64,000 bases of DNA, from positions 3,162,001 through 3,226,000 of the forward strand of contig NZ_CP091036.1 in assembly GCF_021535135.1 (NCBI RefSeq), given 5' to 3'. This document shows positions 1-64,000 of this stretch, piece by piece (the first letter of the stretch is position 1; the number at the start of each line of letters is the position of its first letter). The position numbers and the translations under genes are program-made. The notes below the pieces were generated by a model. That model was given only the letters and a program-made list of their open reading frames with translations, did no database searches and had not been told where the DNA came from. The DNA comes from Antarcticibacterium sp. 1MA-6-2. GTDB lineage: Bacteria; Bacteroidota; Bacteroidia; Flavobacteriales; Flavobacteriaceae.

Positions 1-61
1 GCTACAATAATTGAAATTTCTGCACTTTAACCTAAACCCCACTGACCCTAACCTTTAACTA

Positions 62-1773
62 ATGGATTTACAAACCTGGACCTTTTTGTTGGTTGGACTC
101 ACTTTTGCCCTTTATATTGGTATAGCTATTTGGTCCAGGGCTGGTTCTACTTCAGAATTCTATGTTGCAGGAGGAGGAGTTTCTCCAATGGCAAACGGAA
201 TGGCAACTGCTGCCGACTGGATGAGTGCGGCTTCCTTTATTTCTATGGCCGGATTAATTTCTTTCATGGGTTACGATGGCTCGGTATATTTAATGGGATG
301 GACCGGAGGTTATGTACTGCTGGCACTGTTGCTCGCTCCATACCTTAGAAAATTCGGAAAATTTACAGTTCCGGATTTCATTGGAGACCGTATTATTCAA
401 AAACAGCAAGGATCGTTGCGGTCATATGTGCTCTAATTGTTTCGTTTACTTATGTGGCGGGCCAAATGAGAGGGGTGGGAGTGGTGTTCTCAAAATTCCT
501 TGAGGTGGATATAAACACCGGAGTAATAATAGGAATGGTGATAGTTTTATTTTATGCCGTGCTGGGTGGTATGAAAGGCATTACTTATACCCAGGTGGCG
601 CAGTATTGCGTTCTCATTTTTGCCTTTATGGTTCCCGCTATTTTCATCTCTATCCAAATGACGGGCAATCCTATTCCCCAGTTGGGAATGGGCGACACCC
701 TGGCTGATGGTTCAGGAACTTATTTAATAGATAAATTAAATAGCCTGAATACGGAACTGGGATTTGCTGAATATACTGAAGGTACAAAATCAAAAATAGA
801 TGTGTTTGCGATCACCCTTGCCTTAATGGTAGGAACAGCCAGTTTGCCACACGTAATTATCAGGTTTTTTACGGTAAAAAGGGTGAAAGATGCCCGGAAG
901 TCAGCTGGACTGGCCTTATTGTTTATTGCTATTCTTTACACCACCGCACCGCAGTCGCTGTATTCGTGAGGACAAACCTTCTTAGCACGGTGAGTGAACA
1001 AAAATATAGTGATATGCCTGAATGGTTCTCTAAATGGGAGAAAATTGGGCTTATAACTTTTGAGGACAAAAATCAGGATGGAAAAATTCAATATGTAGGG
1101 GATAAAGATCCTAATGAATTAACAATAGACCAGGATATTATGGTTCTCGCCAATCCTGAAATCGCTAATTTACCTAATTGGGTGATCGCTTTACTGGCTG
1201 CAGGAGCCCTGGCCGCAGCACTTTCTACCGCTGCTTAGCCTGTTACTCGTTATTTCATCTTCCGTTTCCCACGATCTTGTCAAGAAAATCATTAAACCCG
1301 ATATTTCTGAAAAAGGTGAATTATGGGCTGCCCGTATTTCGGCGACGGTAGCTGTTATAATTGCGGGGTACTTCGGTATAAATCCACCGGGCTTTGTAGC
1401 TGCAGTCGTTGCTCTGGCTTTTGGACTCGCAGCAGCATCTTTTTTCCCGGCTATTATCCTTGGAATTTTTTACAAGAAGATGAATAAAGAAGGTGCCATA
1501 GGTGGTATGGTAGTGGGACTGTGTTTTATGCTTTTTTATATGCTGAAATTTAAGTTTGGATTATTTGATGGAGGCCAGGAAGCGGTAGCCGGATTAAAGC
1601 AGGATTGGTGGTTTGGAATATCTCCTGAAGGTTTTGGAACGGTCGCAATGATCGCTAATTTTACGGTGGCTATCATAATTAATCTTTTTACTCCTGATCC
1701 CCCTGAAGATGTTCAGGAGATAGTAGAGAGCATACGAATTCCTTCAGGTGCAGGAGAAGCATCAGGACATTAA
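62..1773 (+). CDS. Sodium:solute symporter, ActP-like (three frameshifts)
   Basis: Inner-membrane sodium-coupled transporter of the SSS family, closest in pattern to cation/acetate symporters (ActP). The pieces join into one protein of about 570 residues with many hydrophobic helices. The stretch around bases 445-480 encodes [13 protein letters not shown] and the one near 1205-1235 encodes LAAALSTAA, both typical of the ActP branch. The frame breaks three times: near 391 (one T lost in a TT), near 951 (one G lost in CCGG) and at 1236-1238, where an in-frame TAG stands in place of the expected Gly codon after STAA and adds one base. Homology resumes cleanly after each break, so the ancestral gene is complete. 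Substrate is inferred only from family resemblance; it could be another monocarboxylate. Confidence 0.8.
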
Positions 1774-1881
1774 TTCTTTCCCAAATGGGAGTTACGATCT
1801 TAATTCAGGAACAGTAGATGGAATTATATAATACAAATCTTTCAGAAATTCTCTTTCTCAGCCTTCGGGGATTGGAGGAAT

Positions 1882-2345
1882 CTAATTTAAATTCCGCTTT
1901 TCAATAAAAAATCTCTTTAATAAAGCAGATGATTCATTCTCAAGTACACCTAGGCCTTAACAAGGGTTTTTGGGTGAAGAGATGTACCCATGCTGCGATA
2001 TCCCCTTTCATGATCTGTAGCCCCAAAAACCAGCCTGGTCAACTGGCTCCAATACAGGGCTCCGGCACACATCTGGCAGGGTTCCAGAGTGACGTAGAGG
2101 GTGCAGTCTTTGAGGTATTTTCCGCCTAAAAAGTTGGCAGCGGCTGTGATAGCCTGCATTTCAGCATGGGCGGTAACATCATTTAAAGTTTCTGTTAGAT
2201 TATAGCCGCGGGCAATAATGCGATCCTTAATTACTACCACTACGCCCACGGGAATTTCTCCTTTTTCATAAGCAAGATCTGCTTCAGCTAAAGCCTTCTG
2301 CATAAAATAAGTATCATCTGGAGGATTGATCTTCATATAACCCAT
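1882..2345 (-). CDS. tadA: tRNA-specific adenosine deaminase TadA (frameshifted near C-terminus)
   Basis: Zinc-dependent nucleoside deaminase that should convert A34 to inosine in tRNA-Arg. The N-terminal 131 residues show the zinc ligands and catalytic Glu in HAEM (after NDVTA) and the PCQMC motif (LEPCQMCAGAL), plus the RGYRSMG region typical of TadA. The open frame stops at a TAG (1950-1952). Skipping two bases there restores a C-terminus (GVLENESSALLKRFFIEK...) that ends at 1882-1884, the usual length for the family. The stop sits where a Gly codon GGT is expected. As tadA is normally essential, a sequence error is more likely than true loss. A free cytosine/guanine deaminase is a less likely alternative. 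Confidence 0.82.
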
Positions 2346-2454
2346 CTTTGCTGAAAGATAAAAATATCCTTAGAGTTACGAAAAGTATTTACAAAAGGAA
2401 TTGGATCCAGGAATTTTAAATTGTGGAATTTCAGAAAACTGTACCTTTGTTTCT

Positions 2455-4231
2455 ATGGCTGAAAGAATTTTAAACAAGATCAATTCTCCGGCAGAACTGA
2501 GGCAGATTCCGCAGGAAAAATTACCTCAACTTGCAGCCGAATTAAGGAAGTTTATCATTGAAATTGTTGCCACAAAAGAAGGACATTTAGGTGCGAGTTT
2601 GGGAGTCGTGGAATTAACTATCGCTCTTCATTTTACCTTCGATACTCCTATGGACCTGCTCGTTTGGGATGTGGGCCATCAGGCATACGGGCATAAAATC
2701 CTTACAGGAAGAAGAGACATTTTTCATACTAACTTACAACTCAACGGGATTAGCGGATTTCCTAAAAGGAGCGAAAGTGAATATGACACCTTTGGCACTT
2801 AGCCATTCTTCCACATCAATTTCAGCAGCACTGGGCATGGCTCTGGCTTCTGCGTTGGAAGGGGATTTTGAAAAACATCACATTGCGGTAATTGGCGATG
2901 CTTCCATCGCCAGCGGGATGGCTTTTGAAGGCCTGAACCATGCCGGAGTGACAAAGGCAAATCTCCTGGTGATCCTCAATGATAATGCTATTGGGATTGA
3001 CCACAGCGTTGGGGCATTAAAACAATATCTTACAAAAGCCCGGGTAGGCCACAAACCTGCCCAGGATAATATCATTGAAGCCTTAAATTTTCAATATTTT
3101 GGTCCGGTGGATGGCCATGATATTCCCAGCCTGATCAATACCTTTGAGGATCTTAAGAAGATAAAAGGGCCAAAATTTCTTCATGTCATTACCACTAAAG
3201 GCAAAGGATTAAAAAAAGCTGAAGAGGATCAGGTAAAATACCATGCTCCCGGAAAATTTGTCCCCGATACGGGAGAACTTTTAGCTTACGAAACAGATGG
3301 CCTACCTTTAAAATACCAGGATGTCTTCGGGCTTACACTAGTAGAACTTGCCCGCAAGAATAATAAGATCATTGGGATTACTCCCGCAATGCCTACAGGT
3401 AGCTCCTTAAAATATATGATGGAGGCCTTTCCTGAAAGGGCTTTTGATGTGGGAATTGCTGAGCAACATGCCGTGACTCTGGCTGCAGGTATGGCTACGC
3501 GGGGTTTCATTGTCTATTGTGCAATCTATTCTACCTTTCTTCAAAGAGCATATGATCAGGTAATTCATGATGTTGCCTTACAAAATCTCCCTGTGATCTT
3601 CTGTTTAGATCGTGCAGGACTGGTGGGAGAAGACGGTGCAACTCATCACGGGGTTTTTGATATTCCCTATTTAAGGTGTATTCCAAATATAACAATTGCC
3701 GCACCTTCAAATGAAATTGATCTCAGGAATTTACTTTTTACGGTCCAGGAAAACTTAAGCGGTCCCATAGCAATAAGATATCCCCGTGGAAGAGGAATTA
3801 ACGTAAACTGGCGGGAACCTTTTAAGAGGATAGAAATAGGGAAAGGAGAACAGCTGAGAGCTGGGGACAAAATTGCTGTAATAAGCATAGGCAGTATTTG
3901 CAAAAACGTTGAGCTAGCTATTGAATCCTCATTTTTAGCAGGTCAAATTTCACATTTTGACGCAAAATTTGTTAAACCTCTGGATGAGAGACTTCTTCGG
4001 AAAATATTTGATAAATTTGAAAAAATTCTCACGGTAGAGGATGGAGCAGTTATGGGAGGTTTTGGAAGTGCCGTTTTAGAATTTGCTGCTACCCATCAAT
4101 ATACCGGAAAAATTAAATGCCTGGGAGTCCCTGATGAGTTTATTGAACAAGGAAATATGGAGCAATTATACAAAATTTCAAAAATTGACGTTCATAGTAT
4201 AGCAGACTCAATAAGTGAGCTCCTTAAATAA
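2455..4231 (+). CDS. dxs: 1-deoxy-D-xylulose-5-phosphate synthase (frameshifted)
   Basis: Thiamine-diphosphate enzyme that condenses pyruvate and glyceraldehyde 3-phosphate to DXP, the first step of the MEP isoprenoid pathway. Visible are the N-terminal [13 protein letters not shown] motif, the GDA...LNDN ThDP/metal-binding motif (about residues 145-175), the central pyrimidine-binding segment with GIAEQHA, and the transketolase C-terminal domain. The first frame ends at a TAG at 2800-2802, exactly where the conserved Gly of GHSSTS should be. Homology resumes one base later with [14 protein letters not shown] chose ATG 2455 because homology begins there. The gene has one lesion and is otherwise full length (about 590 aa). 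It is followed after 21 bases by a DUF3078-like gene on the same strand. Confidence 0.9.
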
Positions 4232-4252
4232 TGTTTTAGGCCAATAGAATTA

Positions 4253-5287
4253 ATGTTAGACAAGTTATTTTACCCTACCATCTTTTTTACCGTTCTTTTC
4301 ATTTCCATTAGTTTTTCCGGGTTTGGAAAAAATATGAGGATAATCAGGTTAGATACTACAAGCAGGGATACTGTAAAGGTAGATTCAGTAAATATCGATT
4401 CTGTGGCAAATGAGCCGCAAGAGGTAATAATCTACTGGACCAATAAAAATGCAGTAGGGGTTAATTTTAATGAAGTAGCCTTTGTTAACTGGAATGCCGG
4501 GGGTAACAATTCAATATCTGCACTTTTTCACGGAAATTTTGAGAGAAAATATCAAAAGAAACTTTTGTCCTGGAAAAATAATGCATCAATTCGATATGGA
4601 ATAAATGCGCAGGAAGGCCGGGAATTACGAAAAAGTGAAGACCAAATAGCTATTAATTCCACTTTTGGTTACAGGAGAGATTCAGTTTCTAATTTTCGAT
4701 ATTCAGCAAAATTTAATTTTAATACCCAGTTTGCCAATGGTTATCGTTACCCAGATACAGAGAGGCCTATTTCTAAATTCATGGCTCCGGGATACATGTT
4801 CCTGGGTATAGGAACAGAATATACCCACCCAAAGGAAGATCTTACTCTCTACCTATCACCTATAACCCAAAAATCTACCTTTGTTTTGGACAGGACACTT
4901 GCTAATGAAGGAATGTTTGGAGTAACACCAGCAATACGAGATGAAGAGGGTAATATCGTTGAAGACGGGGAGAAGGTGCGAACGGAATTTGGGGTGCTTT
5001 TCACCAGTGGTTATACCAAAAAGATCTTTGAAAATATAAATCTTGATAACCAGTTAAGTTTATATTCAGATTACCTAAATCGTTTCGGAAATGTTGATGT
5101 AGACTGGCAACTGAATGTAAACATGGTCGTGAATAACTTTGTTAAAGCCAGTATAGGTTCTCACCTTCGTTATGATGATGATGTCAAGGTAAAAGAAGAT
5201 CTTGACGGAGACGGAGATTTAGAGACTCTGGGACCACGAATTCAATTTAAGCAAATGCTTGGAGTGGGAGTGGTCTATGAATTTTAA
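4253..5287 (+). CDS. DUF3078-like outer-membrane protein
   Basis: Intact 344-residue protein with an N-terminal signal sequence (hydrophobic segment at residues 5-24) followed by a beta-rich mature part. The repeated pattern NWNAGGNNSIS, alternating aromatic strands and a C-terminal strand ending VGVVYEF fit a small outer-membrane barrel of the Bacteroidetes DUF3078 family. No enzymatic motif is visible. It begins 21 bases after dxs, so the two are probably cotranscribed. A perfect palindrome lies just downstream. The family assignment rests on overall pattern and the typical dxs neighbourhood; its function is unknown. Confidence 0.7.
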   Translation: MLDKLFYPTIFFTVLFISISFSGFGKNMRIIRLDTTSRDTVKVDSVNIDSVANEPQEVIIYWTNKNAVGVNFNEVAFVNWNAGGNNSISALFHGNFERKYQKKLLSWKNNASIRYGINAQEGRELRKSEDQIAINSTFGYRRDSVSNFRYSAKFNFNTQFANGYRYPDTERPISKFMAPGYMFLGIGTEYTHPKEDLTLYLSPITQKSTFVLDRTLANEGMFGVTPAIRDEEGNIVEDGEKVRTEFGVLFTSGYTKKIFENINLDNQLSLYSDYLNRFGNVDVDWQLNVNMVVNNFVKASIGSHLRYDDDVKVKEDLDGDGDLETLGPRIQFKQMLGVGVVYEF

Positions 5288-5298
5288 GTTGAAGTTTA

Positions 5299-5331
5299 AG
5301 ACCTCACAGGTTTTAAAAACCTGTGAGGTCT
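5299..5331. terminator. Perfect palindrome between convergent genes (bidirectional terminator)
   Basis: Two arms, AGACCTCACAGGTTTT and its near-exact inverse, form an uninterrupted hairpin between the convergent ends of the DUF3078 gene and the dGTPase gene. The A/T centre and flanking T/A runs allow termination in either direction. Palindromes of this type recur between convergent genes in Flavobacteria. Confidence 0.6.
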
Positions 5332-5356
5332 AAGGAAAACCGTTAAACTGCAGAAA

Positions 5357-6704
5357 TCAAATCTTCAAGCCTTTGTATCTTTCAAAAGAAGCTACGGTAA
5401 ATCCATCTGTAAGAGAGGCAGTATAGGAACAAATCTCCAGCAGCGAATTGTACACAGAGTTTCCTGAAATCTCAAGTTTTGGTGCCGATCTTCTCACCAG
5501 TTTATTATAATTTGAATCTTCCTCCTCAGCGTTTTCCGGCAAGAATGCATGGGTATAGGTGTCCAGCAAATGGGAAAGCATTTTATACCCAGCAATTTCT
5601 TTGTTGATCACTTCCTCACTTTGGTAAATTCTTTCGACACTTATCTTGATAATGTCTTTTATCTGCGCCTCATAACTACTTTTGTCAAAAAGGGATTCGT
5701 GGAATTCTCCTTTTAAGATTGCCTCCTCATTTTTCAGAAATAATTCAACTGCTTCAGTAATAAGGGTATTAATGGCTAATGCACGTAAATAGCTAAGTCT
5801 GTCAGCAGTATTTGTAAGAGCATTGTATTTTGCTGTATTAATACTGTTCTTAACTAACTTTATGAGGTACTCCAGTGCATATTCCTCATCTATTAATCCC
5901 AAATTTATTCCGTCTTCAAAGTCTATAATAGTATAGCAAATATCATCTGCCGCTTCTACCAGAAATGCCAGAGGATGTCGGGCAAAGGCAATGTTTTTAC
6001 CTGAGCGTACTTCCACTAATCCCAATTCCCGGGCTACCTCGTTAAAAATTGCCTTTTCGGTTTGAAATACTCCAAATTTTTTATCGCCAATATTCCTGGT
6101 GGGTTTATGCGGAAGAGATTCTTTGGGATATTTAATAAATGCTCCAAGAGTGGCGTAAGATAACCGGATACCACCTTCTATCCCCGGTCGGGTTTGGGTA
6201 AGGATCTTGAAACCGTTAGCATTCCCTTCAAATTTTATAAGATCCTGATATTCCTGCTCGCTTAATTGTTCCCTGAATCTCTTACCTCTACCAAGGCTGA
6301 AGTATTCTCCAATTGCCTTCTCCCCGGAATGCCCAAAAGGTGGATTTCCTATGTCGTGAGCAAGCGCCGCTGCAGCGACTATTGCCCCAAAATCGTTCAT
6401 CTGGTAACCGTGAATGGTGTTGAGGTGCGGGTGTTTCTCCAGTATCTTTTGACTTAGCCAGCCTTCCTAAAGATCGCCCGACAACCGACACTTCCAAACT
6501 ATGAGTAAGTCGGGTATGTACAAAATCTGTCTTAGAGAGCGGAATTACCTGGGTCTTGTCCTGTAAGCTTCTAAATGCTGAAGAAAAGATGATCCTGTCG
6601 TAGTCTACTTCAAACCCCAGCCGGGTTTCGTTTTGTTCTTTCCGAAGTCTTTTATTCCTGTCTCCAAACCTTTTCAGGGAAAGGAGTTGTTCCCAATTCA
6701 TCAT
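5357..6704 (-). CDS. dgt: Deoxyguanosinetriphosphate triphosphohydrolase-like protein (frameshifted)
   Basis: HD-superfamily dNTPase that cleaves dGTP (or other dNTPs) to nucleoside and triphosphate. The metal-binding residues are visible: RLTHSLEV supplies the first His, and ALAHDIGNPPFGHSG supplies the His-Asp pair and downstream His. The first 80 residues and the last 347 are in different frames. The break is near 6455, where the plus strand reads ACTTAGCC and ACTGGCC would restore the frame, one of several similar lesions in this window. Length after repair is about 448 aa, normal for the family. It is convergent with the DUF3078 gene. Confidence 0.85.
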
Positions 6705-6773
6705 AATAAATACTTGGTATAATTATTTGTCATTTCTTCTGCGTGATTCTGCGAGTTCTGCGGGAATTAGTTG

Positions 6774-7151
6774 TTACAGCCCATTCACTTTTCTGTAAAT
6801 GCCATTGTTGATGTTTTCTACATTAAAGTTTACCATAATGCCCAATTTTAAACCTGTTAATTTTAAATAAGTCAGGACTTGTTTGTGATGAACTTCGGCT
6901 ATATTCTCTACAGATTTAACTTCAATTATTACCTTACCTTCCACGAGAATATCAAGACGAAATCCTAACTCTAATTTCTTTTCCTCATATATTACAGGTA
7001 AGGGAACTTCTTTTTTAACCTCCAAACCACCTTTACCAAGTTCATAATCTAAAGCGGCAACATAAACCGATTCCAGAAGACCTGGTCCAAGAGTTTTATA
7101 AACTTTAAATATGGCTCCTCTTATTTTATAAGAGATCTCATTTTCATCCAT
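6774..7151 (-). CDS. GxxExxY family protein
   Basis: Intact 125-residue protein carrying the family signature near residues 23-31 (GPGLLESVY) and the conserved C-terminal half with KSVENIAEVHHKQVLTYLKLTGLKLGIMVNF. The family has a PD-(D/E)XK-like core, seen here as FRLDILVEGKVIIEVKSVE, so a nuclease fold is plausible. It is frequent in Bacteroidetes, often near mobile or defence loci, and no role is established. It lies between the dGTPase and nrdA and is transcribed in the same direction. Confidence 0.8.
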   Translation of the reverse strand: MDENEISYKIRGAIFKVYKTLGPGLLESVYVAALDYELGKGGLEVKKEVPLPVIYEEKKLELGFRLDILVEGKVIIEVKSVENIAEVHHKQVLTYLKLTGLKLGIMVNFNVENINNGIYRKVNGL

Positions 7152-7237
7152 ATAACTTCAACTGTAATTAAAGTACTAATTTTTCTCCCGCAGAACTCGC
7201 TGATTTTCGCAGAATCTATAATTTTTAAAAATACAAA

Positions 7238-7265
7238 AAGGGAAGTAGGTATGGATACTTCCCTT
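7238..7265 (-). terminator. Rho-independent terminator of nrdA
   Basis: Read on the minus strand, a 10-bp stem (AAGGGAAGTA with TACTTCCCTT, eight-base loop) is followed by a T-rich run. It lies about 40 bases downstream of the nrdA stop codon. Confidence 0.65.
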
Positions 7266-7307
7266 TACTTGTAATCTCATCTGAAATAAACGGGGGGTAG
7301 TGAACTC

Positions 7308-9752
7308 TTATGAACCACACATTAAACAATCGTCCCCTTCAGCTTCTTTAGATTGCGCTATTAAAGTACGCAACTCCTCCGGAGAAAGAGATCCCGAATC
7401 TGGTTCGACATTCACTGGTGCCGCTTTGGGCGTGGAAACTGAAACAGGCTCACTGTAGGTTGTTACCAGTTCTTTCTTCTCTTCTTTTTTCAATGTAAAT
7501 TTTATAGCGTCTACAGCACTCTTTGTTCTTAAATAGTACATTCCTGTTTTAAGTCCGCTTTTCCAGGCGTAGAAATGCATAGAGGTGAGTTTACTGAAGT
7601 TCGCATTTTCCATAAACAGATTGAGGGATTGCGACTGATCGATAAAGTATCCGCGATGACGGGACATATCAATAATATCTTTCATACTCAATTCCCAGAC
7701 CGTTTTATAGAGTTCCTTTAGATCCTCCGGAATAATATCTATGTTTTGAACAGATCCATTTGCACGTAAAATAGCATCTTTCACTTCTTCTGTCCATAAA
7801 TTGCGCTCTACAAGATCTTCCAGTAAGTGTTTGTTAACGACAATGAATTCTCCCGATAGTACTCTACGGGTATATATATTTGAGGTATAAGGCTCAAAAG
7901 CTTCATTGTTTCCAAGTATTTGAGAGGTGGAAGCTGTGGGCATTGGTGCTACAAGAAGGGAGTTTCGTACTCCATTCTTTAAAACCTGTTTCCTTAGTTT
8001 AGCCCAGTCCCAACGGCCACTCAGTTCTTCATCCTTAATTCCCCAAAGGTTATATTGAAACTGTCCTTTGCTTATTGGAGAGCCTTTATAGGTAGAATAG
8101 GGACCTTCTTCTTTTGCCAATTCCATAGAAGCCGAAACAGCCGCAAAATAAAGCGTTTCAAAAATCTCCTGGTTCAGTTGTTTTGACTCATCACTGGTAA
8201 AAGGCATTCTCAATTTAATGAATGTATCTGCCAAACCCTGTACACCCAGACCTACTACTTAGGTGTCGCATATTGGAATTTTCAGCTTCTTTAACAGGGT
8301 AGTAATTTCTGTCTATAACCCGGTTTAGGTTTCGAACTACACGTTTGGTGATTTTAAAAAGTTCTTTGTGATCAAATTCGTTTCCCTTAACAAACATCGG
8401 TAGTGCTATGGATGCAAGGTTACAAACAGCAACTTCGTCAGGACTGGTATATTCCAGGATTTCAGTACAAAGATTTGAAGAACGAATGGTTCCTAAATTT
8501 TGCTGATTAGATTTCCTGTTGGCTGAATCCTTATAGAGCATATAGGGCGTTCCTGTCTCAATTTGAGATTCCAGGATCTTTTCCCATAATTCCCGCGCTT
8601 TTATAGTCTTACGGCCTTTTCCTTCTGCTTCGTACTTTAGATAAAGTTCTTCGAACTCGTCCCCGTGAATGTCGTAGAGTCCCGGGCATTCGTTCGGGCA
8701 CATCAGGGTCCAGGTAGAATCTTCTTCTACTCTTTTCATGAATAGGTCCGGGATCCACATGGCATAGAAGAGGTCACGGGCGCGCATTTCTTCTTTTCCG
8801 TGGTTCTTTTTAAGATCCAGAAAATCAAAGATATCAGCGTGCCAGGGTTCTACGTAAATTGCGAAGGAGCCTTTTCGTTTTCCGCCACCCTGGTCAACAT
8901 ACCTGGCGGTGTCATTAAATACCCTTAACATGGGTACAATTCCGTTTGAAGTACCATTCGTTCCAGAAATATAAGAGCTTGTAGCTCTCACATTGTGAAT
9001 AGATAATCCTATTCCGCTTAAGCAGATTGGGAAATTTTTGCGGTTTGTTTCAGCGTGTCATAAATCCCGTCAATACTGTCGTCCTTCATCGTAAGAAGAA
9101 AGCACGATGACATTTGAGGTTTTGGAGTTCCGCTGTTGAAAAGTGTTGGAGTAGCGTGGGTAAAATATTTCTTGGACATGAGCTCATAAGTCTCCAATGC
9201 CGCTTCAATGTCGTTAAGGTGAATACCTATAGAAACCCTCATCAGCATATGTTGAGGACGTTCTGCGATATTGCCGTTAATTTTAAGAAGATAAGATCTC
9301 TCCAGGGTTTTAAATCCGAAGTAATCATATCCAAAATCCCTGTTGTAGATGATTGTGGAATCCAGGATCTCTTTATTTTCCTGAACAACATGAAAAACTT
9401 CATCTGAAAGTAAAGGAGCTTTCTCTCCTGTGCGTGGATTCACATATTCATAAAGGTCTGTCATGACCTCAGAAAATGTCTTTTTTGTATTCTTGTGTAA
9501 GTTTGAAACAGAGATACGTGCTGCAAGACGGGCATAATCGGGATGAGCAGTGGTCATTGTAGCCGATACTTCTGCTGCCAGGTTGTCAAGTTCACTGGTG
9601 GTTACCCCATCATACAGGCCTTCAATTACTCTCATGGCAACCTTAAGAGGGTCAACCATTTCATTAAGACCATAACATAATTTTCGTATTCTGGCGGTAA
9701 TCTTGTCAAACATGACAGGCTCCTTACGGCCGTCTCTTTTCAGTACATACAT
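7308..9752 (-). CDS. nrdA: Class I ribonucleotide reductase, alpha subunit (two frameshifts)
   Basis: Large subunit that reduces ribonucleoside diphosphates to deoxyribonucleotides. Visible are the N-terminal ATP-cone (starting [18 protein letters not shown]), the active-site region [11 protein letters not shown], the [25 protein letters not shown] segment with catalytic Asn/Cys/Glu, and the redox-active C-terminal CLMC tail. The frame breaks twice. At 9018-9020 a TAA replaces the first Gly of the conserved AGGIG motif (net +2). Near 8259-8262 the region between NSNMRH and VGLGVQ (read as [11 protein letters not shown] in the repaired frame) carries a CTTAG on the plus strand and one extra base. 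Reconstructed length is about 813 aa, normal. nrdB lies just upstream in the same direction, so this is an nrdBA operon. Confidence 0.92.
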
Positions 9753-9943
9753 AGGTAAAAATTTAAGGAGCCCCTACCTACCCTCCCCAAAGGGAGGAGT
9801 TGGTTCTGCGAAACCCCTGTTTAATAAAAGTTATTATTTAGGCAAAGAAAATTTCTTAAAAAAGCTTAGCCGTGCCGTCTATCTGGTAAAAGATAAAGCC
9901 TTCCATTCACTCCCCTTTAAGGGACCCGGAGGGGGCTTGATTT
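9753..9943. repeat. Intergenic G/C-run repeat between nrdB and nrdA
   Basis: This 190-base spacer has no gene. It contains a C-run/G-run palindromic block (CCCTCCCCAAAGGGAGG at about 9781-9797) and a second inverted block near 9912-9936 (CTCCCCTTTAAGGG and GGAGGGGG). The first block resembles the sequence into which the IS110 element near 28.9 kb is inserted, so both probably belong to one dispersed intergenic repeat family. Confidence 0.4.
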
Positions 9944-10921
9944 TTAAAAATCGGCGTCGAAACTAATTTTGTTAGTGTCTTTATCCTTGTTCATCACTCC
10001 GGCTTTCTGGTATTCCCCAACTCGCTTTTCAAAGAAATTGGTTTTGCCCTGGAGATTGATCATATCCATAAAATCGAAAGGATTGGTACTGCCGTATTCT
10101 TTTTCGCACTCCAGTTCAACAAGCAGTCTGTCGGCAACAAATTCGAGATACTGGGTCATCAGTTTGGCATTCATACCAATAAGACTTGCAGGAAGCGATT
10201 CTGTAATGAATTCCCGCTCTATATTTAAAGCGTCCACGATTATTTCGCGAATGCGCTCTTTGGGTACTTTATTTACAAGGTGGTTGTTATGAAGGTGAAC
10301 CGCAAAGTCACAATGAACTCCTTCATCTCTCGAGATCAATTCGTTAGAGAAAGTTAGGCCGGGCATTAGTCCGCGTTTCTTCAACCAGAAGATGGAGCAG
10401 AAAGCTCCCGAAAAGAAGATCCCTTCCACTGCTGCAAATGCTATAAGCCTTTCAGCAAAAGAATCAGATTCAATCCATTTAAGTGCCCACTCAGCTTTTT
10501 TCTGAATAGCAGGAAAAGTTTCAATAGCTCTGAACAGCATATCCTTTTCCTTCTCGTCTTTCACGTAAGTATCGATAAGAAGCGAATAAGTTTCAGAATG
10601 GATATTTTCCATCATTATCTGAAATCCGTAGAAGAATTTAGCTTCGGAATACTGTACCTCGTTTACGAAGTTTTCAGCTAAATTTTCATTTACAATTCCA
10701 TCTGAAGCTGCGAAAAAAGCCAAAATGTGCTTTATGAAATACCGCTCATCTGAGTTAAGCTTTTGGTTCCAGTCAGTTAGATCCTGGTGTAGATCAATCT
10801 CCTCTGCAGTCCAGAAACTTGCTTCCATTTTTTTATACCAGTCCCAAATATCATGATGTTTGATGGGGAAGATGACGAATCTATCTTTGTTTTCCTGTAA
10901 AATGGGTTCTGTCTGGGCCAT
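9944..10921 (-). CDS. nrdB: Class I ribonucleotide reductase, beta subunit
   Basis: Diiron/tyrosyl-radical subunit that activates NrdA. Metal-ligand segments are visible in order: the Glu and His of [10 protein letters not shown] followed closely by a Tyr suited to the radical, the Glu in [12 protein letters not shown], and the Glu/His pair of [12 protein letters not shown]. The full length of 325 aa and the C-terminal tail ending with ISFDADF, which normally docks on NrdA, are intact. It is the first gene of the nrdBA operon, with a 190-base gap to nrdA. The start ATG at 10921 gives [15 protein letters not shown], the usual N-terminus. Confidence 0.95.
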
Positions 10922-11240
10922 GGATGTTCTGGTTTTTTCGGTTAGATTCAGCTAATGGGTTTAGCGCTTTCACAAATATTGCAAATTAGAGCGGACGATA
11001 GGGGAATTTGGGCTAAACGTTTTCAACAAAGTTTTTAACATAGCCAATTACGGTTATTCTTAGGTTTTTGTTAATCGGGAGGAATAAATAATTGAAATAC
11101 AGATGATTATAACCTGTTAATAAATTTAAGAAGCCGCTGTGAAAAGTTGATAAATCTTTCAAAATTGGGGGATGGAATGTGCAGGTTGTCAGGTGTTCTA
11201 AAAGGATTAAGGGGTATTATTTTTGGGTTTTAAATGAAAA
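10922..11240. other. Intergenic region upstream of nrdB
   Basis: About 320 bases without a credible gene. It must contain the nrdBA promoter on the minus strand; I see AT-rich sequence with a TAATTTG element about 65 bases upstream of the nrdB start but no convincing complete promoter or NrdR box. Confidence 0.3.
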
Positions 11241-11241
11241 A

Positions 11242-11265
11242 ATCCCGATGTGTATGCATCGGGAT
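11242..11265 (-). terminator. Rho-independent terminator downstream of the OmpA-like gene
   Basis: A nine-base stem (ATCCCGATG with CATCGGGAT, six-base loop) is followed on the minus strand by six T residues. It lies about 37 bases past the stop codon of the OmpA-domain gene. Confidence 0.75.
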
Positions 11266-11301
11266 GAATTATATATTCTCGATATTCATTCCTGAGAAAA
11301 C

Positions 11302-12555
11302 TTAAATTTTGACAAATTCCACTCGTCGGTTATTTGCTTTTCCTTCAGGAAGGGAATTGTTGGACACGGGAACAGTCTCGCCCAAACCTTTTGCCTGTAG
11401 TCTCAAGCCGTCCACTCCAAAAGAGATCAGGGCTTCTCGAACAGCATTCGCACGTTGCTCACTTAATTTAAGATTAGAGCTTTCCTCACCATCGCTATCA
11501 GTATGGCCCTCTATACTAAATTTAAGATCCTGATGCTCCTTCATTAAAGTTGCTATTTCATTGATTACACCCATAGATTCAGGTTTGAGAGTTGATTTGT
11601 TGACATCAAATGTTATTCCGCGGGTAATGAATTTACCATCTGCAACTATTCTGTCGTATAATTTTTTCCCGCCTTCGGCTATCCTGATGTTTTTAATTGC
11701 GCTGGTCATTTCTCCAATGGTATATGACTGAATACTAAAAACAGAAGGATCAAGTTCGATATTTGGGATATTCAGGATTCTTTCCTCATCGATGAACACT
11801 TTCATGGCTCTTTTGTTATAAGAGATTGCAATATGTTTCCAGCCGGGAACTTTTCCATTTGACTCGAGATGTTTTTCATATGACTTGTTCCCTGCAGCTT
11901 CAGTTTTATTAATTTCGGCGCCATTCATTCTAATGACCAATGGGTACAGATAACCATCCTTTACATCAGCTGCACCACCAACACCGGGGAAAAACCTTAT
12001 GCTGTAGGTTTGATACGTGTGATAAACATCATTAAAGTATGCATCAAATTCCAGCGTAAAAACTTCCGGCAGGTACTTTTCTTTTTCCATCAAGGGAGCA
12101 ATAATGCTATTGTTATCAAATTTGATCACCTACTCCCCATCGAGAGAAGCATTTTCAGCATTTCCCTGTAACAGGTCCCATCGTGAAGGGAACTCACCGT
12201 TTTCTTCCCTTGCCAGATTGTCTTCAAAAATAATTTCATCTCCAGGTACGAAGTTGTACTTTGACCACAGCTTAGCCTCTTTGGAGGCAGGGACTGCAGC
12301 AGCAACGTTAGGTTCATTGGATGTTTGATTAGAAGATTCTTCCACTTCGGTAGTTTCTTCTTTGGGTGCATTTGGGTCAAGAACACCGTCCATGGCTTTC
12401 TCTGTCTCTTTCGTAACCTTGTCTTCTGCCTTTTTAACTACCGCTCTTTCAGCAGCATTTTGAACTCCTTTCTTAAGTTTTCCAAGAAGTTGTGCCTCTG
12501 CGGAAGTACTGTAACACATACAGATGGCGATTAAAATGTAGAATAATCTTTTCAT
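11302..12555 (-). CDS. OmpA-domain envelope protein with one in-frame TAG
   Basis: Secreted protein with a signal peptide (MKRLFYILIAICMCYSTSAEA), a low-complexity Lys/Glu/Thr-rich region, a central concanavalin-like beta domain and a C-terminal OmpA peptidoglycan-binding domain. The latter shows GHTDSDG and LSEQRANAV, with the final RRVEFVKI. Codon 142 is TAG (12130-12132, after SLDGE), and the frame stays open with continuous homology on both sides. A single AAG-to-TAG change would explain it. Read through, the protein is 417 aa. It probably anchors the outer membrane to the cell wall. Confidence 0.8.
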
Positions 12556-12807
12556 ACTACAGGATTTTTTGTTGAAACTACTCCACCGGAATGTTATTTA
12601 AACATCGGTAGAAAATGAATAATAAAAAGTAATTAGGTGAGGGGGTAGGTAACTAACGAGATTTAGGAAATCTGCGTTTCAAATGTATATAATATTTTGA
12701 TTCGGCAGATGCTTCAGTTGGATTTTTTAATACTGAACTAGAGAGATTTTATGTTTTTAACGCTTAAGAGTCAGTGGAATAGAAAAATAGTTCGGGTTGT
12801 ACACGGC

Positions 12808-13775
12808 TTATTTTTCCAAAACCCCGTTTTGGGGAACAGTAAAAGTTTTTAGCATGTTTTTATCTATAGGATTAGGCACCTCTGCAATAAGAGCGTAGTT
12901 TCCAGGTGTCAGGGTAACGGTAAAATAGGAGGTATTTCCGGCAGGCATTTCCTGCGTTCCCCCTAAAAACTCTACACCTTGTGGAGCCGGAGTTTTAAAA
13001 GCTTCAGGATCTGCCCAGTTCATCCAGTTGTTAAGGTCCTTAATGCTATTTTCGTCCTTTAAACGTACCAGGTGCACATCATGACCTATGAAATGTTCAT
13101 GTGCTATTTGATCTTTAAAATTTACAGCAAAAGTATGTTCACCCGGCTGGATCTCATCTTTAAAAGCAATACCTAATTCTGAAGAAATTGTAATGGTATC
13201 CCGGGCTATTGGTTTTCTCCTGTTGTTATTTGCGGGCAAAACATCGAGTTCTGCAAGCATTCCCATTGCTGAATGAAACATTCCGTTTGGCATTTTTACA
13301 TAACATTCAATCACATATTTTCCGGGTTCCAGGTTTACAGTGGTTTGGGCGGTGCCGGAGGGTGAAATAAGACCTGCTCCTCCTGTAAAAACAACATCAA
13401 AGAACCAGGTGGGGAGCTTGTTAAATTCAGCAAAACCCTGTTCCGTGTTCCCGTTATTAATCTGGTTCATCGCAGTTGTAAAACCAGTATAATTTCGGCT
13501 CGCGTATCTTCAATAGTCCTGCCTGCAGGCATTTTCTCAAGTACAAAGAAATGTACATCGGGCGAAAGATTTTTGTACTTAAAAGTTGTCCAGCCTGAAG
13601 GAATTTCATTGGGAAGCTCAAAATTCATTCCTGTGGAAACAATTTCTACCACAGGAACCTTTTCCCCGGAATGATCCTCCTGAAAAGGAGCAGCAAAAAT
13701 ATTATTCGTAAAAATTAAAAAAACTAAACCTCCAATAAACAGGCTTTGCTGGTAAAAAGTGACAATTAATCTCAT
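12808..13775 (-). CDS. Secreted protein of unknown function (frameshifted)
   Basis: Reading starts with a signal sequence (hydrophobic segment at residues 7-28, then FAAPFQEDH). The first 100 residues join the second reading frame after restoring one T near 13483, giving EI-TGFTTAMNQINNGN. The mature protein, about 295 aa, has three similar beta-rich segments, each with a GKY or GNY turn (for example EPGKYVIECYVKMPNGMFH and TPGNYALIAEVPN), which suggests repeated cupredoxin-like or Ig-like folds. Met and His are frequent, so metal binding is possible, but I see no complete copper site. I do not recognise the family. Confidence 0.6.
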
Positions 13776-14012
13776 ATCAAAAATATTAAGAGATAGTATA
13801 TGTTTTTTAATGCAGAGAGGTTGAGAGCCTGTACATTTTTAAATCTACCGATAAAGAAAAAAAACAACTCCTGCCAGGGGAGTAAAAGATCTGGACCTGG
13901 GGAATAAATTGTAGGGAAGGTATAAGCTGTAAGTTACAAAAAAAAATGCAGGAATAATTTTTTTGCTCTGAAAATCAAATAATTACCTTGCTGTCCGGCA
14001 AAATAGATAGTA

Positions 14013-14582
14013 TTACTTATTTAAATCTCTCGCTGTTTTCTCGAGCTCCCCGTACCAATCCTCACCAAATTTTCTAATTAGAGCTTCTTTTACAAATTTG
14101 TAAACAGGCACCTGTAGTTCTTTTCCGAGGGAACAGGCGGGGTCGCAAATATGCCAGTGGTGATAGTTAACGGCAGCAAATTCTGTATAATCCTGCACCC
14201 TTACAGGATAGAGATGGCAGGAGACGGGTTTCTTCCAGGAAATTTCTCCCTGGTTATAAGCTTCTTCTATTCCGCAGAGAGCAATTCCTTTAGTATCAAA
14301 AGTAACGTATGCACAATCTGCTCCATCTATTAGAGGGGTTTCAAATTCACCGTCCTCACCAATAATATAAGTGCCCTGCTCCTCAATTGCCTTAATCCCT
14401 TCTTTCCGCAGGAAAGGCTTCACTTTTGGATAAATTTCCTGGAGGATCTCTGTTTCGGCAGCCTCAAGAGGGGCACCTGCATCACCATCAATACAGCAGC
14501 CACCTTTACAGGCGGAAAGGTTGCAAACAAAATCCTTTTCCAGGATCTCTTCAGAAACGATTGTTTTCCCGAGTTGAAACAT
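14013..14582 (-). CDS. DUF3109 family cysteine-cluster protein
   Basis: Protein of about 189 aa with the conserved Cys arrangement of the DUF3109 (YkgJ-like) family: CNLSACKGGCCIDGDAG near the N-terminus, then single Cys residues in DCAYV and ALCGIE, SCHLYPVRV, and CDPACSLG. These cysteines probably bind a metal or iron-sulfur centre. I take the start at 14582 (MFQLGKTIVSEEI) because family homology begins there; the open frame extends 17 codons further upstream without similarity. The gene is intact. The molecular function is not established. Confidence 0.85.
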   Translation of the reverse strand: MFQLGKTIVSEEILEKDFVCNLSACKGGCCIDGDAGAPLEAAETEILQEIYPKVKPFLRKEGIKAIEEQGTYIIGEDGEFETPLIDGADCAYVTFDTKGIALCGIEEAYNQGEISWKKPVSCHLYPVRVQDYTEFAAVNYHHWHICDPACSLGKELQVPVYKFVKEALIRKFGEDWYGELEKTARDLNK

Positions 14583-14726
14583 GCGGCAAAGATATCTAAT
14601 TAAGCCAAGATCAAAAACAGTTTTTCCGGCCAATTTTTCAGAATAAATCTATTCAATTATAAGCTTAAAATAATATGGGGATCCTGTTTTTTAAGATTAA
14701 TTTTGCCAAAATTTAAACAGCTTAAA

Positions 14727-15302
14727 ATGGAACTGAATTTTCGGGAAATTGCCACAGCAAGTATGATCCTCTTTGCGGTGATTGATATTATTGGGAGCAT
14801 TCCTATTATTATAGATCTTCGGAAAAAAGCCGGGCATATCCAGAGTGAAAAGGCTTCTATTGTTGCGGGAATACTAATGATCGTTTTCCTTTTTGTAGGG
14901 AAGGAGATCCTGAATTTAATTGGAATCGATGTTAATTCATTTGCGGTTGCGGGTTCTTTCATCCTGTTCTTTCTGGCACTCGAGATGATCCTTGGGATTA
15001 CACTATATAAAGATGACGCTCCTGAAACTGCTGCTGTTGTACCTCTTGCCTTTCCTCTTATTGCAGGCGCAGGGACCATGACTACCCTGCTTTCCCTTCG
15101 GGCAGAGTACCACACCATAAACATCGTGGTGGCTATCCTGTTCAATATTATCATTGTTTATGTGGTGCTGAAATCTTCGGGTAAAATGGAAAGATTTTTA
15201 GGCAAACAGGGAATTAATGTGATCCGTAAAATTTTTGGTGTAATTTTACTGGCAATAGCAGTTAAACTGTTTACAGCTAATATTCAGAGCCTGTTCAATT
15301 AA
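14727..15302 (+). CDS. MarC family integral membrane protein
   Basis: Hydrophobic protein of 191 aa with six predicted transmembrane helices and the family pattern FAVIDIIGSIPI near the N-terminus and PLAFPLIAGAGTMTTLL in the middle. ATG 14727 (MELNFREIATAS) is preferred over an upstream TTG. The MarC family (UPF0056) was named for a supposed link to multiple antibiotic resistance that was not upheld; its transport role is unknown. It is followed by a small membrane protein on the same strand. Confidence 0.88.
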   Translation: MELNFREIATASMILFAVIDIIGSIPIIIDLRKKAGHIQSEKASIVAGILMIVFLFVGKEILNLIGIDVNSFAVAGSFILFFLALEMILGITLYKDDAPETAAVVPLAFPLIAGAGTMTTLLSLRAEYHTINIVVAILFNIIIVYVVLKSSGKMERFLGKQGINVIRKIFGVILLAIAVKLFTANIQSLFN

Positions 15303-15338
15303 TTTTTCAGGGTTTCTCAAAACCTTAAAACTATAAAA

Positions 15339-15536
15339 ATGAAGATATTTATCTACCTTCTCATTGTACTTGCCGTCGTGGTGATAGGGTACAATGTTAC
15401 TCTACTTAACTTTGATGATGTGTTTAACGGGGATAGCGGGATAGCATTAATAGGAATATTGTGCGCGGCCTGTGTCATTGTATTACTTGGTATTTTACTT
15501 ACCTCCCGATCGATTTCGAAAAGATTTAAACAGTAA
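15339..15536 (+). CDS. Small two-helix membrane protein
   Basis: 65-residue protein with two transmembrane helices (residues 2-23 and 37-56) and a basic C-terminus (SRSISKRFKQ). Its stop codon TAA shares its final A with the ATG of the following oxidoreductase gene, which implies translational coupling. The family is not recognised. The tight junction with neighbours supports a real gene. Confidence 0.7.
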   Translation: MKIFIYLLIVLAVVVIGYNVTLLNFDDVFNGDSGIALIGILCAACVIVLLGILLTSRSISKRFKQ

Positions 15537-16144
15537 TGGATTTTGATGTTCTCATTGTTGGGGGAGGCGCGGCCGGACTCTCTTGCGCACTTGTATTAGG
15601 ATCAGCGAAAGATAAATCCTATGCACATAATAAAAAGGTGGGGATAGTAATACATCAAAAAGCCTCTCATTTATCTTCAGCAGTAATAAATAATGCTCTT
15701 GGAATCACACCCGGAACCCAGGGCGCGGAAATATTAAAGCAGGGCCCGCTGCATTTAGAAAAATTATATCCGCAGGTGATACAGGTGCAAAAGGAAAAAG
15801 TTCTTGAGATAACTCCCTTGCCTGATAGTTTTACTATAAAAACAAATAAAAATTCTTATAGTACAAAATTAGTTGTTGTGTGTGTGGGATATACACATCT
15901 TTTAAAGATTAGAGGATTGGAAGAATATATTATACCTCACAAAAAATCTCCGGCGGCTAAAAACAGGATACAATTAATAAATGAAGATCACCTTGTAGCT
16001 CCGGGCTTATTTGTAGCAGGTACATTAGCTTACCACAGGAGTCAATACGCGATTGCCTGCGGGAGCGGTGCTGCCGTAGCTACAGATGTTTTGACTTTAT
16101 GGAACAATGGAGAGCACACAAAGGTGCACGATAAGCTAGAATAA
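15536..16144 (+). CDS. FAD/NAD(P)-dependent oxidoreductase, thioredoxin-reductase-like
   Basis: 202-residue flavoprotein with a Rossmann motif at the extreme N-terminus (DVLIVGGGAAGLSCALVLG) and a C-terminal FAD-contact segment (APGLFVAGTLAYHRSQYAIACGSGAAVA). It lacks the CxxC redox pair and the separate NAD(P)-binding domain of true thioredoxin reductase, so it is a short single-domain member. It overlaps the preceding small membrane protein gene by one base. The substrate is unknown. Its 3' end overlaps the convergent hypothetical gene by about 65 bases. Confidence 0.75.
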   Translation: MDFDVLIVGGGAAGLSCALVLGSAKDKSYAHNKKVGIVIHQKASHLSSAVINNALGITPGTQGAEILKQGPLHLEKLYPQVIQVQKEKVLEITPLPDSFTIKTNKNSYSTKLVVVCVGYTHLLKIRGLEEYIIPHKKSPAAKNRIQLINEDHLVAPGLFVAGTLAYHRSQYAIACGSGAAVATDVLTLWNNGEHTKVHDKLE

Positions 16145-16439
16145 GGTAACGTAAGTTATTATTGTTAAGCAAAAAAGCTATCATTAAAATAATAAAAATG
16201 CGGTGTAGTTTCTTAAAGAGAAGAGCTCGCTTTAACTGCTTTTTAAACCTGTAGTCTGCAGATGATCTTATTTGCTCTTCAATAGCCTTTTGGGAGACGT
16301 TGGAAGAGTCTACAAGGATTTCCTTTTGCAGGAATAGCAAGGCGCTGTTATCCAGCAACCTGAAGCTTACAGCAATGATGAAGAAGACCAGGGGGGATAA
16401 CAATAAAAATATGGCTGTATAGTCGTTGTAAGCATCCAT
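16080..16439 (-). CDS. Hypothetical membrane protein
   Basis: 119-residue open frame with two hydrophobic helices (residues 9-28 and 82-98) around a charged central part. It starts 13 bases after the S41 protease stop and runs in the same direction, which suggests an operon. The last 20 residues overlap the convergent flavoprotein gene and look unconstrained, so the real end may be earlier or another indel may be present. Family not recognised. Confidence 0.45.
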   Translation of the reverse strand: MDAYNDYTAIFLLLSPLVFFIIAVSFRLLDNSALLFLQKEILVDSSNVSQKAIEEQIRSSADYRFKKQLKRALLFKKLHRIFIILMIAFLLNNNNLRYLILAYRAPLCALHCSIKSKHL

Positions 16440-16452
16440 GCCAACGAATATA

Positions 16453-18039
16453 CTAGATAGTTTCTGAAATTTCCATGAGTTTTTCTATAATTCGGTCATC
16501 TTCATTAATTAATCGCTGAAATTCATCGGTACCGTACAGCTGTTGTGCCATGACGGCTTTTAAATAGCGTTTGACCAGAGGTTTATAATTAGTAATTTTT
16601 ATCGGAATATTTTGACGTTGGGCATATTTCTGAAAGTTTTCCACCATTTGATCATTTACAACCACCTCGTCCTGGAACTCTTTCCAGCTGAGGGAGTTAT
16701 AGTAGGTCCTGTCTTTTTCCAATTGCTCAAAAACAAACTGACTTAGAAAACCGCTTTTTAAAATATAAGTGAGATTTTCCCTCTCAAAATTAGTGTCCTT
16801 GGCTACGAAAATGTCAGGAATAATTCCCCCGCCGCCGTATACTACTTTTCCGCCGGGAGTAACATACCGTAAACTATCATCTACTGAAATACTGTCTACG
16901 CTCTGCAATTCGCCATTCTTGTACTGACGGATGTAATCATTAAAATATTCCTCATTCCCCTGCTCATAAGGTTTTTGAATAGAGCGTCCTGTAGGAGTAT
17001 AATATCGTGCAATGGTAAGTCTCACTGCACTACCATCTCCCAGTTCCATTTCCCTTTGTACCAATCCTTTTCCATAAGACCTTCTTCCTATGATAATACC
17101 GCGGTCATTATCCTGAAAAGCCCCGGCAACTATTTCACTGGCAGAAGCAGAATTTTCATTGATAAGTACAAAAACCTCCTTATCCTCAAAACTTCCTTTG
17201 TTCCTGGAATAGGTTTCCTCCATCGCTCCTTTTTTGTTTTTGGTGAACAAAATAGGTTTCCCGTCCTCGAGAAATTCATCCACTATGTTTATAGCTTCTG
17301 AAAGATATCCTCCGGGATTATCCCTTAGATCCAGGGCGATTTGTGTTGCGCCTTTTGCTTTAAGATCTTTTATGCTCTCTTTAAACTCCTGGTAAGTTGT
17401 TTCAGCAAATCGGTTAATCTTAATATAGCCCAGTTTATCTGAAAGCATATAAGCAGCATCAACGCTCTTAAGAGGAACTCTGCCGCGCTTTACATTAAAG
17501 GTCATCAGGTTTTTGAGGCCTTTCCTAAAAACGGTAAGAGTGACATTTGAATTCTCCTCCCCTTTGAGCTGGGAAATAAGAGAATCATTACTTATGTTTT
17601 TATCAAAAAGCTGCTCGTCATTTGCAAAAAGGATCCTGTCTCCACCTTTAATTCCTATTTTTTCGCTGGGTCCTCCTTTAAGAGGCTGAATAACTACAAT
17701 AGTGTCCCTCACTTTTTGAAAACTCACTCCTATCCCTACAAAATCGCCCTGCATACTTTCAGTCACGCTGGCGTATTCATCTTTTGAAATATAAACCGAA
17801 TGAGGGTCAAGATTTTCAAGGATCCGGTTTACGGTTACATCAACTATACTGTCTGTGTTTACGTCATCCACATACTCATAATCAATATAATCAATAAGAC
17901 GGTTAAGTTTTTCCTTCTTGGGATTAGAGGAAAACAAACCCTGACTTTGAGAGAAATTTAATTTGGAGCCAAGCAGAATGCCTGCTGCACAAACAACTGC
18001 CAGCAAAAGTGGTAAATATATTTTAGTACTTCGTTTCAA
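16453..18039 (-). CDS. S41 family C-terminal processing peptidase
   Basis: Periplasmic serine protease of the CtpA/Prc family, 528 aa and intact. It has an N-terminal membrane anchor (residues 8-23), a PDZ domain (GDFVGIGVSFQKV...PLKGGPSEKIGIKGGDRI), and the catalytic domain with DLRDNPGG, the nucleophile Ser in NENSASASEIVAG and the general-base Lys in SYGKGLVQ. It would degrade or trim envelope proteins from their C-termini. It abuts the dCMP deaminase gene directly (stop and start touch) and is followed by a small membrane protein gene, consistent with one transcript. Confidence 0.93.
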   Translation of the reverse strand: MKRSTKIYLPLLLAVVCAAGILLGSKLNFSQSQGLFSSNPKKEKLNRLIDYIDYEYVDDVNTDSIVDVTVNRILENLDPHSVYISKDEYASVTESMQGDFVGIGVSFQKVRDTIVVIQPLKGGPSEKIGIKGGDRILFANDEQLFDKNISNDSLISQLKGEENSNVTLTVFRKGLKNLMTFNVKRGRVPLKSVDAAYMLSDKLGYIKINRFAETTYQEFKESIKDLKAKGATQIALDLRDNPGGYLSEAINIVDEFLEDGKPILFTKNKKGAMEETYSRNKGSFEDKEVFVLINENSASASEIVAGAFQDNDRGIIIGRRSYGKGLVQREMELGDGSAVRLTIARYYTPTGRSIQKPYEQGNEEYFNDYIRQYKNGELQSVDSISVDDSLRYVTPGGKVVYGGGGIIPDIFVAKDTNFERENLTYILKSGFLSQFVFEQLEKDRTYYNSLSWKEFQDEVVVNDQMVENFQKYAQRQNIPIKITNYKPLVKRYLKAVMAQQLYGTDEFQRLINEDDRIIEKLMEISETI

Positions 18040-18470
18040 CTATGCATCTAATTCTGTTACCTGTGTTAGCAATACCCCTGCTTTTTCGAGAAAATCCAAT
18101 CCTGAATTATCTTTGTAATTTACCTGATATACCACCCGGGTTATACCAGACTGGTGGATGAGTTTACTACATTCCCTGCAAGGCGACATGGTAATATATA
18201 AGGTTGCTCCCTGGCAGGATTGAGTTGAAGAAGCCACTTTAAGGATGGCATTTGCTTCTGCATGAAGCACATACCATTTAGTATAGCCTTCCTCATCTTC
18301 ACAATAATTCTCAAAACCGTAGGAGTACCGTTATATCCGTCGGAAATTATCATCCTGTCTTTCACAATAAGTGCGCCAACCTGTTTTCTCTTGCAGTGGG
18401 ATAATTTACTCCACTCTCTGGCGATCCTTAGATAAGCTTTGTCGTATTTTAGTTGCTTCTTTTCCTGCAT
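18040..18470 (-). CDS. dCMP deaminase (frameshifted)
   Basis: Zinc-dependent deoxycytidylate deaminase supplying dUMP for thymidylate synthesis. The zinc-binding HAEANAIL motif and SPCRECS motif are present, with the N-terminal WSKLSHCKRKQVGALIVKD typical of the family. The frame breaks near 18318: GYNGTPT should continue to GFENYCEDEE, which needs one more G in a G-run. Repaired length is about 143 aa. It directly precedes the S41 protease, an arrangement often seen in Flavobacteria. Confidence 0.88.
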
Positions 18471-18574
18471 AATAGTAAGGGTCCTGCAATATTAGAAAAG
18501 CTTTTTTGTAAAAAAACAAGGCTTACTAAATTATTGCAAGGTGAGGGTTAATACAATTTAACCAAGTTAAAATT

Positions 18575-19165
18575 TTAAAAAAATGCCTGAATATTTTCCT
18601 TCAAAATAGGAAGAATAATTCCTATAACTATGGAGGATAAAACCAGGACCCAGTCTCTCTTGTTTATTCTAAAAAAGTTTTGACAAATAAAAGCGAGAAC
18701 CAGCACCACCAGGACTACAATAACCTGTGCCGCTTCTATTCCCAGGGCAAATTCAAGTAGGGGAAGAAATTTACTTTGAGTATTTGAGGAAATCATTTTG
18801 AAATAGGTTGAAAATCCCAACCCGTGAATGATCCCGAAAAATGCTGTTGCAAAATAAAGAAGAGAAATATTTTTTTGAGACTCTTTCTTTTTGGCGGTTA
18901 GGATATTGTAAAGAGCTGTGACAAAAATCGTCACTGCAATTAACGCCTCTACCCATTTGCTACTCACTATCACTATTTCATAAACTGACAAAAATAATGC
19001 AAGCGTATGTCCCAGAGTAAAAATTGTCACGAGCCATAAAACCCGCTTCCAGCTTGAAAAGGAATAAGAAGCTACAAGAACAATTAGAAATAATATATGG
19101 TCATAGGCATTCCAGTCTAAAACGTGTTCCAGGCCTAATTGGAAGTATAACCAAAATTGAGACAT
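18575..19165 (-). CDS. HupE/UreJ-like membrane protein
   Basis: Membrane protein of about 196 aa with six to seven hydrophobic helices. The pattern GLEHVLDWNAYDHILFL near the N-terminus, LGHTLAL and FGIIHGLGFS match the HupE/UreJ_2 family, whose His and Asp residues within helices suggest nickel or cobalt transport. Start 19165 (MSQFWLYFQLGLEH) fits the family; the frame opens 11 codons earlier. There are no hydrogenase or urease genes nearby, so metal specificity is inference only. Confidence 0.78.
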   Translation of the reverse strand: MSQFWLYFQLGLEHVLDWNAYDHILFLIVLVASYSFSSWKRVLWLVTIFTLGHTLALFLSVYEIVIVSSKWVEALIAVTIFVTALYNILTAKKKESQKNISLLYFATAFFGIIHGLGFSTYFKMISSNTQSKFLPLLEFALGIEAAQVIVVLVVLVLAFICQNFFRINKRDWVLVLSSIVIGIILPILKENIQAFF

Positions 19166-19198
19166 AGTAGCAAAAATAAATAATGCGTGAAAGTACAA

Positions 19199-19492
19199 TA
19201 TTCCTGCTTACTGGCAAAAGCTAAACAGGATAGCACGAAACGAACTTAGTTCATAGGAATTTTAGATTTCAGATTTTAAGTTTCAGGTTCCAAATTTCAG
19301 GTTCCATACTATAAATTTATCCTTACTATTCTTTGATTCGTTTTATAATTCTACCATTTAAACCTCCCGCTGTCGTTGAATATTGCCTGACCTTACATTT
19401 TTATTTAAAATAATTCTAAATAAATTTTTTCAATTCAGAGATTCCATATAATTTTGGGTTTTTATTTTTATCAAGTCTAAATAAGAACCCTC
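19199..19492. other. Intergenic region upstream of the TonB receptor
   Basis: About 290 bases without a gene. It contains short degenerate repeats of the form TTTCAGGTTCC (19262-19305), a sequence type that recurs in other spacers of this window. The stretch upstream of 19493 is AT-rich and likely holds the receptor promoter, perhaps iron-regulated, but no clear Fur box is visible. Confidence 0.3.
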
Positions 19493-21870
19493 ATGATTCA
19501 AAAATTAAGCTTTTTCATTCTTCTTTTAACTTCCTTTTCTTACTCCCAAACCTCCGGCATTTCGGGAAAAATTACCGACAGTTCAGGGGATGGAATTCCA
19601 TTTGCAACGGTTTATATTGCCGATCTTGAAATGGGAAGTGCGGCAGATGCTGATGGAAATTTCAGTATAACCAATATTCCTTCCGGAGAATGGAAAGTGC
19701 AGATAAGAGCAGTGGGATATGCCACAAAAACTGCTGCCATTTCTATAAACGCTTCAGAAAAAATGTCTGTAAATTTCCAGCTGAAGGAGGATGAACTGGA
19801 AGAAGTTGAAGTATTCGGAAACAGGTATAAACATCCCGATAAAATTGAAGCTTTAACCCGTCTTCCGCTGGAACCCTATGAACAAATTCAAAGTATTTCT
19901 GTAATATCGGGAAAACTTATAGAAAATCAGGGAGCTTTAAGCATTTCCGAAGCTACTAAAAATGTACCGGGAGTTTATACCTTCGCCACTTACGGCAATA
20001 AACGGGAAAGTATGTCCTCCCGTGGGTTCCGCGGAATCCCAATTCTTAAGAATGGAGTGAGGGTACATTCCGATTTTCGCGGAACAGGAATTCTAACCGA
20101 TATGCAGGGGGTGGATAATATTCAGGTTTTAAAAGGTGCTGCATCAGTCACCCAGGGAGTTGCAACAGATCTTGGAAGTCCCGGCGGAGTAATAAACATA
20201 GTTACCAAAACCCCAAAATATTACTTTGGGGGAGAAATCTCTACAAGATTCGGAAGCTACGGACAGGTGCGACCTACATTTGATGTGTTTGGACCCATTA
20301 ACGATTCTGAAACTGTGGCTTTCCGTTTAAATGGAGCTTTTGAAAATGGGGAGAGTTTTAGGGAAGGAGTTTCCAGGGAACGGTTCTATCTCAATCCTTC
20401 CCTGCAATGGCGAATGACGGAAAATACCACTATAACTCTAGAAATGGACTATTTTGATGACAGCCGAACTCCTGATCTTGGTACCGTGAATATTGGAGAA
20501 AATGATGTGAATGCTATTTACGATCTTCCGCACGATATTTTCCTGGGATATGAAGATGACCGTTCCATTACACGTAATTCAACTTATGCAGTTCGGGTAG
20601 ATCACTCCCTCAACAATTATTTAAGTTTAAAAGGAGCATTTTATAGATCAAACCTGGCTTTGGATGATAAAGGTGCCAGCCTGGGAGATGTGGTTGAGCA
20701 GGATGGGGAGCTAGTGTACAACCTGCGCAACCGTGGTTACAGTGTCTCCACCCGTAGTGACATCAACAGTGTGGTGCAGCTGGATCTTATAGGAAATGAG
20801 CTCAAAACCGGAAACCTTACTCATACTTTCCAGGTGGGAGTAGATTACAGGACTACAGATTTTAGTACCTTTTCCCGGAGTGCAAATAATATTGATATAA
20901 TTGATGTTTTCGATCTTAATAACAATCCTATTACCTGCAAACTTTGAACTGGGTGTTGCAAGAGAAGGAGCCGGGGAATCTAAAGCAATAGGTTTGGTGG
21001 CGCAGGATGTGATCACCTTTAATTCGTGGCTTAAAACCTTTTTCGGACTTCGCTACAGTTCTACAGAGGCTATTACCGAAACAGAAACAAACCGCAGCGA
21101 TGCTATAAATCCTCTGGGAGGAATTGTGCTTTCTCCGTTTAAGAATATAAATTTCTTCGCCTCTTACACTAACAGTTCTTATCCCCGTACCGCCTCAAGG
21201 CTAAGTGAGAATGGAGAGGAGCTTGGCAATGAGCGATATGATCAACTGGAAGCGGGTATTAAAACAAACTGGCTGGATAACAGGCTTAGGTTTAACCTTA
21301 CCTTATTTAAAATTAACAACAGGGATATTAATCTCCCTGTATATGACGAGAACTGGGTAGCTACAGGTTTCTATCAAAAAGGAGGGAACGATCAACGACA
21401 GGGAATTGAAGTAGAATTAACGGGCCGTGTTCTTCAAAATCTTGAGGTAATTACGGGGTATTCCTATATAGATGCGCAATACAAAGAGCATACTTCCTAC
21501 GTGTATGGGTCGGCCCCGCTTAATACTCCAAAACATACATTTAATGTATACAGCAACTATTTCTTCCAGGGTAGTCTGGAAGGGCTTTCATTGGGAGGAG
21601 GAGCCTATTATACCGGGGAACGGCCAATCAACGACTGGAGCGCAGGTCCCGTAACTCACGAAGGTATTGTCCCTAATCAGGAACCTTTTTATGTAGATGC
21701 TTATACGATGCTTAATTTTCAGGCAGGTTATAAGTTTAATGAACACTGGAGCACCCGTTTGCTTGCAAGTAATGTTTTAAACACGGTAGGTTATAATGCT
21801 TACAGGACCAGCTATATAAATCAAACAGATCCACGTACTTTTGCTTAAGCGTTCTAACCTATACATTTTA
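19493..21870 (+). CDS. TonB-dependent siderophore receptor (two breaks)
   Basis: Outer-membrane receptor of about 790 aa. It has a signal peptide, a carboxypeptidase-regulatory-like domain (ISGKITDSSGDGIPFATVYI), a plug domain with NVPGVYTFATYGN and SSRGFRGIPILKNGVRV, and a 22-strand barrel. The frame breaks near 20935 (after DLNNNPIT) and again at 21846-21848. There a TAA interrupts the penultimate strand; skipping two bases gives GVLTYTF and a proper aromatic C-terminus at 21870. The plug pattern fits ferric-siderophore receptors. The following PepSY membrane protein, a common partner in ferric-siderophore uptake or reduction, supports iron acquisition. Confidence 0.85.
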
Positions 21871-21885
21871 AATCCAATTTCCTGG

Positions 21886-21913
21886 CAGGCCTTATTTTAT
21901 AAGATGAGGCCTG
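21886..21913. terminator. Hairpin between TonB receptor and PepSY gene
   Basis: Inverted repeat CAGGCCT / AGGCCTG separated by 14 bases lies between the two genes. The following run is only moderately T/A-rich, so it may be an attenuator or mRNA-stability element rather than a strong terminator. Confidence 0.35.
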
Positions 21914-21930
21914 CTTCTAAAAATTCAGCA

Positions 21931-23104
21931 ATGAAGAAAAAACAGAAATACGGTCTCCGCAGTTTTATTAATGATGTGCACCTGTGGCTGGGCCTGGGAA
22001 GCGGAATAATACTTTTTGCGGTTTGCCTTAGCGGAACTATTCTCACTTTTGAAAAAGAGATCAAAAGCTTATTTGCTGAAGAATTAAAAGTAGAAGCTAA
22101 GCACTACAGTAATGGAAGTAGAGGCTCTTGCTGAAAGTCTGAGGCAGGAAGGAGAGGTAAGTTCTGTTAGTATTCCTTCTGAAGCTGGACAGCCTTACGA
22201 GTTTCGGGTGAAAACTTCTCCTGAAGACTGGCGCGGAACGGTTTTTTACGTCAATCCTTACACAGGAGAATATCAGCAAACGCAGGAGTCTTCGCTGGAT
22301 GGGTTTTTTATGTGGAATTTCAGGCTACACCGCTGGCTTTTACTGGATACCGAAACCGGAAGACCCATCGTTGGGATCGCAACCATCTTCTTTTTCTTTA
22401 TTTCCCTTAGCGGACTGGTTCTTTGGTTTCCGAAAAAGCTGAAGTGGAGGAATATGAAAGCCGGGTTTAAAATAAAAACTTCAGCAAACTGGAAGCGTAT
22501 TAACCATGATCTTCACAACACCCTTGGGTTTTATGCCTGTATATTCCTGGTTGTGATGACCCTTACTAGCCTGTGCTGGAGTTTTGAGTGGTACCGTGAA
22601 GCCGGAAGTGCAGTAATAGGAACAAAGATCTTTAACAGAGGTGGAGGTCCCGGGTTCACTTCAAATGAAAATATTTCGGCGGAAGAAGAGAGGTCTGTTG
22701 CAGAAATCTATAAAATCAGTTCAACTGAATTAGCCTACAGCGGTACTACCATGATATCTTTTCCTTCAGAAGAATCCCAGCTTTACAGCATAAGAAAGTA
22801 CAAAGAAGATAACTGGTCCCCCGTAACATCAGATCAGTTGGTAATTGACCGCGACGGAAAAGTTTTGAACAAAGAGATCTTCAGTGAAAAATCCACGAAC
22901 GTGCAAATTGCTTCTCTCATTAAACCCATTCACACCGGGGAAATCTTTGGCACTTTCTCCAAGATCATCTACTTCCTCGCCTGCCTCATCGCCACCAGCC
23001 TTCCTATAACAGGAACAATAATCTGGTGGAACAAACGAACAAAGAAGAAGAAGTCCAATAAAGGAAGATCTGGCAAGCGGAAGGCGATATTAGAGGTACA
23101 GTAG
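21931..23104 (+). CDS. PepSY-associated transmembrane protein (frameshifted)
   Basis: Inner-membrane protein of about 390 aa from the PepSY_TM (PiuB-like) family, which usually accompanies siderophore receptors. The N-terminal FINDVHLWLGLGSGIILFAVCLSGTIL and the later FRLHRWLLLDTETGRPIVG and NHDLHNTLGFYACIFL segments carry the conserved His residues. The C-terminal helix ends in a very basic tail (RTKKKKSNKGRSGKRK). ATG 21931 is chosen because homology starts there. The frame breaks near 22110, after AKHYS, and resumes with MEVEALAESLRQEG. Likely cotranscribed with the receptor 60 bases upstream. Confidence 0.82.
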
Positions 23105-24780
23105 AAGTATTTTCTCGTATATAGGAGTGATAGCAGGTGTCTGGAATAAACAAAGAACGTCATCCTGAACTTGTTTCAGGATCTAATATAATTCGATCCT
23201 AATACATACCGCTCCTCCGGAGCTCTATTATTTGGGGTGATATTGCTATAGACATTCCGCTCCTCCGGAGCTGATGATATATTTGTTATTTTCCTATAAT
23301 CCCCTTGAGCCTCAGAGAGGCGGGATGTTTATAGAATATATGTTTGCCGCTGAATGGAGCTCCGGAGGAGCGGCATATTTTTTTAAATAATTTGAAATTT
23401 TTCAATTGTATTTGGGGTCTCAAAAATTGTGGATGTCGGGAATATCTAAAACACGTCATCCTGAACTTGTTTCAGGATTTAACAAATTTGGACCAGACTC
23501 ACGTTAGAAGCTGAAATAAATTTAGCTTGACGAATGCTGGGTTTTTCTCCTCGCTAAAAAGAAGGTCATCCTGAACTTATTTCAGGATCTAACATCATTC
23601 GTTTCCCTTCCATCCCGCTCCTCCGGAGCTCTATTATTGGGGGCGATATTACTATAGACATTTCGCTCCTCCGGAGCTGATGATAAGTTTCCTGATAGTA
23701 CGTTATTATAATTTAATCCAGCCTCAGAGAGGCGGGATGTATACAGAATATATGTTTGCCGCTGAATGGAGCTCCGGAGGAGCGGCATATTTACCACGGG
23801 AATTAAGGTGTTTTCAAATCTAGCTTTGCTTTCGAAAATTGCATAAGTGGGGATAACCAAGGTTCGTCATCGTGAACTTGTTTCAGGATCTAACATCATA
23901 GAAACCTGCCTCACGTTAGAAGCTGAAATAAATTCAGCTTGTCGAATTGCTGATTTCTCCTCTTCGCTAAAAACACGTCATCTTGAACTTATTTCAGGAG
24001 CTAACATCATCGGAACCAGCTCCATTTAGAAGCTGAATTAAATTCAGCTTGACGCATAATTGTTTTTTCCTCTTCGCTAAAAAAGAAGGTCATCGTGAAC
24101 TTGTTTCAGGATCTAACATCATTCGTTTCCATTACATCTCGCTCCTCCGGAGTTCTATTATTGGGGGCGATATTACTATAGACATTTCGCTCCTCCGGAG
24201 CTGATGATAAGTTTCCTGATAATACGTTATTATAATTTTAATCCAGCCTCAGAGAGGCTGGATGTATATAGAATATATGTTTGCCCCTGAATGGAGCTCC
24301 GGAGGAGCGGCATATTTACCACGGGAATTAAGGTGTTTTCAAATCCAGTTTTGCTTTCGAAAATTGCAGAAGTGGGGTAACCAAGGTACGTCATCGTGAA
24401 CTTGTTTCAGGATCTAACATCATAGGAACCTGCCTCACGTTAGAAGCTGAAATAAATTCAGCTTGACGCATTGCTGATTTCTCCTCTTCGCCAAAAGCAC
24501 GTCATCCTGAACTTATTTCAGGAGCTAACATCATCGGAACCAGCTCCATTTAGAAGCTGAATTAAATTCAGCTTGACGAACTGAAAAATTTTCTGCAGAT
24601 GAAATTGCCGCACTCAGACCGAGTTGGTTTTCCTTCGCCCGCAATGAATAAAATTGGAATTTGAAGTTTCCACTTCCACTCTCCACTTTCCTCTTTCCAC
24701 TTTCCACTCCCACACAGCAGTCTTGTCTCCTCTTTAACAACTGTTCACGAAAAAACCCTTAAATTTATTCCTGCTAAAGA
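23105..24780. repeat. Interspersed palindromic repeat cluster with a tandem 524-bp duplication
   Basis: No gene lies in these 1.7 kb. Two repeat types alternate. One unit begins CGTCATCCTGAACTTGTTTC and ends near AATTCAGCTTGACG; it holds two hairpins (ATCCTGAA/TTTCAGGAT and AAGCTGAA/TTCAGCTT) bounded by CGTCA and TGACG. The other has CGCTCCTCCGGAGCT twice and, about 100 bases on, the inverse GGAGCTCCGGAGGAGCG, forming modules at about 23209-23384, 23611-23790 and 24139-24316. The segment 23561-24084 is repeated nearly exactly at 24085-24600. The layout resembles REP/BIME-type dispersed elements, not CRISPR, because whole units including spacers are conserved. Confidence 0.75.
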
Positions 24781-24793
24781 ATTGAAAAAGAAA

Positions 24794-25582
24794 ATGCTTC
24801 CACATCCAACCACGCCCACCCTTTTTATGGTGTATGTGATTATCTTCTTCCTCGCGATCCTGATAAGGTATTTCGTGGCAGCGGGTATTTTCTATGGGTA
24901 TTATTATGTTTGGCGGGGGGAGAAATTTCGGGAGAAGAGACTTAGCCGCCGCGGGTGGAGAAAGGGGCAGATTAGAAAAGAGATCATCTGGAGCATTAAA
25001 TCTTCAGCCATTTTTGCGGCAGTGGGAGCAGGCCTGTACTGGTTGTGGCAAAAAGGTTATACTGCAATTTATCTGGAAGTGGGTGAATATGGTTATTGGT
25101 ATCTTCCAATTAGTTTGATTATAATTCTTCTTATTCACGAAACTTACTATTACTGGGTACACCGTTGGATGCACGATCCAAAGATATTCAGAACGGTTCA
25201 CAAGGTGCATCACGACAGTTTAACGCCAACTCCCTGGACAGCTTTTGCGTTTCATCCCTGGGAAAGTATTATTGAAGCTATTGTAGTACCGCTTATCTTG
25301 CTCGTCCTTCCGGTGCATGTTTTCGTTCTTGGATTTTACCTGATGCTTATGACTGTGAGCAGCGTAATGAATCATCTGGATATAGAAGTTTATCCGGAGA
25401 GATTTCAGAAAAGCCGATTCGGAAAATTATTTATCGGTGCCACACATCACCACTACCACCATTCAGAATTTAATACCAACTACGGCCTCTACTTTACATT
25501 CTGGGATAAATGGATGGGTACAGAAAGCACCAAAATGGAACCATCTGAAAAAATTCAGGAGGTAAAAGCTACCTCCCGATAA
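24794..25582 (+). CDS. Sterol desaturase / fatty-acid hydroxylase family protein
   Basis: Integral membrane diiron enzyme of about 262 aa. The eight-histidine signature is visible: HETYYYWVHRWMH (residues about 116-128), HKVHH (about 138-142), HLD, and THHHYHHSEFN near the C-terminus. Four or more hydrophobic helices surround it. The family hydroxylates or desaturates sterols, fatty acids or carotenoids; the substrate cannot be read from sequence. ATG 24794 is preferred to a TTG four codons upstream. Gene intact, isolated between two repeat regions and convergent with the following outer-membrane protein gene. Confidence 0.87.
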   Translation: MLPHPTTPTLFMVYVIIFFLAILIRYFVAAGIFYGYYYVWRGEKFREKRLSRRGWRKGQIRKEIIWSIKSSAIFAAVGAGLYWLWQKGYTAIYLEVGEYGYWYLPISLIIILLIHETYYYWVHRWMHDPKIFRTVHKVHHDSLTPTPWTAFAFHPWESIIEAIVVPLILLVLPVHVFVLGFYLMLMTVSSVMNHLDIEVYPERFQKSRFGKLFIGATHHHYHHSEFNTNYGLYFTFWDKWMGTESTKMEPSEKIQEVKATSR

Positions 25583-25596
25583 GATCTTATTTCAAT

Positions 25597-26796
25597 TTAG
25601 ATTTCCCGTTTCAGTCCCCGGTAGATACCTCCTATACCAATTGTGATATGGTGTATATTGCCATTATTCCCAACCTCATTAAATTGGGGCAGGGTGTAAC
25701 CATATCTTACCCGTATAAACCAATAACTTTTATCCTGCAGCCCATTATACATCATGTAAGAGCTTGTATCCCAGCCAAGTTTAAAATTCGCGCTGAGGCC
25801 TAAGGTGTATGCCACATCCACCAATTTGGCGTCATCCAGCTCAGGATATTTGTCTACATCAGCCTGTAATGCAGTGATTTCGGCAGCTCCAATCCCTACA
25901 AAGGGACTAAGTCTTATCTTATCATTATCGGCAATGGCATAGCCCAGGGATGCTTCTGGTAATGCAAGATTTGCAGCAGAACCTTTTTCCCAAATTCCGG
26001 TAGAAAACTCCCTGTCTTTCAAGGTTTTCCCAAACCCTATATAAGCTCTGAGGAATAAGGTGAGTTTCTTGTACTCAATATCAAAATCAAATCCCACAGC
26101 TCCATTATTGCTGTATTGTTCCCCTAATTCCCCGGTTAACAATCCGTAACCGCCAAAAAATTCCATTCCCAGTGCCCAGTTCCTGGGAACAAAGTAAAAC
26201 CTTATATTATTCCGGATATATTCTTCGTAAGGACTATCGGGATGTGTTTCAAGATAAAGATCGGCCATTTTATTAACCTCATCCTGTGAAAGCTTCATCA
26301 ACGGTTCACCCGAGACCATATAGTTGAGATGCAATAACAAAAAATCCTTTTGAACCGTTTCCAGGGGAGAAGCCATAATCTGGTTCTCCAGCGTTTCAAG
26401 GTTTTCCCATGAACGCTCTACCAGTTTACTATAGAGCATATCGCGGGAGGGAGCCAATTTTCTGCTGTAAGCGGCCATAGCCTCCTGATCCATTTGAGTA
26501 ATAGATTTTAGGAGTGGCTCATATTCTCCCGTCCAGTACTGGATCATCCAGAGCTCTCCGGGATAGAGAGCGATATAATAATCATCTTCTATTTCGTTCA
26601 TTAAGTAATTTTTTACCTCCTGCACCTTTGCCATATCCCCCTCTAAAAATTTATCGATTAACAACCTTCTGCCTTTAGAAATAAGGTCGCTTTTACTTTC
26701 AGAATATTGCATGATCTCCTTTGCCAGATCTGTTTCCTGGGCCGGGGAAACAGCAGATAAAAAGAGGAAAAGACTAGCTAAAAAATAGTGTTTCAT
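25597..26796 (-). CDS. Hypothetical outer-membrane-associated protein
   Basis: Intact protein of about 399 aa starting with a signal peptide (MKHYFLASLFLFLSAVSPAQ). The first half is helical and rich in Glu/Met. The second half has the alternating aromatic strand pattern of a small beta-barrel (MEFFGGYGLLTGELG, FDIEYKKLTLFLRAYIGFGK, SYWFIRVRYGYTLPQF) and ends IGGIYRGLKREI. No catalytic motif is seen and the family is not recognised. Start 26796 is chosen because the signal peptide begins there. Confidence 0.6.
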   Translation of the reverse strand: MKHYFLASLFLFLSAVSPAQETDLAKEIMQYSESKSDLISKGRRLLIDKFLEGDMAKVQEVKNYLMNEIEDDYYIALYPGELWMIQYWTGEYEPLLKSITQMDQEAMAAYSRKLAPSRDMLYSKLVERSWENLETLENQIMASPLETVQKDFLLLHLNYMVSGEPLMKLSQDEVNKMADLYLETHPDSPYEEYIRNNIRFYFVPRNWALGMEFFGGYGLLTGELGEQYSNNGAVGFDFDIEYKKLTLFLRAYIGFGKTLKDREFSTGIWEKGSAANLALPEASLGYAIADNDKIRLSPFVGIGAAEITALQADVDKYPELDDAKLVDVAYTLGLSANFKLGWDTSSYMMYNGLQDKSYWFIRVRYGYTLPQFNEVGNNGNIHHITIGIGGIYRGLKREI

Positions 26797-26814
26797 AAAT
26801 CTCAAATTTCGCAA

Positions 26815-27672
26815 CTAATATATATTGTTTTTGTTACCGTTAATCGGTGATGTGCAAATAATTGTAAGAAATTTTGACATTTTTTTAACAGCATGAATTG
26901 AGGGGTAATTCCACGCATTTCCGATATAGAATTTTAAAAGATCGTGATCCTGAATATGTAACATTTCGCTCCTCCGGAGCTCTATTTGTGGGTGTGCCAA
27001 TTGCTATATACATCTCGCTCCTCCGGAGCTGAAGTTGGGTACCTTGTGATTTGAAATAAGTTTCTTGTGTTTCAGGATCTAACATGATTCGCACCCGCCT
27101 CATGATAGAAGCTGAAATAAATTCAGCTTGAGGAATGACTGGTTCCCTCTTCACCACAAACAAACGTCATCCTGAACTTGTTTCAGGATCTAACATGATT
27201 CGCACCCGCCTCATGCTAAAAGCTGAAATAAATTCAACTTGACGAATGATTGGTTTGCCTCTTCACCACAAAATAAACGTCATCCTGAACTTGTTTCAGA
27301 ATCTAAAATGATTCGCACCAGCCTCACGTTAGAAGCTGAAATAAATTCAGCTTGACGAATGACTGCTTCTCCCTCTTACTCAAAACAACGTCATCCTGAA
27401 CTTGTTTCAGGATCTAGTAGATTCGCACCAGCCTCATGTTAGAAGCTGAAATAAATTCAGCTTGACGAAATTACCTGTTTCTCCCTCTTCCCATACAATT
27501 ACAAAAAATTGAAATTTGAAACCTGAAACCTGAAACCTGGAACCTGAAATAAAATTCCGGTTCTCCGGAATTTGAACCAGTAATTTCTGCTTTTCATCTA
27601 AAAGAGCGACCTCTCTTACATACCGCACTATATTTTCAGTAAATTAGATATAGAAATATAAAGCCTCCCACT
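26815..27672. repeat. Second repeat cluster with a four-unit tandem array
   Basis: No gene in about 850 bases. The palindrome CGCTCCTCCGGAGCT occurs at about 26967 and 27016. From about 27055 to 27480 the CGTCATCCTGAAC...CAGCTTGACG unit is repeated in tandem four times; the last three copies start at 27165, 27278 and 27389, a spacing of 111-113 bases. The first copy is truncated. A degenerate AAACCTG tract follows at 27510-27550. Confidence 0.7.
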
Positions 27673-28166
27673 ATGAAAATATATAAAACCCTTTCCTTTT
27701 TTGCCTTTTCCCTGCTGTTTATAGCGTGTGGAGAAAACAAGCCGAAAGATCCAGAAGTTATCGAGGTTAAGGAACAGGAATTTCAGGATCCTGAAGAGGC
27801 GATGGTAGAGTGGGGAGAGGCCTGGAATAGTAATGATCCCCGTCAAATCGTTGCGCGTACTGCAGAGGATGCCGTGCTGGTGCTTAACGGGACAGAGGTT
27901 CCAAAAGATAGTATCCGTACTTTTCTGGAAAATGCAGGTTCTGACATGGCCGATCTTAAAATGAACTCTCTCAACAAAAATTCGTCGGACAGGATGGCTT
28001 ATGATACCGTACATTTACACATGGTTATACAAACGACACCACCACCTACCGTGGTACCTATACCTTTATTTGGGAGCGTGAGGGGAATGATCCGGGCTGG
28101 CAGGTGAAGGTGATGAATATTTCAAATGTGCAACAGGAAATGATGCGAGCTGAACGAACAAATTAG
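27673..28166 (+). CDS. SnoaL/DUF4440-like lipoprotein (frameshifted)
   Basis: Lipoprotein with a lipobox (LLFIACGENK) and a nuclear-transport-factor-2-like domain (EEAMVEWGEAWNSNDPRQIVARTAEDAVLVLNG), as found in ketosteroid-isomerase/SnoaL-like proteins. The open frame ends early because one T is missing near 28016. Restoring it gives HFTHGYTNDTTTYRGTYTF and ends WQVKVMNIS..., with stop 28164-28166 and a terminator just after. Repaired length is about 164 aa. No catalytic role is evident. Confidence 0.72.
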
Positions 28167-28190
28167 TAGCTAACCAACCAATTATACCAG

Positions 28191-28220
28191 GCTCTTCTCT
28201 TAATCGGGAAGAGCTTTTTT
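28191..28220 (+). terminator. Rho-independent terminator
   Basis: Stem GCTCTTC / GAAGAGC with a ten-base loop and a following run of six T residues, 25 bases downstream of the SnoaL-like gene. Confidence 0.8.
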
Positions 28221-28251
28221 CTATAACACCGAAAACTGCTTTTTAGGTAAG

Positions 28252-28926
28252 ACGTACTGAAGAATTCAGGGAAGCATCTGCCAGTGCCGAATATAACCCC
28301 GGATCACTGGACGGCACCCGCCCCGGAATATTTTATGTTCCTGTGCCCGATGCTGCTGCTTACAATACTTACAGCGATGAATCCCTGTTCCTGCACGAGG
28401 CTATTCCCGGGCATCACTATCAGATTTCTTTGACGCAGGAAAATGAAGACCTGCCGGAATTCAGAAAAACCTTGTGGTACAGTGGCTACGGTGAAGGCTG
28501 GGCGTTATCTTCGGAATTTTTAGGGAAAGAGCTGGGTCTGTATACAGATCCTTACCAGTATTTTGGAACTCTGGGAGCTGAAATGCACCGCGCAGTAAGA
28601 CTGGTGGTAAACACAGGTTTACACAGCAAAGGCTGGACCCGCGAGCAGGCGACCCAGTATTCCCTGGATAATGAAGCTGAAAGTGAAGCCAGCGTAATTG
28701 CCGAAATTGAACGTTATATGGCCAATCCCGGGTCAGGCGTTATCTTATAAATGGGACAGTTAAAGATTCGGAAACTTCGGGACAAAGCGCAAAACGCACT
28801 GGGAGATAAATTTGACATTGGGCAATTTCACAACCAGATTTTGGAAGGTGGAGCAATGCCGCTTACGCTTCTGGAAAAAAGATCGACAGGTGGATAGAAG
28901 CCCCCCAGCCCCCAAAGGGGGAGTAA
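28252..28926 (+). pseudogene. Remnant of a DUF885 family (M32-like) peptidase
   Basis: Only the C-terminal third of a DUF885 protein remains. Homology begins abruptly with VRRTEEFREASASAEYNPG and continues through PDAAAYN, the zinc-binding HEAIPGHHYQ motif, and WSSEF-like GYGEGWALSSEFLG. The frame then breaks several times: one extra C/G near 28733, one missing A near 28752 and another missing A near 28880 restore QALSYKMGQLKIRKLRDKAQ and LEKKIDRWIEA. About 400 N-terminal residues are absent, replaced by unrelated sequence with a terminator, so this is a genuine deletion remnant and not only an indel artefact. The IS110 element lies directly after it. Confidence 0.78.
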
Positions 28927-29044
28927 AGGCCCCCTTACCCCCGAAGATACTATGGTGAATTCCTAATTATATAGAGATTATCTCTTCTTTTTTTTAATTT
29001 TGTTTAAAAGAAGGCTTCGGTCAATTCGTTGATTCGAAGTCTAT

Positions 29045-30114
29045 CTAGTGCGGGGCTTTGGGCTCCGCTTTTTTTGGAATTTGGTTTATACTTTTATTTT
29101 CTTTTTTTGATTGGGTCCAGTCATAATCCTTTCTATATTCTTCATCTTTTTTCCAGAGGGTATAGGCAAGGATCAATAATTTTCTCATTCCGGCTACTAT
29201 GCCTTTTCTTTTAATATCTGGATTTCTCTCTTTCACTCTTTCATATAATTTTTTAATAGGCTCATTAGCTTGAACAGCACTCATAGAAGGCATATATAAA
29301 GCCTGGCGTATCCTTGTGTTACCTCGTTTTGAGATTCTTGTTTTCCCTTTATATTTTCCAGACTCATTTTGTGTTACATCTAATCCCGCATAGCTTACCA
29401 ATTGGCTAATGTTATTAAAAAGAGCAAATCCATTTGTTTCACATACTAAAATCACTGCTGTTTCAAACCCTAATCCTGGGGTGGTTTTTATTTTTCTTAT
29501 TTTCTCTTTTAAAACCACATCCTGATTTACCTTGGCTTTAATATCTTTTTTAATGAGCTTAATGGCTTTTTCAAAGAATTCAATTTGTTCTCTCTTTAAT
29601 TTTAAAACGACTTCCAGCTTTCTATGAGACTTTTCAAGGGCATGAAGTTGCGATTGGGCTCGTTGCTTTTCTTTTTTAATACTAAGAAGTTCTCTACATA
29701 GATCCCTAAGATCTTTATAGCCTGGGGACATTGGTTGCCATTCTTCCAGTTTTCTTTCTATTCCAAAACCGTAATCATCTTTGAGTCACCCTTGTCTGTT
29801 TTTGTTTTGATATTAAGGCTCTTAGCGTAGTTCTTGATTTTATTAGCCAGCACTACAGATACATTCTGGTCATTAGCATATAGAAAATATGCCAGATTCT
29901 CATAATAGATCCCTGTGGCCTCCATTACGAACTTGAGAGAATAATTATTCTTTTGCTGTTTTAAAGCCCAAGAATAGAATTCCTGGAATCCTTTTTCTGT
30001 ATTTTCAAAAGTACGGGTGCCTTTAATCTTAATAACATCATTTTCTGTTCTTAATTTAATACAGGCATGAAAATCATTCATAGAGATATCAATGCCAACC
30101 ACAAGCTTTTTCAT
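29045..30114 (-). CDS. IS110 family transposase (frameshifted)
   Basis: Site-specific recombinase of about 356 aa. The N-terminal RuvC-like DEDD domain starts KLVVGIDISMNDFHACIK and includes VMEATGIYYENLA and KTDKGDSKMI. The C-terminal Tnp20 domain has TPGLGFETAVILV, LVSYAGLDVTQNESGKYKG and the conserved region with the catalytic Ser (SKRGNTRIRQALY). The frame breaks near 29755: restoring one T in a T-run joins ITVFGIERKLEEWQ to PMSPGYKDLRDL. It may be inactive as sequenced, or the break may be a homopolymer error. Confidence 0.9.
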
Positions 30115-30272
30115 AAAAGGTTTTTTAAATTAAAGGAATTCTTCTTTTTATCTTTCCTCGTAATTATACGGGATACAAGTGATATACAAGTTCCCTAGAT
30201 ACTATTCAGATTTTGAGAAGAAAAGAAACAGGAGCAAAATCTTCGGGTCGATATACATCAAAAGAGTTATCT
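30115..30272 (-). ncRNA. Predicted IS110 bridge RNA region (left-end non-coding)
   Basis: The 158 bases upstream of the transposase are the position and size where IS110-group elements encode their bridge RNA. The 11-mer CTAGATACTAT at 30195-30205 exactly matches the junction made by joining the element's two ends (CT at 30271-30272, the AG core, then ATACTAT at 28947-28953), as a donor-guide would. CTTCGGG at 30241-30247 is complementary to the left flank CCCGAAG including the core, as a target guide would be. On the minus strand AGATTTTG and CAAAATCT form an eight-base stem. The RNA itself is inferred; order of the guides relative to IS621 was not verified. Confidence 0.5.
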
Positions 30273-30444
30273 AGGGGGAGTTGCTAATCCTGTTCCTTCC
30301 TTAGTTATAATTAAAATAACCAAGATAATCTCTACTAACAAAATCTTATATTTGAAATAGTAATCAAGATTCAAACATACGAGGGGGAGTAAAATTTCCG
30401 AGGTGGAAGAGTGAGAATTTGTATCTTTAGTAAAAGTGGAAAAG

Positions 30445-30738
30445 ATGGATGCAACAGAATTGAGAGTACAATTATTGGAGAAAATTAAAAATGCCGATGA
30501 TGAACAACTTAATATTATAAAAAACATTTTAGATAATATTGAGCAAGAGCGATCAGGAACTTACAATGTTCAGGGAAAGATATTAAGCCAGGAGGATTTT
30601 AAGAGGGAAATTGCTAAAGCCGAAGATGAATACGAAAAAGGCAATTTTACTACCCACACGAAAATAAAAGAGGATCCAAAATCTCGGCTTATAGAAATAA
30701 TGAGGGCAGATGAAGATTCGGGTTTATATGATTCATAG
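30445..30738 (+). CDS. Hypothetical protein, antitoxin-like
   Basis: 97-residue, highly charged helical protein (MDATELRVQLLEKIKNADDEQLNIIKNILDNIE) with a C-terminus ending DEDSGLYDS. The N-terminal pattern resembles Bacteroidetes antitoxins of RelE-type modules, but no toxin gene follows: the next gene is convergent. A GTG three codons upstream is an alternative start. It may be an orphan antitoxin left beside the IS element; function unproven. Confidence 0.5.
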   Translation: MDATELRVQLLEKIKNADDEQLNIIKNILDNIEQERSGTYNVQGKILSQEDFKREIAKAEDEYEKGNFTTHTKIKEDPKSRLIEIMRADEDSGLYDS

Positions 30739-30807
30739 GTTTAGGCTGTATTTTCACTTTAACAAAGCTTAGGCGTTTTGCTTACTTTTGTTATTATTGA
30801 GAAGCGA

Positions 30808-31389
30808 TTAGGCGAATTTGATTTTAGAAGCTTTTGCGCTTTCTGCGTTTGCAAGAACCCGCTGTGCCTGTTGTAAATGTCGGTCATTGTGATAGATCAC
30901 TACCCTAAAAGTATCTCCCAGTTTTAATTTTATAAATGAAGCAATGCTTATCGAGGTTTTGGTTTTGTTGAGGCTCACTTTCCTAGCTTTGCCAAGCAGC
31001 TCCAGCATCTTTTTCTGCTGAAAAATAAAACTCTCCAGCGTCTTTTTATTCAGCTTGCTGCCGTTGGGGTTTGTGCTCTTCAGGGTTTTCATCTTCTTCA
31101 TTTTCTCCCCGGGCAGCATGATTATGGCAAAGTAATTTCCCAGCAGGCCAGCCTTGAAATTCTCTTCAGAAGGGAAACGGCTTTGGCTTATTCTCCGCTC
31201 TATCTCGGGAAGGTAATAGTCGCCGTAGAAGTTGAGGTGAGCAATACATTCCAGGACGCTCCAGGATTGTGCATCGGGTTTGAAATTGAGTTCTTTTTCG
31301 TGATGCTCTTTCAACATTTCTGCCTGGTTCAGGTTTTGCCGGGTTCTTTCAATAAGATCGGTGATGAGGTTTTCTGTGTTCGTTTTCAT
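30808..31389 (-). CDS. DinB family protein
   Basis: Intact 193-residue protein of the DinB/YfiT four-helix-bundle superfamily. Metal-ligand histidines are visible in ECIAHLNFYGDYYLPEIE and VVIYHNDRHLQQAQRVL. Members are often thiol-dependent transferases or stress proteins. It is 56 bases downstream of a Crp/Fnr-type regulator in the same direction, a pairing common in Bacteroidetes and suggesting that the regulator controls it. Confidence 0.85.
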   Translation of the reverse strand: MKTNTENLITDLIERTRQNLNQAEMLKEHHEKELNFKPDAQSWSVLECIAHLNFYGDYYLPEIERRISQSRFPSEENFKAGLLGNYFAIIMLPGEKMKKMKTLKSTNPNGSKLNKKTLESFIFQQKKMLELLGKARKVSLNKTKTSISIASFIKLKLGDTFRVVIYHNDRHLQQAQRVLANAESAKASKIKFA

Positions 31390-31445
31390 CTTGATTGTTT
31401 TTTACAAATATCTGCACATCAGGGAGTTGGAAACATTGATCCTGA

Positions 31446-31988
31446 TCAAGATTTTTTTAACCGACTCAAAGTTTCGGGAGTCATTCGCAGGTAAGAGGCA
31501 ATGTAGCGGTTCGGAATTTCCTGGAACAGCTGCGGACTCCTTTCCAGCACCCGGTTATACCGCTCCAGCGGGGAGGAGGTAAGCAGGTCTCTTTCCCGTT
31601 CGATTTGTTGCAGCACCAGTTGCTCCAGGATCACGTGCCACAGTTTCAGGTTTTCTTCATTGCTGAAGATGAACTCCATATACTGCTGTTTTGAGATTAC
31701 TTTTAATCTCGTCTTCTTCAATGCCTGAATATAAAGATCGGAAGGTTTCTCACTCACAAAAGAATCCAGCGCAGCCACAAAATTGTTCTGGTAGGCAAAG
31801 CGTATCGTGTGCTCCTCTTCCTCATCAATAACAAAAATGCGCAGGCTGCCCTCCTCCACAAAATAGATGTTGGTGTCTTTACTGCCCTTCACCTTAAGAT
31901 ATTCATTACGCGCAAACTCCAGTTCCCGTTCCCACAGGTGCTGCTCAGTTATTTTTTGCTGAAGTTGATGAAGGGGGTTCATTGCCAA
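31446..31988 (-). CDS. Crp/Fnr family transcriptional regulator
   Basis: 180-residue regulator with an N-terminal cyclic-nucleotide-binding-like beta barrel (NIYFVEEGSLRIFVIDEEEEHTIRFAYQNNFVAAL) and a C-terminal winged helix (PNRYIASYLRMTPETLSRLKKS). It lacks the Arg/Glu phosphate-binding set of true cAMP receptors and the Cys residues of FNR, as usual in the Bacteroidetes Crp subfamily. The last residues end just after the recognition helix, so the wing is short. It is the first gene of a two-gene unit with the DinB protein. Confidence 0.85.
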   Translation of the reverse strand: MAMNPLHQLQQKITEQHLWERELEFARNEYLKVKGSKDTNIYFVEEGSLRIFVIDEEEEHTIRFAYQNNFVAALDSFVSEKPSDLYIQALKKTRLKVISKQQYMEFIFSNEENLKLWHVILEQLVLQQIERERDLLTSSPLERYNRVLERSPQLFQEIPNRYIASYLRMTPETLSRLKKS

Positions 31989-32059
31989 AGTTTTATCTAA
32001 ATTCCGAAAAATAATTGATACTGCTGAAGAGAGATTTCCGGGAACTGTAAATTTGCACG

Positions 32060-32460
32060 ATGAAGAAATTTATAGATAAACTGGCATACATCCACATCAG
32101 GGAAAAGAAGATCCTGATGAGCCTTAGCCGCGGAAAAGATACCTGGTATATTCCCGGCGGAAAAAGAGAAGCAGGAGAGAGCGACCACGAGGCGCTGATA
32201 AGGGAAATAGAAGAGGAGCTGACGGTAAAAATTGAACTTGAAACATTGAATTATACGGAGTTTTTGAAGCACAGGCACACGGCCATCCTGAAGGAGTAAT
32301 GGTAAGAATGACCTGCTACACAGGAGATTTTAGCGGAACACTCTCACCCGCTGCCGAAATCGAAAAGCTGGAATTTTTCCCATACTCGCGTAAAGCGGAA
32401 AGTTCAACGGTAGATCATCTAATTCTTGAGGATTTGAAGGAGAAGGGGTGGATCAGCTAA
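32060..32460 (+). CDS. NUDIX hydrolase (frameshifted)
   Basis: Small pyrophosphohydrolase of about 134 aa. The NUDIX box is seen as GGKREAGESDHEALIREIEEELTV (G-x5-E...REuEEL). The reading frame breaks near 32263, where one T is missing from a T-run; restoration gives YTEFFEAQAHGHPEGVMVRMTCYTGDF and then WIS at 32457. It is divergent from the Crp/Fnr gene with only 71 bases between. The substrate cannot be inferred. Confidence 0.8.
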
Positions 32461-32528
32461 TTTGCGTTCCGTAAATTTCTAGGGTCATTTGCATCTAACG
32501 AGCCCGACATAAAAATTTTGAAAATGTT

Positions 32529-33509
32529 TTACAGCAAAAACACTTCTTTATTATGCCATTGCAAAGACTCCTGAGATGGAAAATATTTTACCTTTTCGGG
32601 AAGAATAATTTGTTGTCCATCAAATTGTGAAAGTGTAAATCTTGAATTAAACTCCTCAATAGAGGGCGAAACTCTCACCAGAAAATTGGAATTTATGGTT
32701 ATCAAACCTCTGTCAAATGCCCGATGCAAAGTAGGCGACAATGCAATTCCATTAGTCACAGTATCATCTCCAGAGAGACTAAAAGGAAATATATGACAGG
32801 CATCAATCATTTGAAGGCTATGTGAAGACTGAATCTTCATTCCGGTTATGCAACAGGTGTAGTCATAAATTTTTGGAATGGTTTTTTTAAATAATCCACC
32901 GCGAACAAAAATTTCCTCTTCATAATCATCTTCCTCCAAAGTTTCTCTCAGCCTTTGCATGTGATTCTGATAAGCCTCTTTTGGTTCATTCAAAATTTCA
33001 TTTTCTATGCTTTCCTCTTCGTAATTTCTATCAGGTCTTAAATAAGAAAATCTGGCATTTTGAAAATATTTTTCCAGTAGTAGCTGCTCAAACCATAGCT
33101 GATTTGGAATTTCTAATAGGAGCAGAAATAATTCACGATCAATTTCAGCATAGGCAATATTTTCCTGGAGCTTATTAAAACTTGAAATGCTTTTGGAGCT
33201 GGTTGTAATAATCTCTTTTCCTGGCTTAGCTACTAAATGCCAGAAGGGTTCTGATCGTAGATGGAAAAAAGGAAGGGAAAAGGTTGGTGAATGTGGAGTG
33301 TCAACTATCAGCTTCCAATTCTGTTTAAACGCCAATAGAAGATCTGCGGTAATGAAAATGCGATTTGTTGATATTAAGCCTTTAGCAATTAATTGCACAA
33401 TGGAAAGTAATAGGATTGGCTTATGAGGAGCCATTCCCATTCCTTTGACATTGGCGCGTCTAAGTTTTTTGAAGTAGGTAGAATATTTAATTATGGCTTC
33501 TTCTGTCAT
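32529..33509 (-). CDS. HNH endonuclease (HNH_2 type), candidate defence nuclease
   Basis: Intact 326-residue protein. The C-terminal part holds an HNH nuclease core: CCITGM, then DACHIFPFS and NGIALSPTLHRAFDRGLI, the pattern of the HNH_2 family found in restriction-type enzymes. The N-terminal 200 residues (KPILLLSIVQLIAKG...FFHLRSEPFWHL) resemble the conserved leader of such proteins. It starts two bases after the stop of the DUF3427 helicase, so it is the third gene of one operon. A role in DNA restriction is inferred from fold and neighbours. Confidence 0.82.
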   Translation of the reverse strand: MTEEAIIKYSTYFKKLRRANVKGMGMAPHKPILLLSIVQLIAKGLISTNRIFITADLLLAFKQNWKLIVDTPHSPTFSLPFFHLRSEPFWHLVAKPGKEIITTSSKSISSFNKLQENIAYAEIDRELFLLLLEIPNQLWFEQLLLEKYFQNARFSYLRPDRNYEEESIENEILNEPKEAYQNHMQRLRETLEEDDYEEEIFVRGGLFKKTIPKIYDYTCCITGMKIQSSHSLQMIDACHIFPFSLSGDDTVTNGIALSPTLHRAFDRGLITINSNFLVRVSPSIEEFNSRFTLSQFDGQQIILPEKVKYFPSQESLQWHNKEVFLL

Positions 33510-33511
33510 AA

Positions 33512-36500
33512 CTATCCAACAGCTAATTTTTGACTTTCCTTTAAAATATAAGTAAGCATAGGCTCAAGAAGCCTCCATTCTACACTCATAGGTTTTGCAC
33601 CTTGCGATTTTATAAATTCTGTTTCTCCCAAGAAGGTATAGGACATTGTAAAACCATATTCATCTACATTTTGTTCCCTTACGAAAAGTAAAATTTTCTT
33701 TCCAATATTCTTATGCTGGATGTAAGATTCTCCTTTTGGAGATTGGGGGGAGATGCTATTTTGTGACTGCCAGTGGAAAAGCGTTTTATTCACGGCATAA
33801 TCCTCATACATGGTAGTCGGGGAATATTCTTTTTCAGTTTTCTTAAGTGTCACAAATAATGCCTCCACACTCAGTTTCTTATTGAAAGCAGATCCTTCCC
33901 GATTTGAAGATTTTTTGCTGAAGGTGCTCATTCCAATTGAGGCTAGGATTTCCTCTCTATTATATCTGCTATGGAGTTTTAATGGGAATGAGAAACCTAA
34001 ATCAATCTCTTTCTCAACGAATTCAATTTTGTTTATTTGATGTTCAGTGAATTCCCGCATCTCTTGGAGCATTATTGGATTTTTCTTAAGAGATTCAATA
34101 CTTTCTTTTACATTAAAAAAATTGAGTTTTGTTCCCGCTTCTTGCCATATGTCATAATGGAACATTAGAAGCATAATCTCTTCTTCTTTGCTTAGCAAAT
34201 CCAATTTGTAAGTGGGAGAAATTACTTTTTGAATAAATTTTAAGTAACTAAGGGAGTTGCAGTACATAAGCTTCTTTTGCATACAACTGGTAAGCTCTTT
34301 CTCTTGAGGTTCATCAAAATCTGGGATTGCCTTTGCATCTACACATAATCGTTTCCAGCTCCCTTTCCTGTAAATTTGCCGGATTTCAAGATGATGAAAT
34401 TCTAGAAAATTATTCAATGTAAGCGGGAGAGTTGAATGATGTTTAAACTGCTGGATTTTAAGTAAAAGCTGAGGTCTTCTAAATTCTGTAGCTTCTCTAA
34501 TATTTTTTAAAATTACTTCCTTGGCTTTTTTCTCGAGTACAATAGAACATCCTAATGGTAAATGAGGAAATTCGTCTTCAATTTCTTTAATTATAGAAGT
34601 ATGGGTTTTGCCTACAAGTGCTCTAAACTTATGTTCAAAATCGTATTCTGGACGGGCATTTCCAACAAAATCTAAAACCGTCAGACAGTCTTTATTTTCT
34701 GCTAGTCTCAGGCCACGGCCTAATTGCTGCAGAAACACCGTCAAACTTTCTGTCGGTCTGAGGAAAAGAACCGTATCTATATTAGGAATATCAACACCTT
34801 CATTAAATATGTCTACCACGAAGAGATAGTTTATTTCCTTTTTCAGGAGTTTGTTTCTAATTACATCCCGAGACGAACTATTACTACTAACCAAATAATC
34901 TGCTTTTAGATTTGCTATTGCAAATTTCTCTGCCATATACCTTGCGTGCTCTTGGCTTACACAAAAACCTAGCGCTTGTACATCGTGAACATCGGTTAAA
35001 TATTCTTCACAGTTATGAATGATATCCGATACTCTTCTATCATTTTCTGTATACAATTTGGTTAGTTCATTGATTTCATATTTACCATTTCTCCAATTGA
35101 CATCGGATAGATCAATTGTATCTGAAAGAGCAAAATATTGAAAAGGACTTAAGAGCTTTCGATTTAAAGCTTCTGGCAATCGTATTTCTGCAGCAATTTT
35201 GTAGTCAAAATCTTCTGCAATATCTCCACCGTCCATTCTTTCGGGTGTGGCTGTTAACCCTAATAGAATTTGAGGACTAAATCTTTTTAGAATTGGTCGG
35301 TAGCTATCTGCTATAATGTGATGAACTTCATCAATAATTATATAATCATAAAATTCAGAACCTAGTTCTAATTTTTTTAAACGATTATTTAAAGTTTGGA
35401 CTGAAGCAAAAATTTGATCATAACTTACAGGTTCATTTCCATCAACCCATAACTCTCCAAAATTTGCATCACGAAGCACATGCTGAAACGTGATTTGAGC
35501 TTGTTGTAATATTTCTTTTCGATGAGCAACAAATAAGAATTTTGCCGATGGATTTTGTAAATAGAATCTTTTAAAATCAAATGCAGAAATTACTGTTTTT
35601 CCAGTTCCCGTGGCTGCGACCAAAAGATTTTTCCATCTGTTATGCACTTCTCTTTCAGATTGTAATTTTGCTAAAATCTCCTCCTGATAGGGATAGGGTT
35701 TTAAATCAAAAAAAGTTGTTATTTGATTAGTGCCGTATGAACTTTGTCTTTTAAGAGCGCTACTTAATTTTTCCCGATCTTTTCCCTTTTCGTAAAATTC
35801 AAATTCTGGATCTTCCCAATAGGTCTCGAAAGTTTTTTTAAACTTATCGATTATGTGGCCAATTTCCTGAGTTGTTACTTTTAAGTTCCATTCCAAACCA
35901 TTTGTGAGAGCAGAACGCGAAAGATTTGAAGAACCAATATAGCTAGGTATGAAAACCAGAATTTCTAAGGAATAAATAAGCTTTTGCATGTAAACGTTCG
36001 TGTTCAGAATTGTAAGAAACTTTAATTTCAGTATTTGGTAAAGAGGATAGATATTCTACAGCTTTTACATCTGTGGCTCCCATGTAGGAAGTGGTGATAA
36101 TTTTTAACTTTCTTCCGCTATTTGTAAACTCCTCAAGCTCCTTCTTAAAAATTCTGATTCCTGAATATTTTATAAACGAAACCAGCCAGGAAATTTCATC
36201 AGATGATAAAATTTCCTTTCTTAATTCACTTTCCAGTGAGATACCTACATTATTTCCTGTGAATAATTCGCTTTGACTTAACCTGGTATAAGGAGTGATT
36301 TCCTTTAATCTAGACTCCAAATTGGAATACGGAAAATCGAGCTTAGAGAATACAGCTTGTAAAATTTTCCCTTCGGCTTCAATTAAATTCTCTGATAGAT
36401 CAAGATTCTTTAACTCTGTTGCTAAAAGCTTTATGATCTTATTAGACAGCTCTATTTGAAGTAAAGGACGATCCTTTTCTTTAATTTCATTAAGAGCGTA

Positions 36501-36659
36501 TTTAATAGTTTCAGCTAAATAAATGCTCAAATGCTGTGAAGCCTCCTCTTTGTCCAGAGTCGTTTCACTTATGTGAAATTTCTGAGAGTCAACTAAACTT
36601 AATTTATTAGCTACGAGTTTGTTTATTAACTGTTCGTATAATCCTGTTTCAAAACTCAT
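33512..36659 (-). CDS. PLD-nuclease/DEAD-box helicase with DUF3427 domain (frameshifted)
   Basis: About 1,048 aa. The N-terminal part ends in a phospholipase-D-like nuclease motif (HAKAYLFLRNSGFHT, then YIGSSNLSRSAL). A superfamily-2 helicase follows with motif I ATGTGKT, II DEVHH, III TATPER and VI QLGRGLRLA, and then a long C-terminal DUF3427 region. The frame breaks at 35943-35945: a TAG stands where a Gly codon is expected between FHT and YIGSS, adding one base. The start overlaps the stop of the NUDIX gene (ATGA), and the HNH gene follows two bases after. Such PLD-helicase-DUF3427 proteins are likely anti-phage or DNA-processing factors; the exact role is not established. Confidence 0.85.
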
Positions 36660-37048
36660 TTATAGTTTTCAGTATAAAAGTTTACAATAGGAATATCTGC
36701 CTCTGCCCAATCCAGATCTTTCAGCTCCTTAACCGATAGCCAAAGGATCTGTGAATGTTCGAGGAGATCTATTTCAAATGTTTGCAGGGAACAGCGAAAT
36801 GGTATCAATTCTAATTCGAAATTCGAATATATGTGAAAATTGGAAGGTAACCTCTCTAGCAGCTTAATTTCTATTCCAAGTTCTTCCCATATTTCCCGTT
36901 GTAGGCAGGTTTCAAAACTTTCGGCTTCCTCTAGCTTTCCTCCTGGGAATTCCCATTTTAACGGGTGCTTCATCTTTGTGCTGCGTTGGGCGCACAGAAT
37001 TTTTCCATCTTGTTCTATAATGGCACAAGTGACTGAAATTCTATTCAA
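36656..37048 (-). CDS. MutT-like (deoxy)nucleoside triphosphate pyrophosphohydrolase
   Basis: Intact 130-residue NUDIX protein: VTCAIIEQDGKILCAQRS, the NUDIX box GGKLEEAESFETCLQREIWEELGI, and the C-terminal DWAEADIPIV typical of the MutT/NTP-pyrophosphohydrolase subgroup. It is the first gene of the NUDIX-helicase-HNH operon and overlaps the helicase start by four bases, so translation is coupled. Its tight linkage suggests that it hydrolyses a nucleotide relevant to that system. A close paralogue lies at 39497-39916. Confidence 0.87.
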   Translation of the reverse strand: MNRISVTCAIIEQDGKILCAQRSTKMKHPLKWEFPGGKLEEAESFETCLQREIWEELGIEIKLLERLPSNFHIYSNFELELIPFRCSLQTFEIDLLEHSQILWLSVKELKDLDWAEADIPIVNFYTENYK

Positions 37049-37173
37049 GAGGGTTCTTTATTGAAATAAAAATACAAGTATTTCAGCAATATTTTAATCT
37101 ACAGCCGATTTTCCCTTTTTTTAACACCCTCTTAAAAAACGTTTGAACAATTTTTTCTCATCTTAATGAAAAT

Positions 37174-37198
37174 CGTTTAGAAATAGTATATCTAAACG
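37174..37198. promoter_or_regulatory. Palindromic operator candidate
   Basis: CGTTTAGA and TCTAAACG are separated by nine bases, 28 bases before the start of the barrel-protein gene and about 125 bases from the divergent NUDIX start. A second palindrome with the same half-site (GTTTAGA) occurs at 42363-42381. It suggests a shared regulator binding site. Confidence 0.45.
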
Positions 37199-37226
37199 GT
37201 AATTGTACACATTTTAAAGAACCAGT

Positions 37227-37996
37227 ATGTATAAAAAGAACCTGATACTTTTATTGATCATTTTTATTCCATCTCTTATGCTCGGGCAGTATGGAGAAAC
37301 CATTCGTACAGGAAGACCGGGGCAGGCTATAGGAGCCTTTGCTTTGGGTAGTAAAGTTTTTCAGGTGCAAAGCGGGCTTACTTATAACCGTTTTGAAGAT
37401 GCTGCCGGGAATGAGAACAGTACTTATATGAACAACAATGTATTCCGGCTGGGGATATGGGAGAAATTTGAAGTCAGCGGTGTGGTGGGTTATCGTATTG
37501 CTGAAGAAGCTCCCCTTACCGGAAACAGGATCCGCGGGGTGAGCAACACCCAGATAGGTGCCAGATATAATATCCTGGAGCCAAATGGCGCTATACCCGC
37601 ACTGGGATTACAGGGCCGGGTGCTGCTTAAGTTTCAGAAATAGGAATTCCGCAGAGAGAGTCTGGGAAGCCAGTTTCTATTGTCTGCCGGAAACAAAATC
37701 ACCGATTGGGTCGGCTACACTGCCAACTTCGGACTTCTATGGCCGGGGAACGGAGAGGGACCAATAGAACTTTACGTTTTCAACCTCGGCTTTAGCCTTA
37801 CCGACAGAATAGGAACTTTTGTGGAAGTCTATGGAAGACTGGAAGATTTTACTGCCAATTATGATACCTAGGTTTATTTTACCTGGTGAATAAGGATCTT
37901 AGGCTGGATGTTTCTGCAGGTTGGCAGGGGAGGGATAACCTGGACAACTGGTTTGTAGATGCAGGTTTTTCCTGGCGCTTCGACTGGAGGGGGTGA
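37227..37996 (+). CDS. Outer-membrane barrel protein, transporter-like (two stops)
   Basis: Signal peptide (MYKKNLILLLIIFIPSLMLGQ) followed by a beta-barrel of the type annotated as meta-pathway phenol degradation/transporter-like proteins (GAFALGSKVFQVQSGLTYNRFE, EKFEVSGVVGYRI). The frame contains an in-frame TAG at 37641-37643 (KFQK stop EFRRESLGSQFLL) with no shift. A second TAG at 37869-37871 replaces a Gly codon GGT and adds two bases; the restored end reads LVNKDLRLDVSAGWQGRDNL and stops at 37994-37996. Repaired length is about 256 aa, with a C-terminal FSWRFDWRG strand. Specificity unknown. Confidence 0.65.
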
Positions 37997-38057
37997 AATT
38001 CAAGGTTCCGGGTTTAAAGTTCAAGGTTAAGAATTTAAGGTTTAGGGTTGGCCCCCA

Positions 38058-38484
38058 TTACTCTGCACCAGTGCTGGCAGGCCAGATATCGCCCTGTGAA
38101 AACCCAATAAGGAATACTGCAACAACAGTTACAAAAGCAGTTGCCGCAAGGACCAGGAGTGTCGAGGTGTTTGAACGGGATCTATTGCGAAGCCTTACCT
38201 GTTCAATATCTAAATTGGATAAGTCTACAACAAGGTATTTGCCGTCAATGTTAGTTGGCATCCCAATTATTTTTTCTGCAATGGTCGATCCTCTTTTGAT
38301 AATTCCGGTGAGCTTAGTTATCTCTGTTTTCGAGCCGTTCCAATTTAAATTCCTGCTTATCTGCGGTAATTACTTTTGCTCTTTTTTCTGAAGCCACAGC
38401 TTCCTGAACAGATATGGGTTCGTTATATACACTACAGGATTGTAGTAAAAGAAGAAATACCAGAAGTAAGAAGATCGCTTTCAT
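38058..38484 (-). CDS. Small lipoprotein/membrane protein (frameshifted)
   Basis: Begins with a lipoprotein signal (MKAIFLLLVFLLLLQSCSVYN) and ends with one transmembrane helix (TSTLLVLAATAFVTVVAVFLIGF). The two parts are in different frames; the break is near 38335, where one extra base separates KQEFKLERL from a segment reading TEITKLTGIIKRGSTIAEKI. The joined protein is about 142 aa. Family not recognised. The arrangement of a lipid anchor with a C-terminal helix is unusual but not unique in Bacteroidetes. Confidence 0.5.
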
Positions 38485-38644
38485 AATCCATTCCTGCTGA
38501 ACTAGTTTTCCCGGTACAGCATATTAAATTAGGAAAAAAATCGATAACCTGTTGATTTTTAGTAGGTGAGGGAGTGTTAATTTTAAAAATAAAGTGGGGT
38601 TTAGAACAAAAAATTTTTCCGCAGAAGATTTCAGAAAATATTTC

Positions 38645-39395
38645 CTAATGATCGTGGTAAGCAGTTTCTGATTTCTGTTCCAGGTAAGCGGAAGAAATAC
38701 TTTCTGCTTCAGGTTTGGGAGAGGGTTCAAAAGAAAAGGCAAATTTTACCATTCCTGCCAGTCCTGAGACGTAGAAAATTCTGCTAAAATAATAGAAACT
38801 ATCGGCTTTTAAATAAACCGCGGCAAAAGCAGTAAGATCTGAAAGCAGAAGGCCCAGGGTGCCCAAAAGAAAGAAAAGAGCAGAGGAATCTGTTTTTCTC
38901 TCATAGTAGCTTAGGGCTGTGATGAGGCAGGTGATAATGGCCACCCCGTGAAAATAAAAAAAGATAAGGTGCTGGATTCCTTTGATCTCACTGCTGAAGG
39001 TAAGCCCAAAGAACAGCAGGATCATAAAACAAAGCGCTGAAGCTATGACAATATAGTTTTTCTGAAACCTAGCTCCATTGTTCCTTTAGGGTTCCTCTTG
39101 TGACGAACAGGCATAAACTGGAGAATGCGATGCCATGAAAAATAAAATATCCGTCCTTTGACGATTCCAGCTGATAGCTAAGAGTAAAAATATCTGCAAT
39201 TAAGAAAGAAATTAAAGCGCCTGCAAGTAACCGGGTTTCTCGAGAAAACTTTGGAAGATAGGTACCCAGAAAAACGGCAGCGGTGAGTAATCTTATCCAC
39301 CTGCTTTGTGGTATGCTAAACCAGCCGATAAAAATGAGGTTAAGTATAATGAGAAAGATGGCCAGAGCCATAAATGAAATAAGGGGGAATTTCAT
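38645..39395 (-). CDS. YhhN-like multi-helix membrane protein (frameshifted)
   Basis: Two adjacent open frames (108 and 126 aa) combine into one protein of about 249 aa with seven to eight transmembrane helices. The first ends at a TAG (39069-39071) directly after TLKEQWS. Skipping one base gives FQKNYIVIASALCFMILLFFGLTF, a natural helix, so the break is an indel, again where a Gly codon GGG is expected. The topology and size resemble the YhhN (lysoplasmalogenase-like) family, but I cannot identify its active residues. Confidence in one gene is higher than in the family name. Confidence 0.6.
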
Positions 39396-39496
39396 AAAAT
39401 TTTGTTAAACAGCAATAAGCAAATAAAAGTTATTCTCCTGAAACTAAAAAGTTAAAGCTTTAAATTCCGTAGAAGAAAATTCTTATAAGCCAAATT

Positions 39497-39916
39497 TTAA
39501 TGCTCATTGTGATGAAGAAAATACTGTTTAAGAACGGGAATATCTGCTTCTGCCCAGTCATAAGTTGCTGCTTCCTTAGAGGTGAACCAGGAGATTTGCA
39601 GATGTTCTTTTAGCTTTATTTGAGTGCTCAATAACCTGCATCTAAAAGGAATTAATTTGATCTTTAATTTTGCAGAATAAGAGTGGTGGCTGGAAGGCAG
39701 TCTCTCCAGGATCTCAATTTTAACTCCCAATTCTTCCAGTATTTCCCGCTGCAGGCATTCTTCCAAAGATTCGTCTACCTCTACTTTCCCTCCCGGAAAT
39801 TCCCATTTAAGAGGATGCTTCATTTGCTCACTCCGCTGCGCGCAAAGCACTTTTCCCTCATGTTCTATGATCGCGCAGGTAACTTTTGTAGTATGGAGAT
39901 TTGAAAATTTAGACAT
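39497..39916 (-). CDS. MutT-like (deoxy)nucleoside triphosphate pyrophosphohydrolase, paralogue
   Basis: Intact 139-residue NUDIX protein with GGKVEVDESLEECLQREILEELGV as NUDIX box. It is very similar along its full length to the NUDIX gene at 36656-37048: both share VTCAIIE, CAQRS, MKHPLKWEFPGGK, ERLPS, LIPFRC and DWAEADIPV. The two copies lie 2.4 kb apart in the same orientation, so one arose by duplication or independent acquisition. This copy stands alone, not in the helicase operon, and may be the housekeeping version. Confidence 0.87.
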   Translation of the reverse strand: MSKFSNLHTTKVTCAIIEHEGKVLCAQRSEQMKHPLKWEFPGGKVEVDESLEECLQREILEELGVKIEILERLPSSHHSYSAKLKIKLIPFRCRLLSTQIKLKEHLQISWFTSKEAATYDWAEADIPVLKQYFLHHNEH

Positions 39917-40102
39917 GGATCTGGAGACAGGTTAAGAGTTAATGTTTAATAAAAAAGAAATAAAAAAAAACAAAAACATCCGCGCCAGCAGGATATTTAA
40001 ATTGGATATAAATTCACTCTCCAAACTCTAAAATCTCAAGTCTAAAACCTCTTGTCTAATATCTCAAGTCTAACATCTAACTCCCTACTTTCCAGCCGCC
40101 AC

Positions 40103-41208
40103 TTACTTTTTACCAAATAATTCTTCCAGTTTTCGGGTAAAATCTTCACCTCGAAGATTACGGGCAATGATGGTTCCGTTTTCATCAATTAGAAAATTAT
40201 CAGGGATTCCATTGATGCCATAGACATAAGAAGCTTCATTCTCACCTCCTTTGAGTTCACTTACATTGGTCCAGGTGAGACCGTCTTCGTCGATCGCTTT
40301 TAACCATGAATCCCTATGCTGGTCAAGAGAGATAGCGTAGATCTCAAACCCTGCTCTTTAAATCGCTCGTAATTTTTAACCAGTTCGGGATTGGTTTTTC
40401 TGCAGGGTCCGCACCAGGATGCCCAGAATTCTATTAGAGTGTATTTTTCTTTAACATCAGATATCTTCACCATCTCTCCAGCTGAATCGGGCTGCTCCAG
40501 GTCAACATAGCTGTCACCCACATCGGGATTTTTATTGTGACTGATGAAGGAAAGTATGTTCTTTCCCTTTTCAGATGCTTTTTGTTCTGAAGAAAGTTCT
40601 GAATACAGGTCACTGCTCACATCTTTGCCCCAGGTGGTCTTGTAAATATTTAAAACATTAGTGCTTACCAGGGAATTGGGATAATTCCTGATGAAATCCT
40701 GGTCCAGTTCCATTTCTTTTTCCCGAAGTTCTGTAATTCTTGCCCTAATTGAATCCCTCCTGGTTACGAGCATGCTTTCATTGAGAATTTTCGTCATCAG
40801 GCTATCCACTTCAATCCGTAACGGATCAATTTGTGCCCAGAGAATTTTGTTTTCATCCTCAGTTTTAGATCCGGTGATCCTGGCATTTTGAAAATTGCCC
40901 GTTTCAGCTTCAAAGGTCATAGAATTATTTTCCAGCCAAAAGGAACTGTAATTTCTGGAATTTTTTACCACCAGGTAAACATTCGTAGGTTCGTCAATTT
41001 TCCCTGAAAGCCGGAATTTTTCACCCACCACATAAGCAGAATCAATATTATTATTGTCGGCCGAAAGAACCACCATAGAACTATCAGGAACATTTTTAAT
41101 GGTACCCAATACTTCATAAGCCTCTTCTTTGGCTTCTGCTACTTTTTCCTCCTTCTTACAGGAGGAGAGGATGGCGAGGGAGCAAAAAACGAGCAGATAT
41201 TTTTTCAT
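40103..41208 (-). CDS. TlpA-like thiol:disulfide oxidoreductase with DUF4369 (frameshifted)
   Basis: Lipoprotein (ILSSCKKEEK) with an N-terminal DUF4369-like beta domain (VLGTIKNVPDSSMVVLSADN) and a C-terminal thioredoxin fold carrying the redox motif WCGPC (EFWASWCGPCRKTNPELV). Periplasmic proteins of this type reduce or isomerise disulfides. The frame breaks near 40355, where one G is missing after RFKEQG; the repaired end continues FEIYAISLDQHRDSW, GINGIPDNFLIDENG and LEELFGKK. Length about 368 aa. The cis-Pro region (GIPDNF) lies in the shifted part. Confidence 0.85.
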
Positions 41209-41313
41209 TTCAGCAAGGTCATTAGAAGATTCAAATGCGAGAGTAGATGAATTTAGGAAAAACTAAATAGATCAAGCTACAACTTTCTCAACCCAAACCA
41301 GTAATCAGCAATT

Positions 41314-41354
41314 AGAAACCAGAAACCAGAAACCAGAAACCAGAAACCAGAAAT
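41314..41354. repeat. Heptanucleotide tandem repeat
   Basis: The unit AGAAACC is repeated almost six times in direct tandem just downstream of the PH-domain gene. Similar AAACC/AAACCTG tracts occur at 27510-27550 and, degenerate, at 19262-19305. Confidence 0.75.
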
Positions 41355-41366
41355 CTGAAACCTTTT

Positions 41367-41741
41367 CTACTTCACCTTCTCACTCAGCAACTTCCCAATT
41401 TCGGCGATATGAATTTTCTTTCCAAGTTTAACGGCAAAAACTCCCACTCCTGAGACCCAAATCTTTAGATCACTGTCCCAGTCAAAGGTGCTTACTGTTT
41501 CCACAGACCAGGAGGTTATTTTGGAGTAAGGAAACATCCGGAATTCTTTCTTTTTTCCAGTAAGGCCCTGAATGTCTATGGCAATGATCTTTCTGTCAGT
41601 AAATATCACCCTGTCCCGGGAGGTTCTGTAGTATAGCTCAATAGGCTCAGTAGGGGAGAGGAACATCTCAAAAAGTTCTCTGCCCTCCTCGTTTGTCACT
41701 TTTTCGGTTACGCTGAACTGTTTTAATAAATCAATGGGCAT
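41367..41741 (-). CDS. Bacterial PH domain protein
   Basis: Intact 124-residue protein of the bPH_1 (DUF1696, YozO-like) family: LYYRTSRDRVIFTDRKIIAIDIQGLTGKKKEFRMFPYSKITSWSVE is the conserved core, followed by FAVKLGKKIHIAEIGKLL. Members are small soluble pleckstrin-homology folds that assemble into rings; no cellular function is fixed. Confidence 0.87.
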   Translation of the reverse strand: MPIDLLKQFSVTEKVTNEEGRELFEMFLSPTEPIELYYRTSRDRVIFTDRKIIAIDIQGLTGKKKEFRMFPYSKITSWSVETVSTFDWDSDLKIWVSGVGVFAVKLGKKIHIAEIGKLLSEKVK

Positions 41742-41934
41742 AGCTATTGGTTTTGGATTAAGACAATCTAAGTTATAATTTGTTTTTACTTCACAGCCGG
41801 GAATAAGAATACTTTATGAAATTAGGGTAGGCGGGACTGGCTTCTTTTTTACTAAAAGAAGAAAGGAGAGGGAATAAAAGCTAATCTGCGCAGAATTTTT
41901 GCTACAGCAGATTTATTATTGTCTACGGAAAACT

Positions 41935-42231
41935 TTAAACCTCCAGAACCGAATTCTCGGCGCAGGCAAAGTCATTCCATTTTTGGGAATCTGCTTCAGG
42001 TTCATTCACGTAATTCCCGTCTATAAGATATTTGAATTCGTAAGTATTCTTCGCAGGAACGGAAACTGTTCCCTTAAAAATACCCGCTTTTGATTTTTTA
42101 AGCACGGTCTTCTTTGGATCCCACTCGTTAAAATCTCCTACCACACTTACACTTTCTGCATCCTTCGCAGGAACAGTAAAGGTTACCTTGCAAACGGGTT
42201 TCGACTTTAGATTTTGTTTTGTAATTGCCAT
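41935..42231 (-). CDS. Isoamylase early-set (glycogen-binding CBM48-like) domain protein
   Basis: 98-residue protein consisting almost only of an isoamylase N-terminal early-set domain: VTFTVPAKDAESVSVVGDFNEWDPKKTVLKK and TYEFKYLIDGNYVNEPEAD, the Trp/Tyr pattern of AMPK-beta/CBM48 glycogen-binding modules. There is no catalytic domain. It probably targets or senses glycogen. Gene intact; a palindrome with GTTTAGA half-sites lies about 130 bases upstream. Confidence 0.88.
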   Translation of the reverse strand: MAITKQNLKSKPVCKVTFTVPAKDAESVSVVGDFNEWDPKKTVLKKSKAGIFKGTVSVPAKNTYEFKYLIDGNYVNEPEADSQKWNDFACAENSVLEV

Positions 42232-42362
42232 AATTTCCTGATTTAATTCATCGCAAGAAAAAAATTAATTACCTCATTTCCAATAGAGAACCAGCCTCAG
42301 TCCCCATATTTAACAGTTAAGCTGAGTTGCAATCGATGTAGTTGAAAACTTTGTTGAATTAC

Positions 42363-42381
42363 GTTTAGAAATCTTCTAAAC
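42363..42381. promoter_or_regulatory. Palindromic operator candidate
   Basis: GTTTAGAA and TTCTAAAC with a three-base spacer form a 19-bp perfect palindrome, about 130 bases upstream of the isoamylase-domain gene start and 120 bases before tRNA-Leu. It shares its half-site with the palindrome at 37174-37198. Confidence 0.4.
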
Positions 42382-42502
42382 AATTTAATTACTGAAGTAG
42401 ACATCGGGAAGAGACGTTTTAGAACACCTGGTATGGAAGAAAATTAAAATCGGAAGTTATTGGGTATGAAATAATAATTTTTGCTAATTTTGCGCCCTAC
42501 TT

Positions 42503-42584
42503 GCTCGAGTGGCGGAATTGGTAGACGCGCCGGATTCAAAATCCGGTTCTTTCGGGAGTGCGGGTTCGATTCCCGCCTCGAGTA
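42503..42584 (+). tRNA. tRNA-Leu (anticodon CAA)
   Basis: 82-base cloverleaf. Acceptor stem GCTCGAG pairs with CTCGAGT followed by discriminator A. The D-arm contains TGGCGGAATTGGTAGACGC, the anticodon stem CCGGA/TCCGG encloses TTCAAAA, and the T-arm GCGGGTTCGATTCCCGC is canonical. A variable arm (TTCTTTCGGGAGT) identifies a class II tRNA. CCA is not encoded. A terminator follows. The 3' end serves as an integration site. Confidence 0.95.
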
Positions 42585-42650
42585 CTTTTAAGGCTTCAGA
42601 TTGAACTAAAACCCTGTAAATATTACTATTTACGGGGTTTTTCATTTTCT
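42572..42650. repeat. attL: tRNA-Leu 3' end and terminator, repeated at 62.62 kb
   Basis: The 3' end of tRNA-Leu and its terminator (AAACCC...GGGGTTTTT) form the left member of an imperfect direct repeat. The identical core is CTCGAGTACTTTTAA up to one C, followed by a second identical block ACTAAAACCCTGTAAA. The partner is at 62619-62695. The integrase gene begins 240 bases to the right. This is the classic arrangement of an element integrated at a tRNA gene. Confidence 0.7.
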
Positions 42651-42822
42651 ATGATATCAAATAATATCAAAAAATACCATATAAAAGGTGTCTAATTCGG
42701 TGGCACTTTAAGATACACCTTAGGTGCGCCCGAATACTCTCTAAAGCACTGTTAAATAAGCTTTTATGCGTTTGATCTTAATTTTTTTTCAGATACTTTT
42801 ATTGTAGAAAAATTACAAAAAG

Positions 42823-44044
42823 ATGCAAGATTTATTATCCGTTCTCTTCTATGTGAGAAAAAGTAAAGAACAAGATGCTATACACGCAACTGTATATTTA
42901 AGAATTACTTATAACGGCCAACGGTCAGAAACCAGCACTATGCGTAGAGTTCCAATAGCTAAATGGAATGCAAAAGCAAATAAAGTGGGAGGATCTTCTA
43001 TTGAAGCACGGCAGGTAAACCGTCACCTGGATATTATTAAGAACAATGTATATGACAGTTATCAAAGGTTGCTGGAGAAAAAAGAAGCAATAACTGCGGG
43101 AAAAATTCGTGATGAGTATTTGGGCAAAAGCGATTCCGAGAGGAATATAATTCAACTTTTCGAGGAGCATAATTTGAGGATGAAAAAATTAGTTGGAAAA
43201 GAATTTTCTTTTCGCACACTCCAGAGGTACAACACAACAAAAAAACATCTGACAGCTTTTATTCTTAGTTCCTATAAGAAAAAGGATTATCCGGTTGAGG
43301 ATATTGACACCCAATTTATTAATGCCTTTATCTACTATCTCAAAACAGAGCTGGATCTTACCCATAATTCTGCATTAAAATATTTAGCCTACCTGAAGAA
43401 GATTGTTCGGGTTGCTTTTGCCAATGGGTGGATGGAGAAAGATCCCTTTTATAATTTTAAATTAAAGAACCAGTCTATTGACAGGGATTTCCTAACAAAG
43501 GAAGAGATTGTAAAAATAATGGAGCAGGATTTTTCTATCCCAAGATTAGAACATGTAAGGGATGTTTTTGTCTTCTCGTGTTTCACGGGATTAGCCTATT
43601 CTGATGTTGAAAAACTTTCAGAAGATGATGTAATAAAAGGGATTGATGGAAATTTGTGGATTAAGATTAAAAGGACCAAGACCAAATCCCTTAGTAGTAT
43701 TCCCGTACTTCCTGTTGCACAAAGTTTAATTGAGAAATACCAGGAAGTAAAATTTCCTAAAGGAAAATTGTTGCTTAGTTTATACCAATCAAAGAGTCAA
43801 TAGTTACTTAAAGGAAATAGCAGACCGTTGCGAGATTAAAAAGAACTTAACCTTCCATATGGCCCGTCATACTTTTGCGACGACTGTCACCCTCTCAAAT
43901 GGTGTCCCTATTGAATCGGTAAGTAAAATGCTGGGCCACCAGTCTATTAAAATAACTCAGCATTATGCAAAAGTTCTGGATAAGAAATTAAGTGAGGATA
44001 TGGAGATACTGAGAAAGAGAATAGAATTGAATGGGGACAGGTAA
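42823..44044 (+). CDS. Tyrosine recombinase, Bacteroidetes integrase type (frameshifted)
   Basis: About 406-residue integrase with an N-terminal arm-binding domain (LSVLFYVRKSKEQDAIHATVYLRITYNGQR), a SAM-like core-binding domain, and a catalytic domain. The box-I region reads CFTGLAYSDVEKL, where the usual first catalytic Arg is replaced by Ala, as in many Bacteroidetes integrases. His-x-x-Arg appears as HMARHTFAT and the terminal His/Tyr as LGHQSIKITQHYAKV. The frame breaks near 43776 (KGKLLL...VYTNQRVNSYLKE); a TTAG there replaces a TGG-like sequence. It lies just inside tRNA-Leu and probably integrates the island. Confidence 0.87.
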
Positions 44045-44141
44045 ATTCCAGATAAAGATTCCGGGATATAATGGAATTGAAATCTTTTAATTATTGGTTT
44101 GAAAAATTTAAAAATTAGTTAAAGATCTCAACACACCTAAA

Positions 44142-44849
44142 TCAAATTTTCCGAATCCTTTCTGTGTCTTTTGAAAGTTTAACTATTCTGTTTGGTTTAT
44201 GTGTGCTGGAGTTTTCTAAACGAGCTTCTATATCTTCTTTGGTGAAAGCATGGTTTAGAAGACTCTTAATCTCATTATCAGTTAGAGTGGGATTAAGCCA
44301 ATCTGCTTCATAATCAGGATCTAAAATCACTGGTACTGTTTTTCTCTGAAAAAGAGGATGATTAAAATTCCTTTTGAATTTTGTAGTAATAATCATAGCG
44401 TATCCATGGTTGTCATCGTAAATGTCATAGATCCCTGCCACTGCAAACAATTTTTGCCCATTGAGTTGAAACCTATAAAAGCCTGAGGAATTCTGTAAAA
44501 AATTGGTTTTAAATGTTAACTCAAAAAAGCTATCGGCGAGGATTAAACATCTTCTTTCTCTTACCAGTTTGGCGTATCTCTCCCAATTAAATGCTGAATC
44601 AGCATTAATATTCAAAATTCTATATTTCCTGGTATTAGAGTTACTATGTTCTTTTCCCCAGGAGGGGCTAATTCCCATTTTCATAGGATAAATTTGAGAT
44701 GGGTTTTCACAAGATATACAGTATAGATTACTGTCATAAATACTGGAGCCAGGCTTGAACGGTAAAATATTTGATCCCGGCTTAATAGAAGCAAAATAAG
44801 CTTTCTCAAATTCTTTTTTCTCTTTTTCAAGTGATAGTCCGTAACACAT
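44142..44849 (-). CDS. SRAP (SOS response-associated peptidase, YedK/HMCES) family protein
   Basis: About 235 aa. Proteins of this family crosslink to abasic sites in single-stranded DNA through a Cys exposed after removal of Met1. The open frame starts nine codons upstream at 44876, but ATG 44849 gives Met-Cys-Tyr-Gly, the expected mature N-terminus. Other conserved parts are NINADSAFNWERYAKLVRERRCLILADSFFE (with the catalytic Glu near the end), FAVAGIYD, MIITTKFKRNF and HPLFQRKTVPVILDPDYEADWLN. Gene intact. It lies right after the integrase in the island and may protect single-stranded DNA. Confidence 0.85.
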   Translation of the reverse strand: MCYGLSLEKEKKEFEKAYFASIKPGSNILPFKPGSSIYDSNLYCISCENPSQIYPMKMGISPSWGKEHSNSNTRKYRILNINADSAFNWERYAKLVRERRCLILADSFFELTFKTNFLQNSSGFYRFQLNGQKLFAVAGIYDIYDDNHGYAMIITTKFKRNFNHPLFQRKTVPVILDPDYEADWLNPTLTDNEIKSLLNHAFTKEDIEARLENSSTHKPNRIVKLSKDTERIRKI

Positions 44850-44876
44850 CCCCGTTTTTTCAAAAATTTTAGCCAT

Positions 44877-45284
44877 ATAAATTTAGCTCCAACTTTTCTA
44901 GAGCTAAAATTTTTTTGTAAGAATACAATTACAAATAATAAAATTTGAAGTAGTAAGGTTTACAATTCTTAACAAATTCCTAAAATTTTGATTTTTCGAT
45001 TATAACCGTTTCTGATATTTAGGAGGTGAGTGTTATTCATTAATATAGTTAGGTTATCTTATCAAAGGTTACTTGAAGCCATGTTTAAACAAAAATTTTA
45101 TTAAAATGTGTTTTGGTAATTTTAAGGTAATGAAGAATTACTGGTTTGTCTAAAGTATGGTTTGGATAGAGTTTTGCTCCCCAATGTGCTGCCCAGACCG
45201 CAACAAGTACATTAAAGCCACAACCACATGCTCATATCATCTTAATGTTAAGATTCCAATGAGATAAGCAGATTATTAATATTA
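44877..45284. other. Intergenic region
   Basis: About 400 AT-rich bases without a credible gene or strong repeat between the SRAP gene and the histidine kinase. Confidence 0.4.
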
Positions 45285-46420
45285 CTACTGAAAATTAAGC
45301 ATAGCCCTCCTTTTTCCGGGTTTGTTAGAATGTTTAGGTAGAATAACTGAAAAAGTTGTTCCTTTTTCTTCATCGCTTTCCAGTTCTACATGACCGCCAT
45401 GAGCTTCGGCTGCCATTTTTACAAAAGTGAGACCTATTCCCCAGCTTTGCAGTTCACTTCCTGATTCACAGTCCAGACGGTTTAGAAAATTAAAAATTTC
45501 TTCTCTGTTCTCAGGACTTATGGGATTTCCGAAGTTATGAACTTGTAATATTACTTTTTCATTATCATTTTTAATGCTTACTGTTATCGGCTTGTCAGAC
45601 GCACCATATTTTACCGCATTTGTTATAAGGTTTTCTAATAATCTTCTAACGGCAGTCGAGGCAAAGACACCTAATATTTCTTTTTCCTTACTCTCAAATA
45701 CGAATTTATTTGCGAAGTTTTCAGTTGCTTCACTAAAAACCAGTTTTGCATCCTTTACAATATCACCTTCAGAAAATACCAGAGAAATTCCTTCTCCCGA
45801 TTTTACAGTAATGGAGTCAAGTAGGTTTTCAACTAAATGGATAGCCTTTTCAGGCTTTTAGCTGCCATGCCAATAATTATATTTACCTGCTCCTCTCCGT
45901 CTTTATAATCCACTGCGCTAAGTCCTATAAGTGCAGTAGAAAGAGGATTGCGAATATCATGGGCCAAAGTACCAATTAGTTTTTCCCGCATATCCTGGAG
46001 AGAGGCACTAAAGGATTTTGCAGAATAAGACATGGATTTTTCAATTACCAAAGAAAGTACTATTCCCACCTCTTCATTGTAGGCATTGTAGTTTTTAAGG
46101 GTAATAATAAGAGTTTTATGAAGAATAATTTGTTCTTCTATAATTCTTTTCTCATTATAATTTGCAGAAGTTGCACGGTGACGCCCGTGATCAATGTTTT
46201 CCTCTTTGATTTTATCCAGATTAATGTCGTTCAAAAGATTCTTCTTTTCATATGATTGCTCCAGGACCTGAGCGACGTCATCCAGTATACGCGGAACGAT
46301 ATTTAAAAGAACCAGATGCTCTGTATCCCTGATTTTGGGAATTTCCTTCCTAACTGTTTCCTCCCAGAGATGCATTATCCCCTCTTTATTTTCCCTTATA
46401 ACCAAAGCAGCTGCTTTCAT
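45285..46420 (-). CDS. Sensor histidine kinase with RsbRD-like N-terminal domain (frameshifted)
   Basis: About 378 aa and soluble. The N-terminal 130 residues form a helical sensor (LWEETVRKEIPKIRDTE) like the RsbRD domain. The dimerisation domain contains the phospho-acceptor in GTLAHDIRNPLSTALIG. The ATPase domain has the N box (RRLLENLITNAVKYG), G1 and G2 boxes (LQSWGIGLTFVKMAAEAHGG) and ends with SVILPKHSN. The frame breaks near 45832 after LKRLSI, where one T is missing and a TAG appears; the repaired frame continues LVENLLDSITV. No response regulator gene is adjacent; it may act on the neighbouring regulator. Confidence 0.82.
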
Positions 46421-47377
46421 TCCTTTTTTATTTTAAATTAAGGCTAAGCATTGAGAAAATCCAGTTTATAATTAAAAATTGATTTTTATAATTAAAGGGA
46501 GATGAAATATTTACATCCATAAAAGCTATACGTGAAGGCCCCTACAAAGGCTTTGTTTCATTTATAATGAACGATTGTAAAACGCCGTCTCACAAGGAAA
46601 ATATTCCTTATATCAAAGTTAAAGTGAAAAATCCCAAGGTTAAAATCTCTTCTTAAGGTATTTTGAATTCGCATTTTTAAAGAGAATAGATTTTTTTAAG
46701 AATAGCACTGGAAGTTTTTTAAAATCGAATCATTAGAAATTAATAATTTTTTGTAAGTGGTACGGTTCTAATTTTTGAATTAAAAGGCTATAGTTTTAAT
46801 GTTAAACTGGATATGGCGACGAAGAGTGCAGAAGAAAAGATAAAAAAAGAGAAGTCCTATTTTAATTGTGGTACACTGTTTTCTCTACTATTCCTTATAG
46901 TAGCTGTACTAGTCTTTTTCCTCGGGTTCTAACACAAGTTTTTTATAATTAAATTATCTCCAGGAAGTTCTGAAGAAAAAAACGCGGATAAGGAAATTAA
47001 AAACGAATATATAATCTCCTGCAGGAGACCGTACAGCTTTTTTAACAAAAATAAAAAATGCGCGGCAATTAAACTATATGATGGACCTGTTCGGGATCGT
47101 TAAATAGTTGACACGCTAGCTTACTTCAGAATTAATATTTTCTTTATATTTTCAATTTTTACGGGTGTTTTAAATGAAAAGAGGTAAAATAGTGTCAAAT
47201 AACTAATAACGGTAAACCCTGCTTATAGGCAATACTTCTATTTGTCAATATACTTCAAACCCAACAGTATCACTTTTTTATTAAGATCTTTGGGTATAGA
47301 ACTTTACTACAATTCCCTTATAAGATTTTGAAATTGTTTTGAAGAGAAGTTTTTAAAAACTATATTAAAAATTAGTC
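46421..47377. other. Long intergenic region with small open frames
   Basis: About 950 AT-rich bases between the histidine kinase and the regulator. A 39-codon frame (46813-46932, listed separately) and a 29-codon frame at 46567-46656 (MNDCKTPSHKEN...) are the only candidates; the latter has no support. Nothing else recognisable is present. Confidence 0.35.
46813..46932 (+). CDS. Possible small membrane protein (39 aa)
   Basis: Short frame MATKSAEEKIKKEKSYF followed by a single hydrophobic helix (CGTLFSLLFLIVAVLVFFLGF) and stop. The charged N-terminus and clean helix are those of a genuine small membrane protein, but size and isolation leave it uncertain. Confidence 0.35.
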   Translation: MATKSAEEKIKKEKSYFNCGTLFSLLFLIVAVLVFFLGF

Positions 47378-47980
47378 CTAATTGGTCACACTTCGGTCCA
47401 GTATTTTCTTCTCCAGAAAATCATCAAAAGATACGTCTTCCGGAATATCTAGTTTTTTTCTTAATCGATGACGTGCAACTTTGACGGAACTTAGCGAAAT
47501 ACCGAAAAGAGTAGCAATGTGTTGAGAAGAAAAATTAAGTTTTATTAGAGCACAAAGCTTAATATCTCTATCGCTTAATTTCGAACATGAAATTTTTAAA
47601 TCTTCGATGAAGGTGGGGTGTACCTGTCCAAATAAATGGTAAAAAGCTTCCCAATCTTTATCCAGGCTTAAGCTGTCATCTATATTCTCTATTATTTCTT
47701 TCAGGTTGTTCTTAAGGTTAGGATCTCTGTTTATCTCTTTTTTGAGAGCTTCCTTAATTATGGCTAATAAGTTATTTTTGTGGACATTCCGAAGTGTGTT
47801 ATTGGTTAATTCTTCTTTTCTATAAATAAGTTCACTTAGAAGATTTCTTTGCTTTAACTTTTCATTTTCATTTTCTGCTTTTAAAAGATCCATATTTTTT
47901 TTAAAAATTCTGTCTTTCTGAAGTTTAACCTCTACAGTCTTAATATCAATTAGATTCTGTAATTTTTTATTCTGTGTTTT
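47378..47980 (-). CDS. LuxR-type HTH output part of a split sensor/regulator
   Basis: From the ATG at 47893 this encodes 171 aa: a coiled coil (LLKAENENEKLKQRNLLSELIYRKEEL) and a C-terminal LuxR-type helix-turn-helix (LSDRDIKLCALIKLNFSSQHIATLFGISLSSVKVARHRLRKKL). It is in the same frame as the upstream sensor gene. The 29 codons between 47980 and 47894 are open and continue the coiled coil (KTQNKKLQNLIDIKTVEVKLQ). It is therefore probably the C-terminus of one protein interrupted by a TAA at 47981-47983. It would control the adjacent utilisation locus. Confidence 0.75.
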   Translation of the reverse strand, partial: KTQNKKLQNLIDIKTVEVKLQKDRIFKKNMDLLKAENENEKLKQRNLLSELIYRKEELTNNTLRNVHKNNLLAIIKEALKKEINRDPNLKNNLKEIIENIDDSLSLDKDWEAFYHLFGQVHPTFIEDLKISCSKLSDRDIKLCALIKLNFSSQHIATLFGISLSSVKVARHRLRKKLDIPEDVSFDDFLEKKILDRSVTN

Positions 47981-50473
47981 TTAATAATTGCTCCTCCATT
48001 TAATGAAAAAAAGTATGGCTGAAATCAACAAAAGAAATCCCAATATTTGAATCTCTGTTTTTTGCCAAAATGAAGGTAGAACCATGAAATCCAGTGAAGC
48101 GATATATGGACTCCATTTTCCCAATTCATTTGCTACTCTAACTTCAAGAGTATATTCATTGGGAGGAAGATTTGAAAATGAAAGCGATTGTTGCAGACCA
48201 ATGTTATGCCATTCCTCACTGAGGCCTTTTAAGCGGTAGGCATAATTGTTTTTCTCGGGATTCCAAAAATTAGAACTTCCAAAAAAGACCAACATCGATT
48301 TATCATCCGGTTCAATAGAAATCTTTCTTGTATTCTCTCCTCGATTGTTTAAATCCCCGAAGGCAATTTCCTTCACTCCTCCCTTTCTTAGTACCTGAGT
48401 ACTACTAAAAAAGGGTCTTGGAGCAATAGTATCGGTCTTTAGCTCTTCAGGTCTAAAATGAAAAAGACCTTTTTCTCCAGCGAAAAACATTCTACCATTC
48501 TTACTAATACTTACGGAACTTCCATTAAAAGGCGGCACTCCTTCCTTGTTACCATAATTTGTAATACCCTCTGCTCCAACTCTACTAAGTCCTAAATTCG
48601 TGCTTAACCAGATATTCTCTGAGTGGTCCATTAAAACACCCTGCACAATATTTCCTGCCAGACCATCCTCTTTATTAATTCTGTGGAATTTCTCTGTGCT
48701 TCTGAAAAAACGGTTAGCACCAAAGCCATAGGTTCCTACCCAAACAGATAAATCGGGACCCTCACTTATGGATAAAATATGGTTACTGCTTAAAGTGGAG
48801 TTATCATCTTTAACAGAGAAAAAGGTTTGAAAGCTTTCCTGATTATGGGGAAATACATTTAATCCATTGATGGTACCTACCCACATATCTCCCTTAGCAT
48901 CTCTATAGATGCTGGTCACTACATTGTTACTTAGACCTTCCCCGGACTGAGTGTTAAGATCGTTTACAATATCCAGGGAGGGGTTATATATTCTTATTCC
49001 AGTATCTGAACCTACCCAAACAATTCCATTTTCTTGCTCCTCGATTGCTAAAACTCCATTCAAATCCCTACTCCCGGGAACCTCAAGAAATTTTTCCTTT
49101 TTAAGATCATATACATTAATTCCTTCGTATAATGTTCCTATCCATAACCTTTGAAAAGAATCTTCCATTATGGAAAGAACTATTTTTCCACTATACCCGG
49201 TAGGATGATCTGTATCGTTAATTAATGAAATTTTACCTGTCGCGGGATTGTACTTTCTCAAACCATCCCTTCCGGCACTAATCCAAAAATTGCCCCTGCT
49301 ATCTTCAAAAATTCTTGAACCTTGTCTATCCGCGTTAAAAGACAATTTTTCAGGTGGAATATTTTGTATACTCAGATTATTTTTAAAATAGGTAATGCCG
49401 CCATGTACTGTACCTAACCATATAATATTATGGAGGCCCTGAGTTATGGAAAGAATAGAATTATCAGATAGGGAAGCTTCCGTGCCTCCTCTACGTTTAA
49501 AATATATAAACTCATCTCTTTCCGCACGATATAAATTTAACCCGCCACCGTCGGTTCCCATCCAAACATTATTATTAGAATCAACTAATAAGCACAGAAC
49601 AATATTGTTGTTAATACTATTGCCGAGGTGCTTCCCCCTTTGGATATAATGAACGGCATCACCGGAATCCAGCATAAATTTGAACACCCCGTTATCATTA
49701 GTGGCTATCCACATTTGATTTGTGGTGTCAAGGGCTATGTCATTTATATGAGATCCCAAAAATGAATTTTCAAATTCAGTTTTAATAAATTTTTCTCCAG
49801 TGGCATCAAACAGGCGTATATCTCCTACGTTGCTCCCCAACCATAAATACCCTTGATTATCTTCTTCAATAGCTGTAATTAGAGCCCAGGAAGCCAGGTT
49901 CACCGGATTTGAACGAATATTGTAAATTTTTTGATTTTTCTCCAGGCCAGGTATAAAGAAAGCTAATTGTCCAATCCTGTTACTGAACCATATTTTTCCA
50001 TTACTGGCTTGAAAAACTTCAACTATGTTAGAATGTAGTACAGAATCAAAGTCTTGATTCCCGGTAGTAAAAATTTCAAAGAGATCAGTTCTTCCATTGT
50101 AAAAAAATAAGCCTTTGCTGGTCCCGACCCAAAGTGTGCCCTCTTTATCTAAAAAAATCTTTTCTACCCTTGGTTCACCTGGTAAAGGATAAGATATAGC
50201 TTCTCTTCCATCATACCTATTGATACCAAAACGTGTGCCCACCCATAAAAGACCCTGCTTATCCTGTATTACAGTAGAAATTCGATTATCAGGTAAGCCG
50301 TTCTCGGCTGTAAAATTTTGAAAATAAGGAATAGGATCTTGACCCAAAGCACTATGAGGTATGAAAACAAAAAGAAATAGTTTACCTATAATTAAGATTA
50401 GGTTTGACTTCGTTTTAATGATCCTTGTATTCTTCTCTAACAATTTGACTCTTTGCTTTGTCCTGATTATCAA
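47981..50473 (-). CDS. Two-component-type propeller sensor (reg_prop / Y_Y_Y), separated from its HTH by an in-frame TAA
   Basis: 830 residues. After a signal sequence come about fourteen propeller repeats with the motif (D/G)xxGxLWVGT (for example KQGLLWVGTRFGINRYDG, DNQGYLWLGSN, SENIWLSTNLG), a Y_Y_Y Ig-like domain (NNYAYRLKGLSEEWHNIG...LPPNEYTLEVRVANELGKW) and one transmembrane helix (ILGFLLLISAILFFIKW). This is the periplasmic sensing part of Bacteroidetes glycan sensors. It has no kinase domain; in this subfamily a cytosolic coiled coil and LuxR-type HTH follow, which here lie directly downstream in frame. It is divergent from susC, so it is likely the locus regulator. Confidence 0.85.
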   Translation of the reverse strand: MIIRTKQRVKLLEKNTRIIKTKSNLILIIGKLFLFVFIPHSALGQDPIPYFQNFTAENGLPDNRISTVIQDKQGLLWVGTRFGINRYDGREAISYPLPGEPRVEKIFLDKEGTLWVGTSKGLFFYNGRTDLFEIFTTGNQDFDSVLHSNIVEVFQASNGKIWFSNRIGQLAFFIPGLEKNQKIYNIRSNPVNLASWALITAIEEDNQGYLWLGSNVGDIRLFDATGEKFIKTEFENSFLGSHINDIALDTTNQMWIATNDNGVFKFMLDSGDAVHYIQRGKHLGNSINNNIVLCLLVDSNNNVWMGTDGGGLNLYRAERDEFIYFKRRGGTEASLSDNSILSITQGLHNIIWLGTVHGGITYFKNNLSIQNIPPEKLSFNADRQGSRIFEDSRGNFWISAGRDGLRKYNPATGKISLINDTDHPTGYSGKIVLSIMEDSFQRLWIGTLYEGINVYDLKKEKFLEVPGSRDLNGVLAIEEQENGIVWVGSDTGIRIYNPSLDIVNDLNTQSGEGLSNNVVTSIYRDAKGDMWVGTINGLNVFPHNQESFQTFFSVKDDNSTLSSNHILSISEGPDLSVWVGTYGFGANRFFRSTEKFHRINKEDGLAGNIVQGVLMDHSENIWLSTNLGLSRVGAEGITNYGNKEGVPPFNGSSVSISKNGRMFFAGEKGLFHFRPEELKTDTIAPRPFFSSTQVLRKGGVKEIAFGDLNNRGENTRKISIEPDDKSMLVFFGSSNFWNPEKNNYAYRLKGLSEEWHNIGLQQSLSFSNLPPNEYTLEVRVANELGKWSPYIASLDFMVLPSFWQKTEIQILGFLLLISAILFFIKWRSNY

Positions 50474-50489
50474 TCCATCCGTTTTACGA

Positions 50490-50548
50490 ATGTAACCTAA
50501 ATGTATATAGGATGTAACCTTAATGTATATAGGATGTAACCTTAATGT
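50490..50548. promoter_or_regulatory. 22-bp direct repeats in the regulator-susC intergenic region
   Basis: ATGTAACCTTAATGTATATA followed by GG occurs 2.7 times in direct tandem (50490, 50512, 50534) between the divergent regulator and susC starts. A related ATGTATATAG lies at about 50642. The TATATAGGA core also appears in the inverted repeat at 55952-56000. The spacing of about two helical turns suggests cooperative binding by the HTH regulator. Confidence 0.5.
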
Positions 50549-50756
50549 TATTAGTAATAATTAATAAAAATATAACATTTGATTTAGCTTGCAATCAATT
50601 TAATACCAAATTTTCTAAGATTTCGCGTCTTAAATAGAAGAATGTATATAGAACGTACTGAAGTGTAGGTAACCCTTTTTGTTCTCTTCAAAAAAGAAGA
50701 GGAATTAAACACTGTTGCTTTAAAGATTTTATTAACTGTTAAAACAAATTCACAAA

Positions 50757-53700
50757 ATGAAAAAAACTTTACTCATCTTAATTCCCTTATTGCTTTTTCA
50801 GTTTGCTTAGCTACAGTCAGGAGGCAATGATCTCTGTAACTGGAACTGTCTTAGATGAAGAAACGGGTGTCCCACTTCCAGGTACAAACATTGTTGAGAA
50901 AGGTACTTCGAATGGAGTTATGACAGATTTCGATGGAAACTTCGAAATCGATGTACCTGCAAATGCGACCCTGGTAATTTCCTATATAGGCTATAAGTCT
51001 TCTGAGGTCGAGGTTCAGGGAAAGTCGAGGGTAGAAATAGCATTGACGCCTGATTCGGCCACCCTCGATGAAGTAGTTGTAGTAGGTTATGGTACCCAGA
51101 AAAAAGTAAACCTCACAGGTGCTGTGACTACCGTTGATTCAGAGGTTCTTCAGTCAAGACCCGTACCTAACGTGAGCCAGATGCTTCAAGGCGTAGTACC
51201 TGGATTAAATTTTCAAACATCAGGTTTGGGAGGGGAACTCAATAGTGGTCTTAGCTTCAACATCCGGGGTTCTGGTACAATTGGTACGCTTCCAATTCTG
51301 CTCCATTAGTTTTAGTAGATGGTATGGAAGCAGATTTGGATGCAATTAATCCTCAAAACATTGAATCTATTACTGTATTAAAAGATGCAGCAGCTTCTGC
51401 AGTATATGGTTCCAGGGCCGCCTTTGGGGTTATTCTTGTTACTACAAAAGATGGTAAAACCGGTACTCCCACCATTAACTATAATAACAACCTTAGGTTT
51501 ACGTCCCCCCTTCACGTACCAAATATGATGGACTCTCATACATTTGCTTTGTATTGGAATGAGGCTGCTGACAATTCAGGTCAGGGCGCTCCCTTCTCAC
51601 AAGAAGTGATTGAGAGAATAATTCAATATCAGGAAGGTGAAATTGATTATGGTACAGTGCCTAATGCGAACGGGGATAGATATCAGTATTATACTGGTTC
51701 TAACGCAAACACAGATTGGTTTGATGAACTTTATAAGGATTATTCTTTTTCACAGGAACATAATTTAAGCCTGAGTGGAGGTAATGAGAAAACAACCTAC
51801 TACACCTCTGCAAGATTTTTAGATCAGGGAGGATTACTCGCTTATGGAGAGGATCGATTGGAAGATTATGACTTCAGTGGAAAACTTAGAACGGAAATAA
51901 CAAAGCACGTAAGTTTTAACTCCAGTACAAGGTTTTCAAGAAGAAACTATAATAAACCAACCCAGCAAAATGATTTGTTTTATCATAATATAGCCCGTAG
52001 ATGGCCTACCGTACCAGTTCGAGATCCAAATGGGAACTTTGGCGATGCTTCCGGAGAAATTCCTCAACTAGTGCAGGGAGGACGTACGGATGATCTTACA
52101 GATAGATTATATATGCAAGGACAGTTGACTATCACACCTCTCACAGGGTGGAATATTTATGCCATCGGTAATTATAAGATTACAAATGTCAATCATCATT
52201 CAGATGTGCTTCCGGCTTTTGCTTATGATGTGGCGGGAAATCCCTTTCCTGTTGCCGTGGGATGGAATTCACCAGGCTATAGCTATGTTTACGAGTACAA
52301 CCGTAAAGAAGATTATTTCAGCACAAACATTTACACGGATTATTCTTTTGATTTAAATGAGGCGCATAATTTTAAAGTTATGGCTGGATATAATTCAGAA
52401 TTAACGAAGTACAGAACAATAGGTGCTTCAAGGAGTGGCTTAATTACTCCTGACCTTCCTACTCTAAATACTGCTACGGATGAAAGCAGAGCAACTGAAG
52501 GACAGTATCAGCATTGGTCAGTAGCAGGTTTCTTTAGTAGGTTAAATTATAACTACAAAGAAAAGTACCTGCTTGAATTGAATGCAAGGTATGATGGGTC
52601 CTCCCGCTTCATTGGTGATAAGCGCTGGAATCTCTTTCCTTCTGTATCGGCTTATTGGAATATTGCTAATGAGAATTTTTGGAACTGGGACGAGGCTATA
52701 CAAATGTTTAAGTTAAGAGGCTCATATGGGGAACTGGGGAATCAGAATACAAGTAACTGGTATCCTTTTTATCAATCCATGCCTGTTGGAACCGCCAACG
52801 GAGGTTGGTTGCTAAACGGCGAAAAACCGAATACAGCAGGTGCTCCAGGTTTAGTTAGTTCTTTGCTTACCTGGGAAAAAGTAACCAGTTGGAACGTAGG
52901 TTTGGATATGGCTCTCCTAAAGAACAGGTTAAATTTTACTGTGGAATATTTTAATAGAAGAACCCTGGATATGGTAGGTCCTGCTCCCCAGTTGCCAGTG
53001 GTTTTGGGAACAGGAGTGCCACGAATTAATAATGCAGATATGGAGTCAAAGGGTGTTGAGCTTGAAATTAACTGGAGAGATCAAATAGGGGATTTTCGAT
53101 ATAGTGTAAGAGGAATTATATCAGACTCCCGCCAGAAAATTTTAAGTTATCCAAATCCTACAAATAGTATTGGGGATTGGTACAACGGTAGAGAAATGGG
53201 CGAAATCTGGGGATATACCACAATAGGAATTGCCCAAACAGATGAGGAGATGGAGAACCATCTGGAAAATACCAGCCAGAGTCAATTAGGTAGTAACTGG
53301 GAAGCTGGAGATATTATGTATGCTGATTTAAACGGGGATGGAGAAATTAATTCTGGAAACGGAACTTTAGAGGATACAGGAGATTTAACAATTATAGGAA
53401 ATTCAACTCCCCGCTATAGATTTGGAGTGGATTTGAGCGGTGATTTCAAAGGATTTGATTTTAGAATTTTTTTACAGGGCTTTGGAAAGAGAGAGTACAT
53501 GCCAAACGGCCCTTATTTTTGGGGAGCTAATGGAGGTATGTGGCAATCTGCGGGCTTTGAGGAACATATGGATTTCTTTAGAGATGAAGATTCCCCAATG
53601 GTGCAGGCGGGTCTCGCAGAGGAAAATCCTAATGCTTATTTCCCCCGCCCAATGTTTGGTAGTGGGAAGAATCAACAAACCCAAACGCGTTACCTTCAGG

Positions 53701-53921
53701 ATGCCTCTTATCTAAGATTAAAAAATGTTCAGATTGGCTATTCTTTCGAAGCCTTTCAGGCAGCTAGAGTAAGATTTTACGTATCAGGTGAAAATTTACT
53801 CACTTTTACTGATATGATAGACATATTTGATCCCGAATCTATAGGCTTGGGAGGGTGGAACGATGGGAAAACTTATCCTTATTCCCAGGTGCTTTCTATG
53901 GGTCTAAATGTGACATTTTAA
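50757..53921 (+). CDS. susC: SusC/RagA family TonB-linked outer-membrane transporter (two breaks)
   Basis: About 1,050 aa. ATG 50757 starts a signal peptide ([17 protein letters not shown]) interrupted by a TAG at 50808-50810, where a Gly codon fits. The restored frame gives [27 protein letters not shown], the carboxypeptidase-like domain, then [20 protein letters not shown], the TonB box/plug signature. A base is missing near 51287 (IGT...[11 protein letters not shown]). The plug ends [27 protein letters not shown], and the barrel ends SMGLNVTF. It imports oligosaccharides with its SusD partner, which follows after 20 bases. Confidence 0.93.
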
Positions 53922-53941
53922 AAATTTAAAAATTTAAAAAT

Positions 53942-55921
53942 ATGAAATTAATAAAACCAGTTTTTGCCATTATGGCAATGCTTTTTCTCGTAGGTTGCGA
54001 AGTCGAAGAGTTTTTGGAAAGGGAACCTCTCTCTGATGTAACACCCGATGATTATTTAAATAGAGAGGCGGATTTGGCAGCCTATACTATTGCCCGATAT
54101 AACTTTCAAACCCATGGAGGATGGGGCCTGGGTACTTTTGCCCAGGATAATCATACAGATAATCAGGCTACTTCTGGCTATAGTGATATTTGGGCTCCAG
54201 GTGAGTGGCGAGTGCCACAATCAGGGGGAGTTTGGAACTTTGGAAATATCCGACAGTTAAACTATTTTTTAGAAACTGTGGTTCCTAAATGGGAAGCAGG
54301 AGAAATTGCTGGAACTCCGCAAAATGTTGAACATTATATAGGTGAAGCTTATTTCCTTCGTGCCTATGAATATTTTCAGAAAGTACAGGCAGTGGGTGAT
54401 TTTCCAATTGTCAAAAATACTCTCGAAGACAATATTGAACAACTTATTGCTGAATCTAAAAGAAGACCAAGAAATGAAGTAGCACGATTTGTTATTTCAG
54501 ATCTTAATACTGCCATTGAGTTATTACAAGAGACACCACCTAATGGAAAGAACAGGATTTCAAAGTATGCAGCCCTTTTATTAAAATCAAGAGTAGCACT
54601 TCACGAGGGAAGTTGGTTAACGTACCATAAAGGAACTCCATTTGTACCGGGAGGTCCCAACTGGCCTGGTACGGGATTAGTAAATGATTTTAATATAAGT
54701 CTTGATGCTGAAATCGACTATTTTCTAACCGAAGCTATGGACGCATCTTCCAGGGTAGCAGATGTTATTTCATTAGTGCCTAACAATCCTAATGAGGATA
54801 TTGGGTATAATTCCTCCAGTAATCCCTATTTTACTATGTTTAGTTCTGATAATCTAGAATCTTATGAGGAGGTTTTATTATGGAGAGATTACGACCCAAC
54901 CCTGGGCATAAGTCATAATGTTAACCACTACATGAATCAGAATGGAGGCAATTCAGGGTATACAAGGAGCTTAGTAGATAATTTTTTAATGGCCAACGGC
55001 TTACCCATTTATGCTCCCGGTTCTGGTTATGAGGGGGATGATTTTATTGAAGATGTCAAAAAAGATCGAGATCACAGACTTCAGCTTTTTATGAAAGCTC
55101 CGGGAGAGCTGAGACTAATTGATGCAGCAGCACCAGATGGAAGTCCAATTCTAATTGGAGTACCTGATATTACAGGCTTACAGGAAACAAAGGACGTGAC
55201 AGGATATTCTGTAAAAAAAGGCTTTTCATACCTGGCAAGTAATACAGAAGGCAACAATGGATCTATAGGTAGTATAGTTTTTCGTGCTGCCGAAGCTTAC
55301 CTGAATTACATTGAAGCTTCTTACTTGATGGAGGGAGCCATTAATTCCAAAGCTTCCGAATATTGGAAAGAAATCAGGACAAGAGCTGGTGTAGAACCCG
55401 ACTTTACAATCACTGTCGCCGCAACAGATATATCCAAAGAGGCTGAAAATGATTTTGCTGCTTATTCTTCCGGTACCTTACTTAATGATCCTGTGATGTA
55501 TAACATCAGAAGAGAAAGACGAAGTGAATTAATAGCTGAAGGGATGCGCCTTTTCGATTTGAAGCGATGGAGAGCACTGGATCAATTAAAGAATGAACCA
55601 CACGTAATTGAAGGTTTTAAGCTTTGGGGTCCAATGTCTGAATGGTATGTGGACGAAAATGGGAATTCAATTTTAATAGAGCCTGGTGAAGGAGGAGTTC
55701 CTAATGTTTCAAGTAGTGCTGAAAGTGATTACCTGATGCCTTACCGTATAAATACAAGTTCCGGTAACCCGGTAAGCGAGGGATATTCATGGGCTTTCGC
55801 TCATTATTTAAATCCTATTGCCACAGAACATTTTTTAATAACTATCCCAGGTGGATCTTCTAATTTATCTGAATCAGTAATTTATCAAAATCCGGGTTGG
55901 TCCAAAGAAGCAGGTACTTAG
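53942..55921 (+). CDS. susD: SusD/RagB family nutrient-binding lipoprotein
   Basis: Intact 659-residue surface lipoprotein: signal with lipobox (MLFLVGCEVEEFLEREP), an N-terminal segment with the TPR-like helices (EAYFLRAYEYFQKVQAVGDFPIV), and the C-terminal SusD motif (NIRRERRSELIAEGMRLFDLKRWRALD). It caps the SusC barrel and binds the incoming glycan. It lies 20 bases downstream of susC and is cotranscribed. Confidence 0.95.
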   Translation: MKLIKPVFAIMAMLFLVGCEVEEFLEREPLSDVTPDDYLNREADLAAYTIARYNFQTHGGWGLGTFAQDNHTDNQATSGYSDIWAPGEWRVPQSGGVWNFGNIRQLNYFLETVVPKWEAGEIAGTPQNVEHYIGEAYFLRAYEYFQKVQAVGDFPIVKNTLEDNIEQLIAESKRRPRNEVARFVISDLNTAIELLQETPPNGKNRISKYAALLLKSRVALHEGSWLTYHKGTPFVPGGPNWPGTGLVNDFNISLDAEIDYFLTEAMDASSRVADVISLVPNNPNEDIGYNSSSNPYFTMFSSDNLESYEEVLLWRDYDPTLGISHNVNHYMNQNGGNSGYTRSLVDNFLMANGLPIYAPGSGYEGDDFIEDVKKDRDHRLQLFMKAPGELRLIDAAAPDGSPILIGVPDITGLQETKDVTGYSVKKGFSYLASNTEGNNGSIGSIVFRAAEAYLNYIEASYLMEGAINSKASEYWKEIRTRAGVEPDFTITVAATDISKEAENDFAAYSSGTLLNDPVMYNIRRERRSELIAEGMRLFDLKRWRALDQLKNEPHVIEGFKLWGPMSEWYVDENGNSILIEPGEGGVPNVSSSAESDYLMPYRINTSSGNPVSEGYSWAFAHYLNPIATEHFLITIPGGSSNLSESVIYQNPGWSKEAGT

Positions 55922-55922
55922 T

Positions 55923-56021
55923 GCTGAATTTTAAATGGGTTAGCCATATTTCCTATATGTACCGAATAGAGGGGGTAAAATACCGAAAGGTACATATAGG
56001 ATTTAAATATTTAAAATTCAG
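55923..56021. promoter_or_regulatory. Long imperfect inverted repeat between susD and the GH16 gene
   Basis: Nested inverted repeats: outer arms CTGAATTTTAAAT / ATTTAAAATTCAG and inner arms CCTATATGTACC (55952-55963) / GGTACATATAGG (55989-56000). It can fold into a long hairpin, so it may attenuate or stabilise the susCD transcript. The inner arms resemble the TATATAGGA core of the repeats upstream of susC. Confidence 0.5.
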
Positions 56022-56087
56022 AAGAAACAATGGATATTATGAAAGTCATCCTATTAAAATATAGTTCATCATAATAAGAGCTAAATC

Positions 56088-56882
56088 ATGAAAAATAATC
56101 TAAACTTCTTCCTCATCGCACTTGGGGTGTTTTCTGGTCTTTTTTCCTGTATGGGACAAAAAGGAGCCTCATCCTGGAACCTTGTCTGGCAGGATGAATT
56201 TGAAAATACTGGAGCACCAAACTCTGAGAACTGGGAGTTTTCGAGTCGTGGTAATGCCAACTGGAACTGTTATTGTGCAAATAATCCCGGAACCACCTTA
56301 GTAAAGGACGGAAAACTCCATCTGCGAGGAATAATTACCACAGAGGCTGATAGTACTAAATACCAAACTGGCTGCATTCAAACGAAAGACAACTTTTCTT
56401 TTAAATATGGGAAGGTGGAAGTTCGTGCAAGGCTGGACAAAGGAAAGGGCTCATGGCCAGCGATATGGATGATGCCACAGGACCCTCAATATGGAGGTTG
56501 GCCGCATAGTGGAGAAATCGATATAATGGAACATCTTAATTTTGATACTATTGTTTATCAAACTATCCACAGTACTTATGTGGATGTCCAGCACAAAAAA
56601 GAAACCCCAATTAACTTTGCGACAGCCGCTTTTAAAGAAGGGGAATTTAATGTCTTCGGTTTAGAATGGTATCCTGACAGACTGGACTTCTTTTTAAATG
56701 GAGAAAAAACATTCACTTATCCCAGGATTGAGGGATCTACTACAGAACAGTGGCCTTTTGATCAGGAATTCTACATTATCCTGGACCAGGCTTTAGGTGT
56801 TTCATGGGTTGGAGAAATTCATGATAAGGATTTGCCAGTAGAAATGATAGTAGATTGGGTGAGGGTGTACCAGGAAAATTAA
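56088..56882 (+). CDS. GH16 family endo-glucanase (laminarinase-type) lipoprotein
   Basis: Intact 264 aa, with lipobox (GLFSCMGQKG). The GH16 catalytic signature GEIDIMEH contains the nucleophile Glu, Asp and the general acid Glu, in the laminarinase/beta-1,3-glucanase form (E-I-D-I-M-E). Preceding WNLVWQDEFENTGAPNSENWEF and KYGKVEVRARLDKGKGSWPAIWMMP are typical of the family. Related GH16 enzymes act on agar, carrageenan or porphyran, so the specificity is not certain. As a lipoprotein it is likely on the outer surface. Confidence 0.92.
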   Translation: MKNNLNFFLIALGVFSGLFSCMGQKGASSWNLVWQDEFENTGAPNSENWEFSSRGNANWNCYCANNPGTTLVKDGKLHLRGIITTEADSTKYQTGCIQTKDNFSFKYGKVEVRARLDKGKGSWPAIWMMPQDPQYGGWPHSGEIDIMEHLNFDTIVYQTIHSTYVDVQHKKETPINFATAAFKEGEFNVFGLEWYPDRLDFFLNGEKTFTYPRIEGSTTEQWPFDQEFYIILDQALGVSWVGEIHDKDLPVEMIVDWVRVYQEN

Positions 56883-57070
56883 AATGAGCTAGTTTAAACT
56901 TTCACTTTAATAGCCCGCCTTATGCATAAATGATGTGGAATTGCAACAGAAGTTCAATTTCCCGTCAGAATAAAGAACTTAATAATTTCAGAAATTAATT
57001 CTATCCTTAGATCAAAATAAAAAGCTGCAAAGCCTGTCAAACTCGTAAACATCTTCCAATTAAACAAAAA

Positions 57071-59122
57071 ATGAACATTTTAAAACCAATCTTCCTGCTC
57101 CTGTTCTTATTCAGTATTGTGTCCTGTAAAAGCGGAAAGAAAACTGGACCTGAAGCCGTTGGCCCGGTGCCTACCCCACAACAGTTAGCCTGGCAGAATA
57201 TGGAATACTATGCTTTTATTCATTTTAATATGAACACCTTCACCGATATGGAATGGGGTGACGGAGGGGAATCTCCGGAGAATTTTAATCCTACTGCACT
57301 CGATACTCGCCAATGGGCAAAAACTGCGAAAGATGCCGGAATGAAAGGGATTATTTTAACCGCAAAACACCACGACGGATTTTGTCTCTGGCCTACCGAA
57401 ACCACAGGACATTCAGTAAAAAATTCGCCTTGGAAAGATGGTAAGGGTGATGTGGTAAAAGAACTGGCCGAAGCCTGTAAAGAATATGGACTTAAATTCG
57501 GAGTCTATCTCTCTCCGTGGGACAGGAACCATCCGGAATATGCCCGGGAAGGCTATGTAGAAGTGTTTCACAAGCAATTGGAAGAACTAATGACAAATTA
57601 CGGTCCTTTATTCGAGGTTTGGTTTGATGGGGCCAATGGAGGAACTGGTTTCTACGGAGGAGCTAATGAAGATCGAAAAATTGACGATGCAACATATTAT
57701 CAATGGGATAGGATTACAGAGATTATCAGGGAACATCAGCCTGATGCCGTAATATTCAGTGGAGGAAATCCTGATATACGCTGGATAGGAAATGAACATG
57801 GTTATGGAGCAAAAACAAACTGGAGTACTTTTAAGCCCGGAAGTGGAGCCTCACAAACCGGAAATGAAGATGGTGACAAATGGATCCCGGCCGAAGCTGA
57901 TGTTTCTATAAGACCGGGTTGGTATTATCACAAGCGGGAAGACCACCAGGTAAAAAGTCTTCCGCATCTGCTCGATATCTATTACAAATCAATAGGAAGA
58001 AATGCAACACTATTACTCAATTTGCCCGTGGACGCGCGTGGAATTGTTCATGAGAACGATGTTAAGCAATTAATGAAATTACGCGAACAATTAGACAAAG
58101 ATTTTGCAAACAATTTGGCTACCAATGCGAAGGTAAAGACTTCTTCTACTGCTGATTCAAATTTTAGTGCTTCCACATTAACTGATGGAAATGATAATAC
58201 TTTCTGGATGCCTGAAGAAGGTATTGTACAATGTGAAATCATTCTAAGTTTTGAGCGCCCTACAGAAATTAATAGGTTTCTGGTACAAGAACATATCGCA
58301 CTGGGACAAAGGGTAGAAGAATTTAAGCTTGAGGGCGAGATTGAAGGAAATTGGGAAGAGATTGCTTCAGAAACTACAATTGGCTACAAACGGATTTTAA
58401 GATTTGATCCCGTTGAGGTTACCGCTTTGCGTCTGAAAATCGAAGATGCCAAAGCCCGAGCACTAATTTCAAATATTGAAGTTTATCGTGCCCCTTTAGT
58501 AATGCAAGCTCCGGAGATTTCACAGGACTTAGAAGGCACTATTACGGTGAACAGTTATGACAAAGGATTGGAGGTATATTATACCTTGAATGGAAAGAAT
58601 CCTGATAAATCCTCAGAGATATATTCTGAAAAGTTTTTGATCGACAAACCTACTGAGGTAAAAGCCGTAGGTTATAATCCTCAGTCTGATACCTACAGCG
58701 AAGTATCTAATTTCCGAGCTGATATTCCGAAGAAAAACTGGAAGGTATTAAATGAAAATGAAGGAGCTACAGCAATCATAGATGCCGATGAAAATACCAT
58801 CTGGACTAAAAAAGGAAATTTGCCCCAGGATGTAGTCGTGGATTTGGGAAAGACTTATACTTTAAGCGGATTTACCTATTTGCCACACCAAACTCGTTAT
58901 CCGCAAGGCATCCTCGCTGATTATGAATTTTTAGTAAGTGAAAATGGTGAAATCTGGAAAAAAGTCAGTGAAGGTGAGTTTTCAAATATTAAAAATAATC
59001 CAATTGAACAACGTATAGCATTTGACCCAACACAAGCCAGGTATTTTAAATTCTACAGTAAACGCAGTGCAGATGCTTCAGGGGTAATGGGTTTTGCTGA
59101 AATAGGTGTTATAACTGACTAG
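57071..59122 (+). CDS. GH29 alpha-L-fucosidase with C-terminal F5/8-type modules
   Basis: Intact 683-residue lipoprotein (FSIVSCKSGKK). The catalytic domain has AKHHDGFCLWPTE, KEYGLKFGVYLSPWDRNHPEY and the nucleophile Asp in FEVWFDGANGG, the family hallmark. After residue 340 come a discoidin-like module (SSTADSNFSASTLTDGNDNTFW), a chitobiase-C-like segment (VYYTLNGKNPDKSSEIYSEKF) and a second discoidin-like module (WTKKGNLPQDVVVDLGKTYTLSG). It removes alpha-linked fucose. Start ATG gives the proper lipoprotein signal. Confidence 0.94.
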   Translation: MNILKPIFLLLFLFSIVSCKSGKKTGPEAVGPVPTPQQLAWQNMEYYAFIHFNMNTFTDMEWGDGGESPENFNPTALDTRQWAKTAKDAGMKGIILTAKHHDGFCLWPTETTGHSVKNSPWKDGKGDVVKELAEACKEYGLKFGVYLSPWDRNHPEYAREGYVEVFHKQLEELMTNYGPLFEVWFDGANGGTGFYGGANEDRKIDDATYYQWDRITEIIREHQPDAVIFSGGNPDIRWIGNEHGYGAKTNWSTFKPGSGASQTGNEDGDKWIPAEADVSIRPGWYYHKREDHQVKSLPHLLDIYYKSIGRNATLLLNLPVDARGIVHENDVKQLMKLREQLDKDFANNLATNAKVKTSSTADSNFSASTLTDGNDNTFWMPEEGIVQCEIILSFERPTEINRFLVQEHIALGQRVEEFKLEGEIEGNWEEIASETTIGYKRILRFDPVEVTALRLKIEDAKARALISNIEVYRAPLVMQAPEISQDLEGTITVNSYDKGLEVYYTLNGKNPDKSSEIYSEKFLIDKPTEVKAVGYNPQSDTYSEVSNFRADIPKKNWKVLNENEGATAIIDADENTIWTKKGNLPQDVVVDLGKTYTLSGFTYLPHQTRYPQGILADYEFLVSENGEIWKKVSEGEFSNIKNNPIEQRIAFDPTQARYFKFYSKRSADASGVMGFAEIGVITD

Positions 59123-59387
59123 GTAATAGGTGGATAAGTGAGATAAATATAAATTTTAAGACTATTTAATTTTAAAATACATTATAAATCCAAGAATAAA
59201 TTTATAATGTATTAATTTGTTTAGTTTTTTTATTTTTCGAAATAGCCATTTTGTTATTCATCTATGCTGAAGCGCAGAATGTTAATCGCCTTTTAAATTT
59301 GTTACACCAAAAAACTAGTATTGACTTTTTATGATATGCTCCTGTATTACTATTATCAGAAAATGGTAAAGGTTAATTATATATTGT

Positions 59388-61061
59388 ATGCTTAAAATAA
59401 ATCATATTGCTTTAATTTTTTGTTTAACTTAGCTTGCTGTTGTCCTGTAAAAAGAAGAATGAGCTTGAAAAGGAAACTAAAAATAAAAGACCAAACATAG
59501 TTTTCATTATGTCTGATGATCATGCCTATCAGGCGATTAGTGCTTACAGTGACAAACTCACCCACACGCCAAACATTGACCGTATTGCAGTAGGCGGAAT
59601 GTTATTTACCAATGCCTCTGTCACGAACTCAATCTGTGCCCCTTCACGAGCCACTATTTTGACTGGAAAACACACTCACCTCAATGGGAAAATTGATAAC
59701 ATTAGCAAATTTGATACTACCAATGTTACGTTCCCGCAGCTCTTCCAGGACGCAGGTTACCAAACTGCAATGTTTGGAAAATTACACTTTGGGAACAATC
59801 CTAAAGGTTTTGATGAATTTAAAATATTGCCCGGGCAGGGAGATTATTATAACCCTAAATTTATTACAGAAAAGGGAGATACTATAATAAAGGGGTATGT
59901 TACAGATATTATCACCGATCTTACAATAGACTGGCTTGATAACCGCCGGGACGTTAATAAACCTTTTCTACTTATGTATCTTCATAAGGCTCCACATAGA
60001 TCCTGGCTACCTGCGGAAAAACATTATAAAGAGTTCACCCAAAAAGAATTTCCGGTACCCGCCACCCTTTTTGATGATTATAAACGTATTTCCATCACCT
60101 AAGCCCTTCCTCTGGCGATGAACTTAATAAGCAAGGGAGTCTCAATCCTTACAGTACTGCCGCAAAAACGGCTGAGATGAATATTTATAAGCACATGACC
60201 CTGGGGTATGACAATAAACTTTCCCGTGAAGTTATAGAGAAATTTGGTTTAGAGGACATGTTCTATACCACTGGTCCACTTGATAGAATGGATCAGGAAC
60301 AGCGCAGGTCCTGGGACTCAGTTTATGATCCTATTATAAAAGAATTTGAAGAAAAATTTCCCGGGATGAATGACTCTACTTTAATGGTATGGAAATATCA
60401 GCGATACATGCAGGATTATTTGGGTACCATAGCCGGGGTTGACGAAAATGTAGGTCGACTGCTGGATTATTTGGAAGAACAACATCTGGATGAGAATACA
60501 GTAGTAGTGTATACCTCCGACCAGGGATTTTATTTAGGAGAACACGGTTGGTTCGATAAACGTTTTATGTACAATGAATCTTTTAAGACTCCACTATTAA
60601 TCAAATGGCCTAACGTAATCACCGCAGGTACCACCGAAGAAGAAATGGTGCAGAATTTGGATTTTGCCCAGACCTTTTTGGAAATAGCCGGAATAAATGC
60701 TCCCGAAGATATGCAGGGAAAAAGTCTGGTTCCTCTTCTAAAAGGTAAGAAAGAGACGTGGGATAGAGATGCTGTATATTACCATTATTATGAATATCCC
60801 GGAGAACACGCGGTAAAACGGCATTATGGAATAGCCACAAAGGATTATAAACTTATTCATTTTTACTACGACATTAATGAATGGGAGCTATATGATCAAA
60901 AGAAAGATCCCCAGGAGCTGCACAACGTCTATTACGATCCCAGATACGCAGAAGTGCGGGAGGAAATGACGCAAAAACTTAAAGAGATCCGGAAAAAGTA
61001 TAAAGACTCAGAAGAACTTGATAATTATTATATTCAGCTTTATGAAGAAAGGGAGAGATAA
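59388..61061 (+). CDS. Formylglycine-dependent sulfatase, S1 family (two breaks)
   Basis: About 557 aa. Signal peptide and lipobox (LLLSCKKKNE) are restored by bypassing a TAG at 59430-59432 where a Gly codon fits. The metal site RPNIVFIMSDDHAYQ and the sulfatase signature CAPSRATILTGKHTH follow; the Cys is converted to formylglycine by a maturase encoded elsewhere. A TAA at 60100-60102 (after KRISIT) adds two bases. The rest reads PSSGDELNKQGSLNPY, TSDQGFYLGEHGWFDKRFMYNE and PLLIKWP, typical of S1. It removes sulfate esters from the glycan. Confidence 0.9.
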
Positions 61062-61395
61062 CAGGGTTAAAATTTCCTGCGGGCTCTCTATAATATTGGA
61101 GGTATTTCCACATAGGGATGCGGTATAATATAATGGACGAAAATTACAAGTCAGGAGATGAGCAATCCACAGCTAAAATGCAAAGAAGTTTAATTTCTTA
61201 TCTTTTAAATGTAGGTAAGGGATACTTTCAGGAAATTCAGAAATAATAGAAATAATTAAGAAAATTTAATAATTAGGCGAATTTCATTAAGACCAGGTTT
61301 ATTAAAATAGAAGGAGAAGTTTTGTTCTTTCCACTTGCGGAGGTGATTCCTTAGGGTCTAATGATGAGATTCTTGTAAAATAGAAATTAAAATAA
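61062..61395. other. Intergenic region between sulfatase and PNGase genes
   Basis: About 330 bases with no gene, AT-rich, containing several short stop-rich frames. A promoter for the PNGase gene could lie here; no repeat or terminator with a clear stem is visible. Confidence 0.35.
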
Positions 61396-62584
61396 ATGAG
61401 AGATAATATAATTCTGCTGTTTTTGGTTTTTGTAATATGTGGTAAAATCCAGGCTCAGAAACCCTATGTAGTAGAGATATTTAAAGATCAGCCTGTAAAT
61501 TTTAATGGAGTTAAAGGTGATACTCTTACAATGGAGCGAGTACAGGACGGTCGCATTGTGTTTAAAAAAATAAAAGCTCCCGTTTTTCCTAAAGGTACAG
61601 ACGTTAAAGTGAAAATGACCCTCAAATCAGCAGGAGATGCATGGGATAAATCGGGATCACTTTTTGTTATTACCGATCCTCAAAATATTGATATTAGGGA
61701 TATAGCCCTGGGTAAAGCTTCTTTTCCTGAATTGTCCGGACCAGGTGGCTATCCTGGAATTATAAAGTCAAAAAATTACAACCCTGCCCTGGAAATATTG
61801 AGATTTATGACCCCTTTTGGAGTGGGTCATTACAGCGATGAAAAAGCTCATCCAAAAATACGGTATAATAGACCAGTTTCAGTTCCGAATTGGGCACCAG
61901 AGGTGGTGTGGGAAGAAGATATAAGCGAATTGGCAGAAGAACTCCAGGGCGAAATTATAGTAGGTGTATGGATAGACACCTGGACAGCTGAAGGATATCT
62001 TATTGATGTTTCCCTGGAGTATTCTGGAAGGCCACTTGCCAAACGAATGGTAATTCCTCTCGTAAATACTATTTATTATGCAGGTCAAAAACATCCTGAC
62101 GTCTTTTCACAACAGGATTTGGTAACAAAATTTGAACTTCCTCAAAATGCAGAGGATGTAAAAATTCATTACATCACAACTCTACCATGGCGGACATAGC
62201 GGGGGTGATGAATTTATTAAAATTAGAAATAAAGTAAGTGTCAATAATGAGGTGGTTATAAATTTCATTCCCTGGCGGGATGACTGTGCCGCCTTTAGAA
62301 GATTTAATCCTTCATCGGGAGTATGGACAAGAAAAGATACTGCTTATGCATATAACAGTAACCGGGAAAGGGTATTTAAAGAAATTGAAGAGCGTTTAGC
62401 TTCGTCCGATCTTTCCCGCTCCAACTGGTGCCCCGGCTCTAAAGTTAGCCCTAAGGTAGCTGAACTGGGTGATTTAAAAAAAGGCACATACCAAGTAAAT
62501 ATCTCCATAGACGGTACTCCAATAAATGGCGATAAACTTAATCATTGGCTTGTGTCAGCGTATATTACTTATAAAAAAGAATAA
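61396..62584 (+). CDS. PNGase F-like peptide-N-glycosidase (frameshifted)
   Basis: About 395 aa. A cleavable signal peptide ([20 protein letters not shown]) precedes an N-terminal and C-terminal jelly-roll pair as in PNGase F. The N-domain shows [13 protein letters not shown] with the likely catalytic Asp, and the C-domain starts [12 protein letters not shown], then [13 protein letters not shown] with a Glu, [18 protein letters not shown] and WCPGSKVSP. The frame breaks at about 62182 between YITT and HGGH, where CTAC replaces a Gly codon and adds one base. The enzyme hydrolyses the amide bond of N-glycans, releasing whole oligosaccharides. It supports glycoprotein as substrate of the locus. 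Confidence 0.87.
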
Positions 62585-62618
62585 GTAAAAAAAGGCAAAA
62601 TCAATTTTTTTAAGTACT

Positions 62619-62695
62619 CCCGCTCGAGTACTTTTAAAGCTTCAAATACAACTAAAACCCTGTAAAATTCACTGTATTCGGGGGTTTTTATTTTT
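62619..62695. repeat. attR: degenerate copy of the tRNA-Leu 3' end and terminator
   Basis: CTCGAGTACTTTTAA and ACTAAAACCCTGTAAA are exact matches to the attL repeat at 42572-42650, and the terminator hairpin (AAAACCC...GGGGGTTTTT) is also retained. The copy lacks one C of the tRNA T-stem region and has several mismatches between the two exact blocks. No functional tRNA can be formed here. Confidence 0.7.
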
Positions 62696-62813
62696 CTTTT
62701 AAACGATATTTGGAGTGCCAAAATAGAAAGGTTTAATAAAATTTTAAGAAAAGAAGAGGGAGCCAATTCTTACTTTTAAGGATCTCACCCTTTACTAATC
62801 TTGACCTTTCTCA

Positions 62814-64000
62814 ATGAGATCAACTCTTTCCTTATTTTTCGTCCTTACTTTTTTTCTGGGTTGTAAGACCAATGAAGATACTTCCTTAGCGCCTCATACT
62901 ATAGAAAAACAAGGTCTAATAGCTGAAAATGCAATGGTAGTTTCGGCAAGGGAGGAAGCTTCCAAAATTGGATTATCCATAATAAAGAAAGGGGGCAACG
63001 CTTTTGACGCTATGGTGGCTACTGAAATGGCACTTGCCGTAGTATATCCCTATGCGGGAAATTTAGGGGGTGGAGGTTTTATGGTTTACCGTTTGAATAA
63101 TGGTGAAACCGGAGCTTTAGATTACAGGGAAAAAGCACCAATGGCAGCTAGCCGAAATATGTATCTTGATGAAGAAGGCAACGTGAACTCTCGAAAAAGC
63201 AGGTATGGAGGTCTGGCTGCAGGCGTACCCGGAACGGTTGCAGGAATCTTTGCCGTTCATGAAAAGTTTGGTACCCTTCCAATTGAGGAAATTCTTGCTC
63301 CTGTTATAGCCCTGGCGCAAAAGGGATATCGGGTATCAGAGAATCAGGAGCAGGCTATGAGCCGTTATTTTGAGGATTTCATGGAAGTAAATAAGGATAC
63401 CATTCTTTTTGCACAAGGATTCGTTGCAGGAGATACTCTAAAGAATTCTGCACTGGCAAATACTCTGGAATGGATTGTGAATGAAGGTAGGAACGTTTTC
63501 TACAATGGCAGTATAGGTGAGAAATTGGTTGCTACCGTACGGGAAAATGGAGGAATTATGACCATGGAAGATCTCGCCGCATATGAAGTACGCTGGCGTG
63601 ATCCTGTAACTTTTAAATATAAAGAACTTACCATTCACGCGATGTCTCCTCCTTCCAGCGGAGGAATTGTACTCGGGCAGATAATGAAGATGATTGAGCC
63701 GTTTTCAATTTCAGAATTTGAACATAATTCTGAAAAAATAATACAGGTGATTACCGAAGCTGAAAGAAGGGCATATGCAGACCGTAGTTTTTACCTGGGA
63801 GACCCTGATTTTGTGAATATTCCCACAAAAGAACTATTCAGTGAGGATTATCTTAAGGAGAGAATGAGCAATTTCGATTTTTCCCGGGCAACACCTTCCA
63901 GTAGTTTAGAACATGGCCAAATTTCTGGTTTTGAAAGTATGGAAACAACTCATTATTCTATTGTTGATGATAAGGGAAATGCTGTTTCTGTCACCACCAC
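62814..64000 (+). CDS. Gamma-glutamyltransferase lipoprotein (truncated by window end)
   Basis: About 395 codons of a gene that continues beyond the window. A lipobox (LTFFLGCKTNE) precedes the family N-terminus (AMVVSAREEASKIGLSIIKKGGNAFDAMVA and YAGNLGGGGFMVYR). The processing/nucleophile Thr is in METTHYSIVD near the window end, so the heterodimer cleavage site is present. It cleaves the gamma-glutamyl bond of glutathione and related peptides in the periplasm or at the cell surface. It lies just outside attR, so it belongs to the chromosome, not the island. Confidence 0.9.
   Translation, partial: MRSTLSLFFVLTFFLGCKTNEDTSLAPHTIEKQGLIAENAMVVSAREEASKIGLSIIKKGGNAFDAMVATEMALAVVYPYAGNLGGGGFMVYRLNNGETGALDYREKAPMAASRNMYLDEEGNVNSRKSRYGGLAAGVPGTVAGIFAVHEKFGTLPIEEILAPVIALAQKGYRVSENQEQAMSRYFEDFMEVNKDTILFAQGFVAGDTLKNSALANTLEWIVNEGRNVFYNGSIGEKLVATVRENGGIMTMEDLAAYEVRWRDPVTFKYKELTIHAMSPPSSGGIVLGQIMKMIEPFSISEFEHNSEKIIQVITEAERRAYADRSFYLGDPDFVNIPTKELFSEDYLKERMSNFDFSRATPSSSLEHGQISGFESMETTHYSIVDDKGNAVSVTT

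What the first reader, a model, noticed from the sequence alone, without database searches (positions are those of the whole stretch)
1950..60102. Recurrent lesion: TAG/TAA where a glycine codon should start
At least eleven genes on both strands break in the same way: the frame reaches a TAG or TAA exactly where a Gly codon (GGC, GGT or GGG) is expected, with net +1 or +2 bases. Positions: tadA 1950-1952, symporter 1236-1238, dxs 2800-2802, nrdA 9018-9020, TonB receptor 21846-21848, helicase 35943-35945, barrel protein 37869-37871, YhhN-like 39069-39071, susC 50808-50810, sulfatase 59430-59432 and 60100-60102. Related CTTAG/CTA lesions out of phase or on the other strand occur near 6455, 8260, 43776 and 62183. 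The preceding codon usually ends in C or T, and the change is G to TA, TAA or TAG. Expected Gly is firm for dxs (GHSSTS) and nrdA (AGGIG). A shared, rule-like change in unrelated essential genes is not random decay. Systematic consensus error is the most likely cause. Programmed +1 frameshifting is disfavoured by the mixed +1/+2 shifts and the loss of conserved Gly.
Basis: partly seen in the sequence, partly recalled or inferred. Interest (0 to 1): 0.72.

Follow-up and report, generated by a model that had tools for sequence, protein, structure and literature searches.

The report
Sequencing miscalls at methylated RCCGGY sites
The broken genes are very probably not broken in the bacterium: where its DNA should read RCCGGY, a site its own methylation enzyme probably marks, the published sequence seems to have been misread, often adding one or two letters and a false stop.

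Summary
The recurrent lesion is real in the assembly but almost certainly not biology. Its rule is not "Gly to TAR" but loss of one six-base motif, RCCGGY. In 400 kb of this genome RCCGGY occurs once, against 456 and 391 in two congeners; of ten NCCGGN classes only the three RCCGGY ones are near zero. Genome-wide ACCGGC occurs 19 times, against 614-2421 in seven other genomes. Frame breaks run at 38 per 100 kb against 1.9 and 3.1 in the congeners; 57 of 84 carry the motif, and its length minus six predicts the shift in 56 of 57. Two RCCGGY sites of 16S rRNA are altered in all three copies, differently between copies, so recoding fails. The genome carries an NmeDI-like m5C methylase, endonuclease and Vsr; NmeDI is an RCCGGY system. 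Two genomes with homologous methylase and endonuclease keep RCCGGY. Best reading: nanopore consensus error at methylated RCCGGY. Reads and metadata were not available.

The parts
1233..1239 (.). R-lesion-Y string in a sodium:solute symporter gene
   Evidence: Pfam SSF in ORF 454-969 and in 1240-1770; no spanning relative
1948..1955 (.).
   Evidence: 13 of 18 aligned ORFs of relatives in two frames
2797..2803 (.). R-lesion-Y string in dxs
   Evidence: 13 of 17 aligned ORFs of relatives in two frames; Pfam DXP_synthase_N starts inside the domain in the downstream ORF
6452..6458 (.). R-lesion-Y string in an HD-domain gene (dGTPase-like by inference; minus strand)
   Evidence: frame change; HD domain
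8257..8264 (.). R-lesion-Y string in nrdA, second break (minus strand)
   Evidence: frame change against one relative; Ribonuc_red_lgC split between ORFs 8215-8991 and 7308-8234
9016..9023 (.). R-lesion-Y string in nrdA, first break (minus strand)
   Evidence: frame change against one relative; nrdA domains split between ORFs 9018-9752 and 8215-8991
21843..21850 (.). R-lesion-Y string near the C-terminus of a TonB-dependent receptor
   Evidence: barrel domain up to the site; no relative spans it
35942..35948 (.). R-lesion-Y string in the ResIII/DUF3427 helicase gene (minus strand)
   Evidence: frame change against one relative (G006)
37625..37632 (.).
   Evidence: frame break here not tested
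37866..37873 (.).
   Evidence: reading frames either side by eye; Pfam
39067..39073 (.).
   Evidence: reading frames either side by eye
43773..43779 (.). R-lesion-Y string
   Evidence: frame change against one relative, weak on one side
50805..50811 (.). R-lesion-Y string in the leader of a susC-like gene
   Evidence: frames by eye; alignments of relatives begin after it
59427..59433 (.). R-lesion-Y string in the leader of a sulfatase gene
   Evidence: alignments of relatives begin after it
60097..60104 (.). R-lesion-Y string in the sulfatase gene
   Evidence: 35 of 50 aligned ORFs of relatives in two frames
51459..51464 (.). the only RCCGGY left in the 64 kb window

Best explanation
The lesions are consensus errors of a sequence assembled from native DNA by a method that misreads modified bases, almost certainly Oxford Nanopore without effective short-read correction. 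RCCGGY in the cell is probably methylated (m5C) by an NmeDI-like methylase encoded at G000:C1:3.945 Mb. The basecaller, not trained on that modification, returns R-CTTAG-Y, R-CTAAG-Y, R-CTTAAG-Y, R-CCTAGG-Y and similar strings, or same-length substitutions, at nearly every site on both strands. Strings of 7 or 8 letters in place of 6 shift the frame by +1 or +2 and often create TAG or TAA. The genes themselves are intact in the cell. Shown here: loss of RCCGGY and no other CCGG class, the replacing strings, their length/frame relation, the rRNA result and the methylase locus. Inferred: the sequencing platform, the methylation state, and that this methylase is the cause.
For: RCCGGY 1 in 400 kb against 456 and 391, 6 in a second, scattered 400 kb; three of ten NCCGGN classes near zero; ACCGGC 19 genome-wide against 614-2421 in seven others, with TCCGGA within the others' range; 0 of 193 codon-aligned RCCGGY sites of relatives identical here against 31/186, 38/284 and 16/127 for other CCGG contexts. 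Frame breaks 38.0 per 100 kb with two query genomes (36.7 and 34.2 with one) against 1.9 and 3.1 in the congeners; 57 of 84 with R-lesion-Y against 0 of 8; 2.9 expected in random windows, and length minus six matches the shift in 56 of 57. 16S rRNA: both RCCGGY sites altered in 3 of 3 copies, differently between copies. m5C methylase, endonuclease and Vsr in one locus; one methylase homologue is named NmeDIP. NmeDI is an RCCGGY m5C system with a VSR (passages); R.NmeDI recognises RCCGGY (passages). G119 and G152 carry homologous methylase and endonuclease but keep RCCGGY. Nanopore consensus errors at methylated motifs are documented (passages).
Against: No reads, platform metadata or methylation data were seen. 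27 of 84 frame breaks lack the motif; ordinary long-read indels would explain them, but this was not shown. The same cores in other contexts also occur at junctions (RR 17, YY 13, YR 6 of 84, against RY 57); some of these overlap RY strings. Only part of the roughly 200-400 RCCGGY expected per 400 kb (other-context mean times the RY ratios of the four comparison genomes) is accounted for by the R-lesion-Y excess; same-length substitutions are seen in rRNA but were not separated from natural variation in genes. One of 57 junctions breaks the length rule. The form of the miscall is not explained. Only two methylase families were searched in the genome, so another methylase could be responsible. 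No direct comparison with M.NmeDI was made.
Confidence: 0.95

Rival explanations
1. Real mutations: the strain truly carries inserted bases at RCCGGY sites, as pseudogenes or through a mutagenic process aimed at the motif.
For: The strings stand in the deposited sequence in genes on both strands and across the genome.
Against: dxs, nrdA and all three 16S rRNA copies are hit at once, and the 16S copies differ among themselves at the same position. RCCGGY is lost almost completely, not decayed in part. Two relatives with homologous methylase and endonuclease keep the sites.
Confidence: 0.02
2. Programmed recoding: ribosomes shift frame, or read TAR, at R-CTTAG-Y so that full proteins are made.
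For: Conserved genes such as dxs and nrdA are affected, so a functional product is expected.
Against: Shifts are both +1 and +2 (39 and 18 of 57) and follow string length; the lesion is also present in 16S rRNA, which is not translated.
Confidence: 0.01
3. Selection against the motif: restriction by the cell's own endonuclease has removed RCCGGY over time, and the frame breaks are unrelated.
For: The genome has a Type II endonuclease gene next to the methylase. The two genomes with homologues have RCCGGY at about 0.8 (G119) and 0.55 (G152) of the mean of the other CCGG contexts, against about 1.1 and 0.85 in G011 and G003 (worked out), so some real avoidance is possible and may add to the loss here.
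Against: Those two genomes still have 55 and 120 RCCGGY per 200 kb, against 1 and 6 per 400 kb here; most frame breaks sit at R-lesion-Y strings whose length offset from six gives the shift; rRNA sites intact in both congeners are replaced by variable strings.
Confidence: 0.02

Closest known systems
Dcm-motif consensus errors in nanopore assemblies (PMC6591954; passages read)
   Same: Native DNA, an m5C motif missing from basecaller training, errors concentrated in one motif.
   Different: Motif is RCCGGY, not CCWGG; here nearly every site is wrong and many errors insert bases.
Modification-mediated nanopore errors, Modpolish (PMC10687267; passages read)
   Same: Low-quality nanopore genomes whose errors centre on a motif tied to a methylase or defence system.
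   Different: Motifs there are GCAGC and GCTGG, in other strains.
NmeDI restriction-modification system of Neisseria (RCCGGY, with VSR; PMC7973814 and PMC4081073, passages read)
   Same: m5C methylase family, adjacent endonuclease, nearby Vsr; one homologue is named modification methylase NmeDIP.
   Different: Found here in a Flavobacteriaceae-like genome; specificity inferred from the missing motif, not measured; no direct sequence comparison with M.NmeDI or R.NmeDI.

Membership tests
Modification-mediated nanopore consensus error | errors concentrated in one short motif, genome-wide, on both strands | tested here: met
   three of ten NCCGGN classes near zero; whole-genome counts; motif frame breaks in genes of both strands, 37 plus and 20 minus; but 27 of 84 breaks lack the motif
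Modification-mediated nanopore consensus error | motif matches the specificity of a methylase in the genome | tested here: inconclusive
   NmeDI-like locus found; specificity taken from the literature on NmeDI, not measured; only PF00145 and PF01555 were searched
Modification-mediated nanopore consensus error | errors vanish in amplified DNA or short reads | not testable with these tools
   no reads available
NmeDI-type R-M system | m5C methylase with adjacent Type II endonuclease | tested here: met
   PF00145/TIGR00675 and PADLOC REase_II PDLC03534 on adjacent ORFs
NmeDI-type R-M system | Vsr in the same locus | tested here: met
   TIGR00632/PF03852
NmeDI-type R-M system | RCCGGY specificity, cuts on both sides of the site | not testable with these tools
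   needs biochemistry
Cfr10I/Bse634I endonuclease family (PF07832) | PF07832 domain in the genome | tested here: not met
   no match in G000
Programmed ribosomal frameshifting | constant shift direction, only in translated genes | tested here: not met
   +1 in 39 and +2 in 18 of 57; same kind of lesion in 16S rRNA

The most novel reading that the evidence does not exclude
The assembly is an accidental methylome map: RCCGGY is methylated in the cell at practically every site, and the few dozen surviving sites (42 ACCGGT and 19 ACCGGC genome-wide; GCCGGC not counted genome-wide) mark places left unmethylated, for example protected by bound proteins or poor substrates. All 18 survivors in the stretches printed have A or T before the R, four of them in copies of one repeat; this fits a flanking-sequence preference of either the methylase or the basecaller.
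Probability: 0.12. Interest if true: 0.35.

Novelty: not a real feature. Interest (0 to 1): 0.2.

Why it matters
By extrapolation from 57 motif-type frame breaks in 221 kb of aligned DNA, this 4.38 Mb assembly may hold about a thousand false frame breaks, and its 16S rRNA copies carry false variants. Pseudogene, essentiality, recoding and 16S-based claims from this genome, and from other native-DNA nanopore genomes with a methylase unknown to the basecaller, need a check. The test used here needs no reads: look for a restriction-site motif that is missing, and for strings whose length offset gives the frame shift.

Tried and rejected
Tried and set aside. GGCC or TGGCCA as the motif: dropped by eye, where intact copies are common. 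The Cfr10I/Bse634I family PF07832 as source of RCCGGY specificity: no match in G000. CCGG to TCAG/CTGA as a general same-length miscall in genes: the strings are enriched in R_Y context, but in codon alignment RTCAGY stands over CCGG in only 1 of 98 places, and RCTGAY mostly over CAGA (44) and CCGA (31) of 132, so natural codon differences are likelier; a same-length change is clear only in 16S copy A. Nucleotide alignment to the congeners gave few usable sites (36 and 37, none identical) and was replaced by codon alignment. A first, looser junction count gave 98 clusters, 69 with a motif; replace it. In one search the printed net shifts were wrong on the minus strand; one search gives them right. 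The first 16S alignment mixed strands and was replaced. The organism and its platform were not identified; one paper search for a guessed genus with nanopore found nothing.

Full report
Setting. The window is G000:C1:3162001-3226000 of a 4.38 Mb single-contig genome. It is a Flavobacteriaceae-like genome: the best NrdB match with an organism name is a Gillisia MAG at 97%, with Christiangramia and others near 91%.

The observation. Relatives' proteins show a change of frame at 9 of 15. For 1236 the SSF domain is found before and after, though the piece directly before it has no Pfam match. nrdA is split into three ORFs whose profile ranges nearly abut. The window holds 39 strings of this kind, 61 per 100 kb, against 27-45 in four other genomes, so a good part of the 39 is natural sequence.

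The rule. Comparing 6-mers in 400 kb of G000 with 400 kb each of G011 and G003, three words stand out as lost: ACCGGC 0, ACCGGT 2 and GCCGGC 0, counting both strands. As RCCGGY this is 1 against 456 and 391; the other CCGG contexts are 334, 321 and 427 against 386/521, 438/402 and 399/477. A second 400 kb scattered over the genome has 6. Of ten NCCGGN classes only the three RCCGGY ones are near zero. Over whole genomes ACCGGC occurs 19 times in G000, against 2421, 1767, 843, 614, 1339, 616 and 1600 in G011, G003, G002, G005, G001, G119 and G152, while TCCGGA is 1408 in G000 within the others' range of 533-3132. ACCGGT occurs 42 times in G000; it was not counted over whole genomes elsewhere. 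At codon-aligned RCCGGY sites of the congeners 0 of 193 are identical in G000, against 31 of 186, 38 of 284 and 16 of 127 for the other contexts.

Frame breaks. With one pipeline, G000 has 84 frame-break clusters in 221,063 aligned bases (38.0 per 100 kb) when both congeners serve as queries, and 72 in 196,206 (36.7) or 57 in 166,619 (34.2) with one. The congeners against each other have 3 in 161,219 (1.9) and 5 in 160,441 (3.1). 57 of the 84, and 0 of those 8, contain an R-lesion-Y string; length-matched random windows give 2.9 on average, at most 7 in 200 trials. The same cores in RR, YY and YR context are near 17, 13 and 6 of the 84. The string's length minus six equals the frame shift in 56 of 57 cases (38 of +1, 18 of +2); one does not fit. 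This says that a six-base word stood there. The Gly rule follows from frame: 291 of 545 RCCGGY sites in long ORFs of the congeners are read RCC GGY.

The rRNA test. The rRNA operon alignment has two RCCGGY sites, both in 16S and intact in the one copy each of G011 and G003 that was aligned. Both are altered in all three G000 copies. At the first site copies B and C have the same 7-letter string and copy A a 6-letter one; at the second all three copies differ. Within 16S only one other short difference separates the G000 copies, near column 1017. rRNA is not translated, so recoding cannot be the reason; three versions of one conserved rRNA site are what an unreadable signal would give.

The probable cause. 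G000 has one PF00145 methylase, at C1:3945020-3946102, and no PF01555 match; other methylase families were not searched. It lies beside a 359-aa ORF and a Vsr gene. The methylase matches TIGR00675 and PADLOC MTase_II (533.6 bits), the 359-aa ORF PADLOC REase_II (437.8 bits) but no Pfam or NCBIfam model, and the Vsr TIGR00632. One methylase homologue (65% identity) is named modification methylase NmeDIP; an endonuclease homologue (78%) comes from the same named MAG on a contig of the same length. Passages read: the NmeDI system contains a VSR and an endonuclease predicted for RCCGGY; M.NmeDI was shown to recognise RCCGGB or in most reported cases RCCGGY; the table gives m5C (PMC7973814). NmeDI cuts on both sides of RCCGGY (PMC4081073). 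No direct comparison with M.NmeDI was made.

Artefact versus avoidance. In 296 sampled genomes of the order the endonuclease occurs in 3: G000, G119 and G152. G119 and G152 carry methylase homologues (63% and 66%) next to the endonuclease (76% and 80%); no Vsr match was found in those two 20 kb stretches. They have 55 and 120 RCCGGY per 200 kb, about 0.8 and 0.55 of the mean of their other CCGG contexts, against about 1.1 and 0.85 in G011 and G003. So some real avoidance is possible where such a system lives, but it does not remove the sites; the near-total loss belongs to this assembly.

Known kind. In a Klebsiella benchmark about 70% of consensus errors of then-current nanopore basecallers lay in Dcm motifs (PMC6591954, passages). 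The Modpolish paper reports low-quality nanopore genomes with errors centred on a motif (PMC10687267, passages). A search for RCCGGY, nanopore, methylation and basecalling gave 828 papers with at least three of the four terms; the ten listed do not hold RCCGGY, so I cannot say whether this motif has been reported.

Limits. No reads or metadata were seen. 27 of 84 frame breaks lack the motif. The share of same-length miscalls in genes is unknown. Platform, methylation and causation by this methylase are inferred.

Noticed in passing
G000:C1:3943520-3947602 (L164): NmeDI-like methylase, endonuclease and Vsr genes beside a tyrosine-recombinase fragment, perhaps a mobile R-M-V cassette; the methylase, endonuclease and Vsr each read as one ORF.
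   Followed up: partly
G000 16S rRNA copies at C1:294068, 2409890 and 4263767: All three copies carry altered strings at two conserved sites and differ there from one another; 16S-based identification from this assembly would be affected.
   Followed up: yes
window 13476-13482, 18318, 62181-62186, about 51288: Frame breaks against relatives without an R-lesion-Y string, perhaps ordinary long-read indels. The symporter frame also changes between 969 and 1002 without such a string.
   Followed up: no
L226 positions 3079, 3519, 5280, 5500 (G000:C1:2401079-2403505): Four copies of one repeat each keep an intact ACCGGC, a cluster among the rare surviving sites; all 18 survivors printed have A or T before the R.
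   Followed up: partly
window 33512-36659: ResIII/DUF3427 helicase gene with a close relative (78%) in one of 20 related genomes searched and only distant matches (about 25-32%) in others; perhaps an accessory or defence gene.
   Followed up: no
G000:C1:3748747-3749615: A dxs-like paralogue matches in three short pieces in G000; it may be broken too, not checked.
   Followed up: no
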